From positions 29,204,066 through 29,268,065 of the forward strand of contig OY759215.1 in assembly GCA_963662175.1 (NCBI GenBank): 64,000 bases of DNA, given 5' to 3'. The DNA comes from Aradus depressus. Taxonomy: Eukaryota > Arthropoda > Insecta > Hemiptera > Aradidae. The notes under the pieces were generated by a model. It did not search any database and was not told the origin of the DNA. It saw only the letters and a program-made list of their open reading frames with translations. The position numbers and the translations under genes were made by a program. Of the stretch, positions 1 to 64,000 are shown piece by piece. Within the stretch, counting starts at the first letter, position 1. Each line of letters opens with the position of its first letter.

Positions 1-394
1 TACAGTCTCTCTTACCATAAGTCTTAAAGGAAGCATGGTTATAGGATCTTGTTCTGTCCCAGCTATACATAGTAGGTATAGGGTAAGTTATGTTATAGGT
101 TATAAATTCATGTGGAGTCAATTGAATTTCATGTTTCCGACCTCCTGATTCCTTTATTGAAAAAAAAAAAAGGTCTGTCTATATGTAGGTTAGGGTGGCC
201 CTTATTTTGAAAAAGTTTAAATTTCTCAGACCTCCACCAGGAATTTTGTTGAGAATGTTAAAAAAAATGACCCCTGAATTTTTTCAAATTTTTTTGACTA
301 TATTAACCCTAAGTTTAGCCTTAAATGGGGATTTTGCGATTCGAGAGACTTTTGATGCGTCGAATGGATTGTTCTGAAATTTCGTATTCTTACG
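1..394. other. AT-rich sequence, no gene seen
   Basis: No coding signature. Includes a short A tract near 159-171 and wording similar to the R repeat family (ttcatgtttccgacctcc near 130) that is common elsewhere in the window, so the left edge is probably an R fragment. Confidence 0.4.
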
Positions 395-924
395 TTTTGG
401 GGGTCACTGAATTCATATTTGATGTCAAAAATCAAGTTTTGACAGTTACAACTTGTCAAAAAATTGTCATTAATTTTAACTATTAAACAATTTTCTCAAA
501 AAATCCATCTGTGATGTGATTTTATAGGTTTTAGAGGTCGCTGATTTCAAATTTGATGTCAAAAAACTGTCGATAATTCAAATTTATATACAATTTAATG
601 AATACATTTTTCAATTATGTGATTATATATGATTTAGAACCGAATATAATAATAGCTGAATTCAAATTTTAATATCAAAAATTGATTTTTGACATTTCCG
701 GTTGTCAAAAAACTGTCGATAATTCAAAATTAAAAACATTATTCTGAATCTATTAATTAGTCTTCCAATGCTATAATTTGTTGTCAAAAATTCATTTTTA
801 CTATTCCAGCTTCCAAAATGATATTTTAAAAATGATTTTATGGAATGAAAAAAGTTTTTTGACAACTGTAACTGTCAAAACTTGATTTTTGACATCAAAT
901 TTGAATTCAGCGACCCCCAAAACA
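395..924. repeat. Inverted repeat (fold-back), about 65-bp arms
   Basis: The left arm at about 395-462 (gggggtcactgaattc and following) returns as its reverse complement at about 855-924 (gaattcagcgaccccc), with few mismatches. The phrase tttgatgtcaaaaa also recurs between the arms, near 555, 660 and 780, so the unit looks internally repetitive. No transposase is seen. A MITE or fold-back element is the likely class. Confidence 0.65.
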
Positions 925-1254
925 CAATCGCACAAGACAGTTTCGTAGTACCTTGTCCACCGTTTGCAGTACCCTTGATCCTCGACTGAGGGGACCAATT
1001 TGTTTACATTTTCCTGAGTTTATCCGAATTTTACCTTCTTATACGTTGAGAAATTTAATAATAATTCGAGGTCGAGTTTCAGAGAAATTACTCGTTTCAA
1101 GGTCCTCTGAACATGTTTTGATCATTTTCAGGTTGATGTGGGGCAAGTAAAGTTGGCTGATGACGAAATCAGAGAACGAGGGACTGAGTGGAGGGGGTAG
1201 ACTCAGAACCACTGTCCCCTGCTCACACATTCCCCTGCTCATCTCACTCTTGAA

Positions 1255-1326
1255 CGTGTCGTCGTTAAATCACCGGCAATGTACTTCCCCAGCAAGAAAT
1301 AACTCCCTCTAAAACTAATTCACCTA
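1255..1326 (-). repeat. R-family repeat fragment
   Basis: Contains the R 3' end in reverse: caccggcaatgtacttcccc. A forward R fragment resumes at about 2100, beyond the Tigger element. Confidence 0.55.
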
Positions 1327-2070
1327 CAGTAAAATCCTTTTATAACGATTTTCCGGATATAACGATGTAAAACCCGTATCTAGTTTGGTTTGCTATTTAA
1401 AAGTGAAGAAATAAATCCGGATATAACGATGTTAGGTATAACGATATTCCGTATAAAACGATCTAAAACATAAGAAAAAGTTGTTTTTTTCATTCCGGTT
1501 ATAACGATATAATTTGTATGTACATACGCACATACATAATTGAGTAAAACAGTATGAGTATTGAACACATGAAAAATACGAACATTATAGAAAAGGGTTT
1601 TAAACACGGTTCTTGTTTACTCTTTCCGAGCGCAATGAGTCATACCATTTCCAAACATACCATTTCCCCCTTGTCGAATATTCTTCGAACTCCCTTCTTC
1701 CCTTCTAGTGCGTATATTCCTAACTTCAGATTAGCCTTTCCTTAGCCTCCATAGGGATCGTGACAGTGTAAAAATTGAATTGAAAATGACTTCGTACAAA
1801 CGTCGCGCATTTTCTATTGAAGAAAAAGTGAAAAACATAAAAAGGATTGAGAAAGGAGAAACAATCAAAAACTTACTGTCTGAGCTTCGAATTTCCCAGT
1901 CTACGATATCGACAATCTGGAAATCGTTTGGAAACGTTTGAAAAAAAAAAAAACCTTAGAAGCAGACAACATCAAGATCTAGAAGAGGCATTTCTTATAA
2001 CAGTTTGGTTCCGGATATAACGATGTATTTTTCTTGGTCCCTTGAATATCGTTATAACCGGATTTTACTG
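1327..2070. mobile_element. Tigger/pogo-like DNA transposon, non-autonomous
   Basis: The ends are inverted (cagtaaaatcc at 1327; ggattttactg ending 2070) and flanked by TA on both sides (1325-1326, 2071-2072), the pogo/Tigger target duplication. The words tataacgat and ccggatataacgatgta recur near both ends in opposite orientation. At 744 bp it is far shorter than an autonomous Tigger. It keeps only the N-terminal fragment of a transposase, at 1786-1941. Confidence 0.85.
1786..1941 (+). pseudogene. Tigger transposase N-terminal fragment (CENP-B-type helix-turn-helix)
   Basis: A 51-residue reading frame starts at ATG 1786 and stops at TGA 1939-1941. It opens with a basic stretch (KRRAFSIEEKVKNIKRIEKG) and continues into a second helix-turn-helix-like segment containing SQSTISTIWK. 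This is the shape of the first DNA-binding helix-turn-helix of pogo/Tigger/CENP-B proteins. The DDE catalytic domain is absent. The TGA is followed at once by an A-rich run and then the 3' inverted repeat, so the coding part was cut by an internal deletion. It may still bind the element ends but cannot transpose alone. Confidence 0.75.
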
Positions 2071-2099
2071 TATTTGACAATAAAGGAACTTCTAAACAC

Positions 2100-2306
2100 T
2101 CATTCGAGTATAACTCAGAAACCTTCATTACTGCTGATATGACTATCGACACAACATTTATTATGAGGATTCAGAAACCCCCATGTAAAACAAATATTAA
2201 TTTTTTCCTCAAACGACGAATTGGTCTTAAAGGGACAGAAAAAACATAGAGGATTAATTACAAAGGAAGTATACTGCAGGTGATTCACCGACAACTATTT
2301 TTACAT
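2100..2306 (+). repeat. R-family repeat fragment
   Basis: Has R vocabulary in order: actcagaaacc, a degenerate tcgacacaacatttattatgagg, then the terminal gtgattcaccgacaac at about 2281-2296 followed by T-rich sequence. Confidence 0.6.
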
Positions 2307-2946
2307 TAAATAAATAGTCTACTTACTGTTTTAGTTACTTTCCTAGAGATCCTCATCTTATAGGTAAAATTTTGAGAATCACTGAAGATGTAGAAGGGAT
2401 CGAAGAATATAAAAAAGGATTGTAGGAAGGAACCTTAGAAGAGGAGGTTCTTTAAATGTATGTTACCTCGAGGTAATTGGAATATTGTTTCCTCTAAAGA
2501 AGTTTTATCGCAGCACTGTTCCACTTTAATAAGATCTCGTCTTCAGTTTCAGTTTCTTCTTTAACTTTTTTTTTTTTCTTTCTCTTCTTTATTTATTTAT
2601 TCCCTGTTTCTTTAAATAAAGGTAATCCGATCGAGGCCCTTGTCCCGTCCTTTGATTTAATTTAGTAGAATTCATCTCAAAATGTATCAGGAATATAAAC
2701 GATAAACCTTTCTCAACTCCTCAGATGACCAACTCAACAAAAATGTCTTCTGGTTTTTCTTTTATTTGTTCTATATTGTTTCCGTACGTTCAGAAAAGTG
2801 CCTTATGTTCTACGGTTATAAGCACACAAATAACAGTTCCTATTGAAACACAATGAGCATTGTTTCGATACATTATCTAATGCCAATTGCTGTGAACACT
2901 TATCTGCTAATACCCAGTTTTACAGAAAACATAGTATTTACATATA
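2307..2946. other. AT-rich unique-looking sequence
   Basis: No convincing reading frame, inverted repeat or known repeat seen. Contains a T-rich tract near 2560-2580. Confidence 0.4.
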
Positions 2947-3943
2947 CCGGGTGATTCATTTAACCTAAAAAACAAGAATAAGTCGAAAAATAAGCTTCAT
3001 CGAAAAAAATTGTTCAAACAAAAGTTGCAGGGTTTAAAGAGGGACATATAATGGTAATACGAAATTTAACCTCGAGTGGCGTTTTCAGGGTTAAATCAAG
3101 GGCAACTTCGATTTTTTCAATGGAAACCCATAGTTTTAATTGCATACTTGTATTCTACGTAAAAAAATACGTATCTTTTGTAGGAAAACTTTTGTTTGAA
3201 AATGTCAATTTTTTATGGTTTTGAGAATTTAAAAACACAAATTTGATGCACAAAGAAATAAACATAGATTAAATTAAAATGAATGTTATTGTAACAAAGA
3301 ATCAATATTTTACACAAAATTTTGAAAACAAATTTTAATTGAATAATTTCACACCACTTATCAACAATTAATTATCATCTTAATAAATGTTCAAAATGAT
3401 GTCCCTGAACTTCAATACATTATTCAACACGTGTAACGAAACATTGCACCGTCCTTAATAAAGTTTTTCTGTCAATTTCTCGACATGCATTTCTGATTCT
3501 CTCTTTCATATTTTCAGTTGTAGTTGGCACATTTTTGTATTCTTGTTCTTTTAAATATCCCCATAGAAAAAAATCTGGCGAAGTTAAGTCCGGTGACCTA
3601 GCTGGCCAGTTTACTGGACCAACTCGACCAATCCATCGGTTAGGATAGTCTCGTTTCTTATATTCTCAAAAGCATAAAAAATTGACATTTTCAAACGAAA
3701 CTTTTCCTACAAAAGATACGTATTTTTTTACGTAGAATACAAGTATGCAATTAAAACTATGGGTTCCTATTGAAAAAATCGAAGTTGCCGTTGATTTGAC
3801 CCTGAAAACGCCATTCAAGGTTAAATTTCGTATTACCATTATATGCCCCCCTTTAAACCCTGCAACTTTTGTTTGAACAATTTTTTTCGATAAAGCTTAT
3901 TTTTCGATTTATTCTTGTTTTTCAGGTTATATGAATCACCCGG
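2947..3943. mobile_element. Mariner/Tc1-superfamily element with about 280-bp inverted repeats
   Basis: The ends are ccgggtgattcat at 2947 and atgaatcacccgg ending 3943, each flanked by TATA (2943-2946, 3944-3947), consistent with TA-target insertion. The arms are unusually long, about 2947-3227 and 3662-3943, and match with scattered differences. The 435-bp centre holds part of a transposase on the minus strand. The element looks like an internally deleted, snapped-back copy that needs a transposase from elsewhere. Confidence 0.8.
3378..3653 (-). pseudogene. Mariner-like (IS630/Tc1) transposase C-terminal fragment
   Basis: The reverse strand encodes about 92 residues with the hallmark NWPARSPDLTSPDFFLWGYL, the segment around the last catalytic acidic residue of mariner-type DDE/D transposases (SPDL...DFFLW). 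The downstream helices (EIDRKTLLRTVQCFVTRVE) are also family-like. One in-frame TAA interrupts the frame near 3421, followed by more family-like residues (CIEVQGHHFEHLL), so the stop is a point mutation within otherwise conserved sequence. The N-terminal DNA-binding region and first catalytic residues are missing, and the frame abuts the right inverted arm. A dead copy. Confidence 0.8.
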
Positions 3944-3953
3944 TATATAAGAT

Positions 3954-3982
3954 ATATGTATATATATATATATATATATATA
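3954..3982. repeat. TA microsatellite
   Basis: Run of alternating T and A just outside the mariner-like element. Confidence 0.8.
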
Positions 3983-4121
3983 ACATTATTTATATAATAA
4001 ACACGTATTCTTAGAAAAGAAAAGTTTTAATTTTGTGTACTTGAAAAAATAAAAAGTAAATAAAACAAACTTATTATTTTTTTTTTTGAAATATTGTCTA
4101 TTCCACTAAAGATATATATAC

Positions 4122-4168
4122 ATATATAACTACCGGTTTCGGCTTTATACCATCGTCAGGTCTAGTTA
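4122..4168 (-). ncRNA. Hammerhead-ribozyme-like motif, family D, minus copy
   Basis: Read on the minus strand: core CTGACGA (4159-4153), a GG...CC stem II with a large loop, GAAA (4140-4137), then a 6-nt self-complementary stem III (ACCGGT, 4137-4132) and A17 at 4131. Predicted cleavage is between 4131 and 4130. Stem I is short (about 3 pairs next to the core). Confidence 0.55.
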
Positions 4169-4179
4169 TGAACCTAGAC

Positions 4180-4226
4180 GATGGTAGACCTGACGATGGT
4201 ATAAAGCCGAAACCGGTAGTTATATA
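4180..4226 (+). ncRNA. Hammerhead-ribozyme-like motif, family D, plus copy
   Basis: Core CTGACGA 4190-4196, stem II and loop 4197-4208, GAAA 4209-4212, self-complementary ACCGGT 4212-4217, A17 at 4218. Predicted cleavage is 4218/4219. Stem I pairs 4219-4221 with 4187-4189. The loopless stem III suggests activity, if any, as a dimer. Confidence 0.55.
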
Positions 4227-4299
4227 TGTATATATATCTTTAGTGGAATAGACAATATTTCAAAAATAAGTTTGTTTTATTTATTTATTACAAGTTTCC

Positions 4300-4568
4300 A
4301 CAATATGTCCGCGTTTCTCAACTTAGAAGTTGAAAATAAAAAGTGTTTATTGTTAATATCTTACGTTTGTTAAACTTAACGTTTGAACACATATTTTATT
4401 TAAAACGAATTATTTTATTGCTAAATGAAAGATTTTCTATATTTATAGCTATAAATTCTTGAAGACAATAAAAACATTTAAATTTAAAATGTTTATTTTA
4501 GAGCAAACGTCTATTAGGGAAAGAAATTATTTTCTCATTGTTCATAAATAATAAAATAATTATTATAT
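4300..4568 (+). repeat. Left half of a family G repeat, split by the errantivirus
   Basis: From about 4430, short phrases such as aatgttta.tttagag and attgttca.aa.aataa match the upstream part of another family G copy at about 29380-29460, and the copy resumes at 12081. Nothing recognisable at 4300-4430. Confidence 0.5.
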
Positions 4569-4765
4569 AGTTAAGTGACACCTAACTACAAAAAGCATAG
4601 ACTCAGCATCAGCACTTTTAGAAACAATATAACGGCGTTCGACTGCCGCGCGCTCAGTCTATTGAGTTCCGTCTTGCTGTTCACAACACCTTTACTTTGT
4701 AATTTTTCTGTATTTTAATAAAAGTTATTTTTTAAAAACTACTTTGTTGAATTCAGAACTTAATT
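4569..4765 (+). repeat. 5' LTR of the errantivirus
   Basis: Starts AGTTAAGTGACACC and ends CTTAATT; the same 197 bp recur at 11884-12080. Contains a TATA-like AATATAA (4626-4632), an insect initiator TCAGT (4654-4658) and AATAAA (4717-4722). Confidence 0.95.
4626..4658 (+). promoter_or_regulatory. LTR core promoter: TATA-like box and initiator
   Basis: AATATAA at 4626-4632 lies about 28 bp upstream of TCAGT at 4654-4658. TCAGT matches the insect initiator, so transcription probably starts near A4656. The spacing fits a RNA polymerase II core promoter. Inferred from motif and spacing only. Confidence 0.6.
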
Positions 4766-4782
4766 GGCGCTGCGGACAGGAT
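4765..4782 (+). promoter_or_regulatory. Primer-binding site, Ser-tRNA type
   Basis: TGGCGCTGCGGACAGG starts at the LTR edge. It would pair with a tRNA 3' end reading ...CCGCAGCG-CCA, with discriminator G as in eukaryotic Ser tRNAs. The 17.6/297 group is known to use Ser tRNA. The exact tRNA was not checked. Confidence 0.7.
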
Positions 4783-4980
4783 CTCGCGAGTGATTTTAGT
4801 GGTGTTTCTCCATTGATCATTTGAATCTTAATTCTTCACGCGGGATTCGAACTTATTTCAGTAATTGTGATCTTAGTGACAGTGCTTTGGCCCATTGGTG
4901 GAAATTCATTATTTCCGGCGACCAAACAGAAGACGGACAACTCTACTTTAGACCCAAGGACCTCCACAAGGGTATCTGCG

Positions 4981-5000
4981 ATGTACATCATCCAACTCCT
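4981..5000 (+). CDS. env leader exon (coding) and overlapping 7-codon upstream ORF
   Basis: ATG 4981 is the first ATG anywhere in the leader, counting from the LTR start. In unspliced RNA it opens a 7-codon ORF that stops at TAA 5002-5004, inside the splice donor (GTAAGT at 5001-5006). In spliced RNA the donor 5000/5001 and acceptor 10282/10283 keep this ATG in frame with env, and the junction lies within a hydrophobic N-terminal segment suited to a signal peptide. Start codons in the leader exon fit the spliced env messages known for errantiviruses. Splicing is inferred from consensus sites and frame, not shown. Confidence 0.7.
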
Positions 5001-5006
5001 GTAAGT
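5001..5006 (+). promoter_or_regulatory. Splice donor for env mRNA
   Basis: CT|GTAAGT is a strong donor consensus, 20 nt after the leader ATG. It pairs in phase with the acceptor at 10281-10282. The TAA inside it also ends the upstream ORF of the unspliced RNA. Confidence 0.7.
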
Positions 5007-5270
5007 CCTTGCCTTATTTATCCTTAACTTTAGGTAATCATTTTGAACCAAATTTATCCATTTTTTTATAATCTTGAATAATTAAAAAAATAAATAAAAT
5101 AAAATAAAATAATAATAAAATAAATACTTAATAATAATAATATCTTTTAAATTTTAAATAATTCATAATTAGATAGATAAGTTTCTTAAATTGTATAGAA
5201 AAAAAAAAAACATTTCTTATTTTAATAGAGAAACTTAGGAAATCTTTAATCTTTATTTCTTTATTTGCAC

Positions 5271-6638
5271 ATGAATTCAGCACAAGTAGAACTAATTGCA
5301 GATAATACCCAGTTACTTGAACAAATTAGAAATAATTCAAATAGACCGCTTGTTCAACCTGCTAAATTTATTATTAATAAAAATCAAACTAATACAAATA
5401 TGTCTCCCCCAGTACTCGAACCAACACCTGTCGCCCCCACACAAACCGAGCTTCAGTTGCTAATCAATTCTCTACCTCAGTATTCACCCGGAGATAATTT
5501 ATCGATTTTTATTACGGAAGTAGAAAACTTGAATAAACATTTAGAAAACAGACTGACACCCGACTTACAGTACATAGTAAATTGCTCGATCAAATCAAAA
5601 ATAAAAGGTGAAGCTAGGGACTTTTTAAGTTACCTTGCTGCTGACAACTGGACCGAAATCAAGAAAACTTTGTTACAAAAATACGGAGATCAGAGATCGG
5701 AGGACGTACTTCTAACCAACTTGAAACAGACCGTACAACAACGAAACGAGACTTACATGGACTTTTACGCTAGACTCGTCAAAAATTATAACAATGTATT
5801 ACAAAATATAATGCTTAACGTAGAAGAGCCAAATTACTTAGCCTTTAAAAAATTTGAATATACCAAACTAGCAACAAAGACATTCCAAATAGGATTGTTA
5901 GAACCTTACCGGTCCTTCCTCAGTCATTTTGAGCTAAGCTCACTGGAGGGATGCATAAATAAATGCCAACTCCTTGACAATCGTCAAAGCGAATGGGACT
6001 ACACAGAATTCATTCGTAGGACCCAGGGAACTTCAAAGCCTCCGCCCCAACTTAAACCTATTCAGATTCATTCAGTACAACCGCCTGGATATCCAAACCT
6101 TTATGGATATAATCCTAGACCAAATCCCAACGTGCTAGGGTATCGTATGATGCCACCTATGCAACAACGGGCCATCCAACACCCACAATATAAGCAAGGT
6201 CAGCAAAACCTACTTAGACCTCCTCCACTTCCCCCCATACAAGGTCAACAACAGTTTACCCCAAGATTTCCTGTTAGACCAGCATCTGGAATGTACCAGA
6301 ATGCTAGACCAAAACCAACCCCTATGTCTATTCAATCCAGGGTAAACACTCAACAATTTAACCGTAATAGACCTTGGACTAACACTCCGCCCGTGCCAAT
6401 GGACGTAAATACATTGGAAACGGACCTCACCGATTATAATCCTTATTTTTATTATGATGATGGAAATTACACATACCAACCCTATGAAGAAGGAGACGTA
6501 GGTCAGAGCGAAATAGACTTAACCAACCCTCACTTGACCACCCCCCACATTGAGGAACCAGACGAACAAACCGAACAAATTGAACCAACTGAAAATGTAA
6601 ATTTTTGGGAACCAGCCTCAGAACTGCCGACCACGTAG
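5271..6638 (+). CDS. gag: Errantivirus Gag polyprotein
   Basis: 455 residues from ATG 5271 to the stop at 6636-6638. The only ATG upstream in the leader is the short one at 4981, so Gag is presumably reached by reinitiation or leaky scanning. Residues about 45-230 (QYSPGDNL..., ...LQKYGDQRSEDVLL...) match the helical capsid region of gypsy-type Gag. The C-terminal third is rich in Pro, Gln and Asn (about 255-380) and then acidic. No CCHC zinc knuckle is visible, as is usual for several insect errantiviruses. Gag forms the particle and packages RNA. It ends 34 nt beyond the -1 frameshift site, so most ribosomes should stop at 6638. Confidence 0.9.
   Translation: MNSAQVELIADNTQLLEQIRNNSNRPLVQPAKFIINKNQTNTNMSPPVLEPTPVAPTQTELQLLINSLPQYSPGDNLSIFITEVENLNKHLENRLTPDLQYIVNCSIKSKIKGEARDFLSYLAADNWTEIKKTLLQKYGDQRSEDVLLTNLKQTVQQRNETYMDFYARLVKNYNNVLQNIMLNVEEPNYLAFKKFEYTKLATKTFQIGLLEPYRSFLSHFELSSLEGCINKCQLLDNRQSEWDYTEFIRRTQGTSKPPPQLKPIQIHSVQPPGYPNLYGYNPRPNPNVLGYRMMPPMQQRAIQHPQYKQGQQNLLRPPPLPPIQGQQQFTPRFPVRPASGMYQNARPKPTPMSIQSRVNTQQFNRNRPWTNTPPVPMDVNTLETDLTDYNPYFYYDDGNYTYQPYEEGDVGQSEIDLTNPHLTTPHIEEPDEQTEQIEPTENVNFWEPASELPTT
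6599..6605 (+). promoter_or_regulatory. -1 ribosomal frameshift heptamer
   Basis: AAATTTT is read in the gag frame as A AAT TTT, the X XXY YYZ pattern of -1 slippery sites. Slipping back one base puts the next codon at 6605, the first codon of the pol frame. The pol frame is open only from 6593, after a TGA at 6590-6592, and has no nearby ATG, so Pol must come from frameshifting. I did not fold the downstream RNA for a stimulatory structure. Confidence 0.8.
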
Positions 6639-9600
6639 ACCTTAATTGCTTAAATTCCAAACCCAAATTACCTTTTCTATATTTACCTCAGACTAACTTA
6701 AAAATTTTAATCGATTCAGGAGCCTCAAACTCAGTCATTAATACACAACCTGCTTTTGAAAAATTCTCTCAATATCTGTTCAAAAAACCATTCAGCATTA
6801 CTGGATTGTTAAACAAGAAATCAGCTGATGACAACGTTAAAGCCCCTCTATTATCAGAACTTGGTATTCATGAATCAATCAATTTCCACGTAATTGACTG
6901 GCACAAACATTTCGACGCACTAATAGGTAGCGAAGATCTAGAAAGACTTGGAGCGATCATAGATTATAGAAATAACACACTCAAAATCGCGAATCAGGAA
7001 ATTCCATTCCTCCTAGGATATACTTCCCAGTCAATCAAACCTTGCAAAGTGTTTGTAAATAATTATGTCAGAATACCGGTGACACAAGAACAAGGTGATG
7101 TATGTCTCCCAGAGATAAAACTTACCAACGACATTACGATTCCCGAATCTTTAGTTACTATACGCAATGGCTTTTGTCTAGTACCTATAGATGTAAACAA
7201 TACAGAGATTTATTTTGACGAACGAATTCCTGTCACACCTATCTCAGTCACAGATATAGAATACCCACAGCCTTCTAAATCTTCCAAATTAAAAGTTTCT
7301 GAAGCAATTAGGACGTCACACTTGAATGGAGAAGAGAAACGAGCCATACTCAATATTTGTAGACAGTTCAAAGACACCTTTTATGACGATGAAGAGGGAT
7401 TACCTTTCTCCAATTCTGTCAAACACAAAATTAGGACAACAGACGAAGACCCAGTATACGTAAAATCTTTTAGACACCCATACCACATGATGACCGAGAT
7501 TCAGAGACAAATACAGAAACTTTTGGACAATAAAATCATTCGACCGTCAATATCGCCTTACAGTGCTCCCGTATGGATCGTACCGAAGAAAATGGACGCA
7601 TCCGGTGAACGAAAGTTTAGAATGGTGATAGACTACAGAAAGCTTAATGAGAAGACAATTGAAGATCGTTACCCCCTCCCGCGAATAGACGAAATTTTAG
7701 ATAACTTGGGTAAATGCCAATATATTAGCACTCTTGACCTAGCTCAAGGATTTCATGAGATAGAGATGGACCCCGGATCAATAGAAAAGACAGCTTTTAC
7801 AGTAAACAATGGACATTATGAATACCTCAGGATGCCATTTGGTCTCAAGAATGCACCAAGCACATTCCAAAGGGTGATGGATAATGTTTTACGCGAGTAC
7901 TTATACAAATTCTGTTTCGTTTACATGGACGATATTGTAATTTTCAGTAAATCGCTAGATGAACATTGTCAACATTTGAGGAATGTATTTCAAAAATTAC
8001 GAACATTTAATCTCAGAGTCCAACTAGACAAATCCGAATTCTTGAGAAAAGAAGTTCAGTTTTTAGGTCATGTCGTGACCCCGGATGGTATTAAACCAAA
8101 CCCAACGAAAATAGAAGCTATAGAAAAATATCCCATACCGCGAACTACGTCAGCAATAAAATCATTTCTAGGACTAATAGGATATTACAGACGTTTTATT
8201 TCCAATTTTGCCAAAATAGTAGCACCAATGAGCAAATGCCTCAAGAAAGGATCAAAACTGGACCCGAATGATCCAGACTACGTACAAGCCTTCCAACAAT
8301 GTAAAGAATTATTAACAAATTCACCTATTTTAGCTTACCCAGACCTGTCAAAACCATTTCTTCTTACAACCGATGCATCTAATGTTGCAATAGGAAGTGT
8401 TCTATCTCAGAATAATAGACCTATTGGATTTTACTCCAGAGTCCTCAACAGTGCAGAAAAAAATTACTCCACAATTGAAAAAGAACTACTGGCTATCATA
8501 GACTCTACAAAACATTTCCGACCATACCTATACGGTAAGAGATTTACTATAGAAACTGATCATAAACCTTTAGTTTGGCTGTACAAAATAAAAGAACCAA
8601 ACTCTCGTCTTATCAGATGGAAAATAAAACTGGAAGAGTTTGACTTTGAGATCCAGTACAAGAAAGGGAAAGAAAACTTTGTAGCAGACGCCCTATCAAG
8701 AATTGAAATTAATAACTTTGATGACGAAGAAGCCGACGATTCAATGTCAATCCAGGTATGTTTGGACGAAGGGGACGCCAATCAGCTGCGCAGAGAAGCT
8801 CAGGCACTCTCAAACAATGATCTGGATGAAATACTAAATCAACCCCCAGATAACAGTGAACAGTATCAAGAAATAATACAAGATCTTGAAAAAACATTAG
8901 ACGAACAAGACAATGACACTGATCTGGAAACCGTGCACTCAACTGATGGAGACACTGGAAAAACTGTCCCTATCAGCGAAAGACCACTAAATGTTTTCAC
9001 CAACCGAATTATATTTAGCATCGGAGAAACTCGTAAAAGTAGATTAACTAGACCTTTCAATAGGATGACTCACTTCGCAACTATCAGAAGAAGCGCTATG
9101 GAAGAGGACCTCTCCATTCTCCTCAAACAAATCATAAGACCAGACCAAAATTTCGGTATATATTTTAAGGACGAAATAATTCATAAACCGTTCCTTGACC
9201 TTGTATACAAGATATTTAATAATTCAATAAAAATATTTATCTGTACGAAATTCTGTCAAGATGTAACCGATGAAGACAGACAAAATAACATTGTAATGGA
9301 ATATCACGACCAAAACCACAACGGTATAAACGAAACCCTGAACCAATTAAAGGAAAAATATTTCTGGCCAAAAATGAAGGATACCATCAGTAGTGTCATC
9401 AATATCTGTGATCTATGTCAACGATCGAAGTATGAAAGAAGACCGTACGACCTAAAACTTTCAGGACCAATGACGGCTCAAAGACCATTTGAGGTCATCC
9501 ATATTGACACCTTCTCTTTCGATGGCTCAAAATTTCTAACAATAATCGATTTATTTTCTCGCTACGCTCAGGCATACCTTATCAAAGATGGAACTAGTCT

Positions 9601-10330
9601 GACAATTCTAAATAAACTCCGACATTACTTTTCACATCATAATCTACCTAAGAAAATAGTTTGCGACGAAGGGAGAGAGTTCAAAAACAAGACTATGATA
9701 GAATTCTGCAAACTAAACAAGGTAGAACTCCACTTCACAACAGTCAACAATCCCAATTCAAACTCGCCCATAGAAAGACTACACTCGACAGTGCTAGAAA
9801 AATTAAGAATTATAAAGTTAAAGAACCCACGTGATCTTCCATCCAATCACATGATAACTGCCATTCTTATATACAATCAAGCAATACATTCATCAACTGG
9901 ATTCTCCCCATTCTATTTATTGTATGGACCATACGATCGACCCATAGATTTCGACCTAGGACTCACGACTTTCGAACAATATAACGAAAAACGTAAACAA
10001 GAATTAATGCCCTTCTATGATAAAGTCCATAATAAAGCCAAAGAAAAAGCCCAGCAGGTACTAAATAAAAGAAATCAAAATAAAGAGAATAACCCGGACG
10101 TACAAGACCAAGAAATTTACATTGAAAGGAACAGACCTAGAAAAACTGACCCTCCATTTGAAAAAATAAAAGTCACAGGACAAACCAAAGGTAAAATTCA
10201 AGGAACTACTAAGAAAGACAGACCAACTACAGCCCACATAAGAAAGGCAAAAAGACTAAGGAAAAATGTTTCTTCTGTGCAGGTCGATCCTGATCCCGAC
10301 CAGCCTGGCCCTCCAAATAACGAAGCTTGA
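6605..10330 (+). CDS. pol: Errantivirus Pol (protease, reverse transcriptase, RNase H, integrase)
   Basis: 1241 residues after the frameshift; numbering starts at 6605. Protease has the aspartate loop DSGA (37-40). Reverse transcriptase follows, with VIDYRKLN, LPFG-like MPFGLKNAPSTFQR and catalytic YMDD (440-443). RNase H has DAS (D590), ELL (E627) and TDHKP (D652), then the tether FVADALSRI. Integrase has an HHCC zinc finger (H901, H905, C935, C938) and a DD35E triad (D968, D1021, E1057). The tail is basic with no chromodomain. All catalytic residues are present and there is no internal stop, so the enzyme looks functional. The last 48 nt overlap the env acceptor exon. Confidence 0.95.
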   Translation: MGTSLRTADHVDLNCLNSKPKLPFLYLPQTNLKILIDSGASNSVINTQPAFEKFSQYLFKKPFSITGLLNKKSADDNVKAPLLSELGIHESINFHVIDWHKHFDALIGSEDLERLGAIIDYRNNTLKIANQEIPFLLGYTSQSIKPCKVFVNNYVRIPVTQEQGDVCLPEIKLTNDITIPESLVTIRNGFCLVPIDVNNTEIYFDERIPVTPISVTDIEYPQPSKSSKLKVSEAIRTSHLNGEEKRAILNICRQFKDTFYDDEEGLPFSNSVKHKIRTTDEDPVYVKSFRHPYHMMTEIQRQIQKLLDNKIIRPSISPYSAPVWIVPKKMDASGERKFRMVIDYRKLNEKTIEDRYPLPRIDEILDNLGKCQYISTLDLAQGFHEIEMDPGSIEKTAFTVNNGHYEYLRMPFGLKNAPSTFQRVMDNVLREYLYKFCFVYMDDIVIFSKSLDEHCQHLRNVFQKLRTFNLRVQLDKSEFLRKEVQFLGHVVTPDGIKPNPTKIEAIEKYPIPRTTSAIKSFLGLIGYYRRFISNFAKIVAPMSKCLKKGSKLDPNDPDYVQAFQQCKELLTNSPILAYPDLSKPFLLTTDASNVAIGSVLSQNNRPIGFYSRVLNSAEKNYSTIEKELLAIIDSTKHFRPYLYGKRFTIETDHKPLVWLYKIKEPNSRLIRWKIKLEEFDFEIQYKKGKENFVADALSRIEINNFDDEEADDSMSIQVCLDEGDANQLRREAQALSNNDLDEILNQPPDNSEQYQEIIQDLEKTLDEQDNDTDLETVHSTDGDTGKTVPISERPLNVFTNRIIFSIGETRKSRLTRPFNRMTHFATIRRSAMEEDLSILLKQIIRPDQNFGIYFKDEIIHKPFLDLVYKIFNNSIKIFICTKFCQDVTDEDRQNNIVMEYHDQNHNGINETLNQLKEKYFWPKMKDTISSVINICDLCQRSKYERRPYDLKLSGPMTAQRPFEVIHIDTFSFDGSKFLTIIDLFSRYAQAYLIKDGTSLTILNKLRHYFSHHNLPKKIVCDEGREFKNKTMIEFCKLNKVELHFTTVNNPNSNSPIERLHSTVLEKLRIIKLKNPRDLPSNHMITAILIYNQAIHSSTGFSPFYLLYGPYDRPIDFDLGLTTFEQYNEKRKQELMPFYDKVHNKAKEKAQQVLNKRNQNKENNPDVQDQEIYIERNRPRKTDPPFEKIKVTGQTKGKIQGTTKKDRPTTAHIRKAKRLRKNVSSVQVDPDPDQPGPPNNEA
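10257..10282 (+). promoter_or_regulatory. Splice acceptor for env mRNA
   Basis: A branch-like ACTAAG, then pyrimidine-rich tttcttctgtgcag ending in AG 10281-10282, lies inside the end of pol. It joins in phase to the donor at 5000/5001 and gives the env frame. Confidence 0.65.
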
Positions 10331-11900
10331 AACAAACGGATACTTTATAGAACCACTGTCAAATGTCAGCTTACTAGATCATTACCACAACTTTCTATTT
10401 CATGTTAATGTCTCTAAATACGAAACAAGCTATAATACACTCATATTGAACTCTAATACATTAAAAACAAATGTAGTCAACAATACTATAATGAGTAGAA
10501 TTAGTAGCCAATTAAAGGGAACTATTTATAAGATAAGGGAAATTTTAGATAAGTTAAGTAGTAATAGGCGTGAAAAACGTGGGATAGTAAACGGACTCGG
10601 AAGTATAATTAAATTTGTAGCTGGAAACCCGGACAATGACGATTTAAATACTATAAATAATAATGTCGATGCTCTCTTTAAAAATCAAAATAATGAAATT
10701 AATAAGATCTCTCAGTTTACATCTTTCGCTAATCATGTTAGTAAAAGAATTGAAGACGAAACACAAATATTCAACCAAAACATTAGAGATACAAAAGTCT
10801 TTTTAGAGAAGTTGAAATCTTTTGAAGATAGTCAAATCATTTTACAAAATGAGGTTTATCAAGCCGAACGTATACTGAACTCCCTACTTGTCCTTGAACG
10901 GACCATTAGCCTAGCATTCAACAATATACCTAATCTAGAAATAATTAGCACAAATGAATTAATACAGATACAAAACTATCTTAAGAAAATGTATAGGGAT
11001 AATCAATTACTCCCTTTAGACAAAAATCATCTATTTAAATTGTTAAACGCTTCTAAATTATACATATTTGGTATAAATCAAATGATTACCTTCCTTCTCA
11101 AAATACCAATCCTAAAACCTTTCCAAGCAACCTATTCCAAAATTTACCCTGTACCTAATAGTGAAGAAATTATCATTCTACCACCTAAAAGATTTCTCGT
11201 CATCTTGGAGGACACTGAACTCTGGTCTGATGAAGAATGCAAGGTAAATAATGGAATCACCCTGTGTACTCAGCAGCCTAGTCAAGAACCCTGCACCACC
11301 ACTAGCCTCGACCGCTGCAACTCTGCCAAAGTCAAAAACTCGTATAAAATAGTGACTGCACTATCTAATAAACAAATATTAGTTATGTTTCACCAACCAA
11401 ATGAAATCATCGAAGACTGCGAAGGCATACCCCGCACAAAGACTATACAAGGAGCCGCTCTACTAAGCTCATCCTGCCGACTTATAATCGGAACATTGGT
11501 ATTTACATCAGCCGAACCATCCTTCGAGATCACACCACCTAAACTAAATCTAGTGCATTTGGAAAGCAGTCATGAAATCAACCTACAACTTCGTCACCTA
11601 AGCCCGTCAACTGATCTTCATCAAGAAGCTGTGGAACTGGCCCAACAACCCATCCTACTGTCACCAATAGCACAATTTTCTTATTTAATCTTAACCATAA
11701 CATTATTAATTTGTATGTTACTTGTATTAGTCGTGTTATTCAGATACCGACATAGACTACATGATCTGTTCTGCAAACCTAGAACAATCATCACGGTGCG
11801 CCCCGCAGACGACCAAGAAGCTGGACCCCCCATGGTGAGCTGCCAAAATTCGAACGGGCCGTTCGAAAAACTTAGGAGGGAAGAGTTAAGTGACACCTAA
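10283..11900 (+). CDS. env: Errantivirus envelope glycoprotein (baculovirus-F-like)
   Basis: Main exon of env; an unspliced ATG in the same frame also exists at 10266 (544 residues, numbering used here). A short hydrophobic N-terminus suits a signal peptide. A furin site REKR (102-105) is followed by a Gly-rich hydrophobic segment (GIVNGLGSIIKFVAGN), the cleaved fusion-peptide layout shared by baculovirus F proteins and insect errantivirus Env. A Cys-rich ectodomain follows (about 325-385), then a transmembrane helix (about 471-496) and a basic cytoplasmic tail. No internal stop. Env mediates membrane fusion in this family and makes cell-to-cell transfer possible. The stop at 11898-11900 lies 17 nt inside the 3' LTR, so the tail is LTR-encoded. 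Confidence 0.92.
11872..11883 (+). promoter_or_regulatory. Polypurine tract
   Basis: The purine run AGGAGGGAAG directly abuts the 3' LTR at 11884 and would prime plus-strand DNA. It lies inside the env coding sequence. Confidence 0.8.
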
Positions 11901-12080
11901 CTACAAAAAGCATAGACTCAGCATCAGCACTTTTAGAAACAATATAACGGCGTTCGACTGCCGCGCGCTCAGTCTATTGAGTTCCGTCTTGCTGTTCACA
12001 ACACCTTTACTTTGTAATTTTTCTGTATTTTAATAAAAGTTATTTTTTAAAAACTACTTTGTTGAATTCAGAACTTAATT
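11884..12080 (+). repeat. 3' LTR of the errantivirus
   Basis: Same 197 bp as 4569-4765 with no difference seen. Polyadenylation signal AATAAA at 12032-12037. Its first 17 nt encode the end of Env. Confidence 0.95.
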
Positions 12081-12420
12081 ATATAAAAGTCGGGTTTCAT
12101 ATACAAACACATTATTTCATACTTAGCTTTAATTTTGATTTTTTTGGTTGAGTTGCTCTATAAGGTCTGTCGAATCTACTCTTTGTTTAAAATTGTCATC
12201 ATTATTTTTTATTATTTATACAATAATTTATTTAATTTATATTGGTTTATTTTTTATTGCTATTTTTCTGCTATTATTACATATTGTTTTCTTTCTTCTC
12301 TATATTTTTTACAAAGTGACATGAGGAATGGACGTAAGAACGTCCCGAAATATCGTCGTGAAAAAGACAATTCTCTGAGAATTATAAAAAAATATTTTTC
12401 ATAATGTAAATTAAATTGAA
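12081..12420 (+). repeat. Right half of the family G repeat
   Basis: Starts with the ATAT duplication and follows gtttcatatacaaacacattatttcatac, closely matching the copy at about 29489-29520. Carries a hammerhead-like motif at 12316-12359 and the downstream phrase attaaattgaaaa seen again near 29812. Confidence 0.7.
12316..12359 (+). ncRNA. Hammerhead-ribozyme-like motif, family G, core point-mutated
   Basis: Core ATGAGGA 12321-12327 (first core base C changed to A), a 6-bp stem II (GGACGT 12330-12335 with ACGTCC 12340-12345) capped by AAGA, GAAA 12347-12350, self-complementary ATAT 12350-12353 and C17 at 12354. Stem I pairs 12355-12359 with 12316-12320 (5 pairs including two wobbles). The altered C3 should inactivate it. 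Confidence 0.55.
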
Positions 12421-13500
12421 AAGTGTGTCTATATCTACTGTATTTATTATTATTATTATTTGTTCCCATTCATTTTATAAGATTTATAGTAATTTTTTAT
12501 TATTTATTTCATTTTATTTTTTAATAGTATTTTAATTAATTATCAGATGCTCTTTATGTACCTAATTTCTAAGCTATCTTAATTTTTTTATGACTTATCT
12601 TATAACCACGTCATAGTTTAACAGAAAACATGTTTTTTGTAGTTTATGATCGTATCTTTAAAAGGAAACATTTGCGGACCCATGTTCATAGGAACATTTT
12701 TTCTTATATTGGTCTCACGAATACACTCACGATGTATTGCACAAAATTGCAGTTAACCCTGCATAGTCCTTGACAAGACCAGGCTTGCTAGAGTTTATCT
12801 GCAAATGGACGGTTTAAGAAACGTCTAAGGAGGATGTTCATTTTTATATATATCAAGCTTTGTCCTATTCTTTCTGGGATGACAATAATATAAGATTTGG
12901 GAATGGCTTATACCTGCGGAGACCTAACCATTTAGTACTCCGGGGATCGCTAGGTCTATAACCGTCTCCTATTTTATACTGAACCTCAGGATTATAGTTC
13001 CTTCACATAATAATATCCTATCTTCTATTTCCTTCGTCGCATCATGAGATACTCCTATAAGCTGACTTGGGATTCGGTCTATGTTCTTCTTTGTGTGCTT
13101 CAGAATAGCTGATGTTGTGAGAAGTGATTATTTAACAGGATGTAAGGAATTTAGAAGAATTTATGACGCTCAGAGTATAAGTCATAAAAGTGATATAACC
13201 TCGTTCTTGAAGCTCGGGCATGAGTCACAAACAATGAATGATCGTCGTTGAATCACCCTGCATGAGCATAGCGTGAACTAATCAAATACGTGTTTGCTTT
13301 CTCTCTGAAATCAATTTACGGATTTTGTTGAAAATCAATAAGTGTTTTACTCCTTTAGGGGCGTGATTCTGGTTCAAAGTCCAGAGAGCAGCTCCTTTAA
13401 GAGTTACTGCATCTCTTCGTACTTCTGTAGACGCAATATACTTTTAGGAGCAGATATTGATGAACCCTTATGTCCAGCCCTGAAAGAAAGATGCGAGTAA
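12421..13500. other. AT-rich intergenic repeat debris
   Basis: No coding gene. The phrase gagaagtgattattt near 13120 also occurs beside the family B palindromes (28797, 47549) and near 54577. A short SINE-like gggcatgagtcacaa lies near 13216. Otherwise nothing recognised. Confidence 0.35.
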
Positions 13501-13838
13501 AGTCAAAACTAGAGCGTTGCAAGGACATTGTCCAGAAATGGATTGTCGAGAAATAGCAACAGCGGTGGTCAGGATCATCCGATGGCCGAACGAGCTATGC
13601 ATATTTCCTGGAAATCCGGGAACGCCAGGACTCTAGGAAGGTACTGCATGATCACTGGATGTTCCAGATACTATGAGTTCATGGAGATTTCAACTCCAAG
13701 CTCTGCTTCTTTAAGAGGAAGAACAACCCGAACTGTTCGTGCTGTGGAGTCGAGACTGCAGAGCATGTGGTCCTCGAATGTCCGCTGTACGACAGGCCTA
13801 GGATGGAGTCCTGGCGGAGAAAGAAGAAAGCTTTCTAA
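13500..13838 (+). pseudogene. R1-type LINE ORF2 C-terminus, frameshifted
   Basis: The final 42 codons (13713-13838) encode a Cys/His motif CSCCGVETAEHVVLECPLYD and end in KKKAF. This is the zinc-knuckle-like C-terminus of R1/Jockey-group LINE reverse transcriptases. An upstream related segment (ITGCSRYYEF, about 13650-13680) is in another frame, so the fragment is broken. A closely related tail is at 55079-55267 (GGVETAEHLVLECPLYDGPR). Confidence 0.7.
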
Positions 13839-14029
13839 CCAAATACAAATAAAACTTCGTGTCCATACGTCAACATAGGCAATTATTGTTTTTTTTTAGA
13901 TTTACATATAGAAATGTGTATCACAGCGATACATTTATTTATGCGATTCATGGCTGGGCGTAAACTACAATTTCGTAGTTCTTCTTGACTTCTAGATTCC
14001 TTATGACTCCCGATAAACTGAATGAATCT

Positions 14030-14360
14030 AAACTAAATTTTATTTGTGAATTCAGAACCCTCTAATGACGACACCTATTGATTTTCAGCCAAATCGACCA
14101 AAGGGGTGGGGGGACTAAGGTGATGCTTAGCATAAAAACTCTAATAACTTCCGATAGAATGCATGTATCGACACGAAATTTTATATGTGTGACCTGAATC
14201 CTACAAGAGCTATACATATCGATTTTTAGCAGAATCGGCAGAAGAGAAGGCGGGACTTGACTATTAACGCAAACTGCCGACTGGTTTTGGAGAAGAAGCG
14301 AAAAGTTAATTGGTTAATTCGTTCTGGAGAAGTCCGATAATTCACCAACGACTTTTTTTT
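14030..14360 (+). repeat. R-family repeat copy
   Basis: Has the R order: attttcagccaaatcgacc, a G-rich run, ctctaataacttccgat, tgtatcgacacgaaatttt, and the end phrase gataattcaccaacgactttttt at about 14336-14360. Confidence 0.65.
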
Positions 14361-14579
14361 TATAAAAATTGTTTTTTTTTCATATCAACTGGATAAACAA
14401 AAATTCCAAACTCTTCTGTACAAATTGGTATAATTGTTTTTTAAAAATTAAACCGAAGGGGCCGAAATATCGATATAGACACGAAATTCTCTCTACGCAA
14501 AATATTTATTGTCCAGTTATGAATACTGATTTGTCTATATACTATCTGCAACTCTCAAGACTGTCAAGATGACCTTTTC

Positions 14580-14940
14580 TCGATAGTTGCCCCATGGACC
14601 GTATACTTTATTACGATGGATTCAGGAGGCTACCTTAAACACCTGCCCTCCTTTGCGTAACTCCTCTCTCATCTCCTGCACTCTCTCCAACTAGTTAACT
14701 GGTTGCATAACTAAATGATGCAGTCCTCACTATTAGGCCACATTTATCCTGAGGAACACTGCAGCACTCTCTCTTGACAAGCATCCTGCTTGTGTCTCTC
14801 CAAGTGCTACAGTGTCTTTGATTTGATTGATTCAAGTGCACTCCAGTTATGGGTCATATTCCAAAGGGGGGAACTGAAGACAGGATAGGAAGCAGACAAA
14901 AAAATATATATGTGAGTTATTTGGGACTTTGAGTTAAGCC
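14580..14940. other. No gene seen
   Basis: Mixed-composition sequence without a convincing frame; small direct words such as ctctctcc occur. Not classified. Confidence 0.3.
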
Positions 14941-15366
14941 TCCCCCTAATCCCTTTATTCCCTTTAACCGATTTGACTGAAAATCAGTAGATGTCGTCAT
15001 TAACGGGTTCTAGATTCAGATATAAAATTTCGTGTCGATACCTTCATTATATCGGGATTAATCGTGTTCACAGTAAACTTCGAATCGAATTTTTGACCGA
15101 ATACATAACTTCCTCTATGCTTCTTATAGCTGAGGAAATAATAGGACTGCATGGATTCCGTACAACTGATCATCGCCACTGGATCAGGAGGGAGGGGGGC
15201 TCAATTTAAAAAATCTAATAACTACTAATGTAATGAATGTATCAACACGAAATTGTGTGTTTGACTTCAAAACCCCGATAGGATGGCATCGGAGGGAGAG
15301 TAGAAACTTAATTGATTAATTTGTGCTGGGGAATACACATCTGGTGATTCACCGACGACTTTTTTC
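14930..15366 (+). repeat. R-family repeat copy
   Basis: Contains gagttaagcctccccctaatccc, gatttgactgaaaatcagtag, tcgtgtcgataccttc and the end phrase ctggtgattcaccgacgactttttt. The internal modules appear in both orientations, suggesting a composite of two copies. Confidence 0.6.
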
Positions 15367-15559
15367 TTTTTCTTGTTATCATAATCATGACTAGTAGACG
15401 GACAGGTACATTTATATTCGAATACATTTATTTCTTGTGAAGAAGCATACCTGTTAATCTACGTCAGAAATAAATTACTCATATGAATATGTATGAGAAT
15501 GAGAAATATCTATTAGCAATACATTTAAAAACAAATACGTTAGTTACGGAAGTAACAGG

Positions 15560-16035
15560 GTGGGACTTTATGTAATTTGCAGTATTGAGTCAGAGGTGGG
15601 AAAATGTAAATATTGTGTAAGTAAGGGGCTGGTTAGGAGAAAAGACAACTTCTCATTCCCAGCTGATCGACTATCTGCAGATCCCTATCCTGGGACCCAC
15701 CGCTGCAGGAAGTGTGGAGGACGACGTAGAGGGAGAAAGTACAGAGATCTACTGTGGGGGGTCATCTGATCAGATTATATAACCAGAGGAATGAGAAGAA
15801 GTGGTGAACCAGTGGGCAGTTTGGCGATAATTGGCAAAAGTTGACGTTCTAGATCAGACACTTTATATCATTCCAGATGCTATCAGGTTGCGAAGATTTA
15901 AACTCCAGGCTCTTCTCCTTTATGAGGAGGAACAACTTGATCCTGTACGTGAGCGGTGTCGAGACTGCAGAAGATGTTGTCCTCGAATGTCCGGCTATAC
16001 GACGGGCCTAGAGTGGAGTTGAACGGGGATCGTAC
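15560..16035 (+). pseudogene. R1-type LINE ORF2 C-terminal remnant
   Basis: At about 15945-16011 one frame reads VSGVETAEDVVLECP, matching the C-terminal motif of the LINE fragments at 13.7 and 55.1 kb. The first Cys pair has been lost and a TAG follows soon after. The sequence upstream is too decayed to reconstruct. Confidence 0.55.
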
Positions 16036-16574
16036 CTGGGACTCGAGACTCTAGGTGATAGTACTATCGATACATCGAACTATCGATATGAATTTTCCTT
16101 CACGTTTTCAAGAAAGTTATTTTAAAACTCTTACTCGTATTTATAAAAAAAAAAATTTTATCGAAATTTTCATATATATTTTTAAAAAAGTTGCGTGATT
16201 TTTTCAACCCATGTTAATCAACTTTGATCGGAAATCGATTGTTTTCCTAGATATATTTGAATATTTTGAATGAACACTTGCCACTTGTAAACACAAAACC
16301 AATCCAATTCCTAGTATAGAGGACTAAAGCAGAAAGACATACACATATTATGATTCTTTCACGTATCTTCTTCCAACAAACTCCTTCCCCTTATTATTTT
16401 TCTTCTTTGCAGTTTCCTTTCTATTTAACTCTATTTTTCTGTTCAAAACTAGTTCCAACACATCCAATTTAAGGGATCACCTCTTGAGTCGCCACCAAGA
16501 AACTTATAAACCGGCACCCAAGACCAAACAACCCACTGCAGAAGCTGGATCACTGTCAAATAAAAACTGTTGAA

Positions 16575-16576
<2 letters not shown>
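16036..16576. other. AT-rich sequence, no gene seen
   Basis: Short words such as atagtactatcgatacatcgaactatcg near 16060-16090 form local inverted repeats; similar tagtactatcgatattgcc occurs near 56872. Otherwise unclassified. Confidence 0.35.
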
Positions 16577-16647
<71 letters not shown>

Positions 16648-17520
16648 ATTGGAGGGGGAAATGCTGTGACGCACATCCAGGGAAGGTAGCCCTGGATAGT
16701 GTGGGACTCGAGCCGATTCACCATACCCACTAAAACCCCCTCCTTGCCGATCCTGATTCCCTTCCACGGAACTGACGGTCTGTCATTACTTCGCGGAAGG
16801 GAGGAAGGGTGGCTGGTAACGCCCCTTCTTCTGTTTTATTGCCGCTACTGTTCCTTGTCAGCCCTCTCCTGGAGGGCCAACCCGCCCATGATGAGCGCTG
16901 CAAAATCGCAGCCTTCATCCCACGACTCCTGGGAGCGCAGCATAGCGTCCACGTAACTGGTAGCAGTCAGTGGGGCGCCCATGCTGCACTCCAGAGTTTT
17001 CCTTCCCTCCTCAAATCTGGGGCATTTGAGGAGGACATGCTCCGCCGACTCCGTCTCACCAAGGCACGCGGGGCAGTCTGGTGTTGTTGCTGCCCCGATT
17101 TTGTGGAGGTACCCCCGGAACCCACCGTGTCCCGTGAGTACCTGGGGGACTATCGTTAGTGGCCGACTATCGACTATCCTCCATCCCTAGAGACAGGCCA
17201 TGCAGTGTCAGCCATGCTGATTTGTCGGATCCTGGGGAAGAAAGCAATCTGACCCAGTGAGGTGGTCCACCGAACCATAACCGGTGCCCGAGCTCTCTCA
17301 GCATAAATGAGAGATGGGTTGAGTGCGAAGTTTAGTCTTCTAGCCGCTAGAGGGACAGAGGAACTGTTCGGCAGGCTTCGTGCGCCTCCTCTTCGATTCT
17401 CTCCCATTAGTGGATCAGTGGCTAGGTCACCCACTGCTTTCTCCCTGTCCACACCAACCGCCGTTGCGCCCATAATCGGCTCTCTGTTTCTTCCCAATAT
17501 CCAAGCAGTAGCATGAAGAT
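16577..17520 (-). mobile_element. 5'-truncated R1/I-type LINE with a 69-nt poly(A) tail
   Basis: A GC-rich island on the minus strand that ends in 69 consecutive T on the plus strand (16577-16645), the tail of a LINE. The 3' untranslated part spans about 16646-16825 and the ORF2 end about 16826-17190. The upstream part (17190-17520) is GC-rich but carries stops in the ORF2 frame. The long unbroken tail suggests a fairly recent insertion or microsatellite growth. Confidence 0.75.
16853..17190 (-). pseudogene. LINE ORF2 C-terminal domain
   Basis: About 110 codons open on the minus strand after a TAG near 17190. Includes VPQVLTGHGGFRGYLHKIG, the R1-type motif before the zinc knuckle, then CPACLGETESAEHVLLKCP (C-x2-C...H-x4-C). 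Ends at a TAG about 50 residues later, after LALQERADKEQ. The C-terminal domain helps target or bind template in this LINE group. No reverse transcriptase core is present, so this copy cannot move itself. Confidence 0.8.
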
Positions 17521-17529
17521 TATTTGACA

Positions 17530-18420
17530 CAAATTTTCGGTCTCAAATTTCGTCCGATTTTGACCAACATTAAATCAGATTTAAGTTATGCGCATGTGGC
17601 ATCTTCATTTAAAATTTCAATTTCATAACTACAATATTTTCTGAGTTAGAACGCTAACAAATTTCCATTCACACACCCAGAAAAACATCGCGTAAATTCA
17701 AGGGAACTTGAAATTCCGTTGCAAACTCGATCTCGAATTTTTGCACAATCACAATACTTCCGTATAAAATAAATATAAGAATGTAATAAAAATTAAAAAT
17801 ACTTGATAATTTTTTTTTTTTTTGCATCTCCAAGTAGTAACATCAAGGACAAATATAACAAAATATAACATATGTTATTATAGCCTCAGATAGTAATTAT
17901 TTACCAAACAGTATATGATTATTTATGTAAAACTTATGTATTAGCTGACTGGTTTTTATTCGATTTTATTTTATTTGTTTAGTAAATATAGGTTTTTTTT
18001 TTTTAATTACAGTTATTACAAAAAATATTTATATATCCCGATGTATTCTTATGCAAACTGCTTTTTAACTTTTATTTTTTCCTTTTTTTTTAATTGATCT
18101 TGCTTACAATGGAAAACATGTACTGTCCACTTTTCGTACTGTATTTTTCTTTTTTTTTTGCTGATTTATTCTTCTGAGCGTACGTACTATATTATTCATA
18201 AAATCTGAAGGTGGAAAGTTTTTTTTTTTATTATTGTGATTTAATTACATATTATTAAAATATTTTTTTATATTTTTTATCAAACATGCTCTATCACTAA
18301 AAAACAAAATAAATAAAACACATAGTTTTCTTTTTTTATTTTTAAAACAGATTGCATTTTCACAATCATTAAATAATACCTATATGAAATATGGCAGCAT
18401 ATTCATTGAGGGGGCCAATT
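17530..18420. other. Low-complexity AT-rich sequence
   Basis: Many T runs (17814-17824, 17992-18004, 18152-18161, 18220-18229). No gene, no clear element. Confidence 0.4.
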
Positions 18421-18429
18421 TTCTCCGAT

Positions 18430-19475
18430 AAGTTGTAATACACTGTTTTAATAATATACAATAAAAACCATTGTTGGGACACATTTTCTGAATAAGACAC
18501 TATTGAAGTCATTGTTATAATACAGCCACTTTACATACACTATAGCGTATCATATAAACACTATAGCGTATGTGTATTATATACAAATGTAAATACACTT
18601 GTATGTAGTGTATTATATACTAACTATAGTGTATTATGTACAAACTATAGTGTTATCTATAGTATATGCTACAGTGTACCTATGGCTGTATTATAACAAT
18701 ATTCAATATTATGTTAATATTGTCTTATATAGAATACATTGTATTATTAAAACAATGTACAGTAAAACCCCTCTTAACGACATCCCTCTTCGACGGACAT
18801 CTCTCCTTACGGACAATTTTGCGATGTCCCGATCCGAAGTGTAAGAAAACGGACACCCCTCTAACGGACGCGAACCAATTTTTCGTCAAGAGATAAATTT
18901 ACCTCTCCTAAGCGAACACTTAAAAAATAATCCATTTGAAAAATGAAATTTTGAATGCTTTTTATTATATACCTACTGTTTGGTATATTAACTTAAAATC
19001 CATAATAACTTGTGTGTTTTACCTAATTATCTATGTTCGTTTCCTTTATATGTAGTATTAAACATAAAAGCAAATTAAACGTTTTGTATATGTACCTATA
19101 TACATATAATGAAGTTTTTTTTTAATCCCTCCTCAACGGACACTTCTGCATCGGACAACTTTCTTGGTCCCGTGACTGTTCGTTGCAGAGGGGTGTTACT
19201 GTATTATAACAATGGTTTTTATCGTTTATAATTAAGACACTGTACTACATGTATATATAGTGTCGTTTGCACTATAATACACTATATTGTACATAATACA
19301 CTGTAGTTTGTATGTAATACATTTGTGTAAATTTTGTATATCATAATCTATAGTGTACATAAAGTGGCTGTATTATACCGATGGCACTACAACTTCAACA
19401 TTGGCTTCAGTATATTAAAACCATGGTTTCTATATATTAAAGCTTGCATGGTGTCTTATATACCCACCATAATGG
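18430..19475. mobile_element. Large palindromic AT-rich MITE, interrupted by a Tigger MITE
   Basis: Left-arm words (ttataatacagccactttac, 18514-18533) return inverted on the right (gtggctgtattata, about 19363-19376). Tandem tatagtgtattat and tatagcgtat words fill both arms. The Tigger-type MITE at 18760-19201 is inserted near the centre. Outer ends are not precisely placed. Confidence 0.6.
18760..19201. mobile_element. Tigger/pogo-type MITE
   Basis: Ends cagtaaaacccctctt (18760) and gaggggtgttactg (ending 19201) are inverted and flanked by TA (18758-18759, 19202-19203). Interior words aacggaca recur. 442 bp, no coding sequence. It differs from the Tigger element at 1327, so it is a second subfamily. 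Confidence 0.85.
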
Positions 19476-19499
19476 ATTATTAATATAAATACATTGAAT

Positions 19500-20030
19500 T
19501 AATAATATATACATCATGATAGTAATAGCTCACAATTAACAATTTCATTTATACAGAATGTAAAGAGAAAATTAATTTTTATTATCAACTCACCCTCCCG
19601 AGCCGCCTCGCAATCCTCTCGTTGAGGCTTAGAAACCCGGGGCTGTTTGCTTGTCAACCCAGCAAATATGAGGATTGGACATTGGATAATCCCAGAGCAT
19701 GGTGCAGGAATCAGGGAACAAATCCGATCATGTGTTCTCCAGGACTGTTCAGCAAACAGGAACCTATGACATGGCCGTGAACTGTGCTGGAGTGGGGCTG
19801 ACAGCACGTTTGGAGCATATTGTCCATGGACAAACACAGAACTATGGACATCTGACTAGCTATCTATAATGGAAATTCACTACTCACAGTAGTATTATTT
19901 TGAAACCCCCTCCCCCCCCCCCCCCCCCCCCCAAGAAAAATTAAAAATGTACTTTCTTATACCAACCACGCTTACAGATCTCTCTCTCCACCTCCCCCAT
20001 CTCAAAATTATTTCATACTGGCATTACTGG
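19500..20030. other. Unclassified sequence with a C21 tract
   Basis: A 107-codon open frame exists on the minus strand (19514-19837) but matches nothing I recognise. C21 at 19912-19932. The stretch at 19945-20040 (tttcttataccaaccacgc...) is a copy of a repeat also at about 21950, 22090 and 59525. Confidence 0.35.
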
Positions 20031-20039
20031 GTATATGAA

Positions 20040-20240
20040 AGAATTGATTTGGTGTGAAGTGAGTTAAGCCTCCTCCCTATTCCTCCTCTTCCCTTTGACC
20101 GATTTGGCTGAACATAAATAGGCTTCGTCGATTTGCCGATTAATCAAAATCAATAAGTGTCGTTCTTGTGTGCTTCTGCATAGACAAAATTTCGTGTTGA
20201 TCCATCGGGAGTTACTGTGTTATAGACTGTCAACGACTGG
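20040..20240 (+). repeat. R-family repeat fragment
   Basis: gagttaagcctcctccctattcc, ccgatttggctgaa, tttcgtgttgatccatcgggagttac are R modules in order. Confidence 0.55.
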
Positions 20241-20329
20241 GGGCAGAGCCTTTCCACTCATTATCAACCTGGTCTATTCGACTAGTTCTTCTGAAAATTA
20301 ATAGGCGTTGACCGTTGTTAGAAGATTCT

Positions 20330-20720
20330 GATTGCACATGTAGATTCTGATTGCACCTCCAGCTCGTCGGCGGTGGAGACCTCCAGGAGGATTCCCCCCC
20401 TCCTGGCGGGTCGGCAGGACCTGATGTTGATCCCAAGCTCTCTCGGGGTCAGCTTGTCAAGGGCAGTCTCCAGTGAGCATGGGTCCGTCTCCTGGATGGG
20501 AGCTACCACCGCCACTTAGGTTCTCGGTCTGGTGAGGCCCCCAGCGGCTGCGGTCCTCGTCAGCTCCTTCAAGATGATATTTTTCTTGATGACAGCTGGT
20601 GGGGCGGCTGGTTGAGTTGGTGGGGCTGCTGGGGCGGCGGATGAGGCCGTCCTCGGCTTCTTCTTCTTTCTTCTCAGCACCTCGGTCCACTTTTCTTCCG
20701 GGGGGGGGCAGGGTTAGGTC
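20330..20720 (-). pseudogene. LINE ORF1 (gag-like) fragment, frameshifted
   Basis: On the minus strand one frame has KWTEVLRRKKKKPRT, an Ala/Pro-rich linker and VIKKNIILKEL, ending at a stop near 20518. A second frame continues with DKLTPRELGINIRSCRPARR and GGILLEVSTADEL. Together this is the ORF1 layout of R1/Jockey-group LINEs (basic, low-complexity, then an RNA-binding segment with the R-x-AR-x-GG-x-LLEV pattern). The break between frames makes it a pseudogene. A GC island with G23 at 20787-20809 lies just upstream of it on the minus strand. Confidence 0.65.
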
Positions 20721-20929
20721 TAGGAGAGCGGGGGGGTTATTGAGGGGGGGTAAATTTTTAGCTGCAGGCTGGATGTTGGGCTTCGTGGGGGGGGGGGGGG
20801 GGGGGGGGGCAAGAGAAGTAGGGGAGGTTGGGGCTGGTCGTTGAGCCTCCTTCAGGGGCCGGTACACCCGTAAAAAAATAAAAAAAATATTGCACTTGTA
20901 ATATAGTGTGTTGATACATTCATTCTATC

Positions 20930-21060
20930 GGGAGTTATAGACTATACACCTTTGGAAACAGAGGGTCGGAAAACATGAAATTCCGGTGAATATTGAAGAC
21001 CAAATTTCTGACAGATTACATAACTTCCTCTATACTTCTTATAGCTACCGATTTGATTGA
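20930..21060 (+). repeat. R-family repeat fragment (reverse modules)
   Basis: ttgatacattcattctatcgggagtta, then ctgacagattacataacttcctc, the R start read on the other strand. Confidence 0.5.
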
Positions 21061-21115
21061 AAATGAGTGTCGTGTTGATTTTTTCCAGCATTTTTTCCAG
21101 AGGTGTCTTCTTTTT

Positions 21116-21157
21116 TGACAATATTTCGAGTCACTTTCATGTCCCTTCTTCTGGTCA
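21116..21157 (-). ncRNA. Hammerhead-like motif, family H, core mutated
   Basis: Minus strand: core CAGAAGA (21153-21147; second base altered), stem II of about 7 pairs with one mismatch, GAAA (21127-21124), ATAT (21124-21121), then U17 at 21120. Stem I pairs 21119-21116 with 21154-21157 (4 pairs, all Watson-Crick). The good stems with a damaged core suggest a decayed ribozyme. Confidence 0.45.
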
Positions 21158-21267
21158 CTATGAGCAGGAGAGTTCAAGAGTCTCTTCCAGACAGAGACTT
21201 CCATATTTTGGTTAAAGTTTCTCGATAGTCGCAAATAACTTCCTCCTGGAGTTACATTCTGGATAAT

Positions 21268-21320
21268 TGAGGGCGCCGGTAGATCAGAGGTATCGCGCTA
21301 GCCTACTCAGCTCATGACCC
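21268..21320 (+). repeat. tRNA-derived SINE head fragment
   Basis: gcgccggtagatcagaggta gives an A-box-like start; the B box is degraded. Confidence 0.5.
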
Positions 21321-21499
21321 AGCTCATGGTATGTTTTTTAAACTTCTCTGGGATGTAGAATTGTTCTGTCTTCTTTTTTTGACAATATTTCGGGACACTT
21401 TGACGTCTCTAACAGGAGAGTTCCCGAAATATTGTCAAAAAAGAAGACACCTCTGGAAAAAATGCCGGAAAAAAATCAACATTTCAACATCCCAGAGAA

Positions 21500-22560
21500 G
21501 TTTAAGAAACAAATCAGTATCGTGTCGATACATTTATTCCATCATTGAGTTATCATTTTTGGAATTGAGGGATAAGAAAACATGAAATTCCGGTGAAACC
21601 TCAACATAATTGTCATAACTTCTTCTATACTTTGTATAGTTGGAAAAATAAAACAGACTGGGAAAGTCTAATATGTTTCCAAAGGAAGTTTTCCGCTGTG
21701 GTACAGTTAGATAGAAGAGATTGGGAAGCTGTCAGAAATGATTAAGACAAACGGCAAATGAAGCAGGAGGGAGGGTAAATATTGGAGAGATGGGAGGCCA
21801 GGGTTACCAATTTGTCGAGGGTGACCCGTGTCAGCATAGGGCACGCCTATATATCTATCACCTCTAGACTCCCCTCGCCCCGTCTTAGCCTCCAGCCTAA
21901 ACCAATTTGATTTTTACAGCCTTTCTAAATATAAAATATGTGATTTGGCCACTACAGGACTTTCTTATACCAACTATGCTTTTACAGCCCCCTTCTCAAG
22001 ATCCTTTCATATTGGCAGTATAGGGTATTTGAAAGTAATGTTGGCGTCAGTTTTTATTGTTTTATTGTAAAATTAAATTCAGAGAGTGACTTGTACCCAG
22101 TAATGCCAGTATGAAATGATTAATATACATAAGAATGTCTTGTAATGACCACATTATATACATTTTATTTTATTCGTTGCTACGCGATGCAAGTTAAACA
22201 TTACTTTGAAATATTTCCTATTTTATATTCTTTGAGGGGCTACCTTTGGTCGTATTGGCCCTATCTGCAAACTCATGACAAAAAGCTATTGGTAATTTAA
22301 TAGGTAATATTTTTAGTTAGAACTACTTTTTCGATAAAACTAACTGTTTTTGGTTAAATCAAGGAAATGTCCAAAAATAATTGTTTCAAAACGACATTCC
22401 AGAATGGTTTTCGGCATATATCTCAAAAACCGGACCACCTGCGAAAAATCGTTTTTAATATGAATTATGAATTTTAGTATCCTTTGCAAATTTGACTTGA
22501 GAAGATTTTTGATTGAATCATAAATATATGTGGTATCTTGTAAAATTTACTTAGCCACCG
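21500..22560. repeat. Mixed repeat debris with a hairpin
   Basis: 21520-21650 is R-like. The repeat ggacttt.ttataccaa...tttcatattggcagta at 21957-22030 returns inverted at about 22088-22145 (cagtaatgccagtatgaaatg...), making a hairpin. From 22180 to 22560 nothing is recognised. Confidence 0.4.
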
Positions 22561-22589
22561 AGCGTCCAGACGCTAGCTGACCAGAATGG

Positions 22590-22755
22590 TCTGAAAACAA
22601 TGATGATCACGATGCTCAAATGGTTTAACGACGTGCACATACTTCCCGGACGTCCTGCTACCCCTCGACTTTTACGTGGGTGCAGCCTGATCATTGGATG
22701 TCCCAAATATTATCAGGTCACTGCGACTTTAACTCTAAGCTCTTTTTTTTTAAGA
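22590..22755 (+). pseudogene. R1-type LINE ORF2 remnant, left part
   Basis: About 22680-22740 encodes SLIIGCPKYYQVTATLTL, similar to the ITGCSRYYEF segment of the copy at 13.65 kb. The frame breaks at a T run at 22741-22749. Confidence 0.5.
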
Positions 22756-23330
22756 GTTAACGGTTCATGGTGCTTTTGACTGTTTTGTTATTATGTCATA
22801 TATCCATTATTTTACTTATTTCTTATATATAAACCCCATTTCTTTAATTTAAAAAAAAAATTATATTTTCTTGCTATTATTTTCTCTCGACTCAAATACT
22901 TGTGTCACTTTTGATCTTTGTGATCTCAGTGCAAGCCGAAACCGTCTTCAATGTGTTTTTTTTTTTTATTTACAAACAGATATTTACAAATGTATAAAAA
23001 TAAGCAAATGTGTGCTAATAGAGAGATAATGACAATGTCAAAATGTGAAGAGGGGAGAAATCACTCAGTGGTGACACTCCCCAATACAACAATTAATTAT
23101 CTCTAATTAGTTTACTATTTTAATTATCTCTACTTATTTACTTATTACATTTTTATTTTTTCTTCATTTTTTTCCATTTCTTCTAAATTATTTTTTTAGT
23201 AGGTAATTTATTCTATCATAAAAATTACACCTATTATTTTGATTTTATATACTATGATTACTCACACATTCAATTTTTTTATTATTATTATTTTTTCTTC
23301 TACCTCATCGAGACTTTAAAACATGTTGTA
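22756..23330. other. AT-rich insertion between two LINE parts
   Basis: Low-complexity T-rich sequence, no gene. LINE-like sequence stops before it and resumes after it, so it is probably an inserted element of unknown class. Confidence 0.35.
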
Positions 23331-23535
23331 GGACAAAGCTAGGGTGGAGTTGATTCACAGGATCGTATTTGGGACTGGTTATGCGGCAGCTGGTGACGGA
23401 AAGCGACTTACCCGATGTTCAGCCGATTCGTCATATCGTTGCTGGAGCAGAAGCAGACACTGTAAGATGCGTGGGGGACGATCCGATCGGCGCAAATTGT
23501 TCCACTACTTTAGGCAGGGTGATATTGCTCCATAG
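23331..23535 (+). pseudogene. R1-type LINE ORF2 remnant, right part
   Basis: gacaaagctagggtggagttg aligns with the segment after the zinc knuckle in the 13.8-kb copy (gacaggcctaggatggagtc). One frame reads RVELIHRIVFGTGYAAAGDGKRL, comparable in place to RAALIRRTGSYLGLNLPGL in the 55.1-kb copy. Confidence 0.5.
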
Positions 23536-24440
23536 CAAGTTGCGCTCTCATTTAAAACAAAGTTAAATGCTTGTAACTGAAATAAAAGTGAAATAATTTA
23601 AATAAAGATTTCCAATCCGATATGTTGATGATATCTAGTTAAAGAATGCTAAAGAAGGTTGAAACGTGTTAAGAGAGTGGTTGTGGCCGGGTGGGAGCAG
23701 CCGACAACTATTCCTGAGGGAGGCTATTATTTCCAACAAGGGGACTCCATGATCTCATTAACGTTCCTCCGACCAGGTCTTTATCTGGGGGAAGGACGGG
23801 GCCAAGTAACCCGCCCGAAGTCTCATCCGCACATTTAATGTCGTCAATTCACCTCCGGCATCTCTGGTATCCACACGGAGCGGACCTTCTTGTAACATGT
23901 CTTTGTCAACCACACTGGGTCTCTGTGGGATAGGAAAGTGCTTCTGGGGAATGTGTTTGGTCCCCGAAGGTAATGAGATCAGCCAACCTACATCGTGTTG
24001 AAGTGTGCATTCGGTAACCAAATTACGAACTTAGGTCTTAAGGACCCCAATGTTTGGTCCATGGAACAAAACTACGCTCTTTGTCAATTTTGCCCCATTG
24101 TTTTTGATGGTAGTAGAGCTAGAGTATAAGCGCCCAGTTTAAGAGCTCAAGCTGAGGATCTTGAGTGGATATTTGGTGTTAGGATGCAGTTTTCTGGTGT
24201 GGATGGAACCCTGCAAGTTAGATAAATATCTCCCATGAATTATAACCGGCTGCATACAGAATTGAAGAGGCTATGAATATGCAGCCCGCGGGGCCTCATC
24301 GTTATCCCTCCTCACAGCTTACTGACCACTTTCACAACCTGTCATTTTCTTCTCAGTTATTTGTTCTGTTTTTTTTTTCTGCTTCATTGTTGTTTATCCA
24401 TATGAGGAACATGTTCATGCGATATCATGTGTGCCAAATT
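23536..24440. other. Unclassified; one unrecognised open frame
   Basis: An 87-codon minus frame at 23758-24021 is open but has no domain I recognise and could be chance. No repeat ends seen. Confidence 0.3.
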
Positions 24441-24444
24441 CAGG

Positions 24445-24640
24445 TGAAAATTATTAGTATTCCCCTCCTTTTCTTTGGTCGATTTGGCTGAAAATCAATA
24501 GGATTTTGTGTCGATACATTCACTAAAACCGAAGTTATCAGACTTTTTATAGGTTTTCCTTTTCCCCTCCGGTTGATTCCGCTGAAAATTGATAGGTGAC
24601 GTCCTTTTATAGGGCTTTGAATTAACATATGAGTTAGTTA
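24445..24640 (-). repeat. R-family repeat fragment
   Basis: ggtcgatttggctgaaaatcaatagg and gtgtcgatacattcact are R modules in reverse order. Confidence 0.55.
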
Positions 24641-24715
24641 TTATGACTCATGCCCGGGCTTTAACTACAAGGTCATATCGCCCACTGCAGAGCGCTCTTT
24701 CGCCATTGAACAGTG
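24635..24715 (-). repeat. tRNA-derived SINE, 3' part only
   Basis: ttattatgactcatgcccgggctttaac... through gagcgctctttcgcc matches the SINE tail; the tRNA head is absent. Confidence 0.65.
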
Positions 24716-24848
24716 TTCGGCTATTTGAGTACCTTCCTCATCATCTGAATTATACCTTGATGATGCACAGAACACTAATTGTGCAACTGTCGTTGACTGA
24801 TTTTTTTTAAATATTGGCTATTTCACAAGGTATATAAAATATATGGGA

Positions 24849-24882
24849 CTACTTTCGGTATTGCTACCATCTTTAGCAACGA
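24849..24882 (-). ncRNA. Hammerhead-like motif, family A, core mutated
   Basis: Minus strand core CTAAAGA (24876-24870; G5 changed to A) and GAAA (24856-24853). Stem II sequence is intact. Predicted inactive. Confidence 0.45.
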
Positions 24883-24905
24883 CTTAACAGATTGTTCCAT
24901 TTGTT

Positions 24906-24943
24906 GTGGCTGAAGATGGTAGCAATACCGAAAGTACTCCCAT
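24906..24943 (+). ncRNA. Hammerhead-like ribozyme, family A
   Basis: Core CTGAAGA 24910-24916, stem II GGTA/TACC with loop GCAA (24918-24929), GAAA 24930-24933, self-complementary AGTACT 24933-24938, C17 at 24939. Predicted cleavage is 24939/24940. Stem I pairs 24940-24943 with 24906-24909. Confidence 0.6.
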
Positions 24944-25035
24944 TTATGTATATATTTTATATATCTTGAGAAATAGACAATATTTTTAAAACTTTCGTTT
25001 TTCTTTATATTTTTTACTAAGTGTTTCACAATATC

Positions 25036-25780
25036 TCTACAAAAATGTTAAGGATCATTAAAAAGTCACCTTGCTTCAGACCAGAGCTGACCTGGAAGGG
25101 TTCCGAAAGCCCTCATTGGAACTGGACATTGGGTACAATAAATCAAAAGTTCCCTTCGGTTCTTAGCTAAGCTGGTAGCCGAAGAACCTTTAAAATGAAC
25201 TGGCTTCCAAACTAATTTTAAAAAAAAACCTTCTAATAAGTCGCCAAAACTTTGTCCCCCCCTGCGCTCCAGAAGCTGGCAAACGGAGAGCTGGAGATAA
25301 ATCTGCTCCAATGGTTTTGCTAACTAGTTAGCAAGACTTTTAATTAGTTTTTTTTTCTTCTTGCAGGGGTGTGGGCCGGGTGTAGATGATGGATGTTCCT
25401 TAATTGAGGTGATGTTCGACATTTTAGATGTACCCCTGGGGGCCTCTGCACCGGCTCTCCACGTGTCGTCTGATGGATTGCTCCCCATTGCAAAACCCCA
25501 CGGCCATCTTCGTGGACGACGGCAACACCTGCTATAACTTTCCACGCAATCCTCTCCTTCTCTGGGAGAGGGGGGGAGAATCACTAGATGACGGCTCTTT
25601 TCAGTTTCGTTTTCTTCTCCAGAACATAAGTGGTCTCCGGCACGAATTGCGTTACCAAGAAAACAAGAACGAAGGTCGCATTATTCGACCGTGATGTCCT
25701 TTCAGAGTTACTTCACCCTGCTATAAAAATCAATATATTAATTATTAAGTGTTTGCTCTCCCTCTAAAACCAATTAATCG
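25036..25780. other. Unclassified, moderately GC-rich
   Basis: Several overlapping open frames of 80-90 codons exist on both strands (25066-25311 minus, 25428-25694 plus), none with a recognised domain. T runs near 25350. Confidence 0.3.
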
Positions 25781-26240
25781 AATGGGCTACAAATAAATAC
25801 TTACATTCTAAATTCTCATACTTCTGCCGATACATTCATTATATCGAGTCGTTCCCTTCAGGTTCCCCTCAGATTTTAGCTGTAAATAATAATAAATAAA
25901 TAAATAAGTACCTTCATTTGGTGCTTGCTTTCCTTTTGTACCCTGAGGTAGAAGTTTCTCGTACCAAAAACCAGCAGTACTCTGGCCAACATGCTCGCAT
26001 TCCACTTCCCTGAAAATCTCCTCTCGAACTAATTAATACGTTTTGTCCTTATAGGGTTTTGAATTTAAATATAAAATTTCACGTAGATACCGTCTTCACA
26101 TCAGTGGTTATTGAGGTTTTTGAGTGGTACCCCCTCTAATCCACCTCCCCTTCTGCGGATTACGCAGAAAATTAGTAGGTGTCGTACTTATGGGGTTTAG
26201 AATTCACATATGAAAAGTCGTCACAGTACATTCATTACAA
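25780..26240 (-). repeat. R-family repeat pieces
   Basis: ttctgccgatacattcattatatcg, gggttttgaatttaaatataaaatttc, gttattgaggtttttgag and gcagaaaattagtaggtgtcg are R modules in reverse. Confidence 0.55.
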
Positions 26241-26259
26241 GTGCAGTTATTATTTTTTT

Positions 26260-26410
26260 AATATTTTGTTGGTATTATTGCATATTGTGACCTGAGAACG
26301 TCCCGAAATGTCATCGTGTAAAGACACTTCCCGAAAAGTTATCAAAAAATATTATCTTAAGTTTAATTTATTTAAAAAAAATGATCTACTGTATTTATTA
26401 TATACTTTAT
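26260..26410 (+). repeat. Family G repeat fragment with a deleted hammerhead-like motif
   Basis: gtattattgcatattgtgacctgagaacgtcccgaaatgtc lines up with the family G motif, but half of stem II is deleted. The preserved gtgacCTGA supports C as the ancestral first core base in this family. Confidence 0.55.
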
Positions 26411-26411
26411 C

Positions 26412-26740
26412 TGTTAGGTTAGCTTTTATGACTCATGCCCGGGCTTTAATTACGAGGTCATATCGCTTATTGCCAGAGGGCTCTTTCGTCACTCTGGTGG
26501 ATTTGAGCCCGATTCTACTGTGGGAATCCTAAATCATTTTTATTCACCTAGGGCAGGGGTCTTTAATGAGTACCTGACATCGTACAGGCTCGGGACCATC
26601 GCTTAACATCCCATCCGAAGGACGGCGTGCTTAAGTTTATTTTACCTTCCAGATAAAATAAACTCAGGGCCTCGGTCGGGTCGAACCCACGTTCTTGAAT
26701 TCAGAAGCTAAGCACGCATACCACTGAGCTACCGGCTCTG
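26412..26740 (-). repeat. tRNA-derived SINE, near full length
   Basis: Read on the minus strand: agccggtagctcagtggtat (A box), then a slightly altered B box (gggttcgacccg), an inner hairpin (agtttattttat...aaaataaac), and the tail ending catgagtcat. Confidence 0.8.
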
Positions 26741-27136
26741 AAATTCCATATGTGATTTCAAAACTCTCTAAGAACATCACCTAATGATTTTTAGCTCAAA
26801 CTTTGGGGGGGGGGGGGGGGGGGGGGGGCGCCAAAACATAATTCTTTTTTTAAATGCAACTGTCCAAGGTTTTGTACGGTTATAAAATTACACTGTTGAT
26901 GATCTAAATTATTTGATGAAGATTTGATCGCATGAAGCGATTTCAATCATGTTAAATATTACTTTCGCATGCTGCTCTTTCGTAAAGCTCCTGAACCATA
27001 TATTATTTTTTTACAACAGCTTGCGTGCTTTATGCAATTCCCCTTGATATATGTTACAGATGTCGATTAAACATCCACCGCAACTACTAATAATTTAGAG
27101 ACAACATTAATTTCGTTCTTTCGTAATCAGGCAGAT
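26741..27136. other. AT-rich sequence with a G24 tract
   Basis: G24 at 26805-26828. No gene seen. Confidence 0.4.
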
Positions 27137-27244
27137 GTCCAAATTGAAATCAGATCTGATATCGACCTATTTTTTTAGCCATGAATTATATACCAACTTA
27201 TTTATCTATATAACAGCTAAATTATAGGTATAACGTAAATTATG

Positions 27245-27283
<39 letters not shown>

Positions 27284-27377
27284 CGACGAATAACGGATAA
27301 TGTACTTCCCCAGCGCGAATTATGCAATAACATTGTTGCTTTCTCTGTGAAAACAATTTACCGGATCGGTTTTGTGT

Positions 27378-28198
27378 TAAGGCTAGTACAGACATGCGAG
27401 CAACGAACCGAGCACTGTTCGGCTCGTTTTCAGTTTTCAACGAACACACTCCAAGCCGAACAGAGACGAGCCGAGCATTTGGATGCTCCAAAACCATACT
27501 AAGGAACATAACCTGCACAAATTAACCTGCAGATAACAAATTTACGTTTATTTGTATATCATTTTATTACTATTCAAAATCTTCAATCAGAAAATGCTCA
27601 AGGTAGGTAGCTACTTACGTAATTAATTTACATATTTGTAGTACAATTAATACGGATACGAATTTATTATGATACGTAATTTATTTTTACATGTAAATTG
27701 TTTAAAATGAACACTTTTTTAGGAAAAGATGGATAATTCCTCCCAAGCATCCAATCTCTTTATTTTATTAAAATGTAATTTGTGTTTTAAATCCCATATG
27801 ACTGGGTACTGTCTCATAGCCTGAGCAAACTGAATTTGAAGCTCCTGAGACCAGTCTTCAGAAGCCATAATAAAATATAATTTATTGAATAATATTTAAA
27901 TATATATTTAATTTAAAAAAAAAAAAGAACGTGCCTTTGCAAAAACCTAAATATTTGAGAAGGTTATAATATTGGTTATAAACAACAGTGCTCGGGTCAA
28001 GTCGGGAAGGTTCGGCTTGGTACCAGTCCACACACACCGCAGCCCGAGCCGAACATTCCTTTGATGGTTCGTCAAAAAACCGACAACAGGTGGAGCAGAC
28101 CCCGAGCCTCCCTTGTTCGTCGAGCGCCTGCGCACTATTCCCCAGGCATGCGCACTGACTAATGTTCGGCTCGTTGCTCGCGTGTCTATACGCCTCTT
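27378..28198. mobile_element. PIF/Harbinger-like element with MADF fragment
   Basis: The left end aggctagtacagacatgcgagcaacga returns inverted on the right as gttgctcgcgtgtctatacgcct. The left sequence resembles the GGC..GTAC-type Harbinger ends. The interior has GC-rich palindromic words (ttcggctcg) on both sides and one protein fragment. About 820 bp, so non-autonomous. Confidence 0.6.
27719..27868 (-). CDS. MADF-domain fragment
   Basis: A 49-residue frame starts at ATG 27868 and stops at TAA 27721-27719. It contains EDWSQELQIQFAQAMRQYP, VIWDLKHKLHFNKIKRLDAW and EELSIF, which follow the MADF pattern (hydrophobic helix, Pro, WD, aromatic spacing, aW..l). MADF/Myb proteins are the second protein of many PIF/Harbinger elements and help bind the ends. 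A full MADF domain is about 80-90 residues, so this is truncated or the first exon of a spliced gene. Its place between the inverted ends supports a transposon origin rather than a host gene. Confidence 0.6.
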   Translation of the reverse strand: MASEDWSQELQIQFAQAMRQYPVIWDLKHKLHFNKIKRLDAWEELSIFS

Positions 28199-28489
28199 TA
28201 AACCTCCCCCTAATCCCTTCTTTCCTTTTGGCCGATTTGGCTGAAAATCATAAAAAATTAAAATATACACATTAAATCGTCCAAATTGAAATCAGATCTG
28301 ATATCGACCAATTTTTTTTAGGCATGAATTATATCCCAACTTATTTATCTATATAAGAAAATTGGAAATAACGATTATAACTTTGGGCTCAACATAAAAA
28401 ATTGAATAATTGTCTATGTAATAATGAATCTATCGAAATATGTATGTGTATCCAGCGAGACTAAGCGGGTTTCTGGAAAATTAATAGGT

Positions 28490-28725
28490 GTCATTCTTAT
28501 AGAGGTTTGAATTCACATATAAAATTTCTTGTCGATATATTCATTACAGGAGCAGTTATAAAATTTTTTGTGTTAAGCTTTCCCCCTAATCCCTCGTTTC
28601 CTTTATCTGATTTGGCTGAAAATCTATAGGTGTTGTCCTCATGGGGTTTTGTTTACACATACAAAATTTTGTGTCGATACATTTATTCTATCGGGGGTTA
28701 TCGTGTTCACAGACAGACAGGATTT
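28490..28725 (-). repeat. R-family repeat copy
   Basis: Reverse R modules: aaattaataggtgtcattc, cttgtcgatatattcattaca, tgtgttaagctttccccctaatccc, gtgtcgatacatttattctatcgg. Ends in a T run. Confidence 0.6.
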
Positions 28726-28870
28726 TTTTTTTTTTTCATTTCATCATGGAATCAGAAAACCAATAAAAAACTAATATGAAGATGGCTGATGTAGTGAGAA
28801 GTGATTATTTCACAGGATGTCAAATATAAGATAGTCTGACCTCTCACAGATTTTTATTGGTAGTAATAGC

Positions 28871-28904
28871 TAGCCGGCTTTCGAGGTTTCCCTCATCATC
28901 AGGC
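28871..28904 (-). ncRNA. Hammerhead-like ribozyme, family B, minus copy
   Basis: Minus strand core CTGATGA (28902-28896), stem II GAGG/CCTC with a GAAA tetraloop, GAAA (28882-28879), then an 8-nt self-complementary stem III (AGCCGGCT) and A17. Stem I is short (GC/GC). Confidence 0.55.
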
Positions 28905-28938
28905 AGTCTGATAAAAAATTAAAAAATTTTAACAAACT

Positions 28939-28975
28939 GCCTGATGATGAGGGAAACCTCGAAAGCCGGCTAGCT
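28939..28975 (+). ncRNA. Hammerhead-like ribozyme, family B, plus copy
   Basis: Core CTGATGA 28941-28947, stem II GAGG 28949-28952 with CCTC 28957-28960 around a GNRA-type GAAA loop, GAAA 28961-28964, AGCCGGCT 28964-28971, A17 28972. Predicted cleavage 28972/28973. Only two stem I pairs are obvious. Confidence 0.55.
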
Positions 28976-29039
28976 ATTACTATCAATAAAAATCTGTGAG
29001 AGGTCAGACTATCTTATATTTGACATCCTGTGAAATAAA

Positions 29040-29310
29040 AAACTAGATATCGAATTTCTGACTGATTACATAACTTCCCCTATACTTTCGTATAGCTAGA
29101 GAATTTTGAAAAAATGGGTATTTCCACCTGAATGAAGGAAGGAGGGTTCAGGGGAGGGGACTCAATACAAAAATTCTAATATATGCCGAAGTAATGAATT
29201 TATGGACACAAAATTTAGAATGAGGATTTATGTGAATATTAGCGCAAACGTTCGACTGGTTTTAGAGGGGAAATGCATTGCCGGTGATTCACCGACAACT
29301 TTTTATTTTT
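29040..29310. repeat. R-family repeat pieces
   Basis: Reverse R start (ctgattacataacttcccc at about 29070) followed by forward R 3' part ending ccggtgattcaccgacaactttttt at about 29280-29306. Confidence 0.6.
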
Positions 29311-29319
29311 CGAATTTCA

Positions 29320-29840
29320 TGAAAAGATTAAATTTCGGTGAAAAATTAACATCGAATTTCTTAACTTAAATTTAAATTTCAACTAAAATGTTCATGTTAG
29401 AGGAAACCCTATACACGGAAACGGAATTTTATTCTCACTGTTCAAAAAGAATAATATAATCACAATAAAGAATCATGTTTCATATCCAAAAACATTATTT
29501 CATACAAAGCTTTCATTTTTATTTTTTGGGCAGAGTTCCTCCACACCTTAAAGGTCAGTCCAATGTACGTTATTGTTTTATTTATTCATTTATACATTTT
29601 TATTTATTTAGACTTTTTCATACATTCATTTATAATTGATTAATCTATATATATTATTTTTCATATATTGTTATAGTTACATTGTTTTCTTTCTTTTCTT
29701 TATCTCGCACATTGGGATCTGATGATGTGACGTAAGAACGTCCCGAAACATCCTTGGGGTAAAAACACTTCCGAAGAGTTTTTTGAAAAATAGTTATCTT
29801 AATTTTTATTAAATTGAAAAATGTCATGTGTCAACTCATT
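29320..29840 (+). repeat. Family G repeat, uninterrupted
   Basis: Most complete G copy; its position near 29475-29490 corresponds to the errantivirus insertion point in the other copy. Carries the hammerhead-like motif at 29713-29756. Confidence 0.65.
29713..29756 (+). ncRNA. Hammerhead-like motif, family G
   Basis: Core CTGATGA 29719-29725, stem II GACGT/ACGTC around AAGA, GAAA 29745-29748, then CATC. Stem III is weakened by one change (ACAT) and stem I is poor, unlike the 12.3-kb copy. Confidence 0.45.
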
Positions 29841-30362
29841 ATAAACGTATCATGTATTAATTTTGTTTATGTACTCATATATTTTTAAGTATTTATTTGT
29901 TCAGTTTTTATTAATTTAATTTTACTACTCAAGTTGTTATAAACCACATTTATAAGTTATCTTAATGTATGAATTATTTTGACGTATCCTATTACCATGT
30001 ATTAGTTTAACGGAAATAAATTTATTATTATTAACAATTACATAACTTTCTGTATACTAAGGTTTAAAACGTAAAAAGTATCATTGAGATAGCCTGTTGG
30101 CCTTTTTCTTTTTTCCGTTCATAAACACTGGAAGGAAAGAGATGTGAATGTCTGTAATTTTGCCTAAATACATGTTCAGTCAAGTAATTGGTCTAACTAA
30201 TACGACTGAAAAAGCTATTACGTGTTTCTTTTTCTTTTTGTACTAATGAGGCATTATTACGATAACTGAAAATTTCTTTGTCCTTTTTTCACATCTTCTC
30301 CTGACGAAAAAATGAAAACTAACGCCGGTGAAAACTAATACATCAAATTTCTCACCGATTAT
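29841..30362. other. AT-rich sequence, no gene seen
   Basis: No repeat or coding signal recognised beyond short R-like words near 30330. Confidence 0.35.
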
Positions 30363-30480
30363 ATTACGGCGTGCTTAAGTTATTTTTCCTCCCTGATAAA
30401 ATAAATTAAGATCCTCGACCGGGTTTCGAACCGACAAACTTGAGCTCAGTAAACAAGCACGCATACCAGGGCGTCCTCAT
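30363..30480 (-). repeat. tRNA-derived SINE head fragment
   Basis: acggcgtgcttaagtta... and gggtttcgaaccgac give the inner hairpin and B box in reverse; the A box region is partly replaced. Confidence 0.6.
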
Positions 30481-31040
30481 CGCTGGGATTAGAGAGGGTG
30501 TTTATCTAATAAACCCCAATAACTTCTGATAGAATTAATACATCGACTCAAAATTTATTATGTGAATTCAAAAGTCTCTGTGTAAGTAAACTATTTATTT
30601 TCATCTCAAATTGGATTGGATTTGGCCGGAGAGCAAAAACATTAGTGATTATTCGTTCTGGGGATGTACATTGCCGATGATTCAACTATTACTTTTTTTA
30701 CTTCACCAGCTATCCGAAGTATAGAGGAAGTTATGTAATCGGTCAAACATTCGATGTTGAATTTTCAACGGAATTTCATGTTTTCCGACTTACAGATTCG
30801 AAATATGAAAAAAAAAAAAAAAAATGCCTGTCTGTGAAAACGATAAGAACAACTAACGATAGAATGAATGTATTGACACGAAATTTTATATTTATAACCA
30901 CAACCCCATGAGGACAACACCTATCGATATTCTGCCAAATCAGCTAAAGGGAAGAGAAAGATTAGGGGAGTAGCTTAACTCAGAAACTTTAATAACAGGC
31001 AGATGTCGGTGTTTCACCGAAGAATTTTTTTTTTTTTTCT
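30480..31040 (+). repeat. Two R-family copies joined end to start
   Basis: The first copy ends ccgatgattcaactattacttttttt near 30698; the next starts at once with acttcaccagctatccgaagtat and ends atgtcggtgtttcaccgaag near 31023. A head-to-tail junction that helps define the R ends. A16 near 30808. Confidence 0.6.
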
Positions 31041-31059
31041 TATATTTCTAAGATCATTT

Positions 31060-31083
31060 CCCCCCCCCCCCCCCCCCCCCCCC
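31060..31083. repeat. C24 homopolymer
   Basis: 24 consecutive C. Confidence 0.95.
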
Positions 31084-31984
31084 AGTTCATTTCTCTTCGC
31101 AATAGATTACTAACTGTACCGTTTCTTCCGGGTGACTAAAGATAGATATCACGAATGATCTACTCATGGGACTGTTATAACAATGAATGAAAGGAAAGAA
31201 GTATTGAAGATAACCAGATGTGGTTGAATATAGGTTGGATCTGTCAATCAGGGGATATCAGAAGTTCAGGCATCATTTGAATATCCGTTAGAGGGAGGAC
31301 TGCGGAGTCATGCAGACAGATCTCACCTTGCTTCTGTGTAAACAGAACATAGCCCATAGGGTCACTGCATCGCTTCATCAGGGTAATCAACTGTCAAAAT
31401 TTCATCAGAACTGGTCCAGTTTTGTCCACCCAGTAAATAGTAACCCACCATCTCATACTTCATATTCATGACATCTATTCAGAAAATGTAATTATTATTA
31501 TTATTATTATTTTATTAAGTCTTTATTTATTTATAAATAAAATACACATACACAAATAATTCGAAAATTAAAAATCGAATACCAAAGACGACTTCTTGGA
31601 TAGATGACCGTCAGAGTATAGTCGTCATAATTTACAAATAAAGAAGAAATGTGTCGTCCTATGGGGTTTTAAATTCACATATGAAATTTTGTGTCAATAT
31701 ATTTCATTACAACGACAGTTACTAGAATTTTTTTTAATGCCGATTTCATTTTTTTGATTCTTATCTTCGTTAAAATGCGATAGGCGTTCTTTGTTTCTCT
31801 TCCCACCCACAAACTACTTGAACTTGAAAACTACTTATTCTCATCGGCTTATTTTCCGGAGGGTAGTTTTTCTAAGTTTTCAGTATATAGTAATTTTGAA
31901 AGGTCTCAAATTTGAGCTATTTAGATAGAAGATTGTCGTCCATAATGCATAAAGAATCTCATATGATCAATTTCTAGCTAGTTA
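31084..31984. other. Unclassified sequence
   Basis: An ATT/TTA microsatellite at about 31492-31512. R-like ggggttttaaattcacatatg near 31659. No gene seen. Confidence 0.35.
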
Positions 31985-32165
31985 TTATGACTTAAGTCCA
32001 GGCTTTAACTGCGAGGTAGTAGTACCTGATATTGCACTGGCTCGGGACCATCGCTTAACGTATTATCCGAAGGACGGCATGCTAAAAAATCCTTTGGTCC
32101 TCCCTCGGCCGGATTGAGCTCAATGGACAAGCACAAAAAATCTCTGAGCTACCGGTGCCCTCTCA
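31985..32165 (-). repeat. tRNA-derived SINE, internally deleted
   Basis: attatgacttaagtccaggctttaac at the tail, ctcgggaccatcgcttaacg, then gagctaccggtgccct at the head. Confidence 0.65.
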
Positions 32166-32617
32166 TTATTGATACATTTATTACATGAGCAATTGTTGTG
32201 TTTTTGACCACCCTCAGTCCAATTTGGCTGAAAATCAATACGTGTTGCTCTTATGAAGTTGAGGAGACAAGTATCCTAAATTTTGCCTGCTCATGATTTT
32301 TATTTTGGAGATCAATCATTGTTTAAATAGGTCTTAATAGGAGAAAATACCTATGTGGAAAGAGATGAACCATTGCGTATGGTGAATTGAGCCGGTTGGA
32401 GGTCCAACCCGACTAGAAAAGTAATCAGGAATGCCTCATTTGGAACTGATGAAGTTTTCCTGACCAGGAATGCCTGTTGTGGAACTGACGAAGGTTTCCG
32501 AAGAAGAAAATAAATAAACCTTACATAATAATATACTTTTGATCTTTGTATGTGTTGAGGAAGCGTTGTTACATTAAATAAGGGTTCACACAGCACTTAA
32601 CTTCCTTCTTTTATTAT

Positions 32618-32651
32618 TCCTGACGTTTCGAGCGTTCGCTCATTCACAGGT
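32618..32651 (-). ncRNA. Degenerate hammerhead-like motif, family J
   Basis: Minus strand: stem II GAGC-GAAC-GCTC, GAAA (32629-32626), ACGT and C17, but the core reads CTGTGAA rather than CTGANGA. A possible decayed or variant core. Confidence 0.35.
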
Positions 32652-32715
32652 GTTATTTCTATATAAAAATTTTGTATATGGATAACTTACTTACTTAACG
32701 CAGCTCTACAACCCG

Positions 32716-33058
32716 CTAACGAGTCTTGGCTTCCTCGAGCAGCAATCGCCAGGAGTCTCTGTTTTGTGCGGCTCCCATCCAGTTCTGGATCCCGATGTTC
32801 CTGGCGTCGTTGGTCACACAGTCCGACCACCGCAGTCTCGGTCTTCCTACTCTCCGCCTTCCGTGCAGGACTTCCATCAGTAGCTTTCTTGGGATCATGT
32901 CTTCGCTCATCCTGATAATATGTCCGGCCCACCTTAGCCTGCCCAGTTTTATCACTTTAGTCACATCTGGCTCTTTGTACAGGTCGTACACCTCCTGGTT
33001 GCTCCTACGCCTCCATTCTCCTCCAACGTTCACCGGACCATAAATCTTCCGGATATAG
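32716..33058 (-). pseudogene. Non-LTR retrotransposon ORF2 C-terminal fragment
   Basis: An open minus-strand frame of about 114 codons with RKIYGPVNVGGEWRRRSN, LGRLRWAGHIIRM and GRRRVGRPRLRWSDCV, ending at TAG near 32716. This is the widely recognised C-terminal region downstream of the reverse transcriptase domain in RTE/CR1-type insect LINEs. No stop interrupts it, so it may be fairly young, but it lacks the catalytic reverse transcriptase. It lies exactly between the two ribozyme-bearing arms of family J. Confidence 0.8.
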
Positions 33059-33068
33059 GGATAACAGC

Positions 33069-33100
33069 TGTGAAAATGAGCGAACGCTCGAAACGTCAGG
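33069..33100 (+). ncRNA. Degenerate hammerhead-like motif, family J
   Basis: CTGTGAAAAT, then GAGC-GAAC-GCTC, GAAA 33090-33093, ACGT, C. Core altered as in the left arm, with extra A residues. Confidence 0.35.
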
Positions 33101-33140
33101 AATAATAAAAGAAATAAAAGAAGGAAGTTAAGTGCTTTGT

Positions 33141-33830
33141 AAACCCTTATTTAATAATAAACATTTCTACAAAATTAAAAAAAACTATATTTACATTTGT
33201 AATAATAATTATTTAAAAAGTTAATAATTTTTATTTAAAATCTGTTTGTCCTAGTCCAGGCTTCTCTGGAATTGTTTAGAAGAATGTAATAGTAAAAAAC
33301 TAAATATTTCGTCGGATCTGGAAATCTTATTTTGGTCCTAACGCGGTCCTAATCGGGAATGTCTGATGCTACTTAATATTTCAAAGGGTCTGGATATCCT
33401 ACTTTGATCCATACTCGGCCCCAGCTCCAAAAACCACATGGAACTTTATTACTCATTTGGTCATAATACTCTGGGCCTGACTTGTACTTGAAAAGGCATA
33501 GTTTTAGTGGCATGCCTTACAATCACCTCTACAGGACCTGATATATTGTAAGGCTTTGTCTGAGGTCATTTCCAGTCGGGAACCAACTAACCATTTGTAC
33601 TAAACTACTTGGTCTCGTAATGATAACGTTAGGGGGCTCCTCATTGTGAACCTCATTACCATATCTAGGGCAGACGGAGGTCCTTCTGCAGGGCTCATCT
33701 GCATTGGAGTTTGGACAAGGAGATACAAATGGGCAGTGTGTTGCCACTCTCCACCCTTGGAGAATATAACGTAGGTAGCGACTGTTGTCGACCATTTGCC
33801 TAAGATCTCGAGGAGATTATTTAGATTTGT
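33141..33830. other. Unclassified sequence
   Basis: Two overlapping minus-strand open frames (33529-33795, 33600-33923) show no recognised domain. No repeat ends seen. Confidence 0.3.
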
Positions 33831-33837
33831 AAACACC

Positions 33838-34078
33838 GAAAATGTACTTCCCCAGCACGAATGTATTCTCCCTCTGAATCCAGATTTGGGGACACATATA
33901 AAATTTCTTGTCGATATGTCCATTGGTTTCTGATGTTTTACTTCCCCAGATATACGAAGTATTAGAGAACTTATATAATCGGTCAGAAACTCGATGTTGA
34001 GTTTTCACCAGAATTTCATGTTTTACGACCCCCATAATACGACACCTATTAATTTTCAGCCAAAGGGAAGGTAACTCA
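33838..34078 (+). repeat. R-family repeat pieces
   Basis: atgtacttccccagcacg in reverse, then a forward start acttccccagatatacgaagtat at about 33942 and ggtcagaaactcgatgttgag. Confidence 0.6.
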
Positions 34079-34315
34079 GAGTTAGCGTGCTTGCCTATTG
34101 AGCTCAAGATCGTGGGTCGAAACCCAGTCGAGGGAGGCCCTAATGTGGGAGAAGAAAAAACCTTTAGCACACCGCCATTCGGATGGGACGTTAAGCGATG
34201 GTCCCGAGCCTGTACGATGTCAGGTACTCGTTAAAGACTCGTTCCTTACCCTAGATGAATAAACATGGGTAGGCAAAATTTACGACTCCCAGAGTCGGGC
34301 TCATGCCCATTGAGT
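34079..34315 (+). repeat. tRNA-derived SINE
   Basis: taactcagagttagcgtgcttg (A box), cgtgggtcgaaacccag (B box), then gatgggacgttaagcgatgg and gtcaggtactcgttaaagac. Confidence 0.75.
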
Positions 34316-34574
34316 CAAAACTATTCATTAAATTCAAATTCAAAACCCCAAACGGACGGTAACTACTCAATTTCCGCGAATTTGGCCGAAGAGAACGGGA
34401 TCAGCGGAGAAGGAGCTCGACTCAAAAACCCTAACAACTGCGATTTATTGACACAAACTTTAGTGAAAACTGACATTATTGCAGAGATATTGTGAAATAA
34501 TTCAAATGAACTTGAAAGAAATAAAACTTGTTTATTTATGATATTGTCTAATTTCACCAACTATATTTACAGGG

Positions 34575-34607
34575 GAGTACTTTCGGTATTTCTACCATCC
34601 TTCAGCC
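34575..34607 (-). ncRNA. Hammerhead-like motif, family A, core with extra base
   Basis: Minus strand core reads CTGAAGGA, one base too long, followed by GGTA-GAAA-TACC, GAAA and AGTACT. Confidence 0.4.
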
Positions 34608-34647
34608 AAAAGCATAGAGAGCATAGAGACTTATCTCTTATGCTTTT

Positions 34648-34682
34648 GGCTGAGGATGGTAGAAATACCGAAAGTACTCCTC
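34648..34682 (+). ncRNA. Hammerhead-like ribozyme, family A, tandem copy 1
   Basis: Core CTGAGGA 34650-34656, stem II GGTA/TACC capped by GAAA, GAAA 34670-34673, AGTACT 34673-34678, C17 34679. Stem I is weakened because the next unit follows directly. Confidence 0.55.
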
Positions 34683-34729
34683 CTTCAGCCAAAAGCATAG
34701 AGAGCATAGAGACTTATCTCTTATGCTTT

Positions 34730-34765
34730 TGGCTGAGGATGGTAGAAATACCGAAAGTACTCCCA
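34730..34765 (+). ncRNA. Hammerhead-like ribozyme, family A, tandem copy 2
   Basis: Core CTGAGGA 34733-34739, same stem II, GAAA 34753-34756, AGTACT 34756-34761, C17 34762. Stem I pairs 34763-34765 with 34730-34732. Confidence 0.6.
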
Positions 34766-34840
34766 TGTAAATATAGTTGGTGAAATTAGACAATATCATA
34801 AATAAACAAGTTTTATTTCTTTCAAGTACAAACTTTAGTG

Positions 34841-36405
34841 TTGGGATTCAGAAACTATACATAAATAACTTAGACGTTAAAAAAATTAACAATTAATTTT
34901 TGTTTTTTACTGTTGGCTTGATAATAAAGAATAATATAATTTAATTTGTTGCAAGTAAGATGGATATATATTTTTTTTAAATTGTATTTATTTATTTATT
35001 TATTCATGTTCATATCATATCTTGCTTTATATCATTTTTGAGCTGTTTCTTTCATCCGGTCGCTTGCACTATTTATATTAAAGAGCATATTTATTATTTC
35101 AATATTATTGGTATCTTTTTATTTAGTTGCTATATTGCTTATTTTGTACAATTCTTTATATAGATATTTTTTTTTTATTTTATATTATATACTTAACTAT
35201 AAGAATATATATTCTGTAAAAAAAAACATTAAGGCATAGGCAAGGTCCACGCCATAGATTTTCCGTGGAAACGATGGGATAAAATCATTTTTCATTTTCT
35301 TTTCGATGCTGCCGTAACTCTTGCATTTGCTCGGCACTAGACTTTTTAAGTTTTTTAAATTCCTTGCGAGCTTTCCACTGATTTGCGTTTTCTATAATTC
35401 CGCGCATATTTACGATTCATATGAGACGACATCTTTAATTTTTTTGCAATTTTTAATTTAATACCGATTTTTACATATATTTCGGCGACTATTTTTATTG
35501 TTTCACTTTGAGTCCTAGTATTGCTCCTCTCAAGCTCTTTACAATAACACCCGAATCAACGTCCTATCTAAACAACGCTAATTCGCAACAATCATCCGTC
35601 GGCGCCCACACTAGCCCGATAACGTCACAGGCAAAACAAACACTGCACAACAAACACGTACACACATGCTCTATCCATTGACGGTATTTTGTACCACAAG
35701 AAAGTTTGACCGGCTATCACTGTGCTTAACGAGCGAATAGACATTAAGGACCTTAAAGGTTTTAATCGTTAGTGCAATACAAGTTTATCTATCTACATTT
35801 TTAGCCCAAACAGTCAATTGGTTTTAGAAGGAAAGCGAAAAATAAACTGATGAATTCGTGGTGTAGAAGTACATTACAGTGATTCTTTGATTGGGTGTTA
35901 AATCATGGGATCTTCCCTATTTGGACGATGACATCCTGCCCATAACATATTTCTTATCAGCAGTATGGATTGATACTCTTATCAATACCATTATCAATAA
36001 TTAGTGTCACTCCACTACTCTCAATATACTGCAGCTCTTCCATTTTCTTGTCAAACTTTTTAATAGGATCTAAATCTTCTCTTCATCATAATTAGCGCTA
36101 AGAGTAATGAAACAGAAGATACTTTTACTTTTTTTCCTCCTCTTTCGGGCTGTTGATGTTTTTTTGTAAGCGATAACCCTATTAACCTCCAACTAGATAT
36201 AAAATTTCAGACGATGAAAAAAACTTTTGAGAGCGAGTTTTCAATTAAATAATATTGATAGAAGACAGTTCAAAGTATTTTCTTTTTTATGTATATTATT
36301 ATTCACCGCTATATTTCCATATTTGACGCACTGAATACTACTAATCATTTTTAATCATCAAACATACGAATATTTTTTATGTTAATGTCTGTTAAAAAAA
36401 GTCTT
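34841..36405. other. AT-rich sequence, little recognised
   Basis: No clear element. A very small basic minus frame (35355-35432, with RKYARNYRKRKS) is followed in another frame by KARKEFKKLKKSSAEQ, which could be a decayed DNA-binding segment of a transposon protein. About 35500-35720 is less AT-rich but has no open frame. Confidence 0.3.
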
Positions 36406-36490
36406 CGGTGGATCACCGGCAATGTACCTCCCCAGAAGGGATTAATCAATTAACTTTCAGCTCCCCCTACAAAAACAGTCGACCGTTCGC
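36406..36490 (-). repeat. R-family 3' end
   Basis: Reads aatgtacctccccagaaggg, gattaatcaattaact and acagtcgaccgttcgcg, the R 3' part in reverse. Confidence 0.65.
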
Positions 36491-36570
36491 GCTAATACTC
36501 AACAGTCCAGGAATAGATAATTAAAATACACAATTTCTTTGTCAAACTTCACTATATATTCTCAAATACT

Positions 36571-36606
36571 CAACTAGTTTCGCCGTGTTAAGGCATTATC
36601 AAGAGT
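36571..36606 (-). ncRNA. Degenerate hammerhead-like motif, family I
   Basis: Minus strand: core TTGATAA (36602-36596; two changes), stem II GCC/GGC, GAAA (36581-36578), ACTAGT and T17. Stem I has 4 pairs (GAGT with ACTC). Good stems, altered core. Confidence 0.4.
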
Positions 36607-36609
36607 CAC

Positions 36610-36999
36610 TTACAAACTGACAGAATTTGTTGACAGGGTAGAAGGTACAGTTATGGAGGGTTTTTTTTAGGTAATTACGGGGAATCCCTTGTTTTTGTTA
36701 CTCTATACATTCCAATAAACAGATATTTACAAGATAATAATAAATATAAAATAAAAAAGAAAGAAAAAAATATATATATAAAATCTAATAAAGCGAATCT
36801 AACAGTAAAGTGTTGGTATTTATATAGGTATGACTCATGAATTATATGAATGTAAAATATAATAAATATTAAGTGAATAAAAACAAATACATAGAATTTA
36901 AAGACAAATTAAAACATCAAATGAAAATTATAGTATTCTCTGAATGTCATCTTAAATTATATACTCAACAGTCCACTCACATAGGGTCTCCTAAATCCA
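36610..36999. other. AT-rich sequence, no gene seen
   Basis: Low-complexity A/T runs and a short TA repeat near 36769. Confidence 0.35.
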
Positions 37000-37335
37000 A
37001 ATACTAAATTTTGTGTCGATTAATTAAATTGGTAGTTATTAGAGTAATGAATTGAGCGTCCTCCCCTGAACCCCATTTTCCTCCAAATTTGACAGGTTAC
37101 GTCCTCATTGGGTTTTGACTTTAAATATGAAATTTCATGTCGATACATTCATTTTATCGGCAGTTATTAGAGTTTTTATGTTAAAGCACCCCCTGAATCT
37201 CCTTTTCCTTGCTGCCTTCTTCCTTTCTAAAATTAATAATTGTTGACTTTATGGGGTTTTGATTTCACTTATGAAATTTTGTGTCGAAACATTCATTGTA
37301 TCGGCAGTTATTAGAGTTTTTATGTTAAGAAACTT
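37000..37335 (-). repeat. R-family repeat with tandem modules
   Basis: The module tcgatacattcatt.tatcggcagttattagagtttttatgtt occurs twice (about 37140 and 37275), showing R is built from internal repeats. Confidence 0.65.
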
Positions 37336-38430
37336 TACTTCGGCCTTAAATATATTTTTACAAGATACTGCTTATATTTATTACCTAATCAAATGTTTCT
37401 TCAAATAGAAATTGAAGCAAATATTGAAAGGTACATTTTATATGAATCACGATTTTTCGCTTGTCTCCCTGCTTGCGAGATACATACCAAAAACCGTCCT
37501 GAAATATTGTTTTGAAACACATTTTTTAGACATTTGCTCGATTTACGCAGAAACAGTTAGTCGTACCGAAAAATTGGTTCTCACCAAAAATGTTCCTTAT
37601 TAAATTTCCACTCGTCCATATGTTTTCAGATTTGAGATAAAACCAATGAAACCCCAAACAATATTAAATAGATACTTTTATTTTTTTTTATTTTGGCAAT
37701 TTTATCTGATAGGCAAATAATCTAGATAGGATCGTCTCGTTCGAATAGACCAGGAAGATTGGCAAAGACAGAAATAAATAAATAAAAAAATAGCTGTGAG
37801 GTAAAAATTGAGAAAAGAGAGAGAGAAAGTGGTTGAAGACGGACGATATTTGTATATAAGATCTGGGTCCCTTTCTATTGAGTCTATTAGGACAGGGAGA
37901 AGAGAAGTGGAGGAAAGGAGATATGAATAATGTATTTGTGGATCATGGGCCTGAGTTGGGACAATGTCGGCCCTTTCGGAAATTTGTACCCTTCTTGAAG
38001 GGCGGAATATTGGGGGCCCGTGGGGGATGGCGGGTGGAGGGAGGGGGGGGGGGGGGTGGAACGGAATATTAGGGAACTGGTGGAGGCCCTGCCCACGCAA
38101 AGGACATGAAAATCTACATGGAATACTCCAACCTCCTCTCTGTTCTCTTGTAGGATGGGACGTGGTCGGAATCCCGGACCACTCTTACCTTTTAATATTC
38201 CCCTCAAAATACACCCTTCTGCCCTTCTTTCCTTGTATTAAAAAACTTGTGCGTTTTACTGTATGGTAGGAGGTTTGTCAGATAATGTAAGTGTGCAGCT
38301 CTTGGGAGCTATGACATTCTTGCTTTGAAGAGTAAATCTAAAAGAGTCCTTGGTGTACATCGGCTATGTAAGTCTCCAGCTAATAAAACTGTTTCCGCTC
38401 CTCCTTTATCCTCATTTACATTCACTTATT
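37336..38430. other. Unclassified, with purine/pyrimidine-biased and G-rich parts
   Basis: 37540-37660 resembles 47200-47300 (caatttacgc.aaa, ttcttattaaatttcca), a diffuse repeat. 37890-38060 is G-rich (G14 at 38043-38056). Open frames here look like composition artefacts. Confidence 0.3.
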
Positions 38431-38735
38431 TAGTACTTTCTGTCGGTGCGTCTGTCTGTCTGTGGGTATCTGATTGGAATATTGTGAGCTCGTAACTCAA
38501 AACCTATTTTAGTAAAGAACTTGAAATTTGATGTCACATTTGCTAACTTTGATCTGATTAGATTCTGACTAAAATCAGAATTTATATTATATTTATACAT
38601 AGGGCCCCCCACAACCCCCCCTCCCGTTAGGAATATTGAGATGCCACACACCCTTTTTTTCAATTGATTTTTAAGAATGTGAAATTTCATGACAATCCGA
38701 CCATCCGTATAATAAATACTAAATAAATACTTAAA
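38430..38735 (-). repeat. P-family repeat copy
   Basis: gcccccc.acaaccccccctcccgttaggaat, gagatgccacacaccc, tttttcaattgatttttaagaa and aatttcatgacaatccgaccatccgt recur at 39365 and about 52720-52980. Confidence 0.6.
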
Positions 38736-39330
38736 AATATATGAGTACATAAACAAAATTAATACAAGATAATAATCTTCTTCTGTACATAGTATATTTT
38801 TGAATAAACATATCTATCTTTCTATCTGTTTACTGGAGGGCAGATATATTTACGATGGAGGGTAACGACGATGTTAACTGACTTCTTGTCCAACTTCTCC
38901 TCTGTTTGTACCAAGACTGAAGGAGTCCCTCTTCTTGGAGGAGCCGGGACGAGGAGAGAGGATAGAAATGTCCTCTGCAAATGTGTGGTTGAGATGATGG
39001 ATTGGTGGGGATATCTACTGTGTACAGAACAGGATCTAGGACACTTACTTGAGGAACGCCAACGTTTTGTGGAGATACAGGAGAAAGAGTTCTCTCTATT
39101 TAAAACATTACTATAGTTTATTCATCTTTTTATTCTGGTTCATGCTACCAGTTGTCCATAAACAGTGCACTCTCAAGTGGAACTTTGTCACTTCCAACCT
39201 CCTCACCACATCAGAGAAACGGAATCTTCCCTCAAGCCGCCTGGGTTAATGTTATCAACGTTAACCAAATGTTTGGTTGGTGTGGTATTCTCAATAAGAT
39301 AACCACCCCATAAGCTAATGTAATTGTCCT
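38736..39330. other. Unclassified sequence
   Basis: An 81-codon open frame at 38871-39116 has no recognised domain. Confidence 0.3.
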
Positions 39331-39334
39331 CCCC

Positions 39335-39960
39335 AGTTGTTTATTTATATTATATTATATTTATACATAGGACCCCTCACAACCCCTCCTCCCGTTAGGA
39401 ATTTTGAGATGCCACACACCCTATTTTTCAATTGATTTTTAAGAATACTACACGTGAAATTTCATGACAAGCCGACCATCCGTTAATGAGCTAGAACAAT
39501 TTTTATGCTTAGCCCCCTCACAAACCCCCCTCCCGTTCAAAATTTTCAGACGCGATATAGCCTATTTTTCAATCTGGCTAAAAAAGATGCTACATGTGTA
39601 TCGATTGCCGGCAGAACATGTTAAATCGAATACATCTTCAAGAAACTGTAAAATCCACTTTTTTAGCAGTCTTTTTGTTTATACGAAAAAAACGGCTGGA
39701 CCGAATTTGATAAAATTTCTTTCGGATCATATTGACGTTGATAAGCTTCGATTGACACTGGAATGGAGTCTATATGATTTTTCATTCGCGAGTTCCGTGC
39801 AGGAAAATTGACCCTGTACGTACGTGCAAACACATACTTCTTTTCAAAAATTGTGTAAAAATTCTGTAGAGACTTGGAAACATAAAAATGTGTTGACATT
39901 TTTTATTTCTATTTTTGGACCCATTACAATAACTTCCTTATATGCTGGGAAGTTAAAAAA
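39335..39960 (+). repeat. P-family repeat, longer copy
   Basis: Two tandem P modules (39367, 39500), then a 3' part (agtctttttg...aaaacggctgga, ggacccattacaataacttcc, tatgctgggaagtta) that also follows the P modules at 53090-53365. The shared order of modules defines a repeat of at least 600 bp. Confidence 0.65.
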
Positions 39961-40005
39961 ACGATCTTCCTTAAACTTTGTGGAAATATTATAATATATA
40001 TAGTT

Positions 40006-40335
40006 AGTTATTATGACGCATGCCCGGGCTTTAACTACGAGGTCATATCGCCTACTACTAGAGCGCTCTTTCGTCACTCTGGTGGACAGGAGCCCGACTC
40101 TACTGCAGGAGTCCTAAATTTGCCTATCCTAAATTTTTATTCACCTGGGGCAGAGGTCTTCAACGAGTACCTGACATCGTACAGGCTCGGGACTATTGCT
40201 TAACGTCCCATCCGAACGACGACGTGCTCAGGGTTTTTTCAGTTCCCAGATAGAAAAAACCCTAAGGGTCTCCACAGGGTTTCGAACCCGCGATCTTCAG
40301 CTCAGTAGGCTAGCACGCAATGTCTCAGCTACCTA
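40006..40335 (-). repeat. tRNA-derived SINE, near full length
   Basis: Tail ttattatgacgcatgcccgggc, middle ctcgggactattgcttaacg, inner hairpin, B box gggtttcgaacccg in reverse, A box region at the right edge. Confidence 0.8.
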
Positions 40336-40664
40336 TATATATTGTGCAGAAGGGTATTATAAAGTATTTTGGGGGCAGGAAGCAGCCTCTTAACGAAACG
40401 AACATAACGATTTGCTCCGAAATGGGCACCAATAGAGAAAAATAGTCCGTTAACAACGTATTTCCTATCATAGCCAACACTAGAGGCTGCCAAGCTGCCA
40501 TATTAAACTGTAGGCTTGTTAGTAACTTATATTAATGAAATGGACTAGGCATGAAACCTATATTGAAGATAACCTAATCTTCTTTAGGCATTCTTAGGTC
40601 GAAGACCGTGTGCCTCATCTCAAAAATCCCTACAATTGCTGATGTATCGCCATGTAATTTTACT

Positions 40665-41035
40665 TCCACGGCAATACTAAGTATACGGGAAGTTATGTAA
40701 TCAGTCAAAATGTTGATGCATAGCTTTCAACGATATTTCTTGTTTTCCGACATCTAGATTCCAAATGTGAAAAAAAAATAGGTTCCTGTCTGACTCTGTG
40801 TCTGTGAACACGATAACTCCCGATAGAATGAATGCAATGACATGAAATTGTGTATGTGAATCCAAAACCCTCTAAACGACGACATCTATTGTTTTCAACC
40901 AACTCGACTAAACGGAAGAGGTATGAGGGCTTAACATAAAAACTCTAACTGCCGATGTATTGAATTTCAGGGATATCGGCTGAAAAGAAGGGGGAAGGAT
41001 TTAGAAGAGGGGACTCAATTCAAAAACCCTTAGGT
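40665..41035 (+). repeat. R-family repeat copy
   Basis: Start aatactaagtatacgggaagttatgtaatcag, then ttttccgacatctagattcc, gaacacgataactcccgatagaatg, gacgacatctattg and ctgaaaagaaggg. Confidence 0.65.
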
Positions 41036-41042
41036 TAGGTTA

Positions 41043-41380
41043 AGTTTTATGACTCATGCCCGGGCTTTAACTACGAGGTCATATCGCCTACTACCAGAGC
41101 GCTCTTTCGTCACTCTGGTGGACATGAGCCTGACTCTACTGTGGGAGTCCTGAACTTTGCTTACCCTAAATTTTTATTCACCTAGGGCAGGGGTATTTAA
41201 CGAGTACCTGACATTGTACAGGCTCGGGACCATCGCTTAACGTCCCATCCGAAGGACTGCGTGCTTAAGTTTATTTTACCTCCCAGATAAAATAAACTAA
41301 GGGCCTCGGTCGGGTTACGAACCCACGATCTTGAGCTCAGAAGGCAAGCACGCATACCACTGAGCTACCGGCGCCCTCTA
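41043..41380 (-). repeat. tRNA-derived SINE, full length
   Basis: On the minus strand: gcgccggtagctcagtggta (A box), B box altered by one base (gggttcgtaacccg), then hairpin and tail to catgagtcat. A clean copy inserted inside an R element (R resumes at 41388). Confidence 0.85.
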
Positions 41381-41387
41381 ACACCCT

Positions 41388-41745
41388 ATGTAAGTGAAAT
41401 GTTGAATATTAGCGCAAACGGTTTTGGAGGGGAAAAGAAAAATTAAATGATTAATTCGTTCTGAGGAAGTATATTGCTGGCGATTCACCGACCCTTGTTT
41501 ATATTTAAATTCAAACCCCCATAAAGATTGGCATCTATTAATATTCCGCGAAATCGATAGAAGGGAAGGAGGGATGCATGTATCGATATAAAATTTAGTA
41601 TGAAGATTCAGTAGGCATTATGTAAGATGAATATTGAGTTTTAGCCCAAATGGTCGATTGGCTTGGAGGGAGAGCAGAAACATAATTGATTAATTGCGCT
41701 GGGGAAGTACATAGGTGATTCATCTACGACTTTACTTTGTGCTAC
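41388..41745 (+). repeat. R-family repeat copy
   Basis: Continues the interrupted R copy to gctggcgattcaccgac (41475), then a second R segment ending ataggtgattcatctacgac (41715). Confidence 0.6.
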
Positions 41746-42825
41746 ACACCAATATGTCCTACTTTAAACACCCATAAGCATGTGTGCGTTGTAATTGTTA
41801 ATGACGTATTCATTATTTTTTGTAATCCAGCAAAAATTGTCAGTTTGGTCTTCATAATGTTTAAGTTTTGTTATCTAGCCCGCACCTAGCAAGGTTTCCC
41901 CCTAACTGTTATCATTGGTCATGAAAAGAAAAACTTGATAAATTCGTTTATCCAACAATGTTTTTGGACATCTAAAATTTTATTAGAGAATGTTGCAGGA
42001 AAATACACTTTCTGAAAGAAAAATGAGTGTCTAATAGTATTAAAATATACGTCAGGAACGGATGTTGAAAATGGAGAAATAAATAAAAATGGAAGAAGAA
42101 TTAAGCAAAGTGAATCCTCACTGAGAAAATCTTTATATTTTTCTTTGTGTAAATTCAACCCTTTTACCAGCAAATGCACCATTCTCTCGCTGATTCAATA
42201 AAAAAAACCCTCTTACAGTATTGGCAGGGACAGATTTGGGTAATATGGCGACTTGTGATAATAGAACATTCTTATACCAACCACTTTTGTACAGATCACG
42301 CTGACTGTATAATGAAACAAAGAATACCACTGAGAACACACTACTATACGTAGAAAAATATATTCTTAACGCAATATTAATATTCCTATGGGAAGAAGAA
42401 AATTTTTTTGCCGCGAATAAAGTTTCTTTCCATCACAAAAAGACTTATTTTTGCCGCGACAAGAAAGATCTTCTTATGTGCAAGAGGAATTTATGTTGCA
42501 TATAAATGTAGAGAGAAAATTTGTATTTATGTACTTTCATGAGATGAGATATTGTGCCAAAAAAATGATAGTCAATAACAAAACATTTTTTTGCATGTGT
42601 GTCAATGTGTCAATGCAGAAAAACTTCAACAATATGTGATGTATAAACTGGGAGAGGATAAAAGATTGTTCAGTTCAGTAAAAAAGTGTAATGTATAAAA
42701 ATATATAAAACATGTCTCTTGGTATTTTTGTATACTAAGAATGAATCGTATTAATAAAGTTATTTTAATAATCGACTGAATATATTTATTCAATGTGGTG
42801 ACTGAATATATTTATTCTCAAGGGT
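41746..42825. other. AT-rich, possibly unique sequence
   Basis: No gene. The stretch 42240-42290 (cattcttataccaaccac) matches the repeat at 19945 and 59535. Otherwise nothing seen. Confidence 0.35.
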
Positions 42826-43012
42826 GTACGATATCAGGTAGTACTCATTAAATCCCTATGCTAGGTGAATAAAAATTTGGGGTAGGCAAAATTTAGGACT
42901 GCCATGGTAGAGTTGGGCTCATGTCCACCAGAGTGACAAAAGAGCGCTCTAGTATTAGGCGATTATGACCTTGTAGTTTAAGCCCGGGCATGAGTCACAA
43001 TAATAAACAAAC
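42826..43012 (+). repeat. tRNA-derived SINE, 3' half
   Basis: gtgtacgatatcaggta through gcccgggcatgagtcac; tRNA head missing. Confidence 0.7.
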
Positions 43013-43575
43013 TAATATCACCAGGTGCAAGCACTCCCTTATTTGCCCTCGGCTCTGTTTATAGATTATGTACGTGTACTCGTACAAATAACTTAAAGAA
43101 TTTTATAGCAAGTATTTATGGATAAATATTAATAGAGGTCTTTGAGTTTTTAAAAGAACTCACATCGTAAATCAAAATGTGTACAGTACAGAACCTCGTA
43201 ACTTTGAACAATATAAACCTACAAAGCTGCTAGTACCAGAATGCATTCTTAAGGAGATATAAACCATGGCGGAACACATCCTCAGAAGACTGCATTGATC
43301 ATAAGATGCAATAATAACCAGGTAGGCTTCCCATATGTCCAGATCCACAGTTGAATGGGCCGAGTTCAATGAAAACCGCAGGCAACCTGCTATTATATAC
43401 CGAGAATTGAAAAAGGCTCCGAGAATATAAATTTGAAAAGGACATTTCTTTGTGTTAATGTTGAAATACTCTTTGTCTGTTAGATCGGACATCACGCGAA
43501 AACTGCTACAAATACAAAATACATTTAAAACTTTCCAGAAGTGTTTACTTTCTACCAACAGGGACAAAAAAAGCC
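43013..43575. other. No gene recognised
   Basis: A 131-codon minus frame (43172-43567) is open but has no motif I recognise. Possibly chance or a decayed exon. Confidence 0.3.
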
Positions 43576-43820
43576 GTCAGTGATAGAGCTCAAGATCGCG
43601 GGTTCAAAACCCGGCCGAGGCCTTTAGTTTATTTGATCTGGGAGGTTAAATGATGGTACCGAGTCTGTGGGATATCAGGTCCTCGTTAAAGACTAGGTGA
43701 ATAAAAATTTAGGGCTCCCATGGTAGAGTCGGGCTATGTCCCCCAAAGTAACAAAAAAGCGCTCTGGTAGGAGGCGATATGACCTCATAGTTAAAGCCCG
43801 GGCATGAGTCAAAATAACTA
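43576..43820 (+). repeat. tRNA-derived SINE, head partly lost
   Basis: gagctcaagatcgcgggttc (B box), ggccgaggcctttagttta, then the tail to gggcatgagtcaaaataact. Confidence 0.7.
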
Positions 43821-43821
43821 A

Positions 43822-44400
43822 CCTTCGGTCAAAAAGTCGATGCGGAGTTTTCAATGGAATGTTTGTCGATCCTCCAACTCCAAAAATTAAAAAAAAAAAA
43901 TGCTGTCTGTGAACATAACTCCCGACAGGAATACATCGACACGATTTTTTATACGTGTATCCAGAGCCCACTAAAGCTAATTGATTTCCAGCCAAATCGT
44001 TCAATGGGCAGGGGGGATTAGGGGGGAGGCTTAACACAAAAACTTTAATCATTGCCGTTGTAATCAATATCCCAAAACGATATGTCATAAGTAAATTCAA
44101 AACCCTATAAAGGTAACACTTTTTAAGATATAGCGGTTTCAGCCAAAGGGGTGGGGGATTAGAGGGCGCTCGGCTCTAGAAACCCAATAATTGCCGATGT
44201 AATGAATGTATCGATTTATATTTAAATTAAAAAATCATAAGGATGGCATCTATTAATTTTTCGCGAAATCGGTAATGAATGTATCGACCCAAAGTTCTGT
44301 ATAAGGATTCAGAAGCCACTATCTGTCAAATATCGAGTTTTAGCTCAAAGGTCGATTGACTTTGGAGGAAGAGTGAAAAATTTGTGAGATGAAATTTCTC
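43822..44400 (+). repeat. R-family repeat copy
   Basis: cttcggtcaaaaagtcgatg, ttttcaatggaatgtttgtcg, cgatactcc-type modules and cccaataattgccgatgta. A near-duplicate of its second half occurs at 61160-61560, including gtgggggattagagggcgctc. Confidence 0.65.
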
Positions 44401-44624
44401 ATAGAAATAAAAGACGTTTTTTTTCCACTGTTTTATTTTCGACCAGAACTCGACATTTTATTTTTCCATCTATATGAATTATAGGAGAAGTTATGTAATC
44501 GTGTGTCTGTCCTATTGATTTTCAGCAATATCGACCGAAAGGAAGAGGAGACTTAAAGAAAAAACTCTAATAACTGCCAATGTAATGAATGACATAAACT
44601 TTTATGAAGGAGCAGAGATCAACA

Positions 44625-44800
44625 AAACAAACTTGTAGAATTTCTGCCAAGCTTTCGGCACTGAGTGTGCCTTCTTCAAGGCCTGTATTGACGTATATAC
44701 GTTATTAATAGTAGACCTATACTAGATTTGAGTAAAAGATATGACATTAAAACTAAAACAAACTGTTTTTTTTTATCGACCTCAAGCTTGATTTCTCTTT
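44625..44800 (-). repeat. Family E repeat
   Basis: Matches about 60240-60380 on the opposite strand: aaacttgtagaattt.tgcc, ggcctgtattgac, ctagatttgagtaaaagatatga. Confidence 0.65.
44650..44683 (-). ncRNA. Hammerhead-like motif, family E
   Basis: Minus strand: core TTGAAGA (44679-44673; C3 altered), stem II GGCAC/GTGCC, GAAA (44656-44653), AGCT, T17. Stem I pairs GGC with GCC. Confidence 0.45.
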
Positions 44801-45030
44801 GTTACATCGTTGGTCAATCCTTCCGTAATTGATAAACTTTTATATTTAAATTTAAAACCCCATAAGGACGACACCTATCAATTTTAAACCTCTCAACTCA
44901 AAGCCCCAATAACTGCTGATTTAATGAACGTAGCGACACAAAATTCAAATCCCCATAAGGAAAAAACCTATACTTTTTAGCCCCAAGTTGGTAAATTTCT
45001 GCCGGGGAAGTATATCAACGGTGATTCATC

Positions 45031-45355
45031 GACTGGAAACAAATGAAAATATATTTAATATAAAAAGACATATTTTATAGAGAGAGGTGGGGTGGGTTGG
45101 ATAAAAGATGTCGTCTGGGTGTGGCTGAAGACGAGTCAAGTTGAATATTTAAGAGGAGGAGGCGTCTTGAGACAGGAGAGGCGCGGACTTAAATTTACCT
45201 CAAACGACACGAATTCCAGCCTTCAGCCTCATGGTTTAATATACGACAATGTTTCTCGGTGAAGGTTGTCCGCCGTAAGGAGATCAGACGCCACGGTTTA
45301 CGGGCCCTCGCTTTGTCCCCTCGGAATTCATCCTCTCACAATTCTAAAAGAATAT
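45031..45355. other. No gene recognised
   Basis: Moderately GC-rich, no repeat recognised. Confidence 0.3.
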
Positions 45356-45357
45356 TT

Positions 45358-45862
45358 TTACTTCTCCAGTTGTACGAAGTATAGGAGAAGTTATGTAATC
45401 GGACAAAAATTGTGTGAAGTTTTCAACGGAATTTCATGTTTTCCGGCCATACTAGATATGAAAAGAGAAAAGCCTGTGAGCCCGATAACTACCGATAAAA
45501 TTCATGTATCGACACGAAATTTTACATGTGTGACGAAAACCCCATACGGACCTATCGATTTTTAACCAAATCGACCAAAGTCGCTTAACTCAAAAACTAC
45601 TGATGTTTTGAATGTGTCAATCAGTCAAATTTTCAGCAAAATTGGCAGAAGATAATAAGGGGATCAGAGGGGGCTCAAATCAAAAACCCTGATAACTGCT
45701 GGTGTAATAAATGTATCGACACAAAATTTAGTATGAGGATTTAGGACCCCATATATAAGTAAATCTACTATTGAATATTAACGCAAATGGTCGACTGGTT
45801 TTAGTGGGGAGCGAAAAGTTAATTAATTAATTATGGATTCACCGACACCTTTTTTTTTTTTT
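45358..45862 (+). repeat. R-family repeat, near full length
   Basis: One of the best R copies: start acttctccagttgtacgaagtataggagaagttatg, a full run of modules, end attatggattcaccgacacctttttt. Confidence 0.7.
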
Positions 45863-46510
45863 TACTTTCTAATACCTTTAGTATAAAGAAGCATTGTAGT
45901 CGTGCAAAAATCGGAATCAGGTTTTGAACGAAATTTCACGTCTCAAGGTCGCTCCACTGATACTATTGACCATTTTCGCGATCATCGAGAAAATGGTCCA
46001 AAAATATTCAGGGGACCTTGAAACGTGAAAATCCATTGAAAACTCGATCTCGGATTCTTATAATTATGTAGAAATTTTTCAGATATGGAAGGAGAATGAA
46101 CATTTATAAGTGTTTTCCATCCTAACTTCTATTTCAGGGAGCGCCATCAAAACTTTTCGCTGGCCTACCCACATTTTCAGCTTACTGATTTCCAAAAACC
46201 CATACAAATTACAGACTCTCTCGACATCAGATTTGAAGTTAATGATCAAATTAAAAATTCAAATCAACCATTATGTACAATTATTCTCTCATCGATCTTT
46301 CTATTCATTTCTTTCTCAGATAATCTTCAACTTTTTTTTTCCTAATTTCATATTCATGAGTCAATTGCCCAATGTCTCATTCATTTATGTTTAATCTTTA
46401 ATATCGATGCTCTAAGAACAGTTATTGTTCTTGAAAGTCAGTAATAATTCTAGTTTTAAATACCTTTTTTTACCTGGAAGGATTGTCACATATTATGAAA
46501 TTAAAACTGT
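45863..46510. other. No gene recognised
   Basis: A local inverted repeat at 45940-46050 (cgtctcaaggtcg / ccttgaaacg and attttcgcgatcatcgagaaaatgg). AT-rich elsewhere. Confidence 0.35.
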
Positions 46511-46519
46511 CAATTGACG

Positions 46520-46790
46520 ATTTTTCATTTCTACAGTTATACGAAGTATAGGGAAGGTTATGTAATATCGTTACGAAATTTTATATGTGAATTCAAAGCC
46601 CTATAAGGATGACATCTATAAATTTTCAGGGGAATTAGTTGTAGAGGAGGAGGCTCAACTCAAAAATTCTAATAACTGCCCATGTAATGAATGTATCGAC
46701 ACAAAATTTTAAATATAAATTCAAACCCCCTTAAGGATGGCACTTATCAATTTTCCTCGAATGCGGTCGAAGAGAAAATGGGGGACATTT
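46520..46790 (+). repeat. R-family repeat copy
   Basis: acagttatacgaagtataggg start, ccctataaggatgacatct, tctaataactgcccatg. Confidence 0.6.
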
Positions 46791-47525
46791 AATGTGTAAT
46801 CATCTTCCCCCCTTGTAAAAAAATGTCGTGCTGTAGTGATCTCACGAAACTGAGAAGAAAATGGGAACGGACATCATGCGAGCTAAGTTACGGAGGGAAA
46901 AGATTTCTCCGTAGAGTGATCGTTGCTGGCTCTAGCTCAGACGGCGTCTTTACATCATTGTCGTGTTACATTACTGTTACCAACAATAGGGTTGTATTTA
47001 AACTAATGTGAAAATTCATTTCGAATTATTGTCTCACATGTTTAAATTATACGTGAGCTCTAATATAATTTAATATTTTCAAAATTATTCCGTATTTGTT
47101 AATAGTGGTTATATTGTAATTACACGACTATCGGAATTATTACCAGAAAATTAATTGTAACAAATGAATTATAAATCTTGAAAATTTGTTTGTACGTTTG
47201 TTCAATTTACGCGAAAACGGTAAGTTCTATCGAAAAAATCTTCCCAAAACAGTTTCTTATTATTAAATTTCCAGTTTAGATTTGAGATAGAACTGATAGA
47301 AACTGATATGAAACTTGAGTCCATATATTATGGTAGCCATAGAGAAGGCGCTATTCGGAACGGCATATTTATATTTAAAATTTATTTGTTATTAATCCCC
47401 CCCCATCGCCCCTATTTCCCCCTCCCCTCCTTTATTACTTCAAGTATAATTTTTTTTAAATTAATTAATTATGCTTAATAATTGTTCATTTTGTTTCAGG
47501 TGAGTGGTCGGATTCTTATTAGAAT
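46791..47525. other. No gene recognised
   Basis: 47190-47300 resembles 37540-37660. Pyrimidine-rich ccccccatcgcccctatttc near 47400. Confidence 0.3.
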
Positions 47526-47621
47526 AATATGAAGATGGCTGATGTAGTGAGAAGTGATTATTTCGCAGGATGTCAAAAATAAGGTAGTCTGACCTCTCAC
47601 AGATTTTTTATTTAAGTAAGC

Positions 47622-47655
47622 TAGCCGGCTTTCGAGGTTTCCCTCATCATCAGGC
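47622..47655 (-). ncRNA. Hammerhead-like ribozyme, family B, minus copy
   Basis: Minus strand core CTGATGA (47653-47647), GAGG-GAAA-CCTC stem II, GAAA (47633-47630), AGCCGGCT, A17. Confidence 0.55.
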
Positions 47656-47876
47656 AGTCTGATAAAAATTTGAATAAACTAAATAATAGAAATAAATAAA
47701 TAAAAATCTACAACAAACATTAACAATTTAAAATATCATGGATATAGTTGTGACTCAGATGGTGGACAGGAATAACTCGTCTGTCCCCATCCATGATATT
47801 TTAAATTGTTAATGTTTGTTGTAGATTTTTATTTATTTTTTTTTATTATTTAGTTTATTCAAATTTTTATCAGACT

Positions 47877-47913
47877 GCCTGATGATGAGGGAAACCTCGA
47901 AAGCCGGCTAGCT
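47877..47913 (+). ncRNA. Hammerhead-like ribozyme, family B, plus copy
   Basis: Core CTGATGA 47879-47885, same stem II, GAAA 47899-47902, AGCCGGCT 47902-47909, A17 47910. Confidence 0.55.
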
Positions 47914-48114
47914 TACTTAAATAAAAAATCTGTGAGAGGTCAGACTACCTTATTTTTGACATCCTGCGAAAGAGATTCTTATGAGAAATAAACTTTCGCT
48001 GTAAGTAATGCCTAAATTTATTGTTTTAATATTATAACCATTAATTTAACCAAATTTTGCCAAAGGACCTCTACAAAAATATATTCTCGATCTACCATTT
48101 CATTGAAACTTCAT

Positions 48115-48358
48115 TCATCATTCTGGTGGACATGAGCCCGACTCTACACTGGGAGTCCTTAATTTTGCCTATCAAGGTTTATTCACCTAGGGTAGGGGTC
48201 TTTAATGAGTACCTGACATCGCACAGACTCTACAGCATCGCTTAACGTCCCAACCGAAGGACGGCATGCACAAGGTTTTTTCAATTTCCAGATAAAAAAC
48301 CTAAGGGATTCGGTCGGGTTTTGTTAGCCCGCTACGTTTCAGCTACCGGCGCCCTCTC
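48115..48358 (-). repeat. tRNA-derived SINE, degraded
   Basis: tggtggacatgagcccgactc through gagctaccggcgccct-like gctaccggcgccctct; B box lost. Confidence 0.7.
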
Positions 48359-48449
48359 TCCATAATATGTTCTTGTTTCTCATATTATTATGTCGATGAT
48401 GTGCTCGTTTTGACATAAAATGACCCAAAAAATTTATTAATTATTTTTA

Positions 48450-48840
48450 CTTCCCCTATACGAAGTATTTCATGTTATCCGACCTTTCGATTCCAAATAT
48501 GAGAAAAAAAAATGCTGTCTGTGTGAGTGCCTGTGAACACGATAACTCCCGATAGAATCAATGTATCAACACGAAATAGTGTATCCAGAACCCTCTAACG
48601 AGGGCACAGTGATATTCAGCTAAATCGATCAAAGGGAAGGGGTGAATGTATCGACACAAAATTTTATATGTGAATTCAAAACCATATTAATTTTAAGTGG
48701 AATCGGCAGAAAGGAACTGGGAGATCAGAGGGCCTCAACTAGAACCCCAATAACTGCCAATTTAATGAATATTATCGCATACGGTCGACTGGTTTTGGAG
48801 GGGGGGGGGGGGGGGGGGGGGAGAGAAAAGTTAATAATAA
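48450..48840 (+). repeat. R-family repeat with G22 tract
   Basis: Start acttcccctatacgaagtat, then gaacacgataactcccgatag, cgactggttttggag followed by G22 at 48800-48821 where R normally has a short G run. Confidence 0.65.
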
Positions 48841-49139
48841 TTGTATTACCAAAGAAATTCTACAGAATGTATAGGTTCCTTTATATTTTTATTAATGTCC
48901 CTATCACTACAGTGTCTTACTTGCTGTGACACAGTTTAACAGCTTGAGTCCCAGAAGGTGGTAGCTTCTCTTAGTCCTGGTTGACCAGATTGTGTTGAGA
49001 TCTCAACTGGTACTGCCTTACCGACTCTACCAGACTGTACTCCCCACTTTCTGGTTGACATAGGTTTGTTCAGAATATATAAAAAGGACAATGTCAATAT
49101 GTGCTGATGCTCCAGCCATTATTCTTATAAATTTCTTTT

Positions 49140-49260
49140 GTAGCGTAAGGCTGAAATAGTCCATAATAAACTTGTTTCAAGACATTTCGGTCCACAACTG
49201 GGACTAACTTCCTCACCAGGTTGATCACTCTGTTTAACTTCCTGGCCACCTTTTCTTTGG
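49140..49260 (-). ncRNA. Possible degenerate hammerhead-like motif, family K
   Basis: Minus strand: GTGAGGA (C3 altered) near 49217-49210, stem II GTCC/GGAC, GAAA (49188-49185), TGTC. Single copy, weak stem I. Low confidence. Confidence 0.25.
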
Positions 49261-49319
49261 GGAAGTACATTATCGATGATTCAGCTATTTTTTTTTTCGT
49301 TTACGCCATTCTGTCCGGT

Positions 49320-49945
49320 GTAGGCGTTTGGCCTTACATCAGTCTTCGGATTCTATCATGTCGAGTACCAAGAAATTCCTCAAAATGTTAATGGGAGGTA
49401 GAAGACCACTGACCAGGACGATCTTATCGTCTTTTTTATGTATCAATTTGGGTTATTGAGAACCCCATTGCCGCCGTTTCCCGACGATACCCCTAGATTT
49501 ATGTCTTACTTCTTCATAGCTCCTTACAGATATCCCACCAAACGACAATTTGTTCCCTCCAAGATCCTATCTGAATCCGTTGTCCTTCGACCACTTCATG
49601 ATAAATACATTAAATCGTGAAGCCACCCAATAAAACAATCTTTTTACTGTTCCTATCCAAACTCATTCTGAAGTTAATAAATTAACTGTATCTGCTTTTA
49701 AATATTCAATATTGATCATTTGTTCAAAATTCCATGATTTTTTATCAGAATTATCCTGTCTTTCTTATAAGTGATTATAAATTTAAATATTCCAGTTAAA
49801 AAATGTAAACTAACGTTGTATTATCTCGAAAATCTTCGCTAAACAAAATGTATTTTTCTTACAGGAATCGATCAATTATCTTTTTGCTCTCGCTCCAACC
49901 AATCGATCTTTTTTGACTAAAAATCAATAATAGACTTACACATTA
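49320..49945. other. No gene recognised
   Basis: A 60-codon plus frame (49438-49620) is open but unrecognised. AT-rich elsewhere. Confidence 0.3.
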
Positions 49946-49949
49946 CATC

Positions 49950-50128
49950 GGCAGTTATTAGAGTTTTTGTGTTAGCCCCTCCTCTCCTGATCTCTTCCTT
50001 CCTTCGGCTGATTTTCTGAAAATTTAATACCAGTCGTCTTTATAAGTTTTTAAATTTAAATATAAAATTTCTTGTCGATACATTCATTACATTGGATTTA
50101 TTACAGTATTTGTGTTAAGTCCCTCCCT
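49950..50128 (-). repeat. R-family repeat fragment
   Basis: gcagttattagagtttttgtgtta and ttcttgtcgatacattcattac in reverse R order. Confidence 0.6.
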
Positions 50129-50130
50129 CG

Positions 50131-50320
50131 ATGGTCCCGAGCCTGTACGATATCAAGTACTCGTTAAAGACCCTGCCCTAGGTGAATAAAAATTTATGGT
50201 AGGCAAAATTTAGGACTCCACAGTAGAGTCGGGCTCGTGTCCACCAGAGTGACGAAAGAGCGCTCTGGTTGTAGGCGATATGACCTCGTAGTTAAAGCCC
50301 GGGCAAGAGGTCATAAAACC
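50131..50320 (+). repeat. tRNA-derived SINE, 3' half
   Basis: gatggtcccgagcctgtacgatatc through aaagcccgggcaagagg. Confidence 0.7.
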
Positions 50321-50664
50321 TTACGGTTTCTTATGGTAAAAAAATATTTATATATTTCTAATTAATGTTCAAATAGTAACGCATAGCAGTGAAGTTTAAC
50401 TGTTGGATGAGACAATTTGTTACTGTTTTTGTTGAAGGCAGCCGTCCTGTTGGTTTCCCAGTGGCCGTGGCCACTCAGTCCCAGCCATTGTTCCGGGTCA
50501 CGGACGTTACTCTCCTCATCGAATATCGGCTAACGGTCAGCCTAGCTCCACTTCTACCCAGTCCAATCCCAACCCCAACCGACTCTAATAGGCTTTTTTG
50601 CTCATGATCCCAACTCAAAGGTAAATTCACCATCATGCTAGCAAAAAGGAGGCATATTTTCACT

Positions 50665-50763
50665 TTCTCCATCTATACTATGTATAGGGGAAGTTATGTA
50701 AACGGGTTGGAAAACAGTTGAAAACTTCGCATCAAATTTTTGACCATTCATATTCCAAATATG

Positions 50764-50797
<34 letters not shown>

Positions 50798-50806
50798 TGT
50801 ATTTAT
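50665..50806 (+). repeat. R-family start, A-rich tract
   Basis: ctccatctatactatgtataggggaag start, then a run of 27 or so A at about 50764-50792. Confidence 0.6.
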
Positions 50807-51487
50807 AATTCTGTGGTCGCGAGGAAAAACTAGGTAACTCCGTTTTTTTGAATTTCGAGAAAAACACGTTTTAAGTATTTGTTATTGTTTTGATGAAATG
50901 ACTGTTCAGAAAATGTTTTTTTTTTTGCATTGAGGCATATGGTTAGAATGAATCGCAATGTTATCAATCAAAATCTTTAAATACAAAACAATAGCGAATA
51001 AATAACAAAAAATAAGGTGAGTTACCTGGTTTTTCCTCGGTAATGGAGTTACCTAGTTTGAATTTGCGAAGATCTGCTAGGTTACGGCAAAAAAACTCAT
51101 CGTTGTTATACTGACAGTTCTCTTCCAATTTGTATCAACGATATATATTCTTTCATGTATAATCACAAGTAACTTGAAATTTTTCTTTTAATTTGTACAA
51201 CCATCGATAAATTATAATATAATGTTAATAAATTCACAATTATATTGATTATCTACAAGTTTATGGAGTTACCTTATTTTTCTCCAAATAAAATGGAGTT
51301 TTTACCTAAAAAATTACATTTGTTGGATTCTAAATTTAGTTATAACGCGAATAAAAGCCGCATTTTTATGGTTTTGATGTAATATTATATCACATAAGTG
51401 TACATGAAAAATTTTACTCAAATTTCCCATTTTTTCAATTTTTTTACAAAATGGAGTTACCCGCTTTTTCCTCGCGACCACAGAATT
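50807..51487. mobile_element. TIR element (MITE), family unknown
   Basis: Ends aattctgtggtcgcgaggaa and ttcctcgcgaccacagaatt are inverted copies. ggagttacc is repeated near both ends and inside. No protein coding. Inserted next to the R A-tract. Confidence 0.75.
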
Positions 51488-51599
51488 TAATAATAATAAT
51501 ATTTAACATTTTTGCAGAGATATTGTGAAATACTTGATAAAAATAAAGAAAACGTATGTTCTTTAAAAAATATTGGCTATTTCACAGATAATATATAAT

Positions 51600-51638
51600 A
51601 TGGGAGTACTTTCGGTATTGCTACCATCTTCAGCCACA
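51600..51638 (-). ncRNA. Hammerhead-like ribozyme, family A, minus copy
   Basis: Minus strand core CTGAAGA (51633-51627), GGTA-GCAA-TACC, GAAA (51613-51610), AGTACT (51610-51605), C17 (51604). Stem I CCCA-type pairs with TGTGG. Confidence 0.6.
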
Positions 51639-52072
51639 ACTTAACAAATACTAAATTCAAGTTCAACTAGGTAGTTTACAATCCAAACGGTAGGTAGGTA
51701 TCCTTTTTCAGCCCCTACGGGGGTTTCCTATCCCTTCTGTAGAGTTAATATTTGAAATATGTAAAAAAATAAAAAATGACATTTCGTCCCAAATTGGGAT
51801 CTTAAAAATAAAAAAATGTAAATAGTATGTGTTGATTAAATGCATATATGAATTAACAATTGTTATCTTTAATTCATTTCATATACGCATTTAATCAACA
51901 CATAATATTTAAAATTTGTTATTTTTATTTTTTTATACAATAATAATTTTTTATAATATATTTTATTATACAGAAGGGATAGTAAACCCCCGCAGGGGCT
52001 GAAAAAGGATACCTACCTACCGTTTGGATTGTAAACTACCTAGTTGAACTTCAATTTAGTATTTGTTAAGTC

Positions 52073-52110
52073 GTGGCTGAAGATGGTAGCAATACCGAAA
52101 GTACTCCCAT
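52073..52110 (+). ncRNA. Hammerhead-like ribozyme, family A, plus copy
   Basis: Core CTGAAGA 52077-52083, GGTA-GCAA-TACC, GAAA 52097-52100, AGTACT 52100-52105, C17 52106. Stem I pairs 52107-52110 with 52073-52076 (3 pairs plus one wobble). Confidence 0.6.
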
Positions 52111-52190
52111 ATATTTGTGAAGTAGACAATATATTTAACTTAATTCTTCTTTATTTTTTAATAACTGTTTCACAATATCTCTGCACAAAA

Positions 52191-52600
52191 TATCTCCATG
52201 TTTTTGTTAATACTGAAACTGGCACAACGAGAGTAATGACTATGGAGTTTATATGTTTTAAACTTAGCAGCTCAGACTTACTAAAGTACCTATCCACTTT
52301 AAAACAACTATATTATGAGAAACAATAAACCCTTTATACCTACCGTTATGAGGAAAAGGGCTTTGGAGATACCACGTTTAGCTGATTTCTATAAGAAGAG
52401 CTTATGCACTCACCCGTTAGTGGATACCCTAGAATCTACCAGTTGTGTTAATTTGTAAATTCTGACTTTTGCACATCCCGTTTTTTTTGTATTTAGCTTA
52501 TATGGCTTATTTAAGAGAAAATTTAAACAAGCAGGTTCTTGGATATGCGTGCTTCGCCTCTTTGCACCTTAAATTAGAGGAAATTACTGCGCCGTGTATT
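52191..52600. other. No gene recognised
   Basis: AT-rich, no clear repeat. Confidence 0.3.
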
Positions 52601-52614
52601 AGGACTCTACAAAG

Positions 52615-53370
52615 TCAGACACACACACCCTATTTTTCAATTTGGCTTTTAAGAATACATGTTAAATTTCATTAAAATCCGATCATCCGTTGATGAAATA
52701 GACCTATTTTTATGCTTAGACCCCTCACAACCCCCTTCCACTTAAGAATTGCTGGACGCCAGATTGTCTATATCTCAATTGACTCTTAAGAATACTATAT
52801 GAGAAATTTCATCACGATCCGACTATCCGTTTATGAGCTAGCACTATATTATATACTATTTATGTATAGCCCCCCCCCCCCCCCCCCCTCCTCCCCTTTA
52901 GAATTTTGGGCCTCACACGCCCTATTTTTCAATTGTCTATTAAGAATACTTAATGTGAAATTTCATGACAATCCGACGCCGTATAGCCTATTTTTCAATC
53001 TGGCTCCAAAAAATGCTACATTGCCACCAGAACAAATTAGGATAAATCTTTTCCTAAAGTATTCCTAAAATCCACTTTTTACCAGTCTTTTTGCTTACAA
53101 AAAGAAAAACGGCTAGACCGTGTTTGATAAAATTGCTTTCAGATCATATTTATGTTGATACGCTTCGATTGGCACCAAAGCTGAGTCGATATCATTTTTC
53201 ATTCGCGAGATATCATGCATGAAAAATTGACCACGTACGTATGTGCACACATACTTATTTCCAAAAATAGTGTGAAAATACTGTAATGACCTTGAAACAT
53301 AAAATGTGATGAAAATTTTGATTTTCGGACCCATTACAATAACTGCCCTATATGCTGAGAAGTTAAAAAT
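52615..53370 (+). repeat. P-family repeat, long copy
   Basis: Three P modules (about 52625, 52720, 52870, the last with C19 at 52870-52888), then the same 3' part as 39640-39960. Confidence 0.65.
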
Positions 53371-53745
53371 TAATCTGTATGTGTGTGTGTCTATGAACAA
53401 GATAACTCCAGATAGAATGAATGTATGGACACGACATTTTATATGTGTATCCAATTTCGAAATTTCGTTTGTAATTTCATAACCCCATAAGGATGGCACC
53501 TATAAAGTTTCTGTGAAATGGGGGGGGATGAGAGGTGAGATCTCGACACAAAAATCTGAATATCTACCAATGTAATCTATCGCCACAAAATTTAGTATGA
53601 GGATTCAGAAACCCTTGTGTAAATTTACTTTTGGGTTTTAGCCCAAACGGTCAAATCGACCATGGAGGGAGAGCGAAAACTTAATTGATTATATCATTCT
53701 GGTTGTAGCTCATTGTCATTGATTCACCAACGACTTCTTTTTTAT
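53371..53745 (+). repeat. R-family repeat copy
   Basis: gaacaagataactccagatagaatg, ctataaagtttctgtg, gaggattcagaaaccc, end tcattgattcaccaacgac. Confidence 0.65.
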
Positions 53746-53749
53746 ATTA

Positions 53750-54250
53750 CATCCTCTTATATTACAACCTCTTCTTCTTGTGTGTTAATTTCGGGATCAT
53801 CGAGTTGTTCAATCTGTCAGAATCCTTCATTCCTCTCGATCTAAAGCCTTTTCCTTCCATCCTCTGACGCTCTGGAGATCCTCGACGTCGTCCGGCCCAA
53901 GGAGTTTAAGTCTTCCACTTCTCCTGGCACTTTCCTGTACTACTGTAGAGGCCTGGGCTTGTATGTTCGAAGTTTCCGTCCGCCCATTTTTTCTACGTGA
54001 TTCTTCCTCGCGACACGGTCACCAGATCGGGTTCCTCATAGAGGTCTTTCAATTCCCTGTTCCTTCCCGAAACTTCTGCTGTTCTCGAGAACAAGTCCAA
54101 CAATCTTTCTAACTACGTACCTTCCGTTCCCACATTAGAAGAGTCTCTTCATTTTTTTTAGTCAACGCCCAAGTTTATTGTTAAATATCATCCGAAATTA
54201 GCTTAGAGGCTCCTTCCTGTGAGAGACCTACCGAATGATATGTACATATG
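53750..54250 (-). pseudogene. Possible heavily decayed LINE ORF2 C-terminus
   Basis: The composition and word order (gaggtctttcaattccc, ggagtttaagtcttcc) resemble the reverse-strand C-terminal region of RTE/CR1-type LINEs, as at 32716-33058, but no open frame remains. A guess from layout. Confidence 0.25.
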
Positions 54251-54640
54251 AAACGTCAGTGGAGGAATTATTAACAATTACGTGAGTGGAGGGGATGAAG
54301 GTAAGACAGAAAACCTGCTTCTTCATCCTAGATAAAAGCATTCCTCAGGGCCTCAGTTGTTGGCCGGGTTCAAACCTCTTTGTTTCCAGAATTTCAAGAG
54401 GTCATTAGATGACAAAGCACCCGTGGAAGTCTGAGACTCGTCATCCAGTAAGATCCTCCGTAGCCGGACTCAATTGGTTTATGGTACATGACCTACGTTA
54501 TCCGAATCCGAAATTAGGTTCGGCTCAAATGTTGCGAAGATCCACGACTCATATTGGTGGGAAGATGGCTCTTGTGAGAAGAGATTATTTCGCAGAATCA
54601 CCCTCAATGTACTTCTGCAAGAATTAATTAAATTTTTACT
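54250..54640. other. No gene recognised
   Basis: Contains gtgagaagagattatttcgcag near 54575, the word shared with family B flanks. Confidence 0.3.
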
Positions 54641-54644
54641 CTTT

Positions 54645-54845
54645 GACTAAAAATCAAGGGTTGACTTATATTCGTATATGGGTTTCTGAATCCTCCTGAA
54701 TAGGTACCGTCCTTAGGGGGTTCTGGGTACACATAGAACACTTCGTGTCGATACATTAATTCTGTGTATACGAAGTATAGGAGAAGTTATGGAATCTGTC
54801 AGAAAAGATTTTTTAATAGAATTTTCATTGGAATCTTATCTTTTC
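54645..54845. repeat. R-family repeat pieces
   Basis: cttcgtgtcgatacattaattctgt, then tatacgaagtataggagaagttatgg. Confidence 0.55.
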
Positions 54846-55077
54846 CGAGTTATTATGACTCATGCCCGGGCTTTACAAGGTCATATCGCCTATTATTGCG
54901 CATTCGTCACTATGTTGGACATGAGCCCAACTCTACTATGGGAGTACTAAATTTTGCCTACCCTAAATTTTTATTCACCTAGGGTAGGGGTTTTTAACGA
55001 GTACCTGTCATCGTAAAGGCACGGGACCATCGCTCAACGTCCTATCCGAGGGACGGCATGTTCAAGTTTATTTTATC

Positions 55078-55498
55078 ATGTGGCGGCGTCGAGACTGCGG
55101 AACATTTAGTCCTCGAATGCCCGCTATACGACGGGCCAAGGGCGGCGCTGATCCGCCGGACAGGATCGTACCTGGGACTGAACCTGCCGGGACTGATGAC
55201 GGAGGCTGGCTACCCGGCTTTTGGTCGGTTCGTCTCCTCCTGGCGAAAAATTAAAAAAGCCTTCTAACCCGGTGCCGGGGGCCCCGCCGACCGCCGACAG
55301 GCGCAGCGGTGGCTGCCCCCGGCTCCGGGAGGTAGGCAGAACAGAACCCACCGAAGAATCTCGAGCTCACTCGGCGCAATAAGGCGTCGAGAAACCAAGG
55401 ACGACTGCGGACCGTAGCCATCGAGCCGGTCCACAGCCGTCCATAGCACCAATTTTGTAAAGAGTTAATAAAAACGGAGGAAGGTTACCCATTTCCCC
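55078..55498 (+). mobile_element. 5'-truncated R1-type LINE, 3' end
   Basis: GC-rich insert holding the last 62 codons of ORF2 and a 3' untranslated region of about 230 bp ending near aataaaaacggaggaagg, with no long A tail. Confidence 0.7.
55079..55267 (+). pseudogene. R1-type LINE ORF2 C-terminus, frame intact
   Basis: Begins at the Cys/His motif (CGGVETAEHLVLECP), continues LYDGPRAALIRR and LNLPGLMTEAGYPAFGRFVS, and ends WRKIKKAF with TAA at 55265-55267. The frame is open and the sequence is the best-preserved member of the LINE family also seen at 13.8, 16.0 and 23.3 kb. The catalytic domains are missing because of 5' truncation. Confidence 0.75.
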
Positions 55499-55539
55499 GC
55501 CGAGCTACCGGCGCCTTCACTTCTGTGTGTGTCTTCGTC

Positions 55540-55840
55540 TGCGTTGGGTCCCCGGTAACTCCCGATGAATGAATACATCGACAAGACATGGATTAAGCCA
55601 AATCCGCCAAAGGAAATGGTGGCTTAGGGGAGAGGCTTAACTCAAAAACTTTAATAACTGCCGTTGTAATGATTGTATCGACACATTAAGTATGCGGATT
55701 CTTAAGCCACTATTTATGTCAAATATTGAATTTTAGCCCAAACGTTCAATTTTTTTTTGGAGGGATACCAAAAAATTGATTAATTTGTTCTGGGGAAGTA
55801 CATGTCCGGGGATTCACCGACTTTTTTTTTTTTTTGCGCC
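55540..55840 (+). repeat. R-family repeat copy
   Basis: taactcccgatgaatgaata, ttaactcaaaaactttaataactgccg, tttggaggg, end ggggattcaccgactttttt. Confidence 0.65.
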
Positions 55841-56320
55841 CTTAGCGATCCCTCAGAAAGACTCCGGTCCATTTTAGTATAGTCCAACATAGCCATTTCA
55901 TTGCTGTATACATACTCTGATTTCATTGCACTCAAAGCTTGCAAACTTGACTGCAGTAAAAGAGAAAGGTTAACAAGATGTAGTTCTATAAAAAAAAAAT
56001 ATATCATTTGAATAAATGCTATCTGATAAGACAAGATAAAAGAGTTGTCCGGCGGCCCTGATGGTATTTAGTGATAAAAAATAATTAACCAGCGGTCCCT
56101 TTGGAATATCTCAGGAGCTGTTTTCTTAGATTTTTTTTTTATATTTTCTTCCTTGCGACCACATGTTCCCGCAAACAACTGTTAGTTTCGCAGCAAACGT
56201 GGGACAATTGGACACAAATGGTTTCTTGTTACTAGAGAATATAGTTTACTGATTACAGCAAAATGGCCCTTTACTTGATCAAAGAAAAGTAATTTAATAT
56301 ATTTTAGGAAAAAGTGTAAA
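55841..56320. other. No gene recognised
   Basis: AT-rich, no repeat recognised. Confidence 0.3.
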
Positions 56321-56321
56321 G

Positions 56322-56425
56322 TCGTCAGTGAATCTCCAGCAATGAACTTCCCCAGCACGAATTAATCAATTCCTCAAAAACGAATCAATCGTTTGGTCTA
56401 ATTATCAATAGATGACTTACAAAGG
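56322..56425 (-). repeat. R-family 3' end
   Basis: gtcgtcagtgaatctccagc, then acttccccagcacgaattaatcaatt, in reverse. Confidence 0.6.
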
Positions 56426-56510
56426 GATTTTATGTTTCTTGGTGGTAGGCAGATGTAGTGGACTGACTTGTTAAATAAGTAATAAGATATATCAGTCCAA
56501 CATTTTTTAA

Positions 56511-56553
56511 ACTACGACTAGTTTCGTCAGTAAACTGACATCTTCAGATGGAA
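56511..56553 (-). ncRNA. Hammerhead-like ribozyme, family C, minus copy
   Basis: Minus strand core CTGAAGA (56547-56541), 5-bp stem II GTCAG/CTGAC, GAAA (56525-56522), ACTAGT (56522-56517), C17 at 56516. Stem I is weak here. Confidence 0.6.
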
Positions 56554-57007
56554 TCTTGCTAGAGAAGAGGTCAACGGACACGTACGAGTATCAGGGACCA
56601 GCTGGACACTGATACTCGTATGTGTCCCTTGACCTTTTAAACAAACTAGTCGTGATTTAAAAAATGTTGAATCGCATTGGTTCATATATGTATGTTAGTC
56701 ATTGATTTTCAACCATTCAGCGTAGTCGAATTCGTAAAAGAAATATAGATACCTACTTATACTGTACGACATCTTGTTTATTTGTCTTCCTTAAATTACT
56801 TACATGGTACATGTGTGCATATACATGAGCATAGTGTGACTGGATGTCACTTCTGCTTAAAAAAATACTTCGATAGTACTATCGATATTGCCATCGATAG
56901 TTTTACACCCCTAAGAGGCAGTGAAATTTTTACAAACATTTGGAATTGTTCAAAGTGAAAGGTCAAAATATCGGACAGAACCCGCAAAATGGTTTATGTA
57001 TGTTCAG

Positions 57008-57054
57008 TTTCACCACCTGAAGATGGCAAATTGTCGAAACTAGTTGTGGTAAAA
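57008..57054 (+). ncRNA. Hammerhead ribozyme candidate, best fold in the window (family C)
   Basis: Core CTGAAGA 57017-57023. Stem II GGCA 57025-57028 with TGTC 57032-57035 (one wobble). GAAA 57036-57039. Self-complementary ACTAGT 57039-57044 as stem III, T17 at 57045, cleavage predicted 57045/57046. Stem I: 57046-57050 pairs with 57012-57016 (5 Watson-Crick pairs), then one mismatch and three more A-T pairs (57052-57054 with 57008-57010). All core bases match the hammerhead consensus except for one extra U after A9. Confidence 0.7.
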
Positions 57055-57139
57055 ATAAAATATATAGTTGGATTGATACATCTGTATTACTTATTTAACA
57101 AGTAAGTCCACTATATTCGCCTACCACCAAGAAATATGG

Positions 57140-58340
57140 CTCATTGTAGCCTGTTTGAAGAGAGGCAAGGTTAGCTGAGGTGAAGTGACAGCCTATATAC
57201 CCAGTTGATTTAGTCCCTTTGAGCCAGTCCTCTGGCCTATCTGACACAATCTGCCTCCCAGATTGGTTCTATGGCCAATCCTTGTCCCGGATTTATGCCC
57301 TACAGTGACAAATGAGCCGGAATGATCCGCATTTGCGTCAGGTCGGTGCATTTTAGTGCAACTCGGCTGCATTTCTCTCTCCGTGTCTGCTCATCCGGTA
57401 CAATTGCCATTTGAAGCCACCTCACTCCACCGCAATATGCTTCTATCTCTCTAAATCCCTCCCACAACTAGTTAATTAAATTTCATTTTCCAGTCCATTT
57501 TATGTCTCTATCTATGAAACTTAATATATTTTCTGAGTTTCAGCATAGAAAATATCTCTATCAAAGGAACAAAGGAATCTACAATTTTGGGGCGCCGGAG
57601 ACACCCTCCAGAATTTTACTCATTCGTTGAGGAAACAATTTTGGATGAGGTTCGGTGGGGTAGAGCAAGAAGAATATAAATATTCAATCAATCAATTCTT
57701 TATTAAAAAAATACCTGGTAGAAGCACTGAGGAGCCCGCAACCTCACAAGACCCTTTTCAACATTACAAACAACCAAAACCTCAATAATGTCATACTATA
57801 CATAGTAAGCACGAGTTAAATGTATGGAACTTGAAAAGTTTTTTAAAAAAATTTTATTTAAAAAATAATGGCCTGCAAAAATCATCTACAACTATATACT
57901 ACTACAGGGGTGGGGGGTATATACTCCCGAGGGCACAGCCCGGAGTTTCCATGGTTAGCCCTGCAGACTTTTTGTTATTAATTTGGGAGCCTCGGATCCT
58001 TAGAAGCCCCCCCTGAGGTAACCACTGACTGTAATACTTAAGCTGACTTTGTATTTTTAGTGCGCATGTAAAATCAGCTTCAAGAGTATAAAGTATAACA
58101 TAAATAAAGATTTTGAGCGAGGAAATGATGGAATTCATATATATATATATTTAAATAAATGTAATATGACTTGTTTTGTACATGTACATTTAAGTAACAG
58201 CTGATTGCTGATTTAGGAATCAGACGCACGGGAAATTTGAAGATCCTATTGGTAACTTGCAACCAATCCATTTTTAATAAAAACTACTTTTTAGTTTATT
58301 TAATTTTTAATATGGTTTTTGCTCTGGCCAGGGGGAGCAC
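57140..58340. other. No gene recognised
   Basis: The phrase ggggtggggggtatatac near 57905 and other words are unclassified. Several short open frames look random. Confidence 0.3.
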
Positions 58341-58359
58341 GTGGCTACGCCCCTGGGTG

Positions 58360-58570
58360 TCGACCTTATAGAATTCTGGATACACATATATAATTTAGTA
58401 TTGATGATACATTTATTCTATCAGGTTATCGTGTTCACACTGACATATATCTATTTTTGGATTTTCATTTTTGGAATCAGGGGATCAAAAAACATAAAAT
58501 TCCGGGTCCAATATCGAATTTCTGACCGATTACATAACTTCTCTCATACTTCGTGTTGCTGGAGAAGTCA
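58360..58570 (-). repeat. R-family repeat fragment
   Basis: ttattctatcaggttatcgtgttcac, then ctgaccgattacataacttctc, reverse R start. Confidence 0.55.
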
Positions 58571-59520
58571 AAATTGTCCAGCTATTAAATAAACTACCAC
58601 TATTAACAAGAAATGGACGGATAAAACAGAGTTGAAAGAAAAATTATATAAGTGTCATTACTTAGGGTCAATTCCATATGTAGCGTTTCTTTTTTTTTTA
58701 TGAAACGTTTTTAAGGGCGATTATTTTAAACGCACCGGCAGGTACAATTGGAATAACGTAAAGTTAACGGTGAGGAAAATGACTTCTGATATAATATATG
58801 GGATGTATTTATTATTGAAGTGAATATTCGAAGAATGTAAACGTTTTCTTTTTCTTATTTATATGTTTCAATCAAAAAAGAACGGTGCTTGGAAAGTGAT
58901 CTCGTGGTCTGTTTTGAATTATGGCTTGGAATGAAATATAGAAGTTTCAGTTATGCAACCAGATTGTCTGCATCTTCATAACGGCAGTCAGTAACTGTGT
59001 TGATATTTACAGATACATGTCAAATCAAACTACTTCAGTAGTTGTTGTAATTGTTCAGTAATGTAGAGTACCGTAATTTCAAGTTTTTGTGATCTTCTAC
59101 AACCAAAAAATGATGACAAATATATCCAATTGTATGTTTCCTACCAAAACTGTTCCTTGTTAAGTTTCCAATAGCTAATGTGTTCTCAAATTTCAGATGG
59201 GATCAGATGAATGTTATAAAAAAATAAATAGGTACTGGTCTACGCATTCATTTTCAGTACATCGATTGGTAAGGGTACACGATGGGATATTAAGGTATGA
59301 AATAGCTGGTCTCTGTGGAGGGCAGTTAGTGGACAGGCTAACAAAACATGATTGGAGTCAGCTGGAGTAAGTCCGTCGCAGCTACAAAAAGGATGATCTA
59401 AAATTTAGATTTTTTGAAGGTGGAAAGGTAATCGGTTGTGGTTGAATCTAAGGCGGCAATTGGCTTATTATTAGTAAATTTTAGAAAAAAAAAATTTACA
59501 AAAAATAAATAAAATATTGT
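58571..59520. other. No gene recognised
   Basis: AT-rich. 59140-59210 resembles 37590-37640 (gttccttgttaagtttcca). Unclassified. Confidence 0.3.
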
Positions 59521-59714
59521 GATATGGCCATTACAGGACTTTCCTATACCAACCATGCTTACAGATTACTCTCTTTCCCCCTTTTCAAAATTATTTCATT
59601 ACAAAATCTAGTGTCAATCATAAAATAACATAATCTCAAAAAACAACCGAATAGAATTTTCACTATTTAAACCAAAACACAATAAACTAATATGTGCGTA
59701 ACCTTAACCATATT

Positions 59715-59995
59715 AGTTAGTTATTATGACTCATGCCCGAGCTTTAACTACGAGGTCATATCGCCTAGTACCAGAGCGCTCTTTCGTCACTCTGGTGGAC
59801 GTGAGCCCGACTCTACTGTGGGAGTCCTAAATTTACCTAGGGTAGGGGTCTTTAACGAGTACCTGACATCGTACAGGCTCGGGACCATCGCTTAACGTCC
59901 CATCCGAAAGACGGCGTGCTTAAGTTTATTTTACCTCCCAGATAAAATAAACTAAGGGCCTCGGTCGGGTTTCGAACCCACGTTCTTGAGCTTTG
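59715..59995 (-). repeat. tRNA-derived SINE, A-box end missing
   Basis: Tail ttattatgactcatgcccg through B box gggtttcgaaccca in reverse; ends at the anticodon-stem region. Confidence 0.8.
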
Positions 59996-59999
59996 TTGT

Positions 60000-60400
60000 G
60001 TTCATCACGTGATTAAAATTTTATTATTATCATTAATAATTATTTACAATGGATAATTATCCTTTTAATAATCCACTAGTTGCTTTGTTTTAAATTTTAT
60101 TATAATTATTTTAAAACTTCTGCTCGTCCAGGATGTTGCCTTTTTTGTTTAGATATCATATTAATTATTTGTGTTTTTAAATATCTTTGTATGTGTTTGT
60201 ATTTATTTTGATATAATATTTTAGTTTGTTTGGGTGTAAATAATTTAGTTATAGTTTTAATGGTCATATCTTTTACTCAAATCTAGCATACATGAACAAT
60301 ATATGATATCAATACAGGCCCTGAAGAAGTTACATTCAGTGGCGAAAACTTAGCATAAATTCCACAAGTTTGTTATCATCGACCATAAGCCTCATCTCTC
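60000..60400 (+). repeat. Family E repeat
   Basis: 60225-60385 matches the 44.6-44.8 kb copy in the opposite orientation. Upstream AT-rich part not assigned. Confidence 0.55.
60316..60353 (+). ncRNA. Hammerhead-like motif, family E
   Basis: Core CTGAAGA 60321-60327 intact, stem II GTTAC/GTGGC (two wobbles), GAAA 60344-60347, but stem III reads AACT rather than the self-complementary AGCT of the sister copy. Partly decayed. Confidence 0.45.
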
Positions 60401-61150
60401 CTCCCTCCTGTTGGTATTAATAACAAAAGTCGAGGTACGGCCACATCACATATATTTTTACATATTAAAAAAAAATGTACGCAATAAATTTGAACCCCCT
60501 CCTCTTGAGAAGGATGAAGGTATCCTATGTAAATTCACTTCACTCAAATTCCAGTCTGTTTCTTCAGAAAGATGTGTGTGGGTTTTTTAAATATGTTGCG
60601 CAGCAGAGGTGTGTCTGGATGTAGGTATTGTGACAACTTAATGGATTATTGTGTTTTGTAAGTATGTGGAACACCTAATAGTAAAGAAAAATTACACAAT
60701 TGAAAATCTCGAATAGAAATATTTTTGAGTTAATTAATTTAAACCCCTAATTTTGCAGTATCTTCTTACTCTGCAAAATTCTGATTCATATGGATAATTC
60801 TTGTCTTCCTATAAATCTTTCACTTCATAATTACTTTCCATTCTTTACGAAGTATAGAAGTTATATTAATAATAAAAGTTTTTATTGTTATTTTGTACAT
60901 TTTCAAAATTATAGATTGATCACCATAACAATAATGTCATATAAAGGAACCTTTAATAAAAGAATAAAATAAAATAAACATTATATTAATTTGTGAACCA
61001 TCTGAAGAATAAAGATAAATATTATATTTTAGAATGCCGTTACAACACCTTTTATCCCAATATTTACAACCCAGATCAACTCCAACCGTACCTAAACCTG
61101 AATGCTCCTTTCTCACTAATCAGTTACAAAAATAATGTATACACCCTTAA
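60401..61150. other. No gene recognised
   Basis: AT-rich. Two short open frames (60790-60972, 60993-61187) have no recognised domain. Confidence 0.3.
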
Positions 61151-61154
61151 TCCT

Positions 61155-61760
61155 CAGGAATATATCGACACGATCTTTTATACGTGAATCCAGAGCCCAC
61201 CAAGGACGACACCTATTGATTTTCAGCCAAAACGTTCAAAGGGCAGGGGGGGTTTAGGGGAGAGTCTTAACACAAAAACTTTAATCATTGGCGTTGTAAT
61301 CAATATCCCGAAACGATATGTCATAAGTAAATTCAAAACCCTATAAAGATAACACTTTTTAAGATATAGCGGTATCAGCCGAAGGGGTGGGGGATTAGAG
61401 GGCGCTCAGCTCTAGAAACCCAATAATTGCCGATGTAATGAATGTATCGATTTATATTTAAATTAAAAAACCATAAGGATGGCACCTATTAATTTTTCGC
61501 GGATTCGAAATCTAAGTCAAATATTGAGTTTTACCCAACGGTCGATTGACTTTGGAGGGAGAGCGAAAATGTGGGATGATATTTCTCATAGGAATAAAAT
61601 ACGTTTTTTTCCACCTTTTATTTTCGACCAGAACTGGTTTTCCACACAACAGTGTCTCATCATCAGTGGCACATCTACAATTGAAACAACGTCTTTTATT
61701 TATATAATTGATTAATTCGTGCTGGGGAAGTTCATAGCCGGTAATTCATCAGAGTTTTTT
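61155..61760 (+). repeat. R-family repeat copy
   Basis: Near-duplicate of 43930-44400 (gtgggggattagagggcgctc, caataattgccgatgtaatg), then ends gccggtaattcatcagag. Contains a hairpin-free T run after the end. Confidence 0.65.
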
Positions 61761-62084
61761 TTTTAAATTTATTTGATTCATTCAAATTGGTGGTAGAAAA
61801 GTTGTAAGTTGGTAGTAGGTAGTGGTAAGACAAACGAAGAGCTCTCATTACAATGTTTGAACATGGGTAATGATGTTTAGTGAGGACTCACCAATCAGCC
61901 TCGTTTAGTTTACTCAAACCCTCCTGCCTCTCGATATTTCTTACAACCACCTTCTTTTATGCACATTTTCTCTCTCATAGTCCCCTCCTGCTGACCGGAG
62001 ATCAATCTGGTTAGATATGGGGATAGTAGCGATTCTGATGGCTAATCTGAATCGCTAAACCAAATCGTTACTATTACAAATGAG
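61761..62084. other. No gene recognised
   Basis: Small inverted words (gcgattctgatggctaatctgaatcgc at about 62030-62056). No gene. Confidence 0.3.
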
Positions 62085-62310
62085 GGAGCCGATAGCTCAG
62101 TGCTTGCTTACTGAACTCATGATCGCTGGTTCAAACCCCGGCCGAGGCCTTCAGTTTATTTTATGTGTGAGGTACAATAAACTTGAGCATTCCGTCCTTC
62201 GGATGTGACGTTAAGTGATGGTCATGTCCAGCATAGTGAAGAAAGAGCGCACTGGTAGTAGGCGATATATGACCTCATAGGTAAAGCCCGTGCTTGAGTC
62301 CTAATAGCTA
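62085..62310 (+). repeat. tRNA-derived SINE
   Basis: gccgatagctcagtgcttg (A box), gctggttcaaaccccggcc (B box), then a shortened tail to gcttgagtcctaata. Confidence 0.8.
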
Positions 62311-63035
62311 TTACAAATCACTCGCGGTTGATACTAATCATTAAGGCAATATCTTTAAGTTAATAAATTAATGTAACCTAACTGTAAAAGAAAGCGTTAA
62401 CAACATATTATATGATTAAAAAAATTTCCTAAATTAAATTATTTTCTACCCTGTACCAATGTTAATAAAAATAGTTAAAATAAAAATATAGTCTATTAGC
62501 ACAAAGAGAAATTTATTTTTATTTTTTATTCTACTAGTTCAGCATATATGATAAATATTTCAGCTTTTTTTTTTATCATAAATAATAATGTATACGTAGA
62601 TCTAAGTTTTCGACCTACGAACTGAGATAGGGTTAACAACTTTGTGATTAAAACTCAAAATTTATTTATTGTACAGCACTGTGCTATACAAACCACGATT
62701 CATTAATGTTATAATGTGAAAATTAAGAATAAAAATGAAATATGTAAACGTTAAATTCTGAACAGAACTCTAGAATAAAACAATGTTCAGTACGTGATGA
62801 AAACAAGAATAATATTTTTAGACTCACTGAAAAATTATTTTCGTACTTACCGCTCGCTAAATTAAATTTTTAGTTTGTTAAATCTTAATTAGTTTTTTTT
62901 AAATCCCGACCGGATAGTCCGGATTAGCGGGACACTACTGTATTACATGCTACGCTAGTAGGTGTAAATATAGACATAAAATAACAGATTGGCGTCGTCC
63001 CATTTTGAGAACCACCTGGGACTGCTTATAGAACT
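62311..63035. other. AT-rich sequence, no gene seen
   Basis: Nothing recognised. Confidence 0.35.
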
Positions 63036-63039
63036 GAAC

Positions 63040-63420
63040 AAATAGATAAAACTAAAAGATGAATGTAAAAGGTTTTTAGGGAATCTAGAAACTTCTTGGT
63101 AACTTTCTTTACGAAGTCTTCAACATATGACATGCCTAGATCTTCGTGAAGCTGCTTGTTCCTCAGGAACCATGTCACATTTACTGCCCTGCGTAAAACT
63201 TTATTTTGCAGCTTTTGGAAGCCTTCAAGTTTTTTACCAGATGGTAGCCCCCAGATCGGGCATGTATAGGTGTATAGAGGCCGAATGATGTTCTTGTATA
63301 TGAGAAGGCTGCATCTTGTCTGGAGGTCCTGTTAAATAGCGGATACAAGATGGAGAGGCGTGCGTAGGTCTGGTTCAACTTCTTGTTGGTGTGTAGCTTC
63401 CAGGTTAGACGTCCAAGAGG
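63040..63420 (-). pseudogene. Jockey-type LINE ORF2 C-terminal fragment, frameshifted
   Basis: The minus strand gives, in adjacent frames, LGRLTWKLHTNKKLNQTYAR, then a segment with LYTYTCPIWGLPSGKKL and LQNKVLRRAVNVTWFLRNKQ followed by LHEDLGMSYVEDFVKKV. This matches the post-RT region of Jockey-clade LINEs (LYTYACPVWG, QNK-LR-A-NAPWFVRN, LHEDLGIP). At least one frame change and a premature stop near 63333 make it a pseudogene. Confidence 0.75.
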
Positions 63421-63560
63421 AACTATGATGATATATGAAAGTACATATTTAAAGTGCTAAAAATTTATTGAATCTTAATTTGAGTTCTAAAACTGGTCTA
63501 TAACTCGTATTAATAAACAATATAATAAAGAATGTTTATATTGTTAAAATAATTAATTAA

Positions 63561-63936
63561 GAGTTTGGAGCCAGAGCGGACCAACTGGTTGAAACTGAAC
63601 AGGTAGAAAATGGCAATTGAAAATTGAGTACATTGTGTTTATCTCCATAAATGGGCCCCAAATATTTATTTATATTTGAAATTTTAGAATAGTATTGGAT
63701 GAGTGATCCCTTTTTGTGTTCTATAAACTTTTTGAAGGCCGTATGATCCATTGTGACTTTGAAAATATATGCACAAAATACTTGTGGACTAAACTTAAAG
63801 TGCTGCTATCTATCACTGAAGTGAAGAAACTAAGTGATCCACACTGGTTTTGAAAAAGGGAACCTATGCCAACATCAGGATGGTAATAACTCATTTTCCG
63901 AAAAATTGTGGGTTGGTCCGCTCTGGCTCCAAACTC
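63561..63936. mobile_element. Short TIR element (MITE) with an internal open frame
   Basis: 25-bp terminal inverted repeats without mismatch (gagtttggagccagagcgga... at 63561; complement ending 63936). A minus-strand frame from ATG 63751 (MDHTAFKKFIEHKKGSLIQY...) reads into the left terminal repeat; no domain recognised. Confidence 0.75.
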
Positions 63937-64000
63937 CTCAATACATTTTATGATAACTTATGTGGATTACATAACGGAAGTAGATGAATTTAAAATAAAA

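Follow-up and report, generated by a model that had tools for sequence, protein, structure and literature searches.

The 64,000-nucleotide stretch of the Aradus depressus genome analysed here (hereafter the window) was initially annotated, from its letters alone, as carrying about two dozen hammerhead-ribozyme-like motifs in at least nine families. This raises the questions of whether the motifs are hammerhead-type RNAs, what carries them, and whether self-cleavage has a part in their copying.

Hammerhead-type motifs in the window

A descriptor comprising CTGANGA, a stem II of at least 4 bp (offset 0-2) and GAAA gave 13 matches in the window, compared with a mean of 0.7 and a maximum of 3 in 60 dinucleotide shuffles; shuffled sequence does not reproduce similar counts, and the motifs are accordingly taken as real. 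The palindromic stem III is absent from two of the 13 (32446 and 60321). Requiring this palindrome, with stem II relaxed to at least 3 bp, returned 17 rows of which 13 have an intact core. In all, 14 intact cores with a paired stem II were counted in the window (60321 included), where the initial annotation had given fifteen intact copies; its figure of two dozen is approached only when degenerate copies are counted, i.e. the 21 matches, several of them due to chance, obtained when up to two core mismatches are allowed. The bare core expression adds 40300, which resembles the B box of a tRNA-type SINE, and 32485; both were rejected as chance matches. The simpler pattern CTGANGAT-N8-14-GAAA occurs 14 times in the window (once in the SINE) and 48,810 times in the 697.7 Mb genome, an average of 4.5 per 64 kb, so that by these pattern counts the window has approximately three times the genomic density.

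The motifs have the features of minimal type I hammerheads, i.e. a CUGANGA and GAAA core, stems I-III and H at the cleavage site, and one additional nucleotide separates CUGANGA from stem II. Pairing in stem I is limited to 2-5 bp, with 2 bp in those copies of the GAGG and GTCAG types that were tried, and stem III is a short palindrome resembling that of published Penelope-like element (PLE) hammerheads that cleave as dimers. Six stem II/stem III types are clear (GGTA/AGTACT, GGT-GCC/ACCGGT, GAGG/AGCCGGCT, GGCA/ACTAGT, GTCAG/ACTAGT and GGCAC/AGCT) and three are degenerate (GGACGT at 12330, GAGC at 32649 and 33070, GACAC at 61663). Stem II of at least 3 bp was found in 28 of 50 unique cores, against 11.1 (maximum 21) after re-dealing of the 3' halves, although the test is somewhat favourable because nine known hammerheads were added to the 41 cores from the genome pattern list. 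Scanning the window with the Rfam hammerhead models, a check that the annotation had proposed, gave no match at gathering scores or at E<=10, probably because the stem III loop is missing and a nucleotide is added before stem II; Rfam matches at E<=10 were mostly to microRNA models, of which the best fit the inverted repeats, and these were rejected. A stem II that varies yet stays paired, beside a fixed core, a palindromic stem III and a PLE context, makes hammerhead-type RNA the right reading at the level of sequence, as the annotation had it, and ribozyme activity is putative. When imposed on nine sequences, the dimeric hammerhead was calculated to be more stable than two monomers in five and less stable in four, and was the minimum-energy dimer in none; transcription of a whole inverted unit is predicted to hide the ribozyme in a long hairpin.

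Most of the window copies are paired arms of inverted insertions, on which the initial annotation was silent. The features are as follows (window coordinates, strand in brackets; numbers prefixed L denote loci of the host genome):

4058..4332, inverted PLE insertion, GGT-GCC/ACCGGT type; hammerheads 4159-4131 (-) and 4190-4218 (+); 12-bp direct repeat at the ends, weak evidence because AT-rich; type also found at L080
12323..12350 (+), degenerate hammerhead-like motif; stem II GGACGT/ACGTCC, core ATGAGGA
24819..24985 (ends approximate), foldback unit of the GGTA-GCAA/AGTACT type with one intact hammerhead, 24910-24939 (+), and a left arm whose core reads CTAAAGA, 24876-24853 (-)
28774..29033, inverted PLE insertion, GAGG/AGCCGGCT type; hammerheads 28902-28871 (-) and 28941-28972 (+); arms end 99 and 63 nt past the hammerhead; 12-bp duplication; type also found at L081
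32573..33155, inverted arms with degenerate hammerhead-like motifs 32649-32626 (-) and 33070-33093 (+); stem II GAGC/GCTC
34465..34827, inverted PLE insertion, GGTA-GAAA/AGTACT type, within which 83 bp are duplicated in tandem; hammerheads 34650-34679 and 34733-34762 (+); core of the left arm disrupted; duplication ACAAACTTTAGTG and left-arm tail (by eye), the tail matching the L059 ORF start
44649..44679 (-), hammerhead-like motif, GGCAC/AGCT type; core TTGAAGA, one mismatch
47520..47973, inverted PLE insertion, GAGG/AGCCGGCT type; hammerheads 47653-47622 (-) and 47879-47910 (+); arms end 104 and 65 nt past the hammerhead; 9-bp duplication
51598..52112, inverted unit, GGTA-GCAA/AGTACT type; hammerheads 51633-51604 (-) and 52077-52106 (+); each arm with tail-like sequence; the short repeats chosen by two duplication searches do not agree
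56516..56547 (-), hammerhead of the GTCAG/ACTAGT type; probably forms an old pair with 57017, in which it would be the left arm
57017..57045 (+), hammerhead, GGCA/ACTAGT type, stem I 5 bp; probably right arm of the old pair with 56516; a search for a target duplication around this putative pair found none
60321..60347 (+), hammerhead-like, GGCAC/AGCT family; core intact, stem III palindrome lost
61640..61663 (-), degenerate hammerhead-like motif; resembles the GACGC type of L040

Exact copies of the AGCT type are seldom paired (one among the 100 matches listed).

Association with Penelope-like elements

Whilst the window holds no PLE coding sequence beyond the tail match, longer copies elsewhere in the host genome place hammerheads of four window types beside reverse transcriptase (RT)/GIY-YIG coding sequence: GGTA-GAAA at L059 and L039/L040, GGTA-GCAA at L029, ACCGGT at L080, where it flanks RT/GIY-YIG, and GAGG at L081. 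At L059 the Pfam RVT_1 domain scores above cut-off and GIY-YIG just below (21.4 of 22.6 bits); GIY-YIG is above cut-off at L029. L059 is an intact tandem PLE whose repeat unit is 2941 bp, each 824-aa frame being preceded by a hammerhead; it is the one locus examined for the direct pLTR-ORF-pLTR arrangement (pLTR, pseudo-LTR), which it shows. The ATG in the core (CTGANG-ATG) was considered as the ORF start and rejected, since at L059 it opens only 13 codons. Further lineages, each carrying a hammerhead of its own, have ORFs that share 77, 56 and 35% identity with the L059 ORF.

The window motifs are therefore part of PLEs, with the coding link covering four types, which bears out the initial annotation in naming these elements among the known homes of hammerheads. 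The diversity that it called striking has an ordinary source in several PLE lineages with different hammerheads. The window has about a dozen hammerheads because several such lineages inserted there, mostly as mirror-image pairs, in a host genome rich in such elements (thousands of copies). The kind is already known, and the members found here are new.

Inverted pairs as single insertions

The foldback units are single insertions of two pLTR arms, 3' ends outward, with target-site duplications. Outer direct repeats of at least 11 bp flank 25 of 33 inverted pairs, compared with 43 of 1056 mismatched flanks; the duplication varies from 8 to 15 bp, and all 65 opposite-strand neighbours within 1 kb of each other lie with 3' ends out. 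In 26 of the 33 sampled insertions a short arm is paired with one bearing a tail of 34-48 nt, which is the beginning of the PLE reading frame; these insertions combine the inverted pLTRs, short variable duplication and one-ended tail typical of PLEs. The other seven comprise six that did not resolve and window 51633, the pair with tail-like sequence on both arms.

Copy ends and template cleavage

Copies of the commonest family (GGTA-GAAA) end 22 nt upstream of the ribozyme core, where 71% are lost within 4 nt. At the cleavage site 3.5% are lost over 4 nt, which is the background level with no step, and at most this fraction could end there. The step upstream, and its absence at the cleavage site, suggest that in this family the RNA templates that became insertions were not cut by the ribozyme.

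This result would also be expected if the hammerhead fold were kept purely as RNA structure, e.g. as a dimer linkage or protein-binding site, with self-cleavage having no part in copying. Work on the PLE of Anolis is in keeping with such a role, in that hammerhead-dead RNA inserted in vitro as well as active RNA and the hammerhead cuts only with the PLE protein present (PMC11167929). However, that ribozyme does cleave when the protein is there (PMC11167929), the complete catalytic core, beyond paired stems alone, is kept across types, and cleavage of RNAs that were never inserted would leave no trace in the copies; we consider a purely structural role unlikely.

A proposed mechanism and its alternatives

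The account that we favour, and regard as very probable, is that these are minimal type I hammerheads in the pLTR or leader of several lineages of RT and GIY-YIG PLEs, each pair being one insertion made as follows. Element RNA would start approximately 22 nt upstream of the ribozyme core (an RNA 5' end that we infer for the GGTA-GAAA family). Each nicked target strand, presumably acting as primer, would be extended by one round of reverse transcription that begins at an internal site close to the ORF start; the near site would serve one cDNA and the far ('tail') site the other, and the two would be joined at their 5' sides to give the inverted pair. The palindromic stem III suggests that the ribozyme may act as a dimer of two RNAs, both dimer folding and any catalysis being putative. 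A variant with two reverse transcriptases in train on one RNA was dropped: under it the untailed arm should in every case extend further 5', as seen by eye in seven pairs (L027, L037, L063, L066, L069, L073 and window 47653), but the tailed arm is the longer in three (L072, L076 and L077).

The inverted arms could instead arise by self-priming, i.e. fold-back copying on one, possibly antisense, template in place of priming by two strands, as has been proposed for rotifer Penelope elements in the portion of PMC3846280 considered. The two arms of one insertion frequently match perfectly over 92 nt, and the subtype is common to both arms in 24 of 27 pairs, as such copying would predict. Against this, one arm extends 34-48 nt further out than the other, their inner stopping points differ, and in two insertions flanked by target duplications (L042 and L069) the arms are of different subtypes; self-priming appears rather improbable.

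Within two-strand priming, a more speculative and distinctly doubtful idea is that the palindromic hammerhead serves above all as an RNA dimer linkage, joining a pair of PLE RNAs close to their 5' ends so that they lie alongside each other. Were this so, each nicked target strand would be primed on one of the two RNAs, accounting for head-to-head, one-tailed insertions from uncleaved RNA and for the mixed-subtype arms of L042 and L069, and cleavage would form a side pathway serving to uncap or remove the template.

Spread as metazoan retrozymes, i.e. short tandem repeats with type I hammerheads moving via circular RNA, would fit local hammerhead arrays such as window 34598-34763, at least eight places 70 bp apart at C1:11428418-11428942 among the matches listed, and four hammerheads at 59-bp spacing at C4:25916479-25916689. 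It is nevertheless very improbable, as most of the copies examined occur as dispersed inverted pairs linked to PLEs, and the three arrays repeat every 59-83 bp, compared with the repeat length of 150-450 bp given in the part of PMC7229834 consulted. Least credible of all are foldback or MITE-type DNA transposons holding a hammerhead-like motif by chance in their terminal inverted repeats, for although perfect inverted repeats and target duplications would suit them, the duplication length is not fixed (8 to 15 bp), the ends are asymmetric, differing by the tail, and that tail is a PLE reading-frame start, longer copies holding RT and GIY-YIG; nor was a transposase noticed in the copies looked at.

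The evidence of uncleaved templates in the commonest family bears on the open question of what PLE hammerheads do, and thousands of near-identical insertions allow that question to be put to the copies themselves. An RNA start that appears to lie 22 nt before the core, without cleavage, and the pairing of a near with a far start site in most resolved insertions both limit how PLE integration can be modelled.

Comparison with known systems

Small hammerhead variants of Penelope-like retrotransposons, attributed to Lunse, Weinberg and Breaker (2017), reportedly cleave as dimers. Compared by description, the present motifs are like these variants in their reduced palindromic stem III, PLE association and many copies, and unlike them in lying mostly in both arms of inverted insertions; the extra nucleotide before stem II here may be a further difference. 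Such dimer-cleaving variants are known in part through PMC7761336.

Metazoan retrozymes (Cervera and de la Pena 2020), in the sections of PMC7229834 considered, likewise carry type I hammerheads in repeats, those of salamanders having a weak stem III and dimer activity; they are tandem, non-coding and expressed as circles, with no inverted pairs described in those sections, unlike the copies here. Penelope of Adineta vaga (Arkhipova et al. 2013), according to parts of PMC3846280, resembles our elements in its inverted pLTRs, head-to-head being the commonest arrangement there, with 8-10 bp target duplications and an optional 31-bp tail on one inverted pLTR; its copy number is very low against thousands here, and the word 'hammerhead' was not found among the matches listed for that paper.

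In PAc, the Poseidon PLE of Anolis (Frangieh et al. 2024, PMC11167929), the hammerhead similarly sits where pLTR and ORF meet, its A9 forming the A of an ATG; the tail is likewise defined by two internal sites at which RT starts, and both target strands are cut and extended. The PAc ORF starts at this core ATG, whereas at L059 the 824-aa frame is separate from the 13 codons that it opens. Moreover, PAc in vitro uses the same start sites on both strands, in contrast to most resolved insertions here, which use one of each.

Hammerhead motifs in the window and genome

Fourteen intact hammerhead cores with a paired stem II lie between 4131 and 60347 of the window, and a descriptor without a palindrome requirement gave 13 matches there, against a mean of 0.7 (maximum 3) in 60 shuffles, bearing out the recurrent hammerhead-like motifs noticed in the initial annotation. 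Adding the palindrome likewise returned 13 intact copies, gaining 4159 and 4190 (3-bp stem II) and losing 32446 and 60321. The six clear types all have one additional nucleotide between CTGANGA and stem II, which is A in the GGCAC type and T in the others, and in them a palindrome of 4-8 nt (AGTACT, ACCGGT, AGCCGGCT, ACTAGT or AGCT) begins with the last A of GAAA. Scanning for Rfam hammerhead models, one of the checks proposed initially, gave no match in the window. The further claim that stem II varies yet stays paired agrees with the pairing of at least 3 bp in 28 of 50 unique cores (41 from the genome-wide listing and nine added as known hammerheads), as compared with 11.1 (maximum 21) in 5000 re-dealings.

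Across the genome searched (697.7 Mb, 74 contigs), in which the window occupies G000:C2:29204066-29268065, CTGANGAT-N8-14-GAAA occurs 48,810 times and the reversed pattern 1,962 times. Judged by eye, about three quarters of 100 listed places look like hammerheads, intact or mutated. Among the remainder are a SINE-like sequence and one that belongs to a large repeat, and we therefore claim only that hammerheads number in the tens of thousands. Exact patterns number 8,272 (GGTA), 1,609 (GAGG), 1,167 (ACTAGT) and 107 (AGCT type). At 40300 (-), CTGAAGATCGCGGGTTCGAAA forms a hammerhead core by chance, in sequence that resembles a tRNA-type SINE's B box; this string recurs among the listed genome-wide core matches and inflates the core counts.

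Carrier elements

Most intact copies in the window are held by the arms of foldback units, with the right-arm hammerhead on the + strand and the left-arm one on the - strand, and in longer copies elsewhere in the genome (loci L039 and L040) reverse transcriptase (RT; YVDD) and GIY-YIG coding sequence lies between or beside such arms. Locus L059 has three hammerheads spaced 2941 bp, each of the first two followed by an 824-aa open frame that matches RVT_1 at 58 bits and GIY-YIG at 21.4 bits, just under the 22.6 cut-off, which the GIY-YIG of L029 exceeds. Among 120 listed of 324 relatives found, identity to this frame is 33-47%, and most entries naming an organism name insects. Over 349-405 aa, coding identity to L059 is 77% for L029 (GGTA-GCAA), 56% for L080 (ACCGGT) and 35% for L081 (GAGG). 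The elements carrying GGTA, ACCGGT and GAGG hammerheads are Penelope-like elements (PLEs). For the AGCT type, alignment of L047 to the window by blastn points to inverted arms.

Other features in the window and elsewhere in the genome are as follows.

5250-11900, +, three long overlapping open frames resembling a Gypsy-type retroelement: gag, weakly matched; pol with RT, RNase H and integrase; Gypsy env-like protein
34598-34763, tandem array of direct repeats with hammerheads, period 83 bp
G000:C1:11428418-11428942, tandem array of direct repeats with hammerheads, period 70 bp
G000:C4:25916479-25916689, tandem array of direct repeats with hammerheads, period 59 bp
2942-3235 and 3655-3948, long inverted repeat with 294-nt arms (94%), without hammerhead

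RAGATH-30 matches both arms of the last weakly (E 0.75-0.91, far under the gathering score). Through such small tandem arrays, PLE arms may give rise to satellite-like repeats.

Orientation and insertion architecture

In three families, for which 86, 100 and 100 places were listed, all 65 cases of opposite-strand neighbours within 1 kb are arranged -/+, with the 3' ends facing outward, and one same-strand pair (++) occurs; at up to 5 kb the tally is 68 -/+ and 2 +/-. In a subset of the PLE protein matches, neighbours within 6 kb comprise 26 -/+, 0 +/-, 2 ++ and 2 --.

Duplications outside the arms were sought in 33 GGTA/GAGG-type pairs: those of the window, those at 11 loci already examined, and 20 closely spaced ones taken from the GGTA and GAGG listings. 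Direct repeats of at least 11 bp flank the arms in 25 of 33, as against 43 of 1056 mismatched flanks. In 23 of these 25 the arm extends 56-72 nt past its hammerhead on one side and 95-116 nt on the other, the exceptions being L064, whose repeat lies within a G run, and L078, whose outer repeat we judged to be part of a common repeat. Three pairs with 8-9 bp repeats (L027, L044 and window 47653) have the same pattern, and overall 26 of the 33 combine one short and one tailed arm; the other seven are L061, L064, L065, L067, L068, L078 and window 51633, where both arms bear tail-like sequence. In sequence, the longer ends correspond to the beginning of the L059 frame. Separately, eight hammerhead pairs 65-135 kb apart in G000:C1:135341-689170 (L009-L024) share a right flank; they represent copies of a large repeated unit that contains one PLE insertion.

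Template cleavage and RNA number

Cleavage would produce a 5' end at base 1.1. For exact matches in one family (GGTA-GAAA), representing only RNAs that became insertions, the leader is present from base 1.3 in 4,657 copies and from 1.1 in 4,553, and 4,394 reach 4 nt before the cleavage site; losses of 1.1 and 0.9% per nucleotide around the site form no step, and no more than 3.5% of copies can end there. A step does occur 22 nt upstream of the core: 3,396 copies extend to this point and 973 continue for another 4 nt, a 71% loss, part of which may be subtype variation. Because of this loss, and because inner junctions of single insertions (L009, L027, L060, L063, L066 and L070) stop at the same point, we infer that the RNA has its 5' end there.

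Both arms are of one subtype in 24 of 27 pairs, where shuffling gives a mean of 14.9 (maximum 23). The arms of L042 (duplication of 12 bp) and of L069 (14 bp), both insertions with a single tail, differ in subtype, and would arise either from two RNAs or from a template switch. A hammerhead acting as a dimer would keep two RNAs joined close to their 5' ends; we offer such a use as conjecture.

Comparison with known elements

In a limited literature collection we found no paper on head-to-head PLE hammerheads or on palindromic hammerheads in inverted-repeat transposable elements, and the three points quantified here (uncleaved templates with the 22-nt end, the one-tail pattern and -/+ orientation) may yet prove to be published. 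Lunse 2017 and Cervera 2014 are reportedly further prior studies. PLE hammerheads, dimer cleavage, inverted pseudo-LTRs (pLTRs), tails and both-strand extension are already published; the papers compared here are PMC11167929, PMC3846280, PMC7229834, PMC7761336 and PMC10085705. Rotifer Penelope elements similarly have inverted pLTRs, one of which may bear a tail, and duplications of 8-10 bp (PMC3846280), and the tail of the Anolis PLE is defined by two RT start sites (PMC11167929). In L059 (369-413) the A-T-G ending the hammerhead core lies ahead of the 824-aa frame and opens only a 13-codon frame, whereas the corresponding ATG of the Anolis element starts its ORF (PMC11167929).
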